Part shown: one piece after another, positions 1 through 64,000 of the stretch
Numbering within the stretch: the first letter of the stretch is position 1
How the letters are laid out: the number at the start of each line of letters is the position of its first letter
Assembly (NCBI GenBank): GCA_018389105.1
Contig: JACATO010000317.1
Location: forward strand, 2,451,001-2,515,000
DNA from: Nautilus pompilius
Taxonomy: Eukaryota; Mollusca; Cephalopoda; Nautilida; Nautilidae
Direction of reading: 5' to 3'
Length of the DNA: 64,000 nt
The notes under the pieces: model-generated
Told to the model about the DNA's origin: nothing
The model's database searches: none
What the model saw: the letters and a program-made list of their open reading frames with translations, nothing else
Position numbers and translations under genes: made by a program

Positions 1-516
1 AATCAGGTTGTAACATAATGAATTGTCTCCCATGTTTTTGCTTGTATATGAACTATGGTTTTTAAAACTAGGGAAAATAAATTAATATTATCCAAATGTA
101 TAATTACTGATAAAGGACAAATTCTGATATAATGCCTTTTTTTTTTAGAAATATATATTTCTTTATTCTTGTCAGGTGCTAGCAGTAATATCTTACTTTC
201 TCAATAATAAATATAAGTAATTCATGGAATATTTTTCAACAGTCTTTTGATAGCTTAAGTTGCCTGACAATTGAACATTAAATGTATATGTACAGAAAGC
301 TTTATTTATAACAATTGCACAGATAAGCAAACACACACAAAAACTTATTTTTTATCAGATATCTTTCATGGTTTTTCCAAATTAAAAAAAGGAAATTACA
401 TTTTTCATGAGTAATTAACTTTTTGTTAAGGCAGTTGTTCAAGGATTAGCAATCCTTAATTCAGTTGATACGGTCCAATGATCCTTGAATTAAAATAAAT
501 ATTTATCTCAATACAT
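1..516. other. AT-rich stretch, no gene seen (probable PIGP intron)
   Basis: This stretch is AT-rich with short A/T runs. I see no coding signal or recognisable repeat in it. Because PIGP exons lie downstream on the + strand, it is most likely part of a PIGP intron. That is inference from position. Confidence 0.5.
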
Positions 517-518
517 TA

Positions 519-1761
519 GGTTGTTACAAAAGTTTTATCAGTTTTCTTACCGCAACAATGAGATTTCGTATCGTTGCTGAACCTGAAGTTTATCAATCAA
601 AGTAACTTCCATTACGATTGATACACTTCTGTCGACAAGCTACAAGTGCATTTGTACCATTTTGAAAAAAATCTGGATTTCTGGGGTCGATAAACTGTTG
701 GAAGGCAGTTTAAATTCTGTTGAGGTGTTTGAAAAGGTGGTGAAGGTCTGTGGGAGAAAGGTCTGGTGAATGGGCTGGGTGAGGGAGAACTTCGTACCCC
801 AACCTGTTCAGTTTCTGAGGAGTCGCTTTTGCAACACGGTAACGAGAATTGTCCTGAAGCAGGATTGGGCTGCTTTGATTCACCAGTGCCGGCCGGCTGT
901 CATTCGGAGAGTTTATGACGAACAACCTTTAATTCACGACAGTACCTTCCAGCTGTGATGTTTTCGCCAGGTTGCAAGAAGTTATAGTGGATCACACCGG
1001 TTGCAATCCACCAGACAGTGACCACGATCCTCTTTGAATGGAAGCTGGGTTTTTAGGTGTGTTTAGGCGCCTTGTCTCTGTCGAGCCAATGTGCTGATAG
1101 TTTGCGACTGTCGTAAGGGATCCATTTTTCATCACACACAATGATTCGGTCAAGAAATGGGTCTTTTTTTTTGTCCTTTTGACAAGCGAAGAGCAGATCT
1201 CCAATCGACGAAGTTGTTGTCGTTCATTTAACTCGTGAGGCACCCACTTGTCAAGCTTTTCCACCTCGCTGATTGCGTCAAGATGCCGGAAAATCGTTGC
1301 AATGCTTATGTCAAGCTCTCCAGCAATTTTTCACGCTGTTTTGGATCTTCAACCGAGGCTTTCAGACGGTCGTCATCACAACTGGAAGGTCGTCTGCTAC
1401 GTTCCTTATCTTCGAGGCTCACATCTCCTGGTCGAAACTTTGTAAACCATCGTTGTACTGTTCGCTCATTCTCTCTGTCCTCACTCCGTGCCTGCTTAAT
1501 GTTACGAGTTGCCTCTCGCTTTGTGGCCTGGTTTGATCTCGTGAAGCAAAATGGCACGAAAACCTTTCTGTCCAAGCTTCACTCAGAACCCTGAAACAAA
1601 TATCCATCTTATGATTTTTAAAAAGGTAGATTATACATAATGTACGCCAAAGCTCACGCTACAAAACGATATATAACTTATCTACATACATTTTCACAAG
1701 CTGGCACAAAATGAACACTAAATTAACATAATATAAAAACCAACAAAACTTTGTAATGACC
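519..1761 (-). mobile_element. Hsmar1-like mariner transposon fossil, copy 1
   Basis: A 1243-bp element is bounded by imperfect terminal inverted repeats: GGTTGTTACAAAAGTTTT on the left, and GGTCATTACAAAGTTTTG when the right end is read in reverse. It is flanked by the TA duplication expected of mariner (517-518 and 1762-1763). The minus strand holds a decayed transposase from about 1575 down to about 690. The helix-turn-helix part includes ERTVQRWFTKFRPGDVSLED. The first catalytic region reads VCDEKW. The second reads LLQDN, where HDN is expected. The C-terminal part reads [18 protein letters not shown], the D34D motif region. This wording is closest to the Hsmar1/cecropia branch from which human SETMAR derives. 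Several frameshifts and stops break the frame, so it is not active. Confidence 0.9.
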
Positions 1762-1763
1762 TA

Positions 1764-2532
1764 GTACTTTCAGTATTGCAGTGGTTATGCTAGCATTAAA
1801 TACCACAGTGAAATACTTCTTGCTTGTGCTATAGATGATCGTGAACACACTCTGTCTATTTATTATTATCAAATGCTTTATTTACACTATCTATATAAGT
1901 ATACATTTTAGTATAGGATTTTTAGATTTTATCTAATTTGTATCCATTTTTGCACTGAATCTGAATCATTGTCTTTGAATTTGACATTTGCTAGTAATGT
2001 CGCCATAAATATCCTTGAAGCCTAGTAGATGCGGGTGGAAACTGAAAGATTCTGGAGGAAACCCATGCAGCTGGTTTAAGAAAAGGACTGAAAAAAAACA
2101 AACAACCAAATTGAGTTGGTCCCAACCAGAGATAAACTTATGTCCTCAGGCATACCAGTCCAACAAACAAACCACTGAACCACCATACTATTTTTACACT
2201 GAAAGGATGTAGAAATTTGAAGAAAAATTGATTTATAACAGTGAAAGTCTTTTAGAAGCTAGATGGTTAGTTTGGGCATTTCTGTAATCTTTCCTGTCAT
2301 CATTCATGAGTATTTAAGCTTGAGAAAGGCTGTTAACTAACTTTCATTGGTACAGTGGACTAAGGATTGGTCAACAAATGATGACATTAAAAATATCATA
2401 CACATTTTAATGCTTCTAAGTGTATAAAGGCTATCTTAAAATGTGACAAAATTTGCATTTGCTCTGAAGAATAGCTTGCCATGAAAATTACTTTTATTAT
2501 TAGGTTCCTCTTTTTTCTTTTTTTTTTCACAG
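1764..2532. other. PIGP intron, no other gene
   Basis: This is the intron between the mariner copy and the PIGP exon. It ends in a long pyrimidine tract followed by CACAG at 2528-2532, a strong acceptor. The only other content I recognise is a weak tRNA-related SINE relic at about 2005-2195. Confidence 0.6.
2005..2195 (-). repeat. tRNA-derived SINE relic (tentative)
   Basis: On the minus strand the segment starts with TAGTATGGTGGTTCAGTGG, which resembles a tRNA A-box region. Farther on it holds CATGGGTTTCCTCCAGAAT, a motif of the kind seen in the conserved central domain of several animal SINEs. No clean B-box or target duplication was found, so this is a tentative call. Confidence 0.35.
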
Positions 2533-2651
2533 GTATTGGGCTATAACTTTGCCAGCATATGCTATAATGATTGTCCTTCTGGGGTATGTGCTATACATTG
2601 CTGCCACTTTTATTAACACATCAGAGTTGGACTCTATCCATATAATAAAAG
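2533..2651 (+). CDS. PIGP: PIGP, penultimate coding exon (PIG-P domain, second membrane helix)
   Basis: PIGP is a small two-helix subunit of the ER GPI-GlcNAc transferase, which starts GPI-anchor synthesis by adding GlcNAc to phosphatidylinositol. The exon sits between a polypyrimidine-CACAG acceptor and a GTGAGT donor. Its reading frame begins YWAITLPAYAIMIVLLGYVL and continues to a SELDSIH motif. This matches the PIG-P family pattern of a YWA-ALP-Y start, a GYVL hydrophobic helix and the signature T-S-x-L-D-S-I-H. The first base completes a codon begun upstream and the exon ends in phase 1. The first helix and N-terminus must lie in exons left of this window. Confidence 0.9.
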
Positions 2652-4601
2652 GTGAGTGCAATCAATGTGTTATAATTTTAATCTTATCAAAGAATGCATT
2701 TTTTTTCATTTATGAATAAGATGAATCAGTCATTAATGAAATATTTTAAATGCCTTCTGATTGCTTTTTTCTAGATATTTTTCATGAAATCTGTATTTCT
2801 ACATCTGATAAATTTTCATACATTATTTACCTGCTAAATATTCTACATGCTTATAAACTTATTTTTGAAATAAATCTCAGAAATAACTTTACTATAATAC
2901 AACAACAAAGTCATGCCTACCAATTAGTAAACCAAGCAGATTTTTTTAAAAAGTGTGCAGCTGTGATAAAATCAACTAAAGTTTTGAAAAATCAAATGGA
3001 TAACCAAGCACGAACTCAATACCAGCTCCAGCTACTAAAAAAGATAATAATTTGAAGAAAGCAGATTGAATTAGACTAATAAATACTAACAACTTCAAAG
3101 TAAAACAGCTCTAGGACTTAATCCTAATGATGGATCTTTGAGAAAAGATTGTAGGCAGGTTTATGGGAAGTTTTACTGAGGTCTGGATATCCATGAATGT
3201 CAGTCTGTTTCCCTGTCACAGCTGAAATGGAATAAATAGTGTACATTGAATTCAAATGGTGGTAATAGTAATGGCACACCAATGATTTATCTTTGATCAG
3301 GTGCACACTGTGTGACATGAGAATGACCAACAATAGTGTTTACATGAATGTGGAATAGTGCGATAACTGTTCTTCATTTCATTATTGAAATGCTGCTACA
3401 TCACATTCAGCACTGTCTGAAAGTACTGCTTTATTTTTGATAGGTTTGAAAATTTTGCTTGAAAAATCCTGAAAATTTTTGTGCAGTCAAGCTAATGATT
3501 TTGAAAGATAGTCATATACATAATATTTCAAAACAGCTGACACTTGTTTTCACTTGATTTCAAATAATAGTTTAGTGTCCTAAATGTTCAACCCTCTGAG
3601 AGAAAGACCAGTGCCTTTTCATGCATCTTTAATAGTGCTCAAACACCATGGAGATAACCTCTTTTCCTGAATTATAACCTTTGGTATGAGGCATGGGTCT
3701 ACTTCACTCAAGTTTGTCCTGATCTACTGTATGTTTTAGCTTTTTTTTCTTTCTGCAGAAAAATTGAGTGTGCATTCACTATTGATACAATACCATAAAT
3801 GACATCATCCACCACTGGCTTGCCTATTACAAACTTTGTAAGCAAAACAATTTTTTAGTTACTTACTGCTTGCTGATAACCACTGTCAGTCAGTACTTTC
3901 TTTAAATGGAGCATATTGGCCAAGGCTTTGCAACTGTCAGGAGTATTCAAAAAGAAAATGTGTGGTATAGGTGATAACCACATAGTTTGAATTATGTAAT
4001 GGATATTGGTTAATGATCTGTCAATAAAAACTATAATAATTATAATCTACTACTGACAAACATTGAAGCAGTTGTGCAATATGGTATAAAGGATGCATCC
4101 TCTAGCTATACCATATCATTTAGTATGATAATAATTACAGATTGTGTGAATGACATTTTAGATTGACTAAATTTCTATTTTTAAGAACCTACTGCCTGTT
4201 CTGCTGTTCTGGAGGATTTGATAAATAAGTTCATTGATGATTATTGACATCTTTCGATATGATGCAAACCTATAGCATTTTGATACATTATGTCATCATA
4301 TTTAAGCTTGTTTACTTTGTTCTTTTTCTATCAATGCTAATTTAGATCTTATGTATTTTGTTTTTAAACATGTGCGTCGAGTTTACTCTCTTGTAAACAA
4401 CTGGTATTAGATTATAACTAAAAGTCGTCTTTTTTTTTTTCAATTTGAATCTCCTATGGGAAAAAATTGCATGATGTAAGTTGTTGCTTTTAGAGTTATT
4501 TCAGAAAGCAGTTATATCACAGATGATGGAAGTGGAAATGTTGGTGAAAAAAAACTTGCATGTATATTTGTTAAACAACTTAAAAGTATTTTGTTTTTCA
4601 G
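2652..4601. other. PIGP last intron; degenerate repeat material
   Basis: This is a 1.95-kb phase-1 intron with GTGAGT at its start and a TTTTTCAG acceptor at its end. The stretch from about 3100 to 4030 has slightly higher complexity and short open stretches on the minus strand. It may be an old transposon, but I could not match it to a family. No other exon was recognised. Confidence 0.5.
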
Positions 4602-4723
4602 ATGAATACTCACATGAATGCACAGATGCAACAATACCATCAGATGCAATCCCACCACTTTATGACATTCCCATTTCAACAGTGAACCAACAATTATATA
4701 TTAAAAACTATCAATCAATTTGA
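4602..4723 (+). CDS. PIGP: PIGP, terminal coding exon
   Basis: This exon follows a TTTTTCAG acceptor. Its first two bases join the final G of the previous exon to give Asp. It then encodes EYSHECTDATIPSDAIPPLY, continues with DIPISTVNQQLYIKN, and ends in TGA at 4721-4723. The PIG-P family ends with the same plan: a charged spacer, then a P-x-L-x-D-I-x-I-x-x-V-N-x-x-x-Y/F cytosolic tail. The phase match with the exon at 2533 and the family ending make the gene model secure at this end. The protein acts in the ER membrane with PIGA and PIGC. Confidence 0.9.
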
Positions 4724-5222
4724 CAGTAAACTTTGTTGTCTTGTCAAAAAAACAGTCCAAACTGCTATTTATGGGCTAATTTTTTTGAACGGTCACCTAA
4801 TGGACTTTCATCTGATTTCCGTATTGCTGCCTTCACCTCACAGAGTGCTTTGAATATTTTGCATGGAACCAATGAACATGTCTTGAGTTGGTGGCATGAT
4901 TTCTTGTAATCTTGGCTTGGCAGTCTGGAATCTGCCACTGAGACTAATCTTTCCTGAGGGCTACTTGAAGTAAATATTGTCAGACAGAGTTGAGCTGTAT
5001 TGACATGCTATAATAACGAAAACTGAGTGTTATGTGCAAACTTGGAGTGACCAAAACAAATAGTTATGGTAATTAAATTTCTTATTAATCAAAATGATTA
5101 TACATGCATATATATATATGCGGTGAAAAGAAGCTGAGTACCAGACAGATATGAGCCAGGAGGAATATAAACACCAAAGTCTATGAAGCTAGGAAACAGC
5201 AATTCTGAGTTAGTCCCTAGAG
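4724..5222. other. PIGP 3' untranslated and downstream sequence
   Basis: There is no coding signal. A weak ATTAAA at 5072-5077 is the only plausible polyadenylation hexamer seen before the hAT insertion. The sharper AATAAA at 5326 lies inside that hAT element. The 8 bp CCCTAGAG at 5215-5222 is the left target duplication of that element. Confidence 0.4.
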
Positions 5223-6109
5223 CCATGTTTCTCAACCAGTGTGCCGTGTATTTCTACTTTTCATGAGATCGAACTTTATCTTATTGGTTTAGATTTTTGC
5301 TTTCAAAAATAAGAAAGAATTTTCAAATAAAAATATTAATTGTTACTATTATTATCATTATCATTATTGTTGTTGTTATTTGAATGAGATTTACGGAGAG
5401 CCACACTTAAGTGGAAAAGGCCCCAAAAAACTGTTAACCCCATTGCGAATATTGTACATAGTACTGATGTCAGTATGCACTCGTTTTTTATGCTAGGCAA
5501 AAAGCAGCCTTGTGGTACTGGAACTGGAAGTTCATTAAGTTTGAATTACTGCACACAGGCTACTGCGCAATATCCTGACAACTTTTTTCTTGTTGTCTTG
5601 TCGAGTCATTGATCGTGGAGCTGTTTGTACAAACTGTATTGCCAGATCTTTTTATCATTTGCTCAATGCCCATAAAAAGGAATCTATCTATTACAAACAA
5701 AAGGAAATCAGACAGTCAATTGACTGATACGGTTGAGGGTTCTCAAAATAATGGCATCAAAGTGGGAAACAGGCAATATCGTGAAAGTTGCATTAAATAT
5801 GAATTTTCTTCAGCTGGTGACCATTCACATCCATTGCCTGAATGTGTTGCATCGTGCGAGACTTTCAAACAAAGCCATGGTACCGAGTCAGCTAAAACGG
5901 CATCTAAAAACTAAACTTCCATCTCCAGTTGAAAAAAATGTGAATTATTTTAAGCTCTTGCTAGAAGGTAACTTAAAACGAACAAATCTTATGACCATGC
6001 AAAGAAATTGTTAAGATTATGCTACAAAATTATGATGAAGAAATAAGTAAAGTTTCATTTTTGAATGATACTGTTAGTCGATGATATCAGGTGATGTTGA
6101 GAACCACTG
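5223..6109 (+). mobile_element. hAT transposon remnant with BED zinc finger
   Basis: The ends are imperfect 14-bp inverted repeats, CCATGTTTCTCAAC on the left and CAGTGGTTCTCAAC when the right end is read in reverse. They are flanked by near-identical 8-bp duplications (CCCTAGAG at 5215-5222, CTCTAGAG at 6110-6117), the length typical of hAT. Inside, on the + strand at about 5660-6014, are N-terminal transposase pieces. The pattern KYEF..., then LSNKAMVPSQLKRHLKTK, is the BED zinc finger arrangement of ZBED/SCAND3-like hAT proteins. The finger is shared between two frames, so at least one frameshift has occurred. The catalytic and dimerisation parts are missing. This is a deletion derivative of about 0.9 kb. 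Confidence 0.8.
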
Positions 6110-6117
6110 CTCTAGAG

Positions 6118-7400
6118 AATGGTCATGATCTGTCACAATGGGTCAGAACTGTTTGTTGAAGCAGGTGGTGGTTCATTCCTGTCTTCCTAGTATCTTAAAT
6201 AGCTGTGGATAGTCCTTTATTCTTTGTGACCAAACTTCCTCATTCTGGATATGAACTGTTCTCTTAAAGAGTCAGAGAACTCTTCAGGAATGTGCTAATA
6301 GTGTCTCTTTTAAGGTTGTCATCTGGTGTTTTTATGCCCACAACAGTGGCATCTGGAATCTCACCCATTATTCAAAGTTGACACCAGACTTTGGTTCAGG
6401 CATTTTTTCTTCAACTTGTGTGTTTGTGGTTGGGATGCCCTCTCAATGGTTGAATTTCCATTACTGATTGGCCAATTTTTCACAAGTCCACTTCCCCAAT
6501 CTTTGATCTTGGGAGGGAATAATAAATGAATATAGGCCTTTAAAGTGCTGCATATTAAATTGAACAACAGCGACAGGAATAAACGCTAATCATCCATCTT
6601 TTCACAGAACAGAAGAAAATCAGCATCTTCATTGTAGTGCCCTGTGAGGCCAAGACTCTGAACTTTCTGCTAAGTACTTTGTGTCAGATGATAGAAGCAA
6701 CCTCTACTCTTAACATGCTGACCTTATACTTCAGCAATGGCACATAACAGCATCTTCAAAATCTGTAACTACAGCTACTTGAATGTACAAGTTCATTTCT
6801 TTACATTTATCTACAACAGCTTATGTAGTGCAGGATTTTTTTCTTTCTGTAAAAGTGCATAAACACATGTCAAATAGCCATCATGGAATGGAACTCCCAT
6901 CACATACACCTGATGGAACAATTTTGGAGCCATGGCAAAATTCCCATCCATGAAGAGCGTGACTGAATTGCTGAGGCGACATCCATTGTAAAAAAAAAAA
7001 TTAGGGATGGTTATGGACTGGGCCCAATGGTTTTGGTTATTAACTCATCTTGGAAGGCCAAATTTTGTAGGTGCTGTGGTTCGGGAGGAATTCATCGATG
7101 GTATTTTAGGCTGCGCTTCATATTCTTTAAGTCGGGGAGCATCATCTGCATGTTGGCAACTGTCTATGCAAGAATCTGAGCAGCCTCTTCAGGTGCATGG
7201 TTATGTGGTCAGTGGGTTTCTGGATTTTCAAACTTCTATGTGGTCCTGAGACTGGCACAGCATGGAAGACCAGCTCTCTTACTGCACTTCCACCAAATCT
7301 TATTTTTTTGGTGTGCATGTACCCCTGATGACAGAGTTTCGCTCCTCTCTTGTTACTCTCTCTGTTCTCCATTGTGTGGGATGAAGAAGTGCAAAACTCA
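6118..7400 (-). mobile_element. MULE-type DNA transposon remnant with FLYWCH zinc finger
   Basis: Read on the minus strand from about 7372, the sequence gives NKRGAKLCHQGYMHTKK, then HAVPVSGPHR and IQKPTDH, a FLYWCH-type zinc-binding domain with its last His pair nearly intact. About 200 bp farther on comes LFMDGNFAMAPKLFHQVY, followed by GYLTCVYALLQKEKNPALHK. This is the MULE transposase core around the first catalytic Asp. Near 6720-6690, RGCFYHLTQST matches the Cys/His part of that domain. Many stops interrupt it. I found no inverted termini, so the limits are approximate. The family couples FLYWCH binding with a DDE transposase. Confidence 0.75.
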
Positions 7401-7410
7401 TATATACATA

Positions 7411-10340
7411 CAGTAATACCTCGATTAGCGCTCTAGATACGTTCTTAGAAAATGCAGCGCTACACGTGGTCATTATAACATAGCATAAATAGAGATGTGA
7501 GCTTGATAGGTTAAAATTAACCTGAGACATATACAGATTTGTAAGAAAAATTTCGTGATTTTCCGTTTAGTGAAGTCTGGTTGAGAATGCGAGCGCATAG
7601 ATGGTGGGATACAGTGGTGTGCGGTAGAAGCATCGGATGTGTCATCAACAATCGAGGTTACCACTAAGGTGTAGTCGCCTGTTTCATGCGTACAGAGTTG
7701 ACAGTAAGAGAAAACTCTACTCGTCTCGTACAAGTAACTGGTGCCAATCATCGTTGTTTTGACCGAAAAAGCCAAGAGCTTGCCGACTGGATGCCCGGAA
7801 CGCGCTGGAATGAGATGATGAGCGAATGCGATGTTAATCCAGGGAAGCCAGTGGAAACGAGGTGGAGACAGCACTTCAACTGTGGCACGATTTTATGTAA
7901 AACGATGATATGAGACATAAATGAAGGTGATAGACATCGCCAAACGCTTAATAACTTCAGATAACCTCACACAATGTGATGTTACACATTGTGATCTAAG
8001 GTCATAATAAAATTACAAAACAAATTTAATTAAGATCTAATGTTATTATAAAATTATGAAACAAGTTAAATTAGTCATGAGTACATAGGCCTACTCACCA
8101 ATAAACCAATAGAAAAGCAACAGTGAGAAATAGGACAGAAGAGGCTATATCTGGGATGAGGGTTCAGGCTGTGGTTCTTCCTCGCACGTTGGCTGCTTCC
8201 CGAAGAATGCATCTAATGTAGTATGCGTTTTCTTGAGTCTTCTCTCACGAAGCAATTCATGGTAGCAGGATATCCTGTCCAGAACAGCTCTGTTTGCCTT
8301 GCTGCTGCACTCCCAATCAGGGTCATTCTCGGTAAACTGGTCCATGATTTCCGTACTCCTGGTGGTGTTTTTACTGAGGAATTCAGTGAGAATTCTTTCT
8401 GGTGTCACTGGCTCTGCAGTAGGGTCTTCAGGCTCATTCTGGATGCGTTGCTGTGCTAACTCCTGCAGCTCTTCAATAGATAAACTGTTACCATGAGACT
8501 ATTAACTTTTCCACATCTTCCACATTGACATTCTGCATTTTCCCTTCACTGGCTAGCTCAACGATGTCATTGATGATTACTGGTACTATTTTTTCATCAA
8601 ATTCCAGGAAGTCATTGCATGCTTCTGGCCATAGCTTTTTCCAAACTCCGTTCATGCAGTTTTCGGTCACTTCGTCCCAGGCTGCTTTGATATTATTTAT
8701 GGCCTTCGTGATATGGTAGTTTTTCCAAAATTCCCTGATAGATTGTTTATCTTGGCCATCCGTTTCTTCAACAAGTTGTTTGAAAATGCGACGAAGGTAG
8801 TAGGCCTTGATATTAGAAATTACACCCTGATCCATTGGTTGGAGTAGGGAAGTGGTGTTTGGTGGTAGGTAAACTACTTCGACAGGAATGCAGGTCTGAA
8901 TGGTTTCGAGATTCTGGAGCATTATCGATCACCGACAATGCCTTAGGTTCAAGGTTATGTTCTTCGCAATATCTTTTCACTGCTGGACAAAAGTATGAAA
9001 AACCACTGTGTGAAAATTTCTATTGTCACCCAGGCCTTGTTTGATTTCCAAATCACAGGCAGATGCATTTTTGATATTCCCTTCATTGGTCGTTGTGTTT
9101 CTGAATGATAAAAGAACATCGGCTTCAGCTTGAAGTCTCCTTAAGTGTTACTGTCAAGTAGTAGTGTTAAACGGTCTTTTCCAGCCTTGAACCCAGAAGC
9201 GATTTTTTCTTCTCAGGAGATGAAAGTGTGGGATGGCATTCTTTTCCAGAAAAGGCCTGTTTCATCTACATTGAAGACAAGTTGGGGAGGGTAGTTGCCA
9301 CGCTCGATGATACTCTTAAGAACCTGGGGAAATTCCTTGGCTGCCTGCATGTCTGCACTTGCAGCTTCACCAGAGATACGGATGCTGTGCAGGTTATGCC
9401 GTCGTTTGAATCTGTCAAACCAACCCTGCTAGCTGTGAATGCTTCTGAATTATCTACTTTTTCTTCTTGTAAGTGTCTGGAGATGCTCCTTGCCTTTTCC
9501 ATGATGATAAGTTGGCTTAATGGCATGTTGAGTTGCGCTTCGTCGTCCACCCATATACCAAGCATACCTTCATTTTTTCGAAAAATTTACTTCTTGAACG
9601 GATCACCTTTTTTGCTGATAACAATGAGGTCATCATGGCAGAAGCTTTTATTTTGTCTGCATTTTTAATGATGGTTCTAATCAATGATGTAGCCAAGTTT
9701 AAAGATTTACCCACATACTCCTGACGTTCGCCAGCTTCCAATCGTCTCAACACTTGCAGTTTTACATCCAGTGTTATGCTTTACATCGGCACCTTAGATG
9801 AACTTTCAGCACTTGGAAGTTGCAGGCTGTTTTCCACTCATGGTGGGTAAAAATTGTATGGAACTGTGGATAGTACAGCAAATTTTGCGAGACAACCAGA
9901 ATATGTGCACAATGTGGTCACAGCAAAGTTTGAACTGAGAGGAGACCGCTGATTGGATGTATGCCTATGTGTGATGCGCTCTGATTAGATAAGTGATTCT
10001 GAGGGTTGTCAAACATTTCTACTTTTGACTACCACACGTCATTGCCGACTTTCCTCAACAGTATGACGTGTGACGGTGCGCACATGCACACACTGCATTA
10101 TCAACCTGTGCTGTCTCAGCGAATAGTCATGAGTCTTTGATTTTACACATATAGCAAGTCATCTACGCATGCACACCATCGGTCTGCTTGAGGGAGTGAT
10201 GTTTCAATTTCGACGAATGAATTATGATTCTGCGGGGTACACATTCGTCGCTTATGAAGCTAAGGTTGAGAATTGAGATGGTGGCTAGTAAGGACTCCAA
10301 GAAAAAAGAGCGCTATAGCGAATCAGTGCACAAAAACTGT
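7411..10340 (-). mobile_element. Tigger/pogo transposon fossil (TIGD1-like transposase)
   Basis: The left end reads CAGTAATACCTCGATTAGCG at 7411 after a TA, which resembles Tigger termini. The transposase lies on the minus strand and can be followed from an ATG at 9839-9841 (MSGKQPATSKC) to a stop at 8145. Features in order are the helix-turn-helix part with LNLATSLIRTIIKNADKIKA, a DDE domain piece with ALSVIDNAPE, then VVYLPPNTTSLLQPMDQGVI, the hallmark of DDE1/Tigger proteins. The tail is a C-terminal segment near LKKTHTTLDAFFGKQ. Total span matches a family protein of about 590 residues. Several stops and shifts break it. The right end is uncertain; a weak match to the inverted terminus lies near 10310-10340. 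Confidence 0.85.
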
Positions 10341-11592
10341 TATCACGCCTATAGACGTCTGAATCATTTAAAATATTACTACATAATGTCACATTTTTCA
10401 GGTTGTGACCCCTCACCCACTAATATAGTGAACCTAGAACCTAACTGCAATTAGAAAAAAAAATTTTTTTTTTCTTCTTTTGCTTACAGTTTCCAACTTT
10501 TCAAAATAATGGCGTTCATCATCAGTGATGTTTTGTAAACAAAAAATGTGAGTGTTCAATGATCTGATCTGAAACACAACACAATCCGACGTTGATAGCG
10601 CTCAATATATTTTCCAAAAAGCGGAAATTTACCAAATTGGGCGAAGAAAACATCTGGTGATGATAACAGCATGTGAAAGAAACGGCGTTGTTCAACAAAG
10701 CTAGTCGATTAGATGAAATATGCCCACAGCCAGCTAGAAATACTATGGTGTATCTTTATTTTTTTAAATTTACAGCTGTAATCTTGTTTGTGTTGAAAGT
10801 TTCATATCTACTTTGCACAGAAGGGCTGTTTCTTATGGTTTATCTGTCTAGGTTAAGGCAATTTGGTTACTCGGTTGATTTTATATCTATTTCATTCGTA
10901 AATAAAATGTTATATACTGGTAACAACCCTAATGATGCACCTGGTGGTTCCATTTGCCAATTAGAAAAGCAAAAGTACCTTAGAGACGTATATATATATA
11001 TATGTGTGTGTAAGTATCTTTTTTGACTCCGTTTCTATAAGCGAATTTTCTTCACATTCCTTTTGTCAAATTTATGGTTGTTATTATTATTGTTACAGCC
11101 CCACTTTTACAAAAGTTTATATTTTTGAATCTTGAATGGAATGGTTTCAACCCAACTATTCAATGTCAAAAGATTTCTTGTATTTCTTAATCTATCCATT
11201 TTTTGTTGTGTAATGTGTTTGATGTGTCGTTATTTGTTAGGCCCCATTTGGTTTCTCAAGTCCAAGTTTATTTTAAATTTAGAAGCTTTTGACAAATTCA
11301 TAACTGAAGCAGAGTTTACTGTATTGAAAATCAAATTTATTTACTTCCAGTTCGAGTTTTACTATAATTCAGGTGAGCCGTCTATGTATTATGTATTGCT
11401 TTGAAATTGAATTTTATACAATGAATCTGACTTTGACACTCTCTAAAAGCTTGGCGAAGTTCTAATGCTTCATCTGCGTTAGAGTTCCTTTGAGAGCGCC
11501 AAACACGAGAACTGCGCGGTGTACGTCGTGCATTATTGGAAGCCTTCAGGGATAACCACTAGTGCACGACCACTGAGTGAATTTGTTAACCC
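10341..11592. other. AT-rich stretch without a recognised gene
   Basis: This contains only short open frames without family resemblance, a small (TA)n run near 10989-11003 and AT-rich low-complexity sequence. Nothing here supports a gene. Confidence 0.5.
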
Positions 11593-11600
11593 GGTTCAGG

Positions 11601-12770
11601 CAGGGCCTATGAGAGAGGGGTGCAGGGGGTGCATCGTACCCAGGCCCGGGGGTCCAAAAGGGGGCCCGGTTGGAAAAGAAATGCGACATTTACCCTCAGT
11701 ACATAAAGCAAATTTTGTAAATGCACAGTTAAAGCCATTAGATCTGTTGAACTTGTTAACAGAGTACAGACTTGGTGACCTGTTTCCAAATGTTTGTGTT
11801 AGCTTAAGAATACTATTAACAATTCCAGCAAAAGTAGCTTCTGCAGAGGTCATTTATCAAACTCAAGCTGATTAAGAATTATCTAAGGTCTACAATGTCT
11901 CAGGAACGTCTTGTGGATTTGGCCAGGCTAAGTATTGAATCAAACATTGCCAGGCAATGTGGCTCAGTGGTGAGTGTGTTGGCTTCAGGACCTAAGGGTC
12001 CTGGTTCAATTCCCGCTTATGGCACCTTGTTGTGACCCTTGAGCGAGGTACTTTACTGGCATTGCTCCAGTTGCTGCTGGGGAGTGAGTGGCCTGTGTAG
12101 GCACTCAGACAGAGGAACCAAGGGCTGGGGACGCTCCATTGCCATGACAGGGGCGAGTCTCCTATGACGAGGGAAAGTCAGAAGAATAAACCACTGCTGA
12201 AGACGGATGCACTGGGCCAGACTGCGCATAACGACGGTACAACGCATCCCACTCTTATGAAACGAGTGATCGTAGAAGAAGAATCAAACATTGCCAGAAC
12301 AATTAATTTCCATGCTGTGATTCGAAATTCTTCACAAAAAAAGGCCAGGAAAGCTCTTTTTTAAAGTAAATACTAAGCCTATCTACCTTTTTTTACTGGT
12401 GATCTGATCTGCATTGCAATATAAAAGGATGTTTCAATGTGAATTCTTTATCTTTATCTGTACTGTAGCATAAACAAAGATGTTCAAAACAAATGTGCTT
12501 TCTTCTCCCTGATCCTTTTATTTTATTCACATTTATTTATATTATCATGGAGGGAGTATAGGATCATAAGGCCTCAAATGCAGAAAATCAACAGAGCGCT
12601 CCATTCCACCTCCCCTCTCTCATCTTCCATGCCCCTTTTGGCCTTACAGGCTATACAGCTCATGGCATAAAACCGTGGTGGATAAAAGCAGGATGACTAA
12701 TGGAGAAGGGAAGGGGGGCCCCCTGAGAGAAACTTTGTACCCTCTGATGAAGTTCCTCTCAGAGGCCCTG
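11601..12770 (+). mobile_element. hAT remnant with C-terminal dimerisation domain, carrying a nested SINE
   Basis: The left end is CAGGGCCTATGAGAG. The right end read in reverse is CAGGGCCTCTGAGAG. Both sides have a perfect 8-bp duplication, GGTTCAGG (11593-11600 and 12771-12778). The + strand encodes the C-terminus of a ZMYM-like hAT transposase: VCVSLRILLTIPAKVASAE, then after one frameshift KLKLIKNYLRSTMSQERLVD and LARLSIESNIA. The frame resumes after the inserted SINE and reaches a stop at about 12363. The N-terminal zinc fingers and most of the catalytic domain are gone. Confidence 0.85.
11954..12280 (+). repeat. tRNA-derived SINE inserted in the hAT element
   Basis: This is a 327-bp insertion flanked by a perfect 17-bp target duplication, GAATCAAACATTGCCAG (11937-11953 and 12281-12297), the mark of LINE-type reverse transcription. 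The head resembles a tRNA with an A-box (TGTGGCTCAGTGGTGAGTG) and a B-box (GGTTCAATTCC). The body contains CCTTGAGCGAGGTACTTTAC, similar to a central motif shared by several animal SINE families. The 3' end is a short GTAGAAGAA tail instead of poly(A). Removing the insertion restores the hAT frame around ESNIA, so the SINE is younger than the hAT. Confidence 0.9.
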
Positions 12771-12778
12771 GGTTCAGG

Positions 12779-13286
12779 CGCACTAGCGTATCAGGGGGGT
12801 TTGCTGAAGCGCAATTGCCCACTGGAATCGCCTATTTTTCTTGAGATTGAGCAGCTGTTCCAACGAGCGTTATGAACCTATTTTTTAACAATGTAATCGG
12901 TATGTAACGAGAGTCGTGCTTTCTGAAATAAACGATTTCGAATAATACACAAGTCTCGGATTCAGAAAAGAGTGTTATTTACACAGAACTCGTCGGGGGG
13001 GGGTTGCTTGTTTTCTTACATGAGCTTTGGTGTGTGCTGGTGTTCTCTCTGGAAGAGAGGGTTCGCAAGAGACAGCCACCTGCAGGTCTTTCTGAACGAG
13101 GTTTTGTTCCTATCACGGAGCCCGGGACGACGGTTTGCCTCTTTGGGTTGATAGGGTTAGATTAACATCGGGTAGTCTGCGACAGAGCTGTGTCGGCCAG
13201 AAGACTCTGCCGTCCCCGTGGGGGGGATTCTTAAACAGTGGTCCGCTTCGAGGAAATGACCATGAACGCGGCCTTGAGTTCCAGCG
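12779..13286. other. No gene seen; start of GC-richer block
   Basis: There is no recognisable coding region. From about here to 54.3 kb the sequence is visibly richer in G+C and in CpG than on the left. Confidence 0.5.

Positions 13287-13342
<56 letters not shown>
13287..13342. repeat. (ATA)n trinucleotide microsatellite
   Basis: An uninterrupted run of about 18 ATA/TAA units. Confidence 0.95.
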
Positions 13343-13370
13343 TGGACTGGTATCTGCAGGTTTGTTTATT

Positions 13371-13672
13371 TTCAAAAAAAGGTTCATTAGTAATCTAACT
13401 ACACATATACATGGTTCAGATAAGGGACATAACTCATACTGTATTAAAACTTTCTGTTGTTCACATCAAAAAAAAAGGTTCGTTGGTAATCTAAGTACTG
13501 TACATACGTACTCGGTTCGGAAGGGGGACATAACTCATACTGTATTAAAACTTTCTGTTGTTCACATCAAAAAAAAAGGTTCGTTGGTAATCTAAGTACT
13601 GTACATACGTACTCGGTTCGGAAGGGGGACATAACTCATACTGTATTAAAACTTTCGGTTGTTTACATAAAA
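13371..13672. repeat. Three tandem copies of a 101-bp unit
   Basis: A unit containing an A-run, GGTTCGTTGGTAATCTAAG, CGTACTCGGTTCGGAAGGGG and ACTCATACTGTATTAAAAC occurs three times in a row. Copies 2 and 3 start 101 bp apart (13461 and 13562) and are almost identical. Copy 1 is clearly more diverged. Confidence 0.9.
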
Positions 13673-16565
13673 CTGCAGTCCATCTTTGAACATTCTCTGA
13701 CTGTGTCGCCGGGATGTCTTTAGCACTGTTTACATTCAAAGTTTATTATTTCATTTTAAAAGACGAATAATCGCCTAAGTAGTTATTTTCTTTGTCAAAA
13801 CCATGCAAGCGTATGAAAATAAAATCCATTTAACCTATCAAACTTTTCCCACGTACTGTACCATCAAAAAGTGAGAGACGGAAGGGGGCAATAGTTTATT
13901 GTTTATAATTAATTTCTAAACACCCTCACGCCTCAAAATACGCCCACTTATGTGCCGCTGTGTTGTTGTTTGTTTTTTTTTAACAGAGGAATGAATGCCA
14001 TCAGCCCAGGTGAGAATACCGCACGAGAGCAGTCCTACTATTCATGTCCTCCATCTATGTGTTTTCTTGCTTTACATTTGAAGTTTTAATTCTACTAAAA
14101 ACTCGCCCTTTCAATAGAGTTATTGGAGTCAACGAAAGCAACAGGTTATTAACAAACCGGCCGACAGTCTGCTCAACTGGGGCGCGTACGGCGGCGGACA
14201 GAAGTCCAAGAACGACGGCGTAAATTGACACGTGACAGTGAAGATCCCAGCCCCCCGGCCGCTATGACGCCACACGTCAGGGTGGCCGGCACTAAATGTC
14301 TTGCATACGCTCACTTCTACATTATGACGGAATTTCCTTGCCGACAAAAAGTTCAAGAACGAATCAGACATGTCCGAAATCTTGCCACACACCTCCCCTC
14401 AAAGTTTGCAGAGATTACACGAGATAAAAACGGACCGAGGAAGTCTCAGCGTTTGGTCGCGCAGCCATCAACGTCAATTACAGCTGGGAAGCGGTTATGC
14501 ATGCGGTTCACACGACGGACCCATCGGGCCCACAAAAAAATTGATCCAATTTATTTTTGTGGCTTTTTCGTCTCAATAGCTTTGTCCTTATGGTTCCAAA
14601 GATTTTCCATTCTCAGGGCTTTGAAACAGCTACTTCAGAACTCGGATTTTCAAATACTGCTCGACGGTGGCCGCCGACGTGTCTGGAAATCCAGGTGAGA
14701 GAGCCAGAAGCAGTTTTCAGAATATGATTTTGGTAGGGATCTGTTAATTTCCGGATACAATGCGTAGGGCCTGACTTTTCGGGAAGAATGGCCCTAATGG
14801 GTCATCCCCGTCTTTGGCCTTCGGATGAATACACTTCGGGAGAAATGCTTCACCGGATCTTCGCTGCACATAAGTTTGACCATATGAAGTCGTGACTCAT
14901 GGAGGGGGGAGGGGCAGGTAACCAACCCCCCGACCCACTTAGCGAACTGAAGTCTGGCTCCTCGAAAACGAAAGTTGTTATTTTTGTTGTTTTTCTTTTC
15001 TTGGAAACACGCCCATCAACTCGAAATCAGAAAATTATCTCCCCTTAAAAAGTTTAACGGACGTCCGTGCCGGTCCATTTAGGACAAGCGCCTGATTTTC
15101 CGGTCGGCCCCAGCATCAGTTTTTCGGGGTCCGCCACTTCTACGGCGTTCGCTTCCAGGGTCGGATAACAAACCCGGGTACTGCACTGTCCCCAGCTTAG
15201 TCGAGAGCATCATGTCCTCTGCGAAACTCCGCGATCGGAGAACGTTTCGGTAGACTTTAATTGACTTCTTCTTCTTCTTCTTCATCAATTGTAGGATGCT
15301 TTTGAAGCATCATGCGTTAGTTTACTGTACTCTGTTGGTCGTCCGAGAAAACTAAGCGTATAACCAGATAGAAATTGTCGTTAATGGATTCCGTCGTTAT
15401 GTAAGGAAAGCGACCTATGCAAGATATTCGATACCGACCGTTTTGACGTATAAGTCGCAATGGCCGCGGGCTGGAGTCTCTATGTTTACATATTTTACGT
15501 GTCAATTTACGTTTGTTTTGCACATCGCTCTCAAACTTCTGTCCGCCGCTGTATATGCATTTCAAGAGCGAACGTTACGGGCCGACCTCTGGCGGTACTT
15601 TCCATTGATTCCGAGGAGCGGTGTGAATTACGTCGGCCTTTTCCGTCTTCTGCTGCGGCTCTCTTCTCTTTAGCACGGCACCTGCCGACAGTGAGAATAA
15701 GGATGTCGCGACCATGTTGTTGTTCTCACTGACCTCTCTCTCCGCTGCAGTCGGCGCAGGAATTTTGCTCTGTTCTATTCCCGATGCCCGTGTATTTTGA
15801 CATCATGTTGCAAGAGGCGCTGCAACTTCTGTTCTGGTGGGCCGAAGTTGTGGCGCCACGAGGCTTATCGATGATCGCGGAAACTGCTTCTGGGACTCCG
15901 CCGCTGAAAATTAAGTTGCATCCGACTAATTTCCGATAGCATCTTCGTGCGATCATGCAGCCGATAAGTGGTGGATGAGATTAATATGATACGTATATGA
16001 AGGAATTTCGATGCTGCCATTTCATCTGCTTTCAGTGGTACGATCGCGTCTCTCTCACATATAATTAACGTGTTTTATAGATAACAAAAAAAGAGCGAAC
16101 ATCAAGAAACACAGATGACCGATTTCTCTAATTTAACAAACTCCTGAATCTATCATCACTCACTACACATTGGCCGTCTTAATCCAACCGCATCATAGAT
16201 TAACACTGTTCTTTCTTTCTTTATCGATTATCTACAGTCATCTACTGTTTCATTTATAGATACGTTTGACCACCCTTCCTAGATGTTCAGGTTTCGTTGC
16301 TGTTGCTGCCCCACCCCCTTTTCTTCTTCTTTTTCTTTTGCTAGTAAAAGAATTCTGTTACTGAAACTAAACCGGTTGCTTAAATGCTGTAAATATCAGC
16401 GCCGCGAGTGATCAGATGAAAATGGCAGTTGTTTGCTGAAGACAAATCGATAAGTTCCCAATCGTTCGAATGAAAATAGTTTTGATGCGTCAGATGAAAG
16501 TCCTGTTTTTCACCAATCGACACAAGCAACGTGCTTTCGTATTCCTGGCTTCTCTCCTACTTGTT
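13673..16565. other. CpG-containing non-coding stretch
   Basis: Several short open frames exist on both strands, the longest at 14225-14698 (157 codons). None shows family similarity or splice context. I see a (TTC)n run near 15268-15284 and otherwise unique-looking sequence. No gene is supported. Confidence 0.5.
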
Positions 16566-16680
16566 AAATAAATCAATCAATTAATTAATTAATTAATTAA
16601 CAACAACAACAATAATAATGATAATAATAATAATAATAACAATAATAATAATAATAAAAAATTATTATTATTATTATTAA
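16566..16680. repeat. Compound microsatellite (TTAA)n-(CAA)n-(TAA)n
   Basis: A 115-bp run of TTAA, then CAA, then TAA units, ending in the inverted ATT form. It could fold back on itself. Confidence 0.9.
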
Positions 16681-17839
16681 TCGGGCTCGAGTGAGAGGCC
16701 CCGATATAATTCCGGGGGTCTGTTTCGTTGATGAAGGAGAACACGACCGGATCGGGATCGTAACTGTATCTGTCAAAGACGAGAGCATCCTTCTCTGAGT
16801 CTACCAGCGTCGGCGGCTGCGGGTCGAACCCAAAGGGCGACGACAAACACCAGGAAGCGCTCAGATGCGTCCATCTGGTGACAAGCCCAGGTATTATGCT
16901 GCCGCGCGTAACCAGATTCCTACGGACAGCGCACTTAAGCAGGGCCAGAACGGGCGAGGAGTGACGAGAGTTGTTTGGATTGACGGTGGGTCAGGGTCTC
17001 GGTAAGGGTCCGGAGGAGTTGGTGAGTACCGTCGGCCGTGCTTTGCTGATACTCCAAGTGCGCGTTTAGCTACTAATCGATGAAATCGAAAAAAAAAGAT
17101 GCTTTGATAAGAGTCGCACGCGATCAGGGGCTGAGCGCGAACTAATCGGCGCCGGGTCCCACGGTCGTAAAGGCCAGCGAGTCTCCCACCACAGCAGCCG
17201 TCGTCAGTCCTGCGATGTCTGGGAGTCGTCGAAGGTTCGTGAACTGTTTTTTTTTTTTTTTTTTTTTGTACTTTGGCTCCTCGGCAAACGGAGTTTCATT
17301 TGCAGTCTGTTCTTGATGGGCTGGTGATGTGGCCAGGTCGCGAAGGCGGGTAGAAGCAGTCAGAGAGGCGGGGAGTTTTGTAATTTAGCCCCCCCCAACC
17401 CCAAAACCCACCTTCGCCTTTAGATGGGCATCTGTCGCTTTCTTAAAGTCGCCGACACACTCTGCTTCCAGAATGTGGCTTGTTAGCCATTCCGGATGTC
17501 CATCTCCCATCTGTTTGCTTCAAAAAAAATGTCCCAGCATTCAATCGAATCGTCACGAAATGTGCGGGGAGATTAGAATTTCGTATGACGAAGAAGGTAC
17601 AGGGTTTTACCGTTACCGACAGGGGTTACTGACGTGCTGGCGGCATGAACAGCTTGGTAACGTTGGACGTCTCGATCTTGCGAGTCGCTGCAGTGCGGCC
17701 ATCTTGCAGATGAAGACGAAACTCTCCTTACCAGAGCACATCCCTTAAGCGTGTTTATTAAATGGAGAATGCACGAAAGACACTACCTTACATCACTTCT
17801 GAACCCTATTCTGTTTGGTCATCGATGGCGGCTGAGTAA
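16681..17839. other. GC-rich non-coding stretch
   Basis: No coding region or repeat is recognised, apart from a T-run at about 17247-17268. Confidence 0.45.
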
Positions 17840-17995
17840 CGCGCCCGGTCTGTTGCGGATGGGGCTGGGCGGGATCCCACTCAATTTGGCGACCTCTCGC
17901 GGCGCGGTTTCTTCTCGCTCTTCTGCACTAGTCCATCTCCTGCGTAGGCATCTACCCCGCAGCTACAGAGAAAAATTCTGGAAGGAGTTTCCAAA
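17840..17995 (+). repeat. Dispersed repeat, copy 1 (SINE-like)
   Basis: The segment GGTTTCTTCTCGCTCTTCTG followed by CTACAGAGAAAAATTCTGGA and AGGAGTTT recurs in diverged form at 34540-34640. The head (GGCTGAGTAACGCGCCCGGT ... GCGGGATCCCACTC) has the look of a tRNA A-box and B-box. This makes a SINE the best guess. No target duplication was found. Confidence 0.5.
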
Positions 17996-20594
17996 GTACC
18001 CGTGGTAGAGGCTGATCACCGCTCAAGAGAACTCAGGTAACTCGCCTAGTCTCCGAGGCTGGCGGTAATTTCCCCTTCTGGTTCCCTGCCGCGAGACGCC
18101 CTGTAAATCGGGACAGCTGCTGGGGTTCGCCAAGAAAGAAAGAAAGTTGTTTCCAAAATCCAACGCGGGATCCACCGGCAAGTTAAATAGCTCCCAGGCT
18201 CTCTGAATAACAGTGGCACAACATTATGAAGAATCTATGTCTTAGAATGAAGAAGAAAAACTGCCACAACGAAATCGCGTTTTACAAAGGAAGTGCAGAC
18301 TTAGAACGACTTCTATGAAATTCAGATGTAAATACTTTTAGAGGACTTTTTCTTTTATTTCGCTTAATGGTTAACTCTCATTACTTTATTAATGCAACAA
18401 AAACTATTTTGCGTAACGCGGGTCCAGCGCTAGTTGGCCATTAAAACAACAGGGTCATTTAAAGATAAGGAAAATCCCACACTTTTTCTCCTGGCTGCCG
18501 CAACATTAGGGTTATGTTGGTAAAAGAACACGGGTACATTTTCTGTCAGCTGTTCACTGCTCTGCCGCCAAACCCTTGAATAGAAATCTAGTTCACGGTT
18601 TTACAGACCTAGACAATTGGTGAAGCCTTTTGTTTACGGTAAAAATGCACTTCGCGTAAACGAATGTTTTTTCTAATTGCTTCCCATCTACGTAAATCGT
18701 GATATAAAAAATGCATTTGTAGCGATGCATGTTAAAACGAGGCTTGTGCAAAGTCTAACTTCTGACGTCATTTCCTGTTTATCCACCCGTCATGCAGTTG
18801 TTGTTCCTATCCACCGTGTTTTCGTTTTGACCGCGATTCTTGATTATGTGCTTAGCTAAACATTAAAGTTCGTTCAGAATCTGTTGCTCTAAATTTTAAA
18901 TCTTATTTTCTTTTTGTGTTTTTTGCCTTCATGTCGAGATTTGAGCACGATTCTACTCGGTCTCTTACATAGTAATAATAATAATAATTGTTATTTTTGC
19001 AAAATAATTCTGAAGTAGATTAAAAAAAACAACATGGCGGCTATAAGATGTTAAATTAATGAGATTAAAATTGAGCTAAATAATTTGGCATTTGATAGTT
19101 TAGAAAATTATCAAATTGCACAGCAGATAAATATTGAAGCTTTGGGTAATAAATTGGCTGTACATATATCATAAACTTTCTAGAATTACTGTTGTGTTGT
19201 GAAATCGTGTTGCCACACACACAGAGCAGTTAACGTCAATGAAAACCTTAAAGACTTCAGTTCTAGAAAAAAATAATGTTTACTCTGCTTTATTTTAAAT
19301 AGTTCTTTTATATCCTTTTAACAGGTCATAAAACAGGAGAGAGAAAAACGAGTTTCGAGCAAAAACAAACGAGAAGGATAACTGAAATCAATCTCATCTG
19401 GGAATATAACTCGTACTAACCGGTAAAACATCGATATCTCTTCAGTTTAGTAGACCCGCCGTTATTGTTTCTATTCACATTGGCTGGTACCCCGAGAATC
19501 TCGCTGTGTGTGTGTGTGTGTGTGGTGTGTGTGTGTGAATAATGGACGTAGAATTCCATAATAAACTTTAAAAATAAAAAAAATTTCACTCTGTGAACAG
19601 GTTTCTCTAACTACAGCCGTTTTCCATTTTATTTTCTAAGCCACGTTAGGTTTCTAATTGTATTTTAAACTTTGACAAAAATACTTAGCACAGAGTGTTG
19701 TATTATAGTCAATTTTCATAGGCAGTCTGTTATGAATAATTCTTATTAAGGAAAAAGTACACGCGCACCTAGCAGTAAATCTGGTAATCGAAGATCAAAG
19801 CCGAATAAATGCTGAGGCTGGGTGAGCACATTATCACTGGCGGACAGTAGTTCACGAGGGAGAAATTATCCGATAAAACTATGATGAGTCGTTAACTATA
19901 TCTCGACCTTTTCAGATGTTCAGTCTTCAGAGAAAGAAACTGCACGCAGTATATTCTGAATATAAAGCCTTCGAAATAAATATTACCAACAGAAATTAAA
20001 ACGTTGCCAGACTTAAAGGGTAATGGAATTATTTCTTTAGATGGCTGTGTTAATCTGTACTGTTGCTAGCAAGGAGCAGCATTCAAAATACTTTTTACCG
20101 GGCTGCCTCGCAGAAGTACAGGGGCTCGGGGTTTTAAGGAATGTGAATGATGGGTGTCACTATGCTAAATGACAGATATCTGTTCGCATAAATTTCTGTC
20201 TTCAATAAACGTTTTCTGTCTCCTTTATCATTCTTTAATTCTGGAAATCTCCTGGCCACCAGTTTCTAGAGATGATTCAGCATTTTCTTGTTCATTTTTC
20301 CTTAGAAAGTCTTTTAGAAAAATACTTTAAAATCTGATTTCGATAAATAAAGTCGTTATTTAAATTTGGCGGAAAATCTATTAAAATAATACTGAGCAGT
20401 TCTTAAACAGTCTGATAACGAATTCAGGGTTATTAGTTTTTAGATTAATGACATTTCCTATAGAATCCAGAAAAAAAGATCTGTTCATATTCATTCTGTT
20501 AAATTGGACCGCTACCGAAAGAAGCCAAATAACATAATCTACATATTCTGCTCTAAGTAATTGAAAATTTTTTTCTAAGTTTGCAGTTTTCCTT
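17996..20594. other. No gene seen; contains one perfect CRE
   Basis: Non-coding sequence with a (TG)n run at 19505-19537 and an isolated TGACGTCA at 18763-18770. No exon was recognised. Confidence 0.5.
18763..18770. promoter_or_regulatory. Isolated perfect cAMP-response element
   Basis: The palindrome TGACGTCA lies outside any (GA)n array. The octamer itself is certain; its function is inferred. Confidence 0.45.
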
Positions 20595-21380
20595 CTCTCT
20601 CTCTCTCTCTGTACTGACGTCATCTCTCTCCATATCTCTCTGTACTGACGTCATCTCTCTCCATATCTCTCTCTCTCTCTCTGTACTGACGTCATCTCTC
20701 TCCATATCTCTCTGTACTGACGTCATCACTCTCTCTCTCTGTACTGACGTCATATCTCTCTCTGTACTGACGTCATATCTCTCTCTGTACTGACGTCATC
20801 ACTCTCCTCTCTGTACTGACGTCATAATCTCGCTCTCTCTGTACTGACGTCAATCACTCTCTCTCTCTGTACTGACGTCATATCTCTCTCTCTGTACTGA
20901 CGTCATCACTCTCTCTCTCTCCTGTACTGACGTCATCTCTCTCCATCTCTCCTCTCTCCTCTCTCTCCTCCTCTCGCTCTCCCTCTCTCTCTCTCTCGTA
21001 CTGACGTCATCTCTCTCCATCTCTCTCTGTACTGACGTCATCTCTCTCCATACTCTCTCTCCTTCTCTCTCTCATCTCTCGGGTACTGACGTATCTCCCT
21101 CAATCCTCCAATCTCCCCTTCTCTCTCTCTCGTCTCTATCTCTCCGCCTCTTCTCCTCTCTTCATCATCTCTCCTCCTCTCTCTCTCTCTCTCTCGTAAC
21201 TGATGGTCATCTCTCTCCATATCTCTCTCTCTCTCTCTGTAATGACGTCCATCTCGCTCTCTCTGTACTGTACGGTCATCTCCCTTCTCTCTCTGTACTT
21301 AGACTGGACGTCATCACTACTCCTCTCTCTCTCCACTCCATATCTCTTCTCTCTCTCTCTCTCTCCATATCTCTCTCTCT
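20595..21380 (-). repeat. Composite (CT)n/CRE array A (14 perfect TGACGTCA)
   Basis: This is a (CT)n tract interrupted at short intervals by GTACTGACGTCAT. I count 14 perfect TGACGTCA octamers between 20615 and about 21040, then several decayed ones (for example TGACGTCC) to 21310. Read on the minus strand the unit is ATGACGTCAGTAC(AGAG)n, identical in plan to arrays D and F, so this array is inverted relative to the other five. It lies about 6 kb upstream of SLC22 exon 1. Confidence 0.95.
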
Positions 21381-22750
21381 TTGTATTTGATATAAACTCA
21401 ATAGAATCATTTCGTTCTTCTTTCGCTGAAAATGGATCCGAAATAAAAGAAAATTAATTGGACTTCATGGTATCGACGATAATAGGCAAGATCTGAAGAC
21501 ATATATAGCTGTCGTCAGAACCAGCTGCTAGCAGGCAGTCACGGCTGGTTCCGCGTGATCTGGCGTGTTTACGAATCTTGCAGTTGAGCGAACTTAGAAA
21601 AGTCGGGCTTACCGCGCTGACAAAAACCTGTTCCATCTGGACAGGAAATCGGCGCTTTTCTTACCACTGCCTTAGAAAGAAAGATCCTTTTTCGGGACAT
21701 TGCCAACCTGTTGTCTTTAGTAAAGGGTAGCGATATATTGAGATAAGGAGCTCTGAAGTGGTAATTAAATCGCCCTGCCGATCAGAAAATATTTAAAAGC
21801 AACAATCAGTTCACGGCAGCATTCCTATGATAGCATTTTTACGAGGTTTATTAACGCAAAGCTGTAGGCTTGAACTTTGTCTAATCTTTCAAACACTAGC
21901 GTGCAAGTTGGTGTCCTGGCGACATTTGTCAGCCACTCAAGGAGGTTTGTGTATTATTCTAGGCGCGGCTGCTCTGAAGATTCACGGAGGCTGAAGTTGT
22001 GTGTGGTTCAGTTCTTTACTCAGGGTTTTATACGTTTTCGTTGATTCCAAGAATATCTGGCGAGCCTTGCAAGTCTGCGAAAACAATGAAGTTTATTCTT
22101 AGCTCTATCGATCGTCCACTCTGCAGATCGTAGTCGCTGAGGGTCAAGACGGGCCCCGGGGTAACTAACTCTAACTGCAGTCCCCTCCTCGTATAGTATG
22201 GTGATATACTAACATACCATTGTCGTCTAGTGGGTCCCGGCCTCGAGATATTTACCCCGGTTACAGACCACTGCTCCCCCGGCGGCCCTAGTGGTAAGCT
22301 GCTGTAGTGTCAGAAGTTGTGTCTCTTTCTGGGTTCGAATAGATGTCGAGCTTCTCTGGTCTACAAAGCGAGCTGTCTGGTATGGTTTTCTCTGACGTTT
22401 TTTTTTAATTTTTATTTTAGCCTTTCGTTTACCGTCTCGCCTGCGTGTTCTTCAGATGAACTGTTGTTGTTGATCGCTAGAATGTTGAGCCCCCAACGGT
22501 CCACTTCGACAACTCGAGCACCTGGTCTTATCTGCCACTTGGCGTAAACGCAACGACCAACTCTTATTTCTTTTCTTAACCATCAAACATGGAGGTCAGT
22601 CAGTTCCTGGTGGTTTAGCGTATTACACTGTCATTTTGTAATAAGTACACTGAAGCTAATATTACTTCATTCCAGACTTGATTAAGGAAAAGAATACAGT
22701 CTGCCAACTTATTAGGCAATTAAAAACTTTGTTTGTGCGCCTGCTTCCTA
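21381..22750. other. No gene seen; contains a tRNA-like SINE head
   Basis: Non-coding. The only recognised item is the tRNA-like segment near 22281-22345. Confidence 0.5.
22281..22345 (+). repeat. tRNA-like segment, probable SINE head
   Basis: An A-box-like GGCCCTAGTGGTAAGC is followed, about 45 bp later, by a B-box-like GGGTTCGAATAG. The spacing fits a tRNA promoter, but no acceptor stem pairs, so this is not called a functional tRNA gene. Confidence 0.4.
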
Positions 22751-22876
22751 GAGAGAGAGAGAGGGATGACATCAGCATAGAAATATGACGTCAGTACAGA
22801 GAGAGAAACGACGTCACTACATAGAGAGAGAGAGATGACGTAGGTAAGGGAGATACGACGTCAGTACACAGAGAGT

Positions 22877-22948
<72 letters not shown>

Positions 22949-22954
22949 AGAGAG
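22751..22954 (+). repeat. Composite (GA)n/CRE array B (mostly decayed)
   Basis: A (GA)n tract with one perfect TGACGTCA (in ATATGACGTCAGTACAG). Four further sites are one base off: TGACATCA, CGACGTCA twice, and TGACGTAG. The right half is nearly pure (GA)n. Confidence 0.9.
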
Positions 22955-25396
22955 TATCAAAAATGAAAAATGTTTCGGATATTAACAATAACATAACAAA
23001 ACAGCATCTTTGTGTGTGCTGATGTGGAAACAGCAGCTTCATTTCGGATTCAAGCACTGTTGATATTGCTGATATCAAAAGAATGCATATCGCTAATAAC
23101 CTTCACATGTGCGTGTTTAAGAAGAAATGCAGACACGACTATTTCTATACGTATCTCTCCATTTCTAAATATGTGTATGCAACAGGCACCAAGAAAGTGA
23201 GGTAGCTGGAAATTAAACAAAGGAATTGTGACCGAGATTCTACGTTGATTTGAATGACAACTCCTGGCTTTATGGCAAAACGAAAAAAAAAATATATATA
23301 TGATCTACGAATTCTTTTTTATGGTGGCACATAGATAAACGAAAGCTGAAAGACACTGGCACTGACGGAATCAGTGACGTAACAAGCAAAGCTTGCCTCT
23401 ATTGCCAAAAGTATTTGGGAGCCCCTTCCTACATACCGACAGACTTAAAACATTCTAAATTTAATTTAAATCAGTCGCTCTGTTATTAATGGAAAAATAA
23501 TAGGAACAGCTTAGAATCAAATTTTTTTGTGCTTTCATTTGAGCAAAAACCGTCAATCAATCTGTCTACATTAATTTTCCAAGTCTTTTCAGGCTCTGTT
23601 GTAAAGGAAGCTGGGGCTTCCAGTCTTTCCTGGTTGACAGAATGACAAAGATGTGTTTCAATTAGTTTCATTTTACTGAAAGACCTTCCTCACGGGCAAC
23701 AGTTGTGGAAAGAGCAAGGACTAGACAAAGTGGATCGCATATTAGAAAATCTGAGGAAATATTAGTGTAGTTAATAGCAAAGCTGCTACATTTCTGACGA
23801 CGAACTACGAACATTTGACAAGCTCTTGTAGCACGGATGAAGAGAAGGTAATCAGTTCTTGCACAAATGCGGGAGTCGAATTATTTTGGTTTTGGCGAAT
23901 GAGGTTTGCTCACCTTTTAGGCCATCACCACTATTGAAGCCATTCTAGTAGGGTTTAAGAACTGAAACGAGAAGCTCCCCCTCCCGGTAGTCTCTGAAGC
24001 CTCGCTTTCAACCGGGAAACAACAATATCGAGGATGGCACGGAACACATTTACGCAAAAACGGTTCTTTGCGTCTTTCATTTGGTCACATGCACCTGAGC
24101 GCTTCTCTTCGAATTTTGGTTCAATACCTCACTTTTCAGCTATTTACTTCTTTCTTCTCTCCAGGAACTTTCCACGATAACCTATCTTCCTTGTTAATGC
24201 AGTCCAAGTGTCTATTTCAGCTGGAAAAACTGATGACTTTGGCTCGTCATACTTCTGAGGCAGCGTTGGCTGCAGTAAATGTGTGAGATGGGATGACAAG
24301 CGCAAAAACTCGAATTTTTCCATCTTTTCTTTCAAAGTCCCGACTCCACGTCTTCCACATTTTTTCAGGATAATGTTACGCAGTGCATTCATTACATACA
24401 CAAATCGAAGCCCGATTCTAATGGCGGAAGTCAACCGTCCTAACCGTCGTAGGAAGGATTACGTGTTTTTACATTGGCGGCCGATTTACTTCCTGAATTC
24501 ACCAGTATGTCACAACCATTGATGTAGTTGCAGAAAAAATATATAAATCTGTTGAAGAACAAAAAAGAAAGGGGGGTTGAAAATTCTATTACTTCTTTCT
24601 CGACATTCTTTATAATAAAAAAGGAGTTCAAGTTATGTGGCGAACAGTCCACATATACGTTAAGCTGCTTGTCAGAAGTACGTTTTTTGAAAATCAGAAT
24701 AGATGTCACTTACACCTGAAGCATCGCCATATCCTTGACCACGATATCTATTTAGCGTGAGGATTTTGTTTTTATCTCGTCAAGAAATTTTTAAAAACTC
24801 AGCTTCCAAGTAGACGTTAGAGTCCCGGAAAGCTCTCAGGAATTCCCGACAGTACTGTTCGATCTCTCTCATTCTTGACAATAAACACAATATCTAATAA
24901 TTAAACTAATTCGATCCTGATTCGTGTCTAAAATAGATACAAGAAAGGAGCCCTAAAAATATTTGAAGATATTTTTTCTCAGGTTTCGGTCAACTGTTTC
25001 ATGAATGGATGGAATTTTCTCCAAAATACCAACTTTCTGACAAAATATTTCCACTGCCAATTTTTATATGGCCACGGAAGGCGAGGTTATTTCTTGATAC
25101 TGCGAGAACAATTTCAATAAGTCTTTTTAAAATTTATTTCCAGATATTCTAGCATCCATCTCCAGCCCTTTATCTATAGTTTTATGTCGCTATTAAATGA
25201 GAACGATACCGTAAGTTAAATGTGCGTGAAGGAGACATTTTATTCTCTTTGATTTCCTTTGACAAGTTTTTCCTAATCTCTTATACTGTCATCAGTTCAA
25301 GAACTTTGAAAATGTTCGATTACTGTACTTTTATCATCAAATAACCATACGTGCTTCACAACAAGTACAATCTAAGTTTGGAAGACAGCAGAGCCA
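22955..25396. other. No gene seen
   Basis: Mixed AT-rich sequence with only short open frames and no recognised repeat or exon. Confidence 0.5.
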
Positions 25397-25400
25397 TGAG

Positions 25401-25470
<70 letters not shown>

Positions 25471-25737
25471 GTCAGTAGAGAGAGAGAGAGAGAGAGAAAG
25501 AGATGACGTCAGTAGAGAGAGAGGAGAGAGAAAGAGATGACGTCAGTAGAGAGAGAGAAGAGAGAGAGAGAGAGGAGAGAGAAGAGAGAGAGAGAGATGA
25601 CGTCAGTAGAGAGAGAGATGACGTCAGTAGAGAGAGAGAGATGAGAGATGGAGGAGAAAGAGATGACGTCAGTAGAGAGAGATGACGTCAGTAGAGAGAG
25701 AGAGAGAGAGAGAGAAGAGATGACGTCAGTAGAGAAG

Positions 25738-25777
<40 letters not shown>

Positions 25778-26179
25778 TGACGTCAGTGAGAGAGAGAGAG
25801 AGAGAGAGAGATGACGTCAGTAGAGAGAGAGAAGAGAGAAAGAGATGACGTCAGTAAGAGAGAGAGAGAGAGAAGAGATGACGTCAGTAGAGAGAGAGGA
25901 GAGAGAAAGAGATGACGTCAGTAGAGAGAGAGATGACGTCAGTAGAGAGAGAGGAGAGAGAAAGAGATGACTCAGTAGAGAGAGAGATGACGTCAGTAGA
26001 GAGAGAGAGAGAGAAGAGATGACGTCAGTAGAGAGAGAGAGAGATGACGTCAGTAGAAGAGAGAGGAGAGAGAAAGAGATGACGTCAGTAGAGAGAGAGA
26101 GAGAGAGAGAGAGATGACGTCAGTAGAGAGAGAGGAGAGAGAAAGAGATGAACGTCAGTAGAGAGAGATGGACGTCAGT

Positions 26180-26210
<31 letters not shown>
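25397..26210 (+). repeat. Composite (GA)n/CRE array C (19 perfect TGACGTCA)
   Basis: This is the densest array. GATGACGTCAGTAGAGAG recurs with (GA)n, GGAGAGAGAAAGA spacers in between. I count 19 perfect octamers, the last at 26115-26122, plus three broken by single-base insertion or loss. The unit lacks the AC found after GT in arrays A, D and F. A higher-order repeat (GTAGAGAGAGAGGAGAGAGA then AAGAGATGACGTCA) is visible, so part grew by duplication of longer blocks. The end of the array is 675 bp upstream of the SLC22 start codon. Confidence 0.95.
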
Positions 26211-26884
26211 CTAATAACCCGGGTGTAGTAGAACTGCTGCGCTAATACTCTGAGAAAAAGCTGCGAGCACGAGTGGAAACTGATAAGACGCCCAGTGAAA
26301 CTTGTCTCGCGATGCTCTGGAAGACACGGTTCCACCCCCAAGCCATCTATGCCGCGAGCCGCCCGCGTAAACTTAGTTTCTATTGGCGCCCTAAAAGGAG
26401 CAGAGATCGGTTACTAGAATTTCTCCTTTTCTCGGCACAACACTGGACCTTAGAGGAGAGAAAGTCTACTCCAGTTGGTTCAGTTTACCGCATCTACCAG
26501 CGGAGGAACTCGGTTTCTCTTTCGCTACCGTAAAACCGAGATGTCTCTTCGGACCGAAGGTTGGCTAATGACGCTTTTGGACACATACTAATAATAAAAG
26601 TAAATTTTATTTTACATATTTAAATGCAAAAAACAACAACAACCCCCTCTTTCCACTGAGAGGTCGAATTCTACTATACTAATCTTTTGTCTCTTTCAGG
26701 ACAATTGCGTAGTGACCTTGGTCTCATTGTACACGAAGCATGGATTCTTTTGCTTTCCTTTCGTTTATAAATAAATAAATAAAGTGCCACGAGGACCGCA
26801 TGACCATGAGACAAGAACGAAACTGTGCACGTGGTAATTAGTACTGTTTTCGCTCTTTTCCAGCTTGTTTTTACCCTAACAACA
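26211..26884 (+). promoter_or_regulatory. SLC22 upstream region and putative 5' untranslated part
   Basis: This short region lies between the CRE array and the first coding exon. A pyrimidine run ending in TTTTCCAG (AG at 26862-26863) looks like a splice acceptor, so a separate upstream non-coding exon is possible. No TATA box stands out. A promoter here is inferred from position. Confidence 0.4.
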
Positions 26885-27163
26885 ATGGAAGATGCTTGCT
26901 CTACGGCATTTGAACAGATCCTCGACCAGTCGGGGCATTTCGGATTTTTCCAAAAGAGAATCTACTTTCTTACCTGTCTGTTGCAAGCAGTGTGCGCGTC
27001 CATACTTGGATACACAATGTTCAGCCTGGATACTTCTCCAGTCAGTCGTCTTCAGTTCACTGCTGATCGGGATCTGTCTTATGTGGATTTTCCCGGAAAC
27101 CTAACAAATAACGTGTCTCTGCTTCTGGAATCATCTGCTGAACAGAAGAACTTCCTGCAAAAG
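26885..27163 (+). CDS. SLC22-like organic ion transporter, coding exon 1
   Basis: The exon encodes the N-terminus of a 12-helix major facilitator transporter of the SLC22 (organic cation/anion/carnitine) type, which moves small organic solutes across the plasma membrane. The first in-frame ATG at 26885 has a good context (ACAACAATGG). The start, AFEQILDQSGHFGFFQKRIY, is the classic amphipathic N-terminus of the family. A first membrane helix follows at residues 26-47. The beginning of the extracellular loop carries two N-glycosylation sequons (N72-L-T and N76-V-S). The exon is 93 codons, ends in phase 0, and has a strong GTAAGT donor. The usual first loop is longer and Cys-rich in vertebrate members, so this is a divergent subfamily. 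Confidence 0.85.
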
Positions 27164-30100
27164 GTAAGTCTGCATATCACTGACCTTCCGGGGTTACAGG
27201 GCGTGCGGTGATGCTGAACATTAATTCCAATGATAGAACGTAACTATATATTCCCTTTTCCAAATCATGTTATTTTCAACATTATCGCACACTATTTTTA
27301 CTTTAATAAATCGAATGAAGGTACAAATTATTATTATTGAAATGATTTACATTTTAGGCTAATCTTTATTTAGTTACCGATTTTAAGAAGACAATATAGA
27401 TGAGTTTATGAATATTGCAAAGATAAAAACACAACTCGGCTATTACAGATGTAATGCTTGCCGTAATGCTTCAAAAATTTATTTGTAAAGTGGAAACTCT
27501 GTCTAGATTCTTATTCCTGAATAATCCTTATACACACAGAATAATCGCCTATAACGTTCAAGCGCGCTATTTATAAGCTTTTAAAAAAAAATTAAACGGT
27601 GTGAATCAAATCAAGAATCATGTTGTCAAGTAGTTCTCTCCCCTGGGAGCCTGGTGTATGTATATCTCGGTGGAAGCTCGTCCTACAGTTGCGTCATCCG
27701 ATGATGTGACCAATAGTCGCGCACTCTTAGAAATGAGATTCGGCCCAGCCGGACAGAACAATCTGGTCGACTGTAACTCCATCTCTTTAATTGTCTGCAG
27801 CGAAAATGAACTACCAAAGAGTTATAATTTAAACAAAATTTTTTTTTTTTTTTTTTGCTTTCAGTTTTAGCAAGAAATGTCGCATTAGGCCTCATTCCCA
27901 ACAGTAAAAGGTTGACCTTTAATTGGGCGGTACGCGCGACTTTATCATCGAAATGCTCGCCGATGGGAGAGCTACTGGTTTTGGAGGTCTATAAATTAAT
28001 AATAATTTTTAAAAACCTAAGCACTGCTACGTTTATCTAAAGGGTATCAGGCGAACAGACAAATAAGAAATGACTCGTAGACGTTAATCTTTCAGAATCT
28101 GAGAAGACCTCGGTGGTTTTACGCTGATTTAATGCGATGGTTATCACCCAGAGAGAAAGGGGGAAAAAATCAGGCGGGATCAGTTTCGTCTCCACGCACC
28201 ACTATAACGCCTGAAGGATCGATTACTAATAAAAGAAACCAGTCGCTATTAAATTTAAAATCAGCACAGCAAAGTGTGGTTGAAAGTAATACCAGTACGA
28301 TCGGATGTCCGGACGGATCCTCTTTAACCTGTTGTTCGTTTTTGGTGTTGTGCGGTGTTTAGGGGTGTGTATGTGAACTTGCATATGTATGTGGGTGTAG
28401 CTGGATCGGTTCCACGACCGGCCGTCTCAGCTGCTTATAAGTGAGGTCTTATTTCGGCCTATGTTTTTGTTTAGAGTGTACCTCAACCTAGCGAGAGCAT
28501 AGAGCAACGAGACTCGAAGCACCAACAAGAATTTCAAGGCCACACGGAGTAAATGAGTTTAAATATCCCAACTAACTTCAAACCATGACGTCATTTCGGG
28601 ATACAGTACTGAGCAATGGAATCAGACTCGCTCCTCCGTGGAAGAGAATATATTCCCCCCACCCACAGCGGTCTTTCACCGTACCCGATCTATTTACTTT
28701 CATGGAGCTCATGGTCAAGGTTGATTACCATAGTTTATTCGGACTGCCGACCAATTCCTTTTTAATACTCATGCAATCGCTTAATGTATTTTGTGTGTAC
28801 TTTTTTTGATGGAGATATGGCCCTTCACAGGCTGGGGTCTTGCAAAAGCAACTTACTGTATTCCTTATAAATACGAAGTAACATGGGTGTCCGCTTTGAC
28901 CTTTTGGCCTTCGGCCGGGTTCGGTTAGACTCGTCTTCTCTTGCCCGATTCACCACGCTAGCCCCCCCCTCTTGCCCTCCCCAGCGGGGACGCCCAAGCA
29001 GCTAAAACGACCGACAGAACTCCGCCCTTTTTTTTCTTTTTTGTCCCTCGACCAGGAAAAGACGGCGTCAACCGTTTAACTGCCACGACGACAACTAAAG
29101 GGTTAACCCTCCTTCCGGCTCAACCCCGATCGGGAAACCTGCGCCGATCCGTCGTCATACTTAACAATTCCAGTCGTCTTCGGGCCCCCCCCCCCGCGAG
29201 AGATTTAACTACTCCCGAAGACCGTTAACAGTTTACTCCGTGTAATAAATATCCCGCCGCCCAAGAAATAGTGCGATTTGGTAAAAACGTCAACATCACC
29301 TGACGGCTAAATAAGGTCCGGGGTTTTCGTCAGGTCTGTGAGAGCGCACTGACGAAGAAGAGGAACGCGCGACCATTTGCCAGCTGCTGCCCCACCCAAC
29401 CTTTCGCCGTTTGACGTTACTCCGCTTTAATTCGCCCGTCGTGGGCGTCCCGGAATTTGCGGATTCCACCTCGGTCACGGTGTTGGGGTTCCGCAATGAT
29501 GCCGAAAATATCTTCGAACCGTTATTGAATTTCGAAGGCTCACAAACTTGAGGGAGAACTCTCGCGTGACCAACAGATGTTAGCGAGCTGACTGACAGCG
29601 CAGGGAAGGAAATAAAACATGGCGCGTCAGCCGCCCTTCTGTTTCAGTGATTTATTGGTCGTTGTCTCGCTTTTCCACCCTCCCTCCTCCTCCTCCACAC
29701 TTCTAACTTGCTATCACCGCTGTCCTCCACGTACGCGGCGATCAAATATCGGTAATATAAGGCTGATTTATTTCTTCAGCCTCAGAACTCGGTCTACTTA
29801 TTGCCGACCGCTCACGTTCGTACTCAAAAAACATGGCCGACGTGAGATCACGGGCCACATTCAATGGCGAGACGATTTTAAAGGAATAAACCATAAAAGC
29901 ACTGATGAGACCAGCCGAACTACTGGGTAACGTATGGATTTATTTATTTATTTTTTAAAGTTTATTTTATATAGCTTTCGCTTTTTATCGACATATTTAA
30001 ATGATGCGACATTTCACTGGTTGGAATAAAATAATAATATAAAGGCCGCGTTACGTCATCATCACAAGCTGTGAACAGTCGCGCATGCACCGATGAGGCG

Positions 30101-31907
30101 ACATTTGTCGGAGTGTTTGGCTTCCGGTTCGAGAAATTCTGGGAACGTGTTGACACCATAAGGTCAGAACTCCCAGTGAACTTTTGAACACAGCGTTACC
30201 GTGACAACGTAAAGAATCCCGGGCGGGAGATATGCGCACAGTTTATGGCGCCACAAACACCGAAATATCTGGTTGAGATGGGGATGTGTTTTTTTGGAAA
30301 ATGTGTTGATAGATCATCAGAAAGCGAAATTCTTAATGAAAATCATTTAAGGAATTAAAATGCACAATAAACGAGGATGAAAATATGAAACTGAAGGAAT
30401 CGATTAACGAATGGAATATTTTTTTTTTTTGGCAAAGAAGAAGACATGACAGAGTTTTGCGGGAAAAAAAAAGAACATTAAAAATATCCTTTAAATATCT
30501 GATGGGTCGATATCTTCACCCCTAAAGTGAAATTACCCACTTGAAGGAGAAAAGACAATAGACAGCAGAAAGATAACATCCTGTTGTCGCTAAAAGTCGC
30601 CGTGGAAGGAAAAAAAACAGCACAAAATTTTTTTTTTTTACCCTAGAAAATAATTAAAATCTAAGGCTTTTTTAAAATTTTGCTCCCATTACAATATTAT
30701 CGATTTAAGAAATGAAAAACACGGTGTCCGAAAATAATGTTTCTTGGGTTTTTTTATTTATTGCAATTACAACAATCCCGTACAGAATAGCTTTCATCGA
30801 AACGTCTGGTTCCGCCATCCTTTTGTACGACTGGAGTCTATGGTCTGGAAGCGGCTAACGCCATCTTATTTGCTGATATCATATTTGTAACCGTTTTCCC
30901 TGTATTCCATTTTACCAAATAATTTCAAATATCGACAAGGACAGATTTATTGGAATCCATACTGCCCGTCACCACTACCGGGATCGTAGTCAGTCGAATT
31001 CCTACTTCCGTTTGTCACGCAGTTGCTGGAAGCAGGGGGAGAGACCAGTAAACAGGGAGTCGAGCCGACCCTTGATATAATTAATTTTTCATTTATTTTG
31101 AGACAGCCTTGTGTTTCTGTCTCAGCAGCTGGAGACAATTAAGCGATGCAGTCCTGGTCAGACAACTTTCTAATTCTGGCTGTTCACGCAGCTACCTGGA
31201 GGGATCAGCGAAGACGAGAGAGATGGAGTGGAGAAGAATGGGGGGGGGGCGGACGGGACGAGACGGGTGGAGACAGTGGAGAAAGTAACACTGTCTGTAA
31301 AGCAGTTAATGTGCGCTTACACAGCGTTAGCTGGAAAAAAAAAACAACAACTTAAAATAGTCTGCAAATAACGATCTTTTACTTTTAAAAATTTGTTTAC
31401 GGTTGCTGAGTGTAAATGTGCTCTAGGTAGTTATTTATTTTCACTCTCGGGTAGAAACTAACAACCGCCACTTCCGGCGGGCACGTGCCCAGTTCCACTC
31501 GATCGTGATGGCGACAACTACCGGTGCCGAAAGCGGAATGTTCCAGTAAATATTGTTACATCGGCAGGGACCGGAACTTATTCCACTTTTTTTTTACCCC
31601 CCCCTCCCACTCAATCATTCGTATTTTTTTCTCTTCCAGTGTTTACCAATCAATTCTATTTAATGCTCTTCACGCTCAATTATAGTTTTCATGTATTTCA
31701 GAAGACTCGCAATTTTAATCCATCCCGGCTAAAAAAGATGGGCGTCTGAAAAATTAATTGGAATGTAAATTCATAGAATATTTAAAAAACAAAACAAAAA
31801 CAAATTGAAACTGAGAAGATTTTATTTGAAACACATTGTTTGAGAATAAAGGAGTGACACTGGGTTAAAAAAAAATAATAATTGACATTAAAGTTAAGTG
31901 AGTGCAT
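27164..31907. other. SLC22 intron 1, first part
   Basis: This is the start of an 18.1-kb phase-0 intron. It contains an isolated CRE at 28586. GC-rich CpG-containing sequence runs at about 28.4-30.2 kb. I saw no exon. The open frame at 29619-29930 lacks family resemblance. Confidence 0.5.
28586..28593. promoter_or_regulatory. Isolated perfect CRE in SLC22 intron 1
   Basis: TGACGTCA in the context AAACCATGACGTCATTTCGG, about 1.4 kb after exon 1 and outside any array. Its function is inferred. Confidence 0.45.
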
Positions 31908-32126
31908 TTAGAGGAAAACGCCTTCCCTAGCTTTCATGGCAGCAAACGAGTCATTAACATCTTCAGAATTAATATTTCTTACCAGTCCATTCTCATTGCC
32001 TAAAATTGTTAAATCAATTAATCTTTCTCGGCCCAAGGTGCTCCTCAGATGATTCTGGATCAACTTCAGCTTACTCGGGGGCCTCTCAACTAAAGCAACA
32101 GTCTCGACGCCTAGCGATAAATACAC
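31908..32126 (-). mobile_element. hAT transposase C-terminal fragment
   Basis: On the minus strand the 72-codon frame contains SKLKLIQNHLRSTLGRERLI, then DLTILGNENGLVR and FAAMKAREG. This is the C-terminal dimerisation end of ZMYM-type hAT transposases, the same part kept in the element at 11601-12770 but in a clearly different copy. No inverted termini were found. It is a fragment inserted in SLC22 intron 1. Confidence 0.75.
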
Positions 32127-34439
32127 AGTAACGCCCCACCTTTAGTGACCTGGGACCTAACCCGTTCCTTATAACCGGTACTGGGTAGTTTACTATTAGA
32201 ATTACTCTACTGTGCATCATTGCGACCATTTTTTTTGTATTAGAGTAAGCTGAAGTTAATGTATAATGTGATCGTCTAATTATAATAATGGGTTAGGGTT
32301 AGGTTGTGAAAATTTACTTTTGTAAATTCTGCAACACACGTAGAAATTATAAACTTAGTATACCCTTTCCTGGCTGGCATCACATGCATCGGAGTCCATT
32401 ATATCCAGCAGTTCTTCCTCCCTAACACCTGCAAGCGAGGATGTAGGTCTGGAAGTAGAACGCGGCGTTAGCATCTGGGATGCAGGGGCTGCGTTGATAC
32501 TGACAAGACCCTCGGAGAAGCTATCGGGAACAGTTCTTGTAGAGCAACTTGCTTTAACTAATCCCGTCCCAGGTGGGAGAAACGCAGCAAATATAATTCC
32601 ATTGAACAGAATTTCCGCGCTCCACGTTTGTCTGGAACCGCCATGGCTCTGCTGTTTTCAGGTAAGCCAGGCTCCGCGGAAGCGGGGTTGTTTATTTGGC
32701 GAACCGCATGACCAATGGTCAAGCCCGCTTTGGAAAATTTTCCCGAGTCGTCCAAGTACTTTTACTGTGTTCACTACGCGTCACTGATAAGTCCTTAACA
32801 TGTTCCAATGCGCGAGGATGGAGCACGTTCGCTGATCACTAGAGGTTTGAGCTTGAATCCTGCGGGCATTTCCACACAACACCACTGTATCGTGACACGA
32901 TCTTTGCGATTAACCGGTCCTTTTCGAAAAGGTCACCCATTACCTCCCTTTACCGCCATCTTTGGATAAACACGAAAGAAAGATTAAATAAGAATTTATT
33001 TTACTGAAAGTTATGTCCTCCATTTTAGCCATTGTCCTCCCCCCCTCCCACCTGGACAGATATTACAATCTTATTTTATTTACAGCTGGTTGAGCCAATC
33101 CGACTAAATAGTTCAAATTAATTAAGTTGTTTTTGATTGGGCACAGAGGTCACCGCGAATGTAGGTGTGCGTATATCTCCGCCCCCCCAGCTCTTTCCTC
33201 ATCCCGGTCCATATCTAAATGGCGGAGAACGAGCTCGCCCGTCTAGAAATTGGGCGACTGTACAGAAAGAGCACCAGGGTTCGAGGTCTCCGCTATCCAA
33301 TACAACTTCACCAGGTGTGTGTAGGTATTCGGGAAATACCTGCCCGCCGAGGCCGTCTAAGATGGGTGACGTCCCTGAGTAATTAACGAGGCTAAGAACG
33401 ACGTCCGAGCAGCTCGGCCGAGTATCTACCTATGGACGTGAGCAGACCTCGATTGCTGATTGCTCTTTCGTGTAATTTTTGGCGAGGTTTAATTTTCATC
33501 AGTGCAGCGAACAATGCACTTATATTAGGTTTTCTGGAAGCGCCCCCCCCGGGTGTCAGCTGGATATTGCAAACACGACTCTCTGTCCGCAACGCATGAA
33601 AACTGAGAGCTCGTGCCCACGTTCTACCAGACACCAGGTCTTAGAATTTTAAGCTGGAAAACTCCTCCTTCCATTAAAATAATAATAATAATCACTTGTG
33701 TACTCGCTTTTGTTGATGTACCTGGATATCCTGTAATAGAATACCATCCAATTTGCTGATCGACAGCTGGAACTTTTCTTCTTGTTGTTGCTAAAATGCT
33801 CAATTTCTAATGAGAAAATATTGAGGTATCAGAAGTCAGGGCGGTTGGAACAGTTGTTTCAAAGTAAATCCGTTTAAATGAATCATACATACGAGTACTT
33901 ACTCACCTAGCAGCAGACGATGATGACGTTCGTGTCCGTGCGATTCTGAAGAACAATGGATCAAAAACACGAACCGGCTGATTCCCTCACGTTCCAGTTC
34001 CTGCTTTTAGCGCAAGAAGAAGAAAAGAAATTCTGAAAATTCGTTTTACGTCATAGTAACTTTATTGTAAAGAGAAATATTACGACATTCTTACTATTCA
34101 AGGAATTAAAATCGTACTCAGGTGTAAAATTTAAAACGAAATATATACACACATTTACACAACACACATTTCTCTTTAATAAATATGAGGTAGAAATCAC
34201 TTGTTGTTTATCTAACCTCCATGTTGAATTTTCGAAGGCGACTTAGATTTTTAAAGAATTTCCAAAACTCGGAACAGTTGGCGTGAATATCTAGAAATAA
34301 GAGACGCTCAATCTTTTCCAGCTACCACATAATCAATAAAAGTAACTAATCAGATCACTTCAGCAGCCAGAGTTGGTTTCCCTTTCCATTATGGCTGGCC
34401 ACGCACGCGCGGTTAGCTTACATCAGCAGTACATTAAAG
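32127..34439. other. SLC22 intron 1, GC-rich part
   Basis: No exon seen. A tRNA-like segment lies near 32806-32870 and a short (AAT)n run near 33678-33692. Confidence 0.45.
32806..32870 (+). repeat. tRNA-like segment, probable SINE head
   Basis: GGATGGAGCACGTTCGCTGA followed by GAGCTTGAATCCTGCGG resembles an A-box and B-box pair at tRNA spacing. It is degenerate and not a functional tRNA gene. Confidence 0.35.
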
Positions 34440-34640
34440 GGTGAATTTGGGCGGCCGATGGATGACTGCTTAGCGCACGTGCGGTGGCAGGAGACCCGAG
34501 GTCGAGTTTCCGCCGGAGACCCACTCGGCGTGGCAAACTACCCATAGCGGGTTTCTTTTCGCTCTTTTGTACCAGTCTGCCAGCTTGGGTTTCCTACCAC
34601 AGCCAAACAGAAAAGTTCTGGTAAGGAGGTGGGAAGGGGC
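34440..34640 (+). repeat. Dispersed repeat, copy 2 (SINE-like)
   Basis: GGTTTCTTTTCGCTCTTTTG, then CAAACAGAAAAGTTCTGG and AAGGAGGT, match the repeat at 17903-17995 with many substitutions. The preceding GCTTAGCGCACG and GGTCGAGTTTCC could be its A- and B-boxes. Confidence 0.5.
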
Positions 34641-35786
34641 TCTTCATTTCCTGCCGAAGCCGGAAGTGGCAGGCGAAAGAACGGCAACGCTCGTTTCGTA
34701 GCAACCGTGGTGCCACGCATTTTCTCCGAGATGATGCATTTGCTTTCCAGACGAAATCTTGCTGTTCTGGACCTTTAAAGAGTGAGCAGCAACCAAAGGA
34801 TGTCGCGGTGTAAGTTTGGCTTCCGTTGCCATGGGGCAGCACTATGGTTGTACTCGGAGTCGTGTTCGCGTTGAGCGCAACTCGAGAGTCTAAGCCTAAT
34901 TCGCCGTTCCTAACTTGAAAATCCCAGCTCACGTGGCTCGACGAGAAGTGGCGGCTGTCTGACAGGTACCGTGTATACTGCACGAGCGACGCCACCCCGG
35001 ATGTAAACCGAACGCCGAGACGGTGGATTACTTAAATAATCTAAAACTGCAATTGCGAACGAGTTGCAGTGGTATTAGTGATATTATCTTTCTTACGGTA
35101 GAAATCAAGTGCGAATAAAAGTAAAAATTGGGATGTATGTATTGCAGATGGGATGGTTACATAATTATATATTAAATCTGCTGAATTGTTGCGTTTTATT
35201 TCTAATTACGTGCACATCTATGACGCGGGCCGGTACTGTTTCATGGGTTAGGTCGTACCAACGACGCTTACGTTATTAACAGTAACAATATAAATTAGTT
35301 GCATTTTGATTTCAGTTCATATATGTATAATATTAATCATCAGTATCGCAGAATTCAGATTGTAACAAACAAACATCTACATGACCGACGGTTACATTTA
35401 CTAAAATCGCAGAGCATTTAATGGCGCTGGTTATTTGAGCTGCTAAGGGTGTAGCTAAAAGTCGGCATTTTGTGCGGGAGTGACTATTAATTGTTAAACA
35501 AAAAAATTTGTTTTAAAATTGTTTTCTACCCTTGTGCAGTCAGGGAAATTCATCAATAGCCAAAGACTCACTTTCTGGAGTAATTTTCTCTGTTTTCTTG
35601 CGCAGAGGCACTGCCGAGGGGTAGCATACCTCATAGCATCCGGAAATGTTTTTCTTTTTTAAGAAAATTTCTATAAAGATCTAATAGGAGGAGGCTCAGG
35701 ATACGCCACGCTAACACGGCCTGAAGTCTGTACCACTGGGTCTGTATTTTGACAGAATGCAGATCTGTGAATACTGATCAAATTTC

Positions 35787-35920
35787 GAGAGAGACGAGAG
35801 AGGTGACGTCAGTACAGAGAGAGAGGTGACGTCAGTACAGAGAGAGAGGTGACGTCAGTACAGAGAGAGAGGTGACGTCAGTACAGAGAGAGAGAGAGAT
35901 GACGTCAGTACAGAGAAGAG
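35787..35920 (+). repeat. Composite (GA)n/CRE array D (5 perfect TGACGTCA)
   Basis: Five perfect TGACGTCA sites occur in five units of GAGAGGTGACGTCAGTACAG or GAGATGACGTCAGTACAG. The first is at 35804-35811. Units are very uniform (period about 24 bp except the last), so this array looks recently expanded. It lies in SLC22 intron 1. Confidence 0.95.
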
Positions 35921-37310
35921 TCTGTAGAGTCGTAAGGGTTAATCTTTATCTGCCTCTTTTACCCCCCGCCACCAATTTCGCCAACAGTCCCCTTTTCCCT
36001 TCAGGCCACTCTTTTGTTTTCAATTTTGTAAAAATTGTTCCACAAAAATATTGTTTTTTTTTTTTTTTTAAAGTTGCACACGTGCGAAATTTCCCTTCAG
36101 CTTTAAAAATAATAAAAATGTTGTAGAACGTACGAATGGGTCGTGAAACCCGAATGATTAAACCCAATCGCTTCTGAGATCGTAACTGCTGATCATCCGT
36201 ATTTCGCTGCCACGAGAGTCTGCTGCGCACAGAGAGACAGAGCAGACGCTGGCTGATAAGACTCTAGCCGCAGTCCAGACAGCCTTCCCTCTTCCAACGC
36301 AAGCAGCTCCATCCACTCGCAGGTGCAGGATATAAGGCTGCTTTATTTTTGTGTGTGTGGCCTTACCGATGACATGTTTGGAACGAAGAGGAAACAGGTT
36401 TGTTGCGCAAAGCTTGGGATGCTAAACCTGGCTGCAGAGGTCCCCCCCCTCAACCTCAGCTCGGCGTGAACACAACGCCAGAAAGAAGTAGGGACTGACG
36501 ACCCCTTCTCGGCGCTCGGCGATGCACGACAGACGCTTCGATCGTTTTCTCGTATTAGATTGGTTTCTTCACACGTGGGCTTTAAATGGCGAACCCTTCA
36601 GACCGACTAGGCTTATTGCATTTAGAAATTATAAAAAGAAAGGTAAAAAAACAACAACAACATTTTAGCACCCAGTATTTATTTCTAATGCTCGGTTATT
36701 CTCTTTGTAGACGGGCACTTAGCTAATTAAACAGCAAATAAGACATCAAGTTTCGATCGTCCAACCAAGCAGGTCTCGTCACCCTTAAGGGGCCACCGCA
36801 GAAGAAAGGATAAACCTTGGAACTCCGGATTAAAAAAAAAAAAAACTCAAAATAAAAACAAACGAGAAAAATATCAAAATAATTCTGTTTGTTGTTTTTT
36901 TAAATAAATTATTTATTTATAAAATCAAGAAGCAAAAGATTGGTGATAATAAGTTTCTGATTTATCCGAATACTTCATCTTTTACCAGATTTTCTCTTTT
37001 CTTTTTGTAATTTAAAAACTAAGATGTTCTAAAATAAAAGTGATGCAGGAAATCCATTTGTAAAAGACGGAACGAATATCTTTCTGTGGAACAAAAAATA
37101 ATAGCAGAAACAGCTACTTGGTCATTAGAATCCGCTTTTCGTGCGTCGTGAAGTTCACGGTTGAATGGCTGACAGTCAAGTAACTGGATTGGCGAATTAG
37201 TCCAGTGACCACGTGCCACTCAATTACCCATGGACTTAACCATCGAAAGTTTGAACCGACAAACAAATTCCGGAAATAAGCAAATTTCCAGAACAGCCAC
37301 CTCTAGTCGC
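35921..37310. other. SLC22 intron 1, between arrays D and E
   Basis: No exon or recognised repeat apart from short T and A runs. Confidence 0.5.
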
Positions 37311-37403
37311 AAGAGAGAGAGAGAGAGAGATGATGTCAGTACAGCGAGAGAGAGAGAGAGTGAGAGAGAGAGTGAGAGACACACAGAGAGAGAGAGAGAG
37401 ACA

Positions 37404-37435
<32 letters not shown>

Positions 37436-37679
37436 CACAGAGAGAGAGAGAGAGATGATGTCAGTACAGCGAGAGAGAGAGAGAGAGAGAGTGAGAGAGA
37501 CACACAGAGAGAGAGAGAGACACCGAGAGAGAGAGAGAGAGACACAGAGAGAGAGAGAGAGACACACAGAGAGAGAGAGAGAGTGAGAGGACACACAGAG
37601 AGAGAGAGAGAGACAGACAGAGAGAGAGACAAGACGAGAGAGAAGCGAGACACACAGAGAGAGGGAGAGAGAGAGAGAG
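37311..37679 (+). repeat. Composite (GA)n array E with decayed CRE (TGATGTCA)
   Basis: This is a (GA)n tract with ACACAGAG interruptions. It contains two copies of GATGATGTCAGTACAGCGAG, the array unit with the central CpG changed to TG, as expected after methyl-CpG deamination. No perfect CRE remains. Confidence 0.9.
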
Positions 37680-37794
37680 CTCTAGCTGCTCCGAGCTTGT
37701 TGTTGGGGCATGTAATGAAACTGGGTATAAAACGTTTTTCATTCTTAACGGATACCAAATATTGTGGAATGCTGATCCCAAGCTTCTTGTTGAA

Positions 37795-37796
<2 letters not shown>

Positions 37797-37829
<33 letters not shown>
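37797..37829. repeat. (GT)n microsatellite
   Basis: An uninterrupted 33-bp GT run next to the left end of the mobile element that starts near 37846. Confidence 0.95.
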
Positions 37830-37834
<5 letters not shown>

Positions 37835-37845
37835 AAGAAACATAA

Positions 37846-40474
37846 CACTGTCCAACAAAATTTGATGAATTTTCTTTTACATAGAATGTTAAATGTGTAT
37901 TTTATTAATTTTTGGGTGCCAAATTTGAATTCGGCATTCTTTTTTGGATTCAACGTGTAGTTTTTTTTTTAATTTACATTTAAGTTAAAAAGAAATGAAA
38001 TGAAATGGAAAAAAATGAAAAGACTTTTTATACAATTTGATCATAAAATGATACAAAAAATTATATGATTTATTATTCAATTGATACAAAATTACATTTT
38101 TATTGTTTTTTAGACATTTTTATAATTATATTTTTATATTTTTTAGACAATCAAGACAAAGAGGCAATGGTTAAAAAGTGTATTAGGTTAAACTTTAAAA
38201 GTGTTTGGCCCTGCAGGATCTTTTATGGGAGACAAACTTGGTATCACGCACTAGACACCAACAGTAGTCAGCAAGTAATGCTGGCGAAGGCTTTCCTTTA
38301 TACCGTGCTTCCATATCACTAATTTCCTGATGAAATCTCTCCCCGTGTTCATCAGATACATCAGACATATTGTCAGGGAAAAAGTCTAGATGAGAATCGA
38401 GAAAATGAAGTTTAAGTGACATATTACAGCCAAATTTTTCAAAGTTTTTAATTAGATCTTTGACCAGGAATTCAAAATTTGAAGCTTTATGTCTCCCAAG
38501 AAAGCCACTGACACCATTTCGAAAAGAGCACCTTGCTGCTTTTTGGACAGGGGTCAGAATGTTTTCGAAGCTTTGATCATTTAAGTACCTGTGGTCCAAC
38601 AAATATGCCTTCTGTAATTTTGGCAGTGCTAAGTTTTGGAAATTTTGCTTTTCATTGCCTCACAGTCTTTATCAAGTGCCTTCACAAACTGCTTTATAAC
38701 TCATAATTTAATGTGAAGGGGCGGCAGAAGAATCTTATTTGATGGCACAAGTGGGGAATTGGCAATATTCTTGAGCCCCACTGTTAATTCCTTGCGTTTA
38801 GGCCAGTCTTTGACTTTGTAGTGGCTGTCTTTTGCTCGTGAATCCCAAAGGCACAAAAAACAGCAAAACTTTGTATATCCAATTTGTAGTCCAGTTAACA
38901 TTGCAATAACTTTTAGATCTGCACAAATTACCCACTGATGTTTATTGTACTGAAGAGCATTTAGAATATCCTTTAGATTGTTGTATGTTTCTCTTAGTAC
39001 CACGGAATGCACAACAGGAACAGATGGTAATTGATTCCCATTATGCAGTAATACAGCCTTCACACTGTACTTTGAGGCATCAATAAAAAGGCGCCATTCA
39101 GAAGGATCATGTTCCAATTAAAAAAAATGAAATAGGCCTTTGATGTCATGGCAAAAACAGAGGTCATACTCCATTTTTAAAAAAGACTAAATTTTGTGAA
39201 CGTTTGCGATAAAATGATATTTTAACACCTTTTTCAAGTACGTTTTTCTCCTTAAGTCTTGATGCCAGAATTTCACTCTGTTCTTTATTCAACTTAAGAT
39301 CTCGTATCAAATCACTTAAGTCATTCTGTGTAAAAGGTTGTGGTTTCTCACCTAATTCTGATGCTGATGCAATGAATTTGGGATCTTTGTTCATAGTGCT
39401 GCTTTCATTTTCGGTTCGGTGTCTTCAGAATTAGTATCGTTGCCTTCAGGCAAGAAATCAGATTTCTTGGGCACTGGAATCGAATGTGAATGTTGTACTG
39501 GACGAGAAGCTGACCGAAGATTGAGATAATATATATTTCCAGTTCTAATGCCAGTGAGAGAGAGACATTAGTACAACAAAAATGGCAATCGTCAATGTGA
39601 TTTTGTGGTTCTCGCCAAATCATGGGAATACCGAATGGCAGAGAGTAGCCAGTGTTGAGCCACATGCTTAGCCTTGAAACACAGTTTGTACAACAATATT
39701 GCGGTGCCCAACTCGCCGAATCCACTTTTGTATCAAAATAGGCTGTATAGAGATTTATAATATACTTATTTATTACACGCCGCTTCTTTTTAGCAACATA
39801 TTCACCGCAGATGTAACAAAAATTATTCTTGTCATTCTTACAGCAGCGACCAGAAGTTGAAGTTGCCATTGTGTCATTTATTCTTATCTAAAAAGAAACA
39901 ATATAGAGTTAGATAAGTGAGTAGTAATCTTATAATTATAATAAGCTCAAATGTAAGTCTGTAATTAATAGTGATTTGCTTTTGAATCAGCAATAATCAA
40001 AATCTTAAATTTACACAAAAACTACCCATTAAATGTATAAAAATAAATGCATTTTCGTAATCCTCGTAAAATTTTAGTCTGGAAACATGCATTACATCAT
40101 GTGTTTAAAAAAATTGTTGTACTGTGTAATTGAACATATATTTATATACTGTTTTATATTTAATATATACTCTTGTATTTGCTTTACCCTCCTTTGATTT
40201 GCACAAACTAGAATTTGTTTACTCTTAAAAGACTGTGGTAAATTAATTAGTATATGTTCGAATGATCATTATTCTAGCATTTCTTTCTTTTCAGAAAAGT
40301 TACTAACAAAATAGTCGAGTTACCCTACATTTTCTGCCAGAACTAAGCATCTGTAATACACAAAATGCTTCGTTAAATGCAAACAAGCGAATAGAAAATA
40401 GATGAGCTGGTCCGAATGTTCCATTACCAAATTTGTTTGTTGTTTTTTTATTTGCTGAAAATTTACCAACAGTG
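37846..40474 (-). mobile_element. Uncharacterised mobile element family, copy 1 (broken)
   Basis: On the minus strand, protein pieces spread from 39869 to 38195 make up a protein of roughly 560 residues. An N-terminal Cys-rich part has CYICG, a CCTNC pair, PFGIPMIWREP and a DCHFC pair, suggesting zinc binding. The core has LFIDASK, then ICADLKV with a CCFLCLWDSRA insertion, then ILLPPLHIKL. The C-terminal part has LHFLDSHLDFFPDN and VSDEHGERFHQ. The spaced D, D and E residues resemble an RNase H/DDE fold; this is inference. A related copy lies at 62528-64000. The left end CACTGTCCAACAAAATT resembles CACTGTACAACAAATT of that copy. The right limit is uncertain. The copy is broken in several places and looks old. 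Confidence 0.6.
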
Positions 40475-40770
40475 CAAACCATTAGATTTAGATTGGAATT
40501 ATCGGGCGTATGCACTAGAGAATAGCAGTTTCCAGTGTTCTAAGTACACCTGGTCGGCTGATTTCTTTTCTTCTCTATTTGCACAACCGCTGGAGAAAAA
40601 ACAGACCAGAGAAGCACTAAAACCTGCAAGGTTGTGATATACTACTATTACCTAGGATTCGTTTTAAAAGACATAATTATCAATAAAAAATTAGAAATTT
40701 TCAGATTGACATTGTTTCCGAGCTCTTTTAAAAGTGAGATTTGAAAATGTAGCGACGGCGGAATATATTA

Positions 40771-41875
40771 GGTTGTGACAAACGTTTTGTCGTTTTTTCT
40801 TACCGCAACAACGAGACTCCATATCGTTGATGAACGTGAAGTTTATTAATCAAAGTCAGTTCCATAACAATCAATACCCTTCTGCCAACGAGTTACAAGC
40901 GCATTTATACCATTTTGAAAAAAATCTGGATTTCTGGAGTCGATAAACTGTAGGAAGGCAGTTTCAATTGCTGCTTGGTTGGAGAAGTATTTCATACGGA
41001 GGAAGCTGTCGAGGTGTTTGAAAGGGTGGTAGTCTGTGGGAGAAAGGTCTGGTGAATAGGAAGCTGGGTGAGGGAGAACTTCGTACCCCAACGTGTTCAG
41101 TTTCTGATGAATAATGTTTAATTCACGACAGTACCTTTCAGCTGTGATGGTTTCGCCAGGTTACAAGATATAGTGGATGACATCAGCTGCAGTCCACCAG
41201 ACAGTGACCATGACCTTGTCTCTGTCAAGCCACTGTGCTGATCGTTTGCGATTGTGGTAAAGGACATTTTTCATCTCATGTGATGATTCCGTCAACAAAT
41301 GCGTTTTTGTTTCTTATGAGGACCGAAGAGTAGATCTCCAATCGACGATTTTGTTGCTGTTCATTCAACTCGTGAGCCACCCACTTGTCAATCCTTTTCA
41401 CCTGATCGATTGCGTCAAGATGTCAGGAAACAGTTGCAATGCCTATATCAAGTTCTCCATCAATTTCTCGCTTCAGTCGGTCGTCATCAAAGATGGAAGG
41501 ACGTCCGCTACGTTCCTTATCTTCGAGGCTCACATCTCCTGGTCGAAACTTTGCAAACCATCGTTGTACTGTGCGCTCATTCGCTGTGTCCTCGCCCCAT
41601 GCCTGCTTAATGTCACGAGTTGCCTCACTCGCTTTGTGGCCCAGTTTGAACTCGTGAAGCAAAATGGCACGAAAACGTTTCTATCCATCCTTCACTCAGA
41701 ACCCTGAAACAAATATCCATTTTGTGATTTTTAAAAAGGTAGGTTTTGCATAATGTATGCCAAAGCACACGCTACAAAACGATATATAACTTATCTACAT
41801 ATACCTTCACAAGCATGCAAAAAATGAACCCCAAATTAACGTAATATAAAAACCGACAAAACTTTTGTAACGATC
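40771..41875 (-). mobile_element. Hsmar1-like mariner transposon fossil, copy 2
   Basis: A 1105-bp element with inverted ends (GGTTGTGACAAACGTTTTGT on the left, GATCGTTACAAAAGTTTTGT on the right in reverse) and flanking TA (40769-40770, 41876-41877). The minus strand holds transposase pieces from about 41700 to 40846: HEFKLGHKASEATRDIKQAW, NERTVQRWFAKFRPGDVSLE, then [20 protein letters not shown] and a C-terminus near RWQKGIDCYGTDFD. It is the same family as copy 1, but two internal deletions have removed sequence after the helix-turn-helix and the segment with the second catalytic Asp. It is therefore inactive. It sits in SLC22 intron 1. Confidence 0.9.
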
Positions 41876-41877
41876 TA

Positions 41878-42559
41878 ATATATATAAATGCCTTGTATGC
41901 AGCTCACCGTCTTGCGCAAATATCAAAAGCACCAAGTTGTTTACTGTCTTTATGACGGAAGAGCTATGGTGTCGATCTTACATTTTTTAAAAGACTGAAA
42001 ATTTTAATATGCATATACCGCATTGGAATTAATAAGGTAAACTATTACGAAAATAGTTTTGGTGTGAAGTTAGGGTTAGTTTTATTAATGTATTTCAGTG
42101 TTTTGATCCGTCATGGTCCGGAAACACGTTAGAATTACCGTGTTCCAACACGAACAACAAATCGATTCCCTGATGTCACAACGTTATCTTTTCAATTTTT
42201 ATGTTTCTCTCACATACGTACTGGGCACAGATATCTTTGGATATTGAAATTTCATATTTAATTTTGTTCAGAAACATACATATTAATCAAGAATTACTAA
42301 AAACACTTGTTTTGTCATGTTAGCTCATGGTTTTCTTTACAGCATGTTAATAGAAGAATGGCGTCACAGTGTCATGGAATACAAAACCACAAGATATTGG
42401 TGGTGTATTTTTGGGAGAAAAACCATCTTAGTACTCTAAGCAGCTGGTATATCGTCTGCGCGTGCTTGAAATAAGATGTCTCATTAATCCGTCTGGTTAG
42501 GGTTTGCCACTACTGGTTGGTGTAGGTACTGGGAAGGGTGATTCCTGAGCCTTACCTGT
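41878..42559. other. SLC22 intron 1, no gene seen
   Basis: AT-rich non-coding sequence with no recognised element. Confidence 0.45.
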
Positions 42560-42830
42560 AAAAAAAGATATACTTATTAGATGTACGATCTTGGGACGTG
42601 GCTGACAGAGTCCATTGTGGCGATGCCGTTAGCTTTGTGATGACCATATCCGCATGTGCCCTGGCATTGTCGTCCGGGAACACGAATCTTGGCATTCGTT
42701 ATTCATAAACAAGTAAAAAGTGTCTGCCTCACAAATCCATCCGGTGAACCGTGGCCGGGGAAGTTCTGTCGGTTATAGTTCCTCTCCGGACCATTACACT
42801 GCTGCAGCACGCGAATATCTGGCGCGTGAT
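42560..42830 (-). mobile_element. Tc1-like transposase fragment (tentative)
   Basis: On the minus strand PDDNARAHADMVITK, followed in another frame by ANGIATMDSVSHVPRS, resembles the second catalytic Asp region of Tc1 proteins (DNARxH ... GIxxMDWPxRSPD). At least one frameshift separates the two. The limits are not defined. Confidence 0.45.
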
Positions 42831-42983
42831 TCTGAATGGTGAAGGTGGTTCATGATGGTTTATCCGGAAACTTTCTGATCGCCTGGGTAGCAGTGACCAA
42901 CCACCCGGCCACGCAAGGCCATACGATTATCAGTTCACTATGGGCATCTGTACAACGGACATGACTTCGACCGGACCTATTGC

Positions 42984-42991
42984 TGACGTCA
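42984..42991. promoter_or_regulatory. Isolated perfect CRE in SLC22 intron 1
   Basis: TGACGTCA in the context ATTGCTGACGTCACCGGTGG. It is outside the (GA)n arrays. Its function is inferred. Confidence 0.45.
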
Positions 42992-45278
42992 CCGGTGGTG
43001 GCGCATGTGCAGCCAGCTGACTGCCTGCAGCCTTGCCGTTTGCGGTGATGTCGACCGGCCTGGAATCTGTTTGGAAGTGACGAGAAGTCTCTGAATGCCC
43101 ACCGTATGATTCATTTGTTTAGACTAGGTGGAGTAATGTTGTGAGTGAGTGCCTGTTATCTGCGAGCAGACGACACCGGACCGGGAGGGAGTCATACGCA
43201 AGCCGAACCCTGACATCCCTCGATCTTCGTGTCTGGTATATATGAGATATTGAGGGACTTTTGTCTTTGTGCGATATTTTCGTCTGTAGGGGCTTCGTAG
43301 TGCATTCCAGCTGTTCCCAGTTCGCTGGTAAAGGTAGGTGAACGACTACGAAACGTAGTAAACACCAGTGGTCCAGGAAAACTGCTAGAACGGAAAAGGT
43401 CCATGGTTACCAGCGATAAGTGGAAAGCACCCAACCGTCGCAGATGGGCGTCCTGTCCGGCGAGTGATCACCAAATCTGCCGCAGAGCGGAAAGGCCCAT
43501 CACCAGATCAATAAAATTCTTTGACCACAGACGAATGGCCGATAGCAAGAAGGTATTTACGATTTACCAGCGACGCTGCCTCTGTACTAAATAGGTATGG
43601 CAGCAGCAGTTAAGTGAGAGGCACGGGTCACAGGACATCAGAGGCTATCAGCTTTTCTTTCGGCAGGTCTTTCTAGCATTAATTGGTTACTGAGATTTAA
43701 TGTTTACTGGTTACTATCCATCATGTAAAATCACATGAGCTGCGTATTCACTGTAATAATTTTAAAACAACAACAACAGACCAGGAGTATTTCTTTAAAT
43801 ATTTTGAAAATGGATACCAAGCAACAAAACTAAAACGACTACAATAGGCGTTACAGACCGGAGCTTATCGCTTCGGTTGTAATGACCTGGACATATTGTA
43901 ATCGATCATGGTAACTAGATCACTGGTTAACTGCGTATACTTGTACTTAAAATAATTTTATTTGATTACTATTTTAAACAGGGCTAACTTTTAGTTCGTT
44001 GTCTGAGGCATTCACTAAACAACATTAAATTTTGCTTTACACCCTGTTGTTAACCTCTGGCTGGGCAGGGACGCGCTCAGCATGCTAACGTTTTCCTTGT
44101 TCGAGTCTCTGCTCGGGGTTTCAACGCACCCCCCTCCATGTTCTGTATCGTTAAACTCACCTATACGAGTAAATATTACAGCAGTACGTCCAAAAGGAAT
44201 CTCAGGACATGACTACAGATTCTTTTGTGCCTGATCAATGAAATCTTGAATGGGGATCGTTTTCGTAACATTCTGTTTTTCGATACACCATCTGACGGGA
44301 AAAGAATAAGAGGACGGATACCAGATGGAATATTTTGTCAGTCAAACAAAGCCGTGGACAGTCAGACTGGCAAAGATCTTTGACTGTATCAGATGCTTGT
44401 GCGATAATTTTTTTTGCCATCTACACGCTATCGTTTGCTCGACACCTGCCAGGAAATCCGTGATCGGCCACGTGACTCGCCAAATAAATCTTTAAAGGGA
44501 CAGTCAGACCTAAACCACAACAAGGGGCTGCAGAGAAAGCGAATAATGCTAACTTACGCCAAAGGAATGACACAACATGTTTTCTGTAAACACGCACGAT
44601 CACCATGGTCAAGTAGCCGACAGAATCCGGTGCCCTGTAAAACTTAACCTGCAACACGGAAAGAAATGGGCCCCGACGAAGGTGAAGTAATTTCCTCATT
44701 CCTCACCGCTGTCGAGTGCAGATTCCGATAGTCCACGTTTGGTGGACGCCCCTAAATGTGGAGAAGGCGTGAAGACGCACTTTATTCGGTCCGCCTGTTT
44801 ACAGCCAACAGTTAAACGCGGTGGCTGCGGCATGATGGTCTAGCGAGAGTGATCTGTTATTCGTTGAGGGTCGCCTTCTCTCAGCGGCTTTGGAAATAAC
44901 TGCCAAGAGAACAACGCCCACTCCCAACGGGAAAAAACAAACTGACCGTACATTGTGTATCTTCTTTCGTGGGCCAACCAGAACCCTGAAAACCAGAAAG
45001 CGTACACGAAATTATCTCGACCGGCATGTCCGACCAACGTGCCCATCCACTGTCCAGTAATGCGATCTCGCTGCTACTACCTGGCGAGATCCGGTCCACG
45101 TGGTGATGGACAATCCCGTTGATCTCATGCACATCCGACTTGTGTACGCCCCATAGCTAACAACGTCTTTGAGGTACCTTAGAACACCGAAGGTCGGGGC
45201 ATTTTAAAAGTGTATAGGCGTCCTCTGAAGACAGCTACGCGCATATTGACCACGAACGATTTTACTTTTTTGTTTCAG
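42992..45278. other. SLC22 intron 1, last part
   Basis: GC-rich, CpG-containing and non-coding. A tRNA-like segment near 44055-44115 (with TTGTTCGAGTCTCTGCTCGG) may be a SINE head. The intron ends in TTTTTTGTTTCAG at 45278. Confidence 0.5.
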
Positions 45279-45510
45279 CTGGATGTACGCTGCATGGAGC
45301 TCTCTTCCAGCGACAACAGCTACTACACGGTAACAGCCACCGGAGCCCTCATCGGCGCCCTCCTGGGAGCTTTCCTGGCCGACCTGCTCGGGAGACGGAT
45401 TCTGATGTTTCTCTCTTTTGGACTCGTTTTGATTGTCCACGCTCTGATGATGGCTGCCCGGTCCTGCCTGGCTTTCATCGGTCTTCGTTTTACAACAGGT
45501 ATATTTTCAG
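45279..45510 (+). CDS. SLC22-like transporter, coding exon 2
   Basis: The exon starts in phase 0 after TTTTTTGTTTCAG and reads LDVRCMELSSSDNSYYTVTA, continuing into helix 2 and GAFLADLLGRR. That last piece is the major facilitator motif A between helices 2 and 3. Helix 3 and GLRFTT, the start of helix 4, follow. LDVRC takes the place of the family's W-D-L-V-C that closes the first outer loop. Two donors are possible 12 bp apart: ACAACAG/GTATAT (exon end 45498) and TTTTCAG/GTGAGT (exon end 45510). Both are phase 1. The longer form adds GIFS and keeps the usual family spacing to the next conserved Glu, so it is preferred. Confidence 0.85.
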
Positions 45511-47099
45511 GTGAGTTTCTGTGAGGTGTATCATCGAGGATTTACCCGATCGACCAGAGTTAAATTCTTTTGGTGCTGGATTTTGTTATTAATCACATAT
45601 ATAGATCTGAGTAGATATCGATCATTTTTAAGGGACAGAGGTCATTTCGGAAATAAAGTGAAACAACCTTGTCGTGCACAGTTTCGAATTAACTGCTACT
45701 CGTTTACTAAATCTTTAGACCTTTTCTCGCTATTACGATACTGGAACTTTTCAAAGAATATTTATATATGCAAACGTAAATAAACTAAGAATAAAAATGG
45801 ATAAATATCTCTGGGTGGCTTAGGGAAGTTTTACAGGTGCCATTCTGAAGGGCGGTGGCTCTATTGCTATAAAAAAAGGAGAAAAAAATCTGTTTTGCCA
45901 CCGCTAGCAGTTCTAATCCTGAACAAACCGTTGTTCCATTCTCCAATCCTTTTATTAATACCTCCGTGAAACCCACTCCGTCTGTTCTTTCGCGTTTTAT
46001 ATTGTAAATAGTTATAAAGGCAAGCTGCGGACATCAGCGGTCTTTGATATGCTGTCCAGAGAAACCTCCTGAGCGCTGTCGTCTGCCGCATTCAGAAGCC
46101 AGCACGCTCTCGTGCACCCTTGTCTTGTCCGGGGAATGCGTCAGATGTCGTCAGAAGTGCCTTATCTTAGAAACAGTTTTCCGTCTGCCGTAATTGGCTA
46201 AGTGAGAGGAAATAGTAAAATCAGACAAAATATCCAAATACTCGAGCAGTATAAAAACTGCGTTTACTGCCCCCTAGGAGAAAGTATGCCTCATCAAGGA
46301 CCTGCAACTTAGGAAAAAAAAAATTAAACAAAAGAGTTGTATTCCCCCCCTAAAGAAAGGAAAAGAAAAAAAAACAACAAAAACAAGGGTTTATTAACTG
46401 TTAAGCTTTATGTCACGTTTGTTTTTTTTTGTTTGTAAAAACTGAAATTAAATCTTTCCCTTTTATTTATTTTTTTAAAGTCGGGGTTAAGGTGTTGTAA
46501 AGCGTCTTATCCTGTAGCAACGCTGCGTCTTTTACACGGTAAGTAATCTATAGTAAGCACTGAAAACCTTCTATGGAAACCTCAGCCGTAACCAGCAAAT
46601 CCTTATTCCATTGTCGCTCTTAAATACGATAGATGTGATGGATTAGGGCTAGTTTCTGCATCGTGAATCTCAGATAGTTCCAAGCCTAAGCCCGATGCTC
46701 CCTGTGCAGCGCTTGTTCACCCGCCCCCTTTTTTTCTATTTTGTAATCGTACTTAAAAAAAAATTAATTCCCGTCCAGACCGAAGGGGCCCGATTTACAT
46801 TCGCGCGCGGAGCGGCTTCGTTTTGTCGGCCTCCCTTGACATGGTTTATACTCGCCTTTCTTCATCGGCAGAACGCGGGGGAGGGGGGCTTCCTCCCACA
46901 TCTAAAAGTAGTTCTGATAAGGAAAAATGCTCGTTAGGTTGGCCTCAGTTTTCAGGGTCACGCCGCCGCAACCCTCTCCCCCACAACTTGCCCGAGAGGG
47001 ACCGGCCGACCGACCCCTTCCAATTATGACGAACCAAAATCGTTAAAAACAACGAAAAGGTTTCGAGAAAAACAAAAGAAAAGCAAATAATAAATACAA

Positions 47100-47102
<3 letters not shown>
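45511..47102. other. SLC22 intron 2, first part
   Basis: No exon or recognised element. Short A-rich and T-rich runs occur near 46310-46450. Confidence 0.5.
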
Positions 47103-47160
<58 letters not shown>

Positions 47161-47245
47161 GTCAATACAGAGAGAGATATGACGTCAATACAGAGAGAGA
47201 GAGAGAGAGAGAGATGACGTCAATACAGAGAGAGATATGACGTCG

Positions 47246-47280
<35 letters not shown>

Positions 47281-47307
47281 GTCAATACAGAGAGAGATAT
47301 GACGTCG

Positions 47308-47365
<58 letters not shown>

Positions 47366-47366
47366 T
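47103..47366 (+). repeat. Composite (GA)n/CRE array F (4 perfect TGACGTCA)
   Basis: Units of GATGACGTCAATACAGAG alternate with ATATGACGTCAATACAG and ATATGACGTCGATACAG. Four octamers are perfect and two carry a changed last base (TGACGTCG). The pair of variants repeats as a block, showing block duplication. The AATAC after the CRE, in place of AGTAC, is private to this array. It lies in SLC22 intron 2, about 5.4 kb from the bZIP gene. Confidence 0.95.
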
Positions 47367-48503
47367 ATGCTACTGACTTAGACCAAATTTTTAATAAAAT
47401 CAATAATACTTCTCTTCTCTTTTCTTCTAAATTACCTAAAAAAATAGATTTTACTGCAACTCAGACGACTAATTGGGGAAATTCTTCATTTCCAAATATC
47501 TTACAATCTTTAATACTGAAAAATTACATAGATTTAACTCCGTAATTCAAAGTTTGATACATACGAACCTCAAGCTTTTAATGGATACTCTTTAAATATT
47601 TTAAAGAAAATTAGGTAACTGATAAATATAATAAATTAATATTACAAACAGAATGTTTCTACCTATTTATAATTCGTTAATACCTATAGATATACTTCTT
47701 TTTAAACTATTTCATCAATATTTGTATAACTAATCTGCAATCTTTCCGCTAAATATTTACTTTGTCCTTGGTAAGGTTGTAAGTCCGCCAATAATATATT
47801 ATTTCAGGTTGTTTTTTTTTTAAAAAAGATTTTTATAATTGTTGTACAGCTGCCAAATAACGAGATACAGCAATTATTTCTGGCTAGTTCGCTAAAGATG
47901 ACTGCGACAATTAATTCAACAAACCCTAAAGTTCGCTGGTATATGATTCCGAAAGATACAGAAGAAAGAATTCTATGTTAACGCAGTAATTCAGTTTTGA
48001 ATTAAAAAGTTAATTCGGCGCTCCTGCTTATCTGGCAACTCAGATATCTGTAGGAAATTATTTTGGAAAATAAAATTGAATTTACAACTACAATTAGATT
48101 TCAAACAAACAAGACTAATCCTAAGCAAGGGAATAAAATTACGCTTCTCCGAAACTAGTAAGTTCTTAGCAGCCAAATAATTCTTGCATGCAGGTGAGGT
48201 ACGAAATTCCTCACGTCAAAATTAATTTTCTGTATTTTGACATCAAAACCGAAAAGTTGCGGCCGATTACGAAGCGTCTCACTTTCACGAAATGGTTCTC
48301 ATGTCACGTCCCAGGCGGAATCCATGGCAATGCCTCTTTGGATAACGGAAACTCTAATGTCGGATGGAGCGGTAGTTGTTTCTATGATATTCAGCAAGAT
48401 GGTTCATCGCTGCATTATGTTAAAGCTGTCCGTAACTTCTCTTGAATGAGGCATTTTCAGCTGGCTGGATTGGCAGACCTAGACCGATAGAGTTCTAAAG
48501 CGA

Positions 48504-48511
48504 TGACGTCA
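48504..48511. promoter_or_regulatory. Isolated perfect CRE in SLC22 intron 2
   Basis: TGACGTCA in AAGCGATGACGTCACGTTTC. The next bases, CACG, extend it to a second half-site. Its function is inferred. Confidence 0.45.
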
Positions 48512-50011
48512 CGTTTCCCCGACAATTAGCTTTCTGTTCTAAACAAACCCCGAACTCAGTCACAAAGACTTCTACTCAGGACATATTCTGCCCCAGGGTT
48601 AATGAAAGTGAACTTTTAAATCTTATAATTCTTGTAATGTTGTAAATACCTACCACAGCTATTGATTTGCTTACCTTGAATAGTTCTATAGCAAATCATT
48701 AACAAACACCACGTATATGTTTCGACTTTTTTATTCTGTAAACAGAGTCAACAGTCATAATTACATTTATTTTATTAAGATACAGATTTAAGTGTAAAGG
48801 CAAAAAACTGCATTAAATCTGTGCTTACTAATTTTTATTCAGAATCTTAATTAAAAAAAAAAAAAAACTAGATCGGACTGCACATAATTAAAACACTGTC
48901 AGCAAAGTCTGCCGAGATTAAATCTGCGGATACTATTTGATTTAAGAGAGGTGGCTGCTTAGCAACTTCTTTGTCTGAAACAGAGCCAGGACAAAGCTTC
49001 CTTAGATAGGTCGTGCCTCCAATCGGGGCGACCCCAACCAGAACTTTGGAAATCTGACTACAGCGCGTTCATAAATCTCAGGTTCTGCAAATTTGTTTGC
49101 TTCTCTCGTCTCTAAAACGACAACTGTATGTTCTGGAATGTTTCCTGGCTCTCTGTCATCTCTTTTGATTATTTTAAAGAATAAATTAAAATTTCAAGTC
49201 TGATTTAAGAACGGACCACTATTATTCATAGAGAAATTTTTAAAAAGATAGTTTGGCTGAGGTTTCAAATTTAAAAAAAAAAAAACGAAAAGATGCTTGT
49301 AAGCGGCTGAAGAAAATAAAAGGTTTTAACAAAAATCCACCAGTCCCTCCTCTTCCAAAGATATTAATAGTCCATCCCTTAAGATTCAGGAAAATTCCAT
49401 TTTCTCCATCATATAATGAATTTATGTAGTGAAATACTCTGTTTCAAAGTTAGTGCTCTAAATAAATGATATAATTAATCTTGTAGGCTGACATTTCCTT
49501 TGTGCAGGAATTTAGCTAGTTGAGAAATGAGATATAACAGTACGGCTAAAACTGGCATATAAATCATAACTTACTGACATAAAACTCTTAATTCACTAGT
49601 ATTTATTACTTTGTCTTAATCCCGAGGTTTCCTTTAAATCTCAAATGAAAAGATAAGCATGGCAGAAAGGCAGAGATGCGATATATTTTGAGGACTTTGT
49701 TGTCAGTCTGTCCAAATCATACGCATCTGCTGCAAAGCCACTTATTCTTAAAAATGCTCCCGCTTTTGACACTAAATCAGGCTACGAGCATCAATAATGA
49801 GAAATTTGTAATCAATATGATTTTTGAAAGACTCTAATAGAGTATGACATGATATCATGCTGGTCAATAGTAGCACTCAATTTTACACAAACAAAACAGA
49901 AAAAAATATGACATCTTTTTACCATAATAAGCGAATTCGGCGACGATATTCTTTCTTTTTCTTGATCTTATTTGGAAAATCAAAAAAAAAAAAAAAATTG
50001 CAAGTGTGTGA

Positions 50012-50066
50012 ATCGAAATGGTGACTATCCCGCAGCGAAGCAGTGAACCACCGTGGCGTATCATCT
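50012..50066 (-). repeat. tRNA-like segment, probable SINE head
   Basis: On the minus strand GATACGCCACGGTGGTTCAC and then ACCATTTCGATTCACAC form an A-box/B-box pair at tRNA spacing, followed by a T-run. This is probably the 5' part of a SINE. No target duplication was found. Confidence 0.45.
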
Positions 50067-52080
50067 TTGCGTCTTGCGTCGGTAAGCGGTTGAATAGGCT
50101 GAAAATTTCGCCTTTTAACGCAATTACTTGATCTTCGGTCGAAGAATGTTGGCTTTTTTGTAGTAAATTAATCTATGAAACTTAGCTCTAAAATAGAAGA
50201 ATATTTTCGACAAAATATAACTCACAAAACACGTGTGAGGCGATTGCTACTGTTGAACGGATTTGTTTAGGACGAGATTCTTGGTTGCGATGACTTTACG
50301 ACGCCACACGCCAATGGATCTCTCAGTCTGGCAGGTTATCAAAAAAAGGACGTAACCCCGAAAGCCTCGAATAATGGAGGACCTCAAGACTTAGGTTCAA
50401 AGATTAGTTTCATTAAGAAAAATCGCAGCAGTTTCAATTTTGGGCGATTTACTAATATATTGCTCGACTTCTGATTGCAGAAATCGTTAGTGATTTCCCG
50501 AACTCACACGTCCCAGAGTGAATATCTGAACAGCTTCCCTTTAACCTGTCCGATCATATGGAGAACAAGGGCTAATTCGTTATAAAAATGCATTTGTTTC
50601 TGCTCTAACTGATTATTAGTATAAATCACTGAGGGTCACAAAATTGCAACCAATGACTTCGTGTGTATTTGTAAGCGTTTGTGGTGAAATTTAATCCATG
50701 AGTTAATTAGTTATAAAATACCGATTTTTTTTTTTTTTAAATAGCCAAAAAAACTTAACGCTCTAGCTGGAACTCCTAAGTAAAAATATTACACGAATCC
50801 GTGCGTTGTTGTTAACCATCCCTGTAAAAGTATTGCCAATATTATTTATTGCGTAGTGGAAATTACAGCTTGTTTGTTAAGCTATGTGACGTAATTTAAA
50901 TTCACACAGTTAAGGAACAACGTAACTATTGAAATTTTTAAAGACTTGCAAAGACAGATATTCTAAATGTATAAAAACAGTGAAAACAAAAGATTTCTTA
51001 TAAGCAACAGATAAGCCTAATAATGTATGGAAATGGTATTAAAAAGGCTTCATAACTTTTAATGGAGTCTCGTTTTCTGAGAGAAAGAATACCAAACCAA
51101 ACAATGTGATGCGGTTTTATTTATTACGTATAAGTCAGTAATTCTCCGTCAACAGCGCGAGAAGTTTAGACAAACTATGTGGTGATATGTTCCTTTTAGA
51201 ACATCATTAAGCAAAAATGTGAACATTTTCAGTTTTTGAGATCGTACCTAGTTATTTCTTTCTTTCCTTATTGGCCCTTTTTGAGACGCCGCCCACATCT
51301 ACATCTATTCGTATTTATTAAAAGTTAGAATCTGAATAAGGCTCCGTTTAATATCTATTTTTTTTTAAATTTTTGACCTAAAAATCCACTAATAATGATG
51401 ATTATTATAATAATAATAATAATGCATTGTTTAAATGGCCTTAGGCATATTAATATATAACTACGTAGACGTGACGTATCAATGGTAAAATGGAACGTAA
51501 CTTTCGATACATGGCTACCTTACGAGAAAAGTATATACAAGCGGAAACTATACGTCCTATTTACACTTCCACAATTTTGTTATAAAATATTTGTAAAATT
51601 ATAGAAAATACGAAACTTCTAAGGGGAGATCTGGACAAAATATTGCGATTAATTACATATAATCGCCGTCACAATTCATTCCACATCAATGGGATTTATA
51701 ATTGATGTTATAACGGTGCAGATTCAACCTTTAACGTGAATGCAAAAAAAACAACAAAACATGTAACTTCCTAAGTAAATTCTCTGAAATCGCCAGGTGA
51801 TTATATTTAGCGAAATGTTGGGTGTCGTTTTATTCCTGGCGCTGGGCATTCATTACCTTTCGTTATCATAAAAAAAAAAAACAACAACATCCAATTCTCG
51901 GAGTTTCCCTTTAAAATCTAAGATCGGAGCACAACAACGCCTGGGCTACACTGCCACGCAAATAAATAAAAGTAAACTTTGAAATCGAAAATCGAACAAA
52001 TTGATAAAATAATTCATTGAATAGAAGCGATCAGTTCAGAAAGCTAAATCCTTTTATGTTGACCATGTGTGAATAAACTG

Positions 52081-52088
52081 TGACGTCA
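52081..52088. promoter_or_regulatory. Isolated perfect CRE downstream of the bZIP gene
   Basis: TGACGTCA in AACTGTGACGTCACTGCC, about 650 bp beyond the stop of the minus-strand CREB-like gene. Its function is inferred. Confidence 0.45.
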
Positions 52089-52319
52089 CTGCCATTTTTC
52101 TTATATTGTAGGGAAATTGCTAACAAAACCACCAATGTACTGTGATTTTTAATTGTTTTTGTTCACTGATTATAACAGGAATTTATTCCAGAACCAAATG
52201 GTAAAGGAAATGGACTTAAAGCGGAAATGTCTATTAAGGACGCACGTTGGTTGTCCTCTCGTTCCATACTCTACCAGTAAAGCAAGAAGAAAATTTTAGT
52301 TGATAGATTAATACAACAG

Positions 52320-52325
52320 TTTATT
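52320..52325 (-). terminator. Possible polyadenylation signal of the bZIP gene
   Basis: AATAAA on the minus strand about 415 bp after the stop codon. AT-rich sequence here makes chance hits likely, so this is weak. Confidence 0.25.
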
Positions 52326-52694
52326 ATCTGAAAAAAATAATAAGCAGTCATTTTGTTATTGTTTAACTACGAAAATAACAGAAAATTTTATTTTCAACTT
52401 TCATAATTAAAAAAAAAAAAATGGTATTTTTTAAATATAGTGAAAAATTGCATATTTTACGACAAGAGTAACTTGTAGAGATTTGTCCAGGGCCCACCAG
52501 TCTCCACTGCCGCTCAACATTCGGCAGAAAGACCGGCATCTACCAAATATTTCTGGAACAAAAGTAAACAGACTCACGAGTCCGCAGTCATCAGGTTCAT
52601 TTACTGCATCCTCGCTGCTCCGCCCAGAGTTAGCAGTGTTTGCGGAGGGGAGGGGGGGGGGTTAATCGAAGCATTTGTTGTTTGTGTTGTCATT

Positions 52695-52733
52695 GTCGTC
52701 GTCGTCGTCGTCGTCGTCGTTGTTGTTGTTGTT
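52695..52733. repeat. (GTC)n-(GTT)n trinucleotide repeat
   Basis: A run of GTC units changing to GTT units, six bases beyond the stop codon of the CREB-like gene and so probably in its 3' untranslated part. Confidence 0.9.
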
Positions 52734-52738
52734 CTTTC

Positions 52739-53578
52739 TTACTTGTGCTTACTTTTGAGCAGTTCTTTCAGAGACTTCAGCTCCTCCGTCAGGATTTTAT
52801 TCTGGTTCTCGAGGATCGCCACCCTGTTCGTCAGGTACCTGTCGTACTCCTTCTTCTTCCTCCGGCACTCCGCGGCCGCCTGCCGGTTCTTCAGCAACCT
52901 CAGCTCCCTTTTGCGACCCGCGTCGTCCTGAGAGCTCGCCTTGGCGGTCTCCCTCGCCGACATAATCGATTCCTGGCCGGTCGGGTCGCCGCCCTTGGGG
53001 TGGTACCCCTGCATGCCCCCCAAGCCGCCGCCGCCCATCACCTTCAGGTGGTTCTGGGGCACGCCCTGCGCGCTGTAGATGCACCCGGGATCCATGGACA
53101 GGAACCTGTTCTGGTTGCCGGGGATCACGTACTGCCGGTAGCTGTCGGAGAGGTACTGCACGGTCTTGGCGATGCCCGGCTCCCCGTTTCCCCCAACCGA
53201 CATCGCCTGTAAGTCCTGCTGTCCGGTGGCGACCGACGGCGGCGGCGGCGGCTCCTCATCCGTCCTTGTCACCCCGCCGCCGCCCTGGTCGTACGTCGTC
53301 AGATTCGCACTTCTGATCAGGTTGGAAGTCGCCTCTATGGACTCCTGCACGTCCTGGCACTCTCTGCTCCGGGATTCCTCCTTCATCTTGGCCTCCGACG
53401 ACGAATCCTCCGGCAGCAAATCGCTGCAGAGTTTCCTCTTGGACAGTAACTCCTTCACGCCCTCCCCGAACTCGCCCGCCATTCCTTCCCTCTCCGAAGA
53501 TCCCTGCACCGCTCCACGGGCGTGCACGGAGTCATTCTTCATCGCATCACACTGTGAGGTTACCATGACGGACATCAT
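52739..53578 (-). CDS. Intronless CREB/ATF1-like bZIP transcription factor
   Basis: This is one uninterrupted frame of 279 codons from the first in-frame ATG (53576-53578). The frame stays open 29 codons farther upstream without an ATG. The C-terminal bZIP (residues 222-275) has the basic region KNRQAAAECRRKKKEY, keeping the Asn, both Ala, Cys and Arg that contact DNA in CREB, with one Arg-to-Ala change. Leucine heptads fall at 249, 256, 263 and 270, and AILENQNKILTEEL is nearly CREB. Proteins of this family dimerise on TGACGTCA in the nucleus and usually need a KID serine for activation by PKA. Here ELLSKRKLCSDLLPEDSSS aligns with the KID, but the serine position is Leu 50. A middle part (TVQYLSDSYRQYVIPGNQ) resembles the CREB Q2 end. 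The gene lies antisense in SLC22 intron 2. Lack of introns suggests an old retrocopy. Confidence 0.85.
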   Translation of the reverse strand: MMSVMVTSQCDAMKNDSVHARGAVQGSSEREGMAGEFGEGVKELLSKRKLCSDLLPEDSSSEAKMKEESRSRECQDVQESIEATSNLIRSANLTTYDQGGGGVTRTDEEPPPPPSVATGQQDLQAMSVGGNGEPGIAKTVQYLSDSYRQYVIPGNQNRFLSMDPGCIYSAQGVPQNHLKVMGGGGLGGMQGYHPKGGDPTGQESIMSARETAKASSQDDAGRKRELRLLKNRQAAAECRRKKKEYDRYLTNRVAILENQNKILTEELKSLKELLKSKHK

Positions 53579-53725
53579 GCATCCAGTTACGTACTTTTGG
53601 GACAACTTTCCTGCAATCGGAACGGATAAATTACCACAATGAGCCGAATGCTACGTCAAAAATACACTGTCCGCGTCTGAAGTTACTTGAACCGGAACGC
53701 TCTCCATCAGTCGGGTATTCTTCAG

Positions 53726-53733
53726 TGACGTCA
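53726..53733. promoter_or_regulatory. Perfect CRE near the bZIP start
   Basis: TGACGTCA, 148 bp upstream of the ATG of the CREB-like gene, in CTTCAGTGACGTCAGCGGCG. The position is typical for functional CREs (within 200 bp of a start). Confidence 0.6.
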
Positions 53734-54158
53734 GCGGCGCACGACCGCACGTCACGTCTCGAGACGGCTCTCCCCCGTCTTACGCAGCCGGCCGCTTAGC
53801 TCGCGGAGCAGAGCCACCCGCTGCCGTAATAGCCGAGGAATGTGAAATAAGGATGCGAGTTTTTTTTTTTTTTAATTATTTATTTAGGTGGAGGGGGAGA
53901 CGCTTAGTCTGATTAATCAAATCTCGCGCTAAATTGTTAAATAACCTTTCATATCGTTCCGCAAGTTTCATTGAATTACCCGCATCGTTAAGATGGCCGC
54001 CGGCTTCCCCCGAGATGGGAAGAGTCGCCCTGGACTGTGACGTAACACTAATGGACCGACAATTGGAGAACTAGCCGCGGGGGGGGGGGGGGTCCGACCG
54101 TTACTTTCGTTGCCAGGGTAACGGTTTGAAATGGTGGACAGTTGGAGAATTGCGGACG

Positions 54159-54166
54159 TGACGTCA
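54159..54166. promoter_or_regulatory. Second perfect CRE upstream of the bZIP gene
   Basis: TGACGTCA inside the ten-base palindrome GTGACGTCAC, about 580 bp upstream of the ATG. Confidence 0.5.
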
Positions 54167-54340
54167 CCCAGCCCGTCACGAATTCTCCTACCCGCCCTCG
54201 AGGTACTTCTGAGAGTGTGTTTGTCGCTTGCCTGTTGTTCTGCTGCAGTCTGTTGTGTTCACTTATTGTTTCATTGTGCCAAAGGGGTGTTTGTTTTCAT
54301 CTATTCACGAGAATAACCCGTTACAAGTGGAAGACTTCAA

Positions 54341-54423
54341 TACTAGGGGCATTCAAATGAAACCCGGCCGAATACCTTTAAGGTGGTTTTACTTTCAGCC
54401 GGGTTTCATTTGAACGATTCCTT
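54341..54423. mobile_element. Short hairpin MITE (TACTAGGGG family)
   Basis: TACTAGGGGCATTCAAATGA plus AACCCGGC on the left is mirrored by GCCGGGTTTCATTTGAA and CGATTCCTT on the right, with a 30-bp loop. The end sequence matches the element at 57022-57105, so this is a mariner-type miniature element. It marks the border between the GC-richer block and the AT-rich right flank. Confidence 0.65.
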
Positions 54424-56044
54424 GTGTGCTCTGTTATCTCTGGCTACATGATATGTACACAATCATAAACAACTTTATCCTTCTCTTTCCTTTTTTCCTT
54501 AACAGTTTTTTTTTTTTTTTTGAAAAATATAATTTCTCTGTTTATATTTAACTCATAGCATTTTGTATTTGTCCTAACCATTGAGATAGAAGGAACAATG
54601 GTTTTTAATATAGGCTTTACAAGATTATCTCAGGGCTCTTAACATGCAGAGTATTCACAATGGTTAAAAGTGTTAAATCATTTTGGATAACAGACATTTG
54701 AGAGAAACAGAAAGTAATAAATATAGACAAAGATAATCAGGGGAACATGAAATTTTAAAATTTATTATACACAGCTCACTTTGTATAACAGTGTATCTAT
54801 CCTCACTTTATTTTTTAAAAACTTTTACACTGACAATACTATATGATTAATAAAAAGATGCTTCTGATTTTTTTCAATTTTTCTTATAAATCTTATACTT
54901 ATCCCATCTGTAATTAACAGTTAAGGATTTTTAATATATAAACATATTGTTTCACCTTTATCAACAATTAAAATGTACTTCTTAGTGGATATAACTGTGT
55001 CAGCTAAATTCAAAGTATTGATATTTAAAGAAAGTATATTTTTGGTAACAGATTATTGCAGTTGCTATTAGTACTAGCTTAAACCAGTTTAACTACTGTA
55101 TCTATTTTCATTTTCTTATGTAGATTTTTAGCCACCAAGTAAAAAGTAAATTAATAAACTACATTACTCAAAAATTCTAGTATAATTAAAAGTTTATGAT
55201 TTAAACATTTTTTACAGAAATTGTTTATTGGCTTTAAAATTAATACAGATAAGCTACACATTCATATAGGTAAATAATTCTTGTAATGGAAATAGTTTTT
55301 ACATTTAGATTTTTTTAAGTGCAATAAAAGTAAATGTATCCTACATTTATTAGTTGCCAATCTTTATAGAATATTAATATCAAATAAAACTAGTTATATT
55401 ACCATTTTATACATCCTTTGTTCACAACTTGTATATGCTGTGCAGACACTGGTATTAATTTTTAAGAAAGGCTAATGAAGTGTTAGGAGAGTGCATCATA
55501 GATTTATTTAGTGATATTTAGAATATGCTAAACAATTAAAATATTACATTTACTTAGTTTGTGTATTCAACATTCGACAGAAATGAAAGTGGTTTTTAAG
55601 ATAAGGGTTTTGTGTATGTGGGTAGGATACTAGGGGGCCAAAATTAGCTAAGTTATCAACACAGATTGATATCAGAAAAAATATTTTTAACATTAAAAGT
55701 GTGAATAAATTGATAAATTTTCTGTAATAGTATAAGCATGTTTAAAGTCTAACTGATAGGCTTTTTTCTAGGGGCATTCTATAAGTCAATAGATTCCTTT
55801 CATTGAAAATACTAAATTGAACAACTAAATTAATATTTATTTATTTATTTTCCTCTGCATTTCAATAAGTTAAAGGATGGCCCATAGATTAGGGAGTGAT
55901 CCCCAAATTCTAAAAAAATAAAAGGGGAGGAATGAAAATACATAACCAAACAAGTATTGGGTAATATGGATTTTGACTCACTGCCAGTCGAACTAAAAAA
56001 ATTAATTCCATTTATCTTTTGCTCTCATATTATTTATTTTCAAG
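54424..56044. other. SLC22 intron 2, last part
   Basis: Very AT-rich and non-coding. A further fragment of the MITE end (CTAGGGGCATTCTATAAG) lies at about 55769. The intron ends in TTATTTTCAAG. Confidence 0.5.
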
Positions 56045-56237
56045 GATGCTTTATCATCATCAGCATTGTTTTGCCACTAGAATTTGTTGGTCAGAACTGG
56101 AGAGATCTTTGTGTCTGTTTGGGTTTCTGGACACTGGGGCTTCCTTTGTTATCACTAGAAGCCTACCTTGCACACAACTGGCGCTATCTGGCTTTAACTT
56201 CCAGTGCAGTTGGCATCCCTTTTGTTGGAACGTTCTT
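56045..56237 (+). CDS. SLC22-like transporter, coding exon 3
   Basis: The first two bases complete the Gly codon left in phase 1 by exon 2. The exon reads CFIIISIVLPLEFVGQNWRD, then LCVCLGFWTLGLPLLSLEAY and HNWRYLALTSSAVGIPFVGT. This covers helix 4, the conserved Glu and the loop, helix 5, the family's short NWR motif and helix 6. It ends in phase 2 at a GTGAGT donor. The third codon positions are AT-rich, unlike those of exon 2. This fits the change in base composition of the surrounding DNA, not a different gene. Confidence 0.85.
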
Positions 56238-57453
56238 GTGAGTATTCAGTCCTTCCTTGATCGAAGTATCCATTACTTTCATTGCTGATAATTAATTCAG
56301 AGGGAAATTTATTATTTCATATGCTAGCACAAAAATAAGCCGTGATTAATCTGCTTTGCCAATTTCAATATGTTTCAAAATGGTTTCTTATTTTGGAATA
56401 CAAAAATTAATTAATTAGGCATCCATTTAAATTACCAGTTCATCAATAATCTAAAAAAATAAAGAAAAAGGAAATAATTTATTCAAAAGTTCTCAAAATG
56501 TTTAATTATTTTTTCTTTAAAGAAAAATATTATTTTCAAAATCTAAGAGATTGTATTACTAGGTATACTTTTTATTTTTATATATCAGGTAATAGATTTT
56601 TTCTTTTTAGAATTTTTATAACATAGTTGCTTCATTTGAGAAGCAAAAAAAAGAGTTATAGTTTTGTAAACTTTCTGATGTTATACATTATACCCTATGT
56701 TTGTTCAGGAATTAAACTCAGAATTTTTGCATAGTGGCTGGTGGATTGTCTAAGAAAGATCAATAAATATTTACACAGTATTTTCTTTTTATGTGTTTCC
56801 TGTTTATACTAAGGAAACTTTTTCTCAGAGGCTATAACTGTTTGCTTTCATAAAATGTCATGTAGTTAATATTACTGTTTCTTCCTGCTAGTGGAAAAAT
56901 CTTTTAAAAGAAAGTTAGAAACTCAAACAAGCTTTAATGAAATAAAATAGTAGATTTTTCAATTACTTTTAGTATAAAAAGTTATCATAGGATGATAGAA
57001 CATTGGTGTAAAAGCTTTATTTACTAGGGATATTCAAATGTAACGTAGTCAGAGACCATTATGGTAATGTCATTTGTGCCATATTTTCTTTAAACACCCC
57101 TAGTATATCAGATGTTTACTGTTCCATAAGAATGGAAAACATTAAGACTGGAAACACATTGAACATTTTTTTTTTGTCAACTACTTTGAAGTCATGTATA
57201 TTTAATGATAAAATGACAATAACTTTGTATTTTGTCTAGAACACCTATCACACACTGCTTCCTTGCTCACATTTTGACCTTTAATACCAGTCCCAGAAGA
57301 AATTTCAAAAACCACATCAAGATTTATATATTTTAAATGTTAAATTTGATAAACAGATATTTTTTACTTTAATAAATCTACTCTCACACAGATAAGCTTA
57401 AACAACTAGAACTCATGTTTTACTTTTTTAATAAATATGCTTATTGATGGCAG
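56238..57453. other. SLC22 intron 3
   Basis: AT-rich phase-2 intron. It holds the small MITE at 57022-57105 and no other recognised feature. Confidence 0.6.
57022..57105. mobile_element. 84-bp MITE with TACTAGGG ends
   Basis: Left end TACTAGGGATATTCAAA and right end TTTAAACACCCCTAGTA are imperfect inverted repeats of 17 bp that include the TA. The family is shared with the hairpin at 54341. It has no coding capacity. Confidence 0.75.
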
Positions 57454-57687
57454 TCTGATACCTGAGAGTGCTCGTTGGCTCACCTGTAATCAAAGGTTCC
57501 GGCCTGCTGAGACCATTTTGAAAGAGATGATTTCCTGCAACACAAAGCCTGTTCATAACATAACAGCACTGTGTGACACTTCAAGATTCTACGTGACTAA
57601 TACAACACACCCAAGACGACACAACTATTTGGATTTGTTCCATTCCTTTCTCATAGCCAAATGGACATCTTGCATTCTCTATTCTTG
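57454..57687 (+). CDS. SLC22-like transporter, coding exon 4
   Basis: The exon starts after GATGGCAG; its first T completes a Phe codon. It opens with LIPESARWL, the P-E-S-x-R-W-L signature found after helix 6 in SLC22 and related sugar-porter-like families. A cytosolic loop follows with NQRFRPAETILKEMISCN. The rest leads into helix 7 (FLIAKWTSCILYSW). It ends in phase 2 with GTAAGC. The large inner loop has several Cys and His residues and two NxT sequons (N-I-T, N-T-T), which are cytosolic in this topology and so unlikely to be glycosylated. Confidence 0.85.
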
Positions 57688-58464
57688 GTAAGCTGTTGTT
57701 TCACTTTTAGCTAGATATAATATTTCCAACTTATAGCATTCTTTTTAGTTAATTTTTTTTATGTATACCATTTGAATTGGAATGGAGAATTGTTATAGTA
57801 TAATCTTTTTCCCAAGAATACAGTGCTGTATATTAGATATCTTGAATATCAGTTTACCAAAATAGATGCATGCTAACAGAACAGCAGATACCTATTTATT
57901 AATATATTTGTTTATCCTTAGATATATTAATGATGCAGTACCATTATAACTATAATTTCATAGTCAAATGATACAAATGAAATTAGGATATAGAATAATT
58001 TTTTAAGTCACAATATGTAATAAATGAGCCTTAAGTTAGGATTCCTAACTTATAGGCATGAAGAAAGATATTTTTGTTCTTTTTAGTTATTCTGAGCCAT
58101 ATTGTGAATTTATTTTGGCGAAATGAAAATATAATCTAATGATCTGGAAGACAAATTTCATAAGAAAACAGATTTGTTTCCCCTTAGTTATATCAGTCTT
58201 TTAATACTATACACTGCCATATTTCCTTATTTTCTTTGGAATTAGCTAACATCCAATTTCTACTAAGCTTACTCATGTTTTGTTGCTTGTCTCTTACTTT
58301 CTACTTTAAAGAGTCATGTCAGAATTTCTTAATGCCATGATAAAGAAGTGAACAAATCTGTTCATCAGTATACAATTTTTTTCTTCTTTTTAAAGAAATC
58401 AATTTAAAAGACTTTCTTGGCAATATCCTGGACCATTTGTAATAATTACAACAATTTTTTAAAT

Positions 58465-59630
58465 GGGCCATTCTGCATCAAATCATCAAATTTTGAAAGT
58501 GCCCTATCTCACCCTCAGGTTTTGGTGGAACATCTACTGAGGTTGTATTGAGTTCCTGAAGGAAGGTTTGTAAAGTGGTAACTTCAAACTCATTCTAGTT
58601 CAAAAGATGACGGTCTTAACATAGAATTTTTAGGTAAAAAAATGCTGCATTTTTACACACTTGATGAAACCTACATTTAATTTCTCAGTAGCTGCAAGAA
58701 AAAGTTAGTCTTTATTATGAAACATTTGTTCCTAGAAAAACATTTATGCAGATTCCAAAAAATCATGTCAGAAATGGTCTATCATATTTGTTTTAGACCC
58801 AAAGTGAACATTTCAATAAGTCATGTAGTGCATGAAGCCATATAGATTTTAATAGTTACTAAGCTAAACACTTGAGAAACTGTTTCTGTTATCTTGATAT
58901 AAAATATAGATTATGAGCATTTTACCTTTACCTTCTACAGAGTTGTGGATATATGAAGATACCTTTACTGAGCAGAGCAATGAAAAATTATCAAAACTTC
59001 AAGGTCATGTTGCTCTGTGAATAAATGTTTGTAAACTACTTATATGGAATATCCTGAGGTGTAAGAATCACTCAAAACATGCTTGGTCATTTTGTTTCTA
59101 AGAGATGAAAACATTCAACAAAGTATGTTATTCCTTGGGTTCATGTATTCATTTTTAAATCATAAGGTCACATTAGCCTACCAAAATTGGATAACTGTTA
59201 GCATCAGCTCATGAACACATTATATGTGTCATGCAAAGTGTTAAGGCTCTTATAGACAGCACGACAAGCAATAACAGAAATAAAACTAATTTTATTAAAC
59301 AGGTCCAGTGGTTGCTATCACTCAATCTCAAGTTATTGAAGCTGATGGAGTTTGTGGAACACTACTACTGGTTTAGAGTGTTGTATAAGGTATTCCCTAG
59401 GACAGCAGCCAAGCAACTCTCCAGCCATTTGTGGTATATCACAAGACAGAAAATGAATCAGATGAAAGCATCTGTGCCATAAGTGAAATGATTTCTGCAA
59501 AAGGTGGTCACATATTAAAGAGAGCTTTCTTTGGGCCTTTGGGATCAAAATGCACCTTTAATAGAAAGTTTCATCTAAATCTGAGTGGAGTATGATGCTG
59601 TACACTTGATGATTTGATGTAGAATTACTC
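58465..59630. mobile_element. Transposon-like element with 24-bp inverted ends, family unknown
   Basis: The left end GGGCCATTCTGCATCAAATC plus ATCAA matches the right end read in reverse (GAGTAATTCTACATCAAATC plus ATCAA). The 1.17-kb interior has only short open frames, such as 59231-59482, with no resemblance I recognise. No clear target duplication was found. This is most likely a decayed or non-autonomous DNA transposon. Confidence 0.6.
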
Positions 59631-60058
59631 AAATATATAATTCTGAAATAATAACATTAATGATAATTTTAGAGCTTTTTCTGCATTCTACTAAAAGTCT
59701 CTAAAGTGATTTGAATTAGTGACTCATTTATTATTCTTGTTTTCCTCAAAAATAAAAAAAACCCAGTTATTTAAGAATCTAAAAAAAAAAAGCTACAAAT
59801 TTTTTTGTCCAAATTGAAGAAAACAGTTAATTTTAAAGCTTTTTATATTCTATTTAATTTATTTAAAATTTTTAGTTTTTTAAAGGTGACAGATTCTCAT
59901 CTTATATGTAGTACTTTTGGTTCTAAATACAAAGATTAAAATTTAAAACCAAAAAAAAAAGACTCATTTATTGCTAGGTAATTTTAAAAAATACTTAATG
60001 TGTGTGTGTATATACAGGTATTGGAGAATTTCATGTCCTGTTTTTCTCATTTTAATGA

Positions 60059-60063
<5 letters not shown>

Positions 60064-60099
<36 letters not shown>
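60064..60099. repeat. (CA)n microsatellite
   Basis: An uninterrupted 36-bp run about 80 bp before the exon 5 acceptor. Confidence 0.95.
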
Positions 60100-60101
<2 letters not shown>

Positions 60102-60180
60102 ATTTAATTAATTTTCTTATAAGGAAAAACTTGGAAGAAACAAAAACAAAATTTATTTTTTTTTTAAATTTTGTTTTCAG

Positions 60181-60315
60181 GTGTGTGGCATCTGTAGTGT
60201 ACATGAGTTTATTGCATAAAATATCCAACTTAACAGGAAACAAATATGTGGATCTCTTCTTGCCCTTTATAATGGATGTACCTGTTTGCTTATCAGCTGT
60301 GGTTGTCAACAAATG
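60181..60315 (+). CDS. SLC22-like transporter, coding exon 5
   Basis: The first base completes the Trp codon left in phase 2 by exon 4. The exon reads CVASVVYMSLLHKISNLTGN, then KYVDLFLPFIMDVPVCLSAV and VVNKW. This is the rest of helix 7, the short outer loop with its N-x-Y-x-D pattern, and helix 8 up to the position before the family's G-R-R motif. It ends in phase 2 at GTATGC. No further exon was found before 64000, so helices 9-12 must lie beyond the window. The five exons give about 357 codons of an expected 500-550. Confidence 0.85.
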
Positions 60316-60514
60316 GTATGCTTTTACATTGATTGCACTTTTTAAAATATTTTTTTAAAACAATATACATACTATATTGTAAATAAATATTGAAACAAAC
60401 AGGGTATGCACAAGTAATAAGTAATTGCAACTGTAACTGAAAGGCATATATAATACATCCACATTGCATTTACAGAAAATATAAAAACTCAAAGTAAATA
60501 CATTATATAGGGAA
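60316..60514. other. SLC22 intron 5, start
   Basis: AT-rich and non-coding; nothing recognised. Confidence 0.5.
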
Positions 60515-61110
60515 TTATTGTTTGGTGCATGAGCCCTTTGCTTTATATAGTTCATGAAACTTTGTTTTCATGCTCTCATACAGCCTATCACTGTATGACT
60601 GTAATGATGTTCCAAATATCCTGTAGCATTTTCTACAATTCATCCAAAGTTTTTGATTGTCATTTGACTTTCTCAGTAGCCATATAAATCCATAAGCTTG
60701 AATGATGTTCATATCAAGGCAACTTTGTGCAGGCTAAGCTGACTGTGAGTTTTACCTAAACCTCTTTACATACCACATAGTGTTTCACCACATTAGCAGT
60801 ATCCTTTGGGTCATTCTCATGATGGAAGATGAATCCCTGCCCAATGAGATGACTTCCTGAGAGAGTGACATGATGGATAAGAGCCTATCTGTACCAGTTG
60901 GCTGTCAATATATCTTCAATTTTATGCAAATCTTTAAAACCCTTGGCTGGAAGCCCCATACTTGTATTGATCTACTCTCATACTTCACTGAAACTGTTGC
61001 ACACTGAATGTTATCCTGTTCCCAGTCTACTTTCGAATAAACTGTGGTTGATTATTGGCAAACAGTTCAAACTTGAACTTATCTGGGACAAACCTGTTCT
61101 TCCAGGTTTG
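60515..61110 (-). mobile_element. Tc1-like transposase fossil
   Basis: Minus-strand pieces follow the Tc1 DD34E plan. PDKFKFELFANNQPQFIRK stands for the first Asp block. LSGSHLIGQGFIFHHENDPK stands for the second, with the catalytic Asp replaced by Glu. PAQSCLDMNIIQAYGFIWLL stands for the third, with the catalytic Glu replaced by Gln. It ends near AKGSCTKQ, the family's AKGGxTKY tail. Stops are frequent, so it is long dead. The DNA-binding N-terminus and the inverted ends were not found. Confidence 0.75.
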
Positions 61111-62527
61111 TCATTTCATTGTTTAATTTTTGCTGCCCATTTCAGTCTTGCCATATGTTGCTTATTCTCAGGAAAGGTGTTTGGGCAGCTACACATTTAT
61201 TGAAACCACTGTGCTAATGTAAATCTTTCTGTTCTTGCAGAACTGTTAAGCCTATATTGCAACTAAATCATTTGCAAGATTTCTACTGGCTCATCTTTCA
61301 TGTAGAGAACATACCCTGAGGTACTACTTAACATTACTTTTGGAGGACTTAAGCTTTCTTTTTCAATCACATCTATTGTCAACAGTATGGTTTTACTTAG
61401 CTTCAGAGTTTTGCTTAGAGCTCCTGAAATTAAGTCAGGCTGCAATATTTTGCATCAGATAGCTTCACTAGCTAAGTCTTTGATTTCTACACACTTTCTT
61501 TTCATTCACATATAGTCTATGTAAAACTAATTTGTCAGTTATTAGTGCATCCTCTTGCTGATTCAGGTACATTTTACTTGGCTCAGATATTTACCCTTGA
61601 GCTTGTTCACAATCATTGTCAGTTTGCAGTTTGTATTCTGGTTCACAGCAAATTGTTTTTTAGCTATTGTTCATTCAATATTTTTGGCATAAACTTTTTC
61701 ACAATCTTTTGACTACAGAAAAATTGCTGCTAAGGTGAAATTTCTTTCTCATTCAATCTTTAAAAGTCCTTGTCATTATCTGGAATCATTTTTTGCAAAG
61801 ATTTTATAATTATAGCAGGCTTTAATGAATTCCACACACCAGTCATTTTGTAAATTGCAATCAAAACCATAATTTCTTTTAAGACTTTAAGTCATTTCCT
61901 TTGTCCACATGTTTTTATAATAATTTTGCTTGATAATTTCTATTTATACAAGCTACCATTCCCTGGTCCATAGGCAAAATCAAAGATGTCACATTTGAAT
62001 CTAAACATTTCAGGAAAATGTTGCCATTTTTGGATTTTAAAACACTTTTGTTGGGGAAGAAAAAGGAATGATTGATTTTCTACACACGTAGCTTAACTTG
62101 TCAAGCATAAATCAATGAAGAGTTATACTGTCTCCATGGATTTGTGAAAAACAAGTGAAATTTTTCTTGGCTGTGTTACAAATAGAGTGAGATTTTAATA
62201 AATTGTTTGGTAAGCATTGGCACAGTATTCAATAAATAATCATTCAGAGTAGAAAGTTAAGTGGGAATGCCAAACACTGATGATTTTCATGAAGATTTCC
62301 AGAAATTTGCAAAAAGCAATAGCTTAAAAGAGCAAATAATGTGGACAAAGCCAGACTTTAATGAAACTGGTTACCAACAAGGACTTTAGCATTCAAACTG
62401 AACACTGTGCTCCCAACAAGTACTGCAGAAAGTTGAAAAATTGCCAAATATTTTTGTGGTAGGTTTGCTTCTCCAGCAGTAGGAAAATGACAAAACAGTG
62501 GAAGGGAGAATAAGTGACACTAGATAG
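61111..62527. other. SLC22 intron 5, unassigned repeat-like sequence
   Basis: This is moderately complex sequence with short open frames on both strands (for example LSKTLKLSKTILLT on the minus strand near 61400). It may belong to a decayed element that I cannot name. No exon was recognised. Confidence 0.35.
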
Positions 62528-64000
62528 CACTGTACAACAAATTACAGGTTCAAAAAAAGTACAAGTTAAGTAAGACTTGTTTCTGGGTCAAAAAATTGTC
62601 CTGATTCTGAATCTGACCTTTATTTATCCAGATTAGGCACCGTTTTCCTGTGCCATGAACCATATGTTTTATAATATACTGTATAATATTGCGTAACACA
62701 ACATTGTAAATACTGAATATTACAAAAAACAAAACAAAAATTTAGTTGGTATAACAAAACATTTATTGGTTATGAATTAAAAATACACACATGTCAGTTT
62801 AAACAACCTTTGTCCTTCTAACCCTTTTGTGTGGAGTGTGATCTTCTGTTTTTATACCCCAGCAGTAGTCTGCCAACATGCCAGGGTTCCATTTTCCTTT
62901 GAATCGTCGCTCCATCACTGATATATCCTGATGAAATCTCTCGCTATGTTCATCACTCACATCACCAAGATTTTCCGCAAAAAAATCCAAATGAGAGTGG
63001 AGCACATGAACTTTTAGAGACATGTTACATCCCATGTCATGGTAATGACTCAGCAGATCATTCACAACTTGCACATAGTCTTTTGAACGATGTTTGCCCA
63101 GGAAGTTATCGCAAACTTCCTTGAATGATTCAAAGGCAAGCTTCTCTTTTCTCATGAGATGTGTGATGAAGGTTTCATCAAGTACAATTTTTCGAATTTG
63201 GGGACCTATGAAGACACCTTCTTTAATTTTAGCTTGACTCAGGGAAGGGAACTTTTCTGCAAGTTATGCAAATGCGGAGGATTCCTTGTCCAAGACTTTC
63301 ACAAATTGCTTGAACAAACCAAGTTTAATATGCAAAGGTGGTAAAATAATTCTATCACTTTTTACAAGTGGTTTGTGCATAATGTTGTGTTTTCCTTGCT
63401 CAATTTCATCTCGGATCGGCCAATCCTTGCGTACATAATGTTCCGCTCTTGCTCTGGAATTCCATAAGCACAGGAAGCAGCAAAATTTAGTATAGCCAAG
63501 CTGTAGGCCAGTAAGCATGGCCACAACCTTAAAATCTGCACAAATATGCCAGTTATGGTCATCATACTGTATGCTTGTTAGAATTGCTTTCAGATTTTCA
63601 TATGATTCTTTCATGGTTGTGCTATAAGCTATGGGAACAGAAGGCAGAGTGTTACCATTGTGTAGCAGAACAGCTTTGATGCTGTTCTTGGATGCATCTA
63701 TGAAAAGTCGCCAGTTGGTTATATCGTATGGAATTTCCAGTTGCTCAAAAAGTTCAGTGATTTCATTACAAAAGCATAAGTCACCCTTCATGGTGAATAA
63801 TGCAAGTAGATCTTCTGTACGTTTTCTGTACAGTGTTATTTTCACTCCTTTCTCAAGAAGATTACGTTCTTGAAGCCTTGATGCCAGAAACTCACTTTTG
63901 TCTTTGGTTAAATAGAGATCCCTGCACAAGTCATTTAGAGCCTCTTGAGAAAATGGTATTGGTTTATTTTCGCTTTCTGGATCACTGGGCTCCGTATATT
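62528..64000 (-). mobile_element. Uncharacterised mobile element family, copy 2 (cut by window edge)
   Basis: The minus strand encodes the same protein family as the element at 37846-40474, in better condition. It runs from the window edge through GVKITLYRKRTEDLLALF, LFIDASKNSIKAVLLHNGN, ICADFKVVAMLTGLQLGYTK, a CCFLCLWNSRA insertion and IILPPLHIKLGLFKQFVK. It then reaches HSHLDFFAENLGDVSDEHSE and a basic tail. The Asp, Asp and Glu of the suspected DDE core are all present. The left end CACTGTACAACAAATT resembles that of copy 1. The visible part looks nearly whole, with about one break. The Cys-rich N-terminus would lie past 64000. Confidence 0.6.

Follow-up and report, generated by a model that had tools for sequence, protein, structure and literature searches.

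Composite (GA)n arrays carrying cAMP-response elements around a transporter gene and a CREB-family reading frame in Nautilus pompilius, a probable satellite family

The window, by which we mean the whole stretch of 64,000 nucleotides of Nautilus pompilius DNA analysed here, contains a partial SLC22-type gene, six composite (GA)n arrays, and an open reading frame (ORF) of the CREB family. The principal features, in window coordinates, with CRE standing for the cAMP-response element TGACGTCA, are as follows.

20594..21382, minus strand: array A, 19 units, 14 intact CREs
22751..22956, plus strand: array B, 5 units, 1 intact CRE, then a pure (GA)n run of 62 bp
25398..26210, plus strand: array C, 22 units, 19 intact, private variant GTAG
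26885..60313, plus strand: SLC22-type (organic cation transporter) gene, partial, from tblastn of P0121/P0122, splice-like borders and a Sugar_tr/MFS_1 match of one exon
35787..35921, plus strand: array D, 5 units, 5 intact, period 23
37311..37680, plus strand: array E, 2 units, both TGATGTCA, 0 intact CREs, period ~127
47103..47366, plus strand: array F, 6 units, 4 intact and 2 TGACGTCG, ATAC variant, higher-order period 58-62
52081..52088, unstranded: perfect CRE, ~650 bp past the CREB-like stop codon
52739..53578 including stop (coding 52742-53578), minus strand: CREB-family ORF, 279 aa, one exon, nested in an SLC22 intron
53726..53733, unstranded: perfect CRE, 148 bp upstream of the CREB-like ATG
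54159..54166, unstranded: perfect CRE, ~580 bp upstream of the CREB-like ATG

Exon matches of the SLC22-type gene were located by tblastn at 26885-27031, 45282-45521, 56038-56235, 57455-57688 and ~60182-60313; residues 50-105 and 368-525 of the relative P0121 were not found in the window by the same search. Three proteins matched the joined translations of five exon pieces. The two top matches, with 46% and 43% identity over 96%, are an unnamed protein and an Argonauta hians organic cation transporter. The SLC22-like ATG lies 675 bp beyond the end of array C, and A and B are farther upstream; the first two exon matches flank D and E, and F occupies the intron between 45.5 and 56.0 kb, which it shares with the CREB-family ORF. 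Neither the transporter gene nor this ORF appears in the preliminary description of the locus.

On the GA strand each unit reads (GA)n-A/G-TGACGTCA-GTAC-(AG)n or a variant thereof, and its polarity relative to that strand is constant in all arrays, A lying on minus and B-F on plus. Units were counted by splitting the arrays at pyrimidine-containing islands, a census that does not presuppose the CRE; it yields 101 islands, 59 that align to the unit and 42 short interruptions (e.g. T, TAT, CACAC), some of which could be decayed units. All 59 units, drawn from six arrays, are alignable to one template, as expected of a common ancestral unit, and locus-specific homogenised variants are superimposed on it: arrays A and D carry GTAC, C carries GTAG, the 6 units of F carry AATAC or GATAC, and in both units of E the intact CRE is replaced by TGATGTCA. 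Array A has periods of 31 and 72, and unit spacing within arrays is irregular. Comparison of 400 bp of flanking DNA around the arrays revealed no convincing shared sequence: the strongest match covers 23 bp (E 0.005), and the longest reaches 43 bp at 74%. Comparing the islands array by array thus bears out the shared unit and private variants that had been described earlier, and the independent expansion proposed there is supported by the private variants, the different periods and the lack of common flanks.

Two properties of this arrangement bear on how the arrays were dispersed. All 45 of the (GA)6+ or (TC)6+ runs in the window fall in the six arrays, and a CRE-type island is present in six of six, which argues that GA tract and island spread together; judged from sequence, invasion of ready-made microsatellites by the island would be disfavoured relative to joint movement of the two. 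Because the flanks are unrelated, no larger duplicated segment appears to have been involved, and an account of the arrays as duplicated segments was rejected on that evidence. The six loci span 27 kb and are weakly clustered within the window (span P = 0.046), not plainly even. A protein-coding role for the arrays was also considered and rejected: their frames are open only through GA repeats giving RERE/SLSL, and the period of 23 is not a multiple of three.

Pieces of a mobile element, for example its internal tandem repeats, could in principle have carried the GA tract together with a CRE that served the element's own transcription. Six sites that share unit and polarity while their flanks are otherwise unrelated would suit such an origin, as would the mariner-like and other transposon remnants common in the window, but array edges pass directly into unrelated DNA, and neither comparison of the flanks nor inspection by eye revealed a common element sequence, terminal repeats or a target-site duplication beside the arrays; we consider it improbable. 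Still less credible is that the GA tracts matter as borders of recombination or conversion and that the CRE is incidental to them. In sea urchin Sp185/333 clusters, every gene has GA STRs around it, for which a role in driving duplication and deletion has been proposed (PMC5103432, consulted in part), and the higher-order repeats of E and F do show exchange within arrays. Both systems place several GA repeats about a single gene locus in a marine invertebrate; they differ in that the Nautilus window contains no gene cluster and no segmental duplication between arrays, and no CRE is reported in the consulted portion of the Sp185/333 paper (PMC5103432).

The window contains 50 perfect copies of TGACGTCA, compared with a mean of 0.68 and a maximum of 3 in 100 dinucleotide shuffles. 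Forty-three lie inside the GA arrays, distributed as 14 (20.6-21.0 kb), 1 (22.8), 19 (25.5-26.1), 5 (35.8), 0 (37.3) and 4 (47.2-47.3), and 7 lie outside. These totals and per-array numbers reproduce exactly those of the preliminary description. Its statement that almost every unit retains an intact palindrome holds for C and D only: overall the CRE is intact in 43/59 units (A 14/19, B 1/5, C 19/22, D 5/5, E 0/2, F 4/6).

Whether the CRE is kept by the arrays can be assessed from the distribution of changes within units. We scored distinct changes against the consensus of each array and added the differences of those consensuses from the template, obtaining 25, of which 15 fall in the 8 core columns and 10 in the 4 columns that follow (P = 0.53 against 8:4, from few events); expressed as changed cells, the figures are 17/472 for the core and 10/236 for the adjoining columns. 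The core is therefore not detectably better preserved than its neighbouring bases, as an enhancer or landing platform would have it, although numbers are small, gap placement was that of the aligner, a 7-base insertion in A is scored as core, and the comparison misses units decayed past recognition. The CRE is broken in all five units at the old end of A, in four of five in B and in both units of E, and TGACGTCG, present in 2 of the 6 units of F, has been copied along with the higher-order repeat. Variants that are not part of the CRE, namely GTAG in C and ATAC in F, have reached the same completeness within their arrays as the CRE itself. With such variants equally fixed, and with CREs broken at one end of A, in B and in E, the earlier hint that these arrays 'keep' the CRE is unsupported: core and flank columns change similarly, and selection on the core is not detectable, 25 events being a number with which weak or modest selection would be missed.

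These observations weigh on the possibility that the arrays are clustered CREs, whether enhancer, landing platform or CREB/ATF sink, acting on the SLC22-like gene or on free factor. The 43 perfect sites they hold, the placement of C before the SLC22-like ATG and of F within an intron, and the occurrence in the window of a CREB-family ORF whose bZIP basic region is intact all suit that possibility. It also has a precedent in GGAA microsatellites, known response elements that act in a copy-number-dependent manner and whose binding has been measured (PMC4122435, consulted in part). As far as that source extends, the likeness consists in many transcription-factor sites within a polymorphic simple repeat, one of them upstream of a gene; the difference is that binding and a copy-number effect were measured there, whereas the arrays here are known from sequence and lack core conservation. 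Given a core with no excess conservation, intact CREs numbering 0 in E and 1 in B, and irregular unit spacing, we regard a function as clustered CREs as unlikely, if somewhat less so than descent from a mobile element. The regulatory reading is nevertheless left open by the CREB-family ORF in the window.

CREs outside the arrays tell a separate story. The 7 solitary copies of TGACGTCA compare with 0.65 expected (Poisson P 6e-6), whereas each of the other 23 palindromes of equal base composition occurs at most twice outside the arrays. GA or GTAC was found beside none of the seven, and on this ground their interpretation as array relics was rejected. Being in excess and without these neighbours, the solitary sites speak for ordinary CRE usage in the genome, independent of the arrays. 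That CREs are in excess outside the arrays, i.e. used as such in this DNA, is an observation that counts against a satellite, as do the CREB-family ORF inside the same 64 kb and the slight clustering of the arrays.

The CREB-family ORF encodes a CREB-type bZIP (PF00170, E 4.5e-13; CREB1 bZIP structures, E 2e-17) in which residues N231, A234, A235, C238 and R239 are invariant in alignment with homologues. The part ahead of the bZIP aligns with molluscan CREB over KID through Q2, and the best match, that of Haliotis rubra, has 36% identity across 120 residues (E 8e-9, computed in a set of only 120 sequences). The homologue search returned 1324 proteins, and among the best 120 none exceeds 40% identity over most of its length. 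Where CREB has RRPSY the ORF aligns KRKLC; the motif RR[PG]S[YF] is present in 110 of the 120 homologues listed, and RQPSY in at least three of the remaining ten. The Pfam KID model PF02173 did not match the ORF, and no PKA-type site [RK][RK]x[ST] occurs anywhere in it. An origin as a chance ORF was rejected (303 open codons, P 4e-5 at its composition), and third-position G+C is 85%, against 29-34% G+C in the flanks. A recent retrocopy would be one possible origin: the ORF is intronless and collinear with the KID, Q2-like and bZIP parts of molluscan CREB, but no poly-A tail was seen by eye downstream.

In the 600 bp upstream of the CREB-like ATG there are 2 perfect CREs versus 0.0076 expected (P 3e-5, for a stretch chosen after seeing the sites), with TTACGTCA between them; counted from the ATG, the ORF thus has CREs in its own presumptive promoter, as an ICER-like gene should. 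Its sequence suggests a CRE-binding factor that would lack the usual PKA switch site. Since no PKA site is present and CREs lie upstream, it may be a repressor with feedback, possibly a self-limiting one of the ICER type. A CREB gene that itself carries promoter CREs and regulates itself was reportedly described by Meyer et al. in 1993. ICER derives from CREM, has CREs in its own promoter and is self-regulating (PMC12381921, in the portion available); it arises from an internal CREM promoter and lacks N-terminal domains (PMC12381921, PMC11333461, likewise in part). On these partial accounts, ICER and the Nautilus ORF share a CREB-type bZIP with no working kinase-inducible domain and CREs in their own upstream DNA (PMC12381921, PMC11333461); unlike ICER, the ORF is a separate single exon that keeps a collinear but altered KID and a Q2-like part.

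Returning to the arrays, we conclude that the six probably constitute one dispersed composite (GA)n satellite family in which the CRE has been retained through recent amplification. The founding segment would have been (GA)n-A-TGACGTCA-GTAC-(AG)n, copies of which may have reached several sites with GA tract and island dispersed together; each array would then have been enlarged separately by slippage and unequal exchange, spreading its private variant. The perfect CRE would persist because units are young copies, with no selection guarding it, and would decay where amplification has stopped. Array A appears to display both states, its 14 intact units lying at 20615-21040 and 5 broken units in a row at the opposite end (~21083-21382), which suggests a young amplification beside an old remnant. 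We infer that the arrays are neutral and that the family is spread genome-wide. Binding of CREB/ATF proteins is an established property of TGACGTCA, and fresh units should be able to bind them in open chromatin, although such binding is prevented where the CpG of the CRE is methylated (PMC11333461); an array in front of a gene, such as C, may affect that gene by accident.

By anatomy the arrays belong with composite dinucleotide satellites; in their way of working they resemble no proven system. Families of composite or interrupted dinucleotide microsatellites or minisatellites likewise have a GA core, a repeated non-GA island, locus-private variants and higher-order periods; the arrays differ in that their island holds a perfect consensus regulatory palindrome, and in that the GA tracts of the window all carry one island family. 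Searching proteins with an array translation gave 13 matches to E 10, and in the 9 inspected by eye no CRE-type unit was seen, in a search that is insensitive to low complexity. Among these, the predicted proteins P0124, P0127 and P0133 look by eye like translated GA arrays with other repeated islands (9/13 matches viewed); GA arrays with other islands thus seem to exist, and the architecture would need no CRE. In viral contigs there was one 17-base array match, on a contig with no surrounding GA array, which we take as chance; prokaryotic genome contigs gave no match to an array 20-mer, a result that says little, these contigs being prokaryotic, and Rfam gave no match. In the literature TGACGTCAGTAC was found in no paper, TGACGTCA combined with 'satellite DNA' yielded nothing on such arrays as judged by title, and nothing was found on this array unit, although other wording may exist.

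If the arrays are local, the proximity of a CREB-family gene to them would be strikingly coincidental; if they recur every 10 kb throughout the genome, there would be no coincidence. The two could form a linked control unit, in which a switchless CREB duplicate sits in a transporter intron beside arrays offering as many as 43 perfect sites. The arrays would then buffer or store this factor close to the CREs upstream of its own gene, and the strength of the cAMP response of local genes would depend on array length; we consider this very improbable. Should the arrays prove local, their linkage to a CREB duplicate without its switch would make this a locus of a new kind. If instead the family is genome-wide, slippage alone would scatter many perfect sites for one transcription factor, providing a natural test of the way cells deal with decoy sites. 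In either case the CREB-like ORF merits attention, since CREB is central to research on long-term memory in molluscs.

A CREB-family ORF lies within an intron of a transporter gene in this stretch, which also carries solitary cAMP-response elements (CREs):

52739-53650, minus strand: molluscan CREB-family ORF, single-exon
26885-60313, plus strand: SLC22-type organic cation transporter gene, partial
18763, 28586, 42984, 48504, 52081, 53726, 54159: seven perfect solitary CREs

The ORF, with a third-position G+C of 85%, is nested in an intron of the SLC22-type gene, whose nearest named relative is from Argonauta hians. It retains an intact DNA-binding bZIP domain together with an altered kinase-inducible domain that is without the PKA site, and CREs are present upstream of it. 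The seven solitary CREs amount to approximately 10 times expectation, and no array context was found beside any of them.

The remaining features are tandem repeats, transposon sequences and a pair of open frames:

13374-13702: 101-bp unit, three tandem copies, adjoined by an (ATA)n run
542-1752 and 40795-41865: mariner-like element, two copies
8145-8928, minus strand: DDE_1 transposase remnant
38195-38659 and 62799-63263 (minus strand): a pair of open frames related to each other

Pieces of the mariner-like copies are 81-91% identical, and the copy at 542-1752 has an HTH_48 match. The paired open frames, without a Pfam match and with 72% similarity across a 140-bp stretch, look like transposon-linked proteins.
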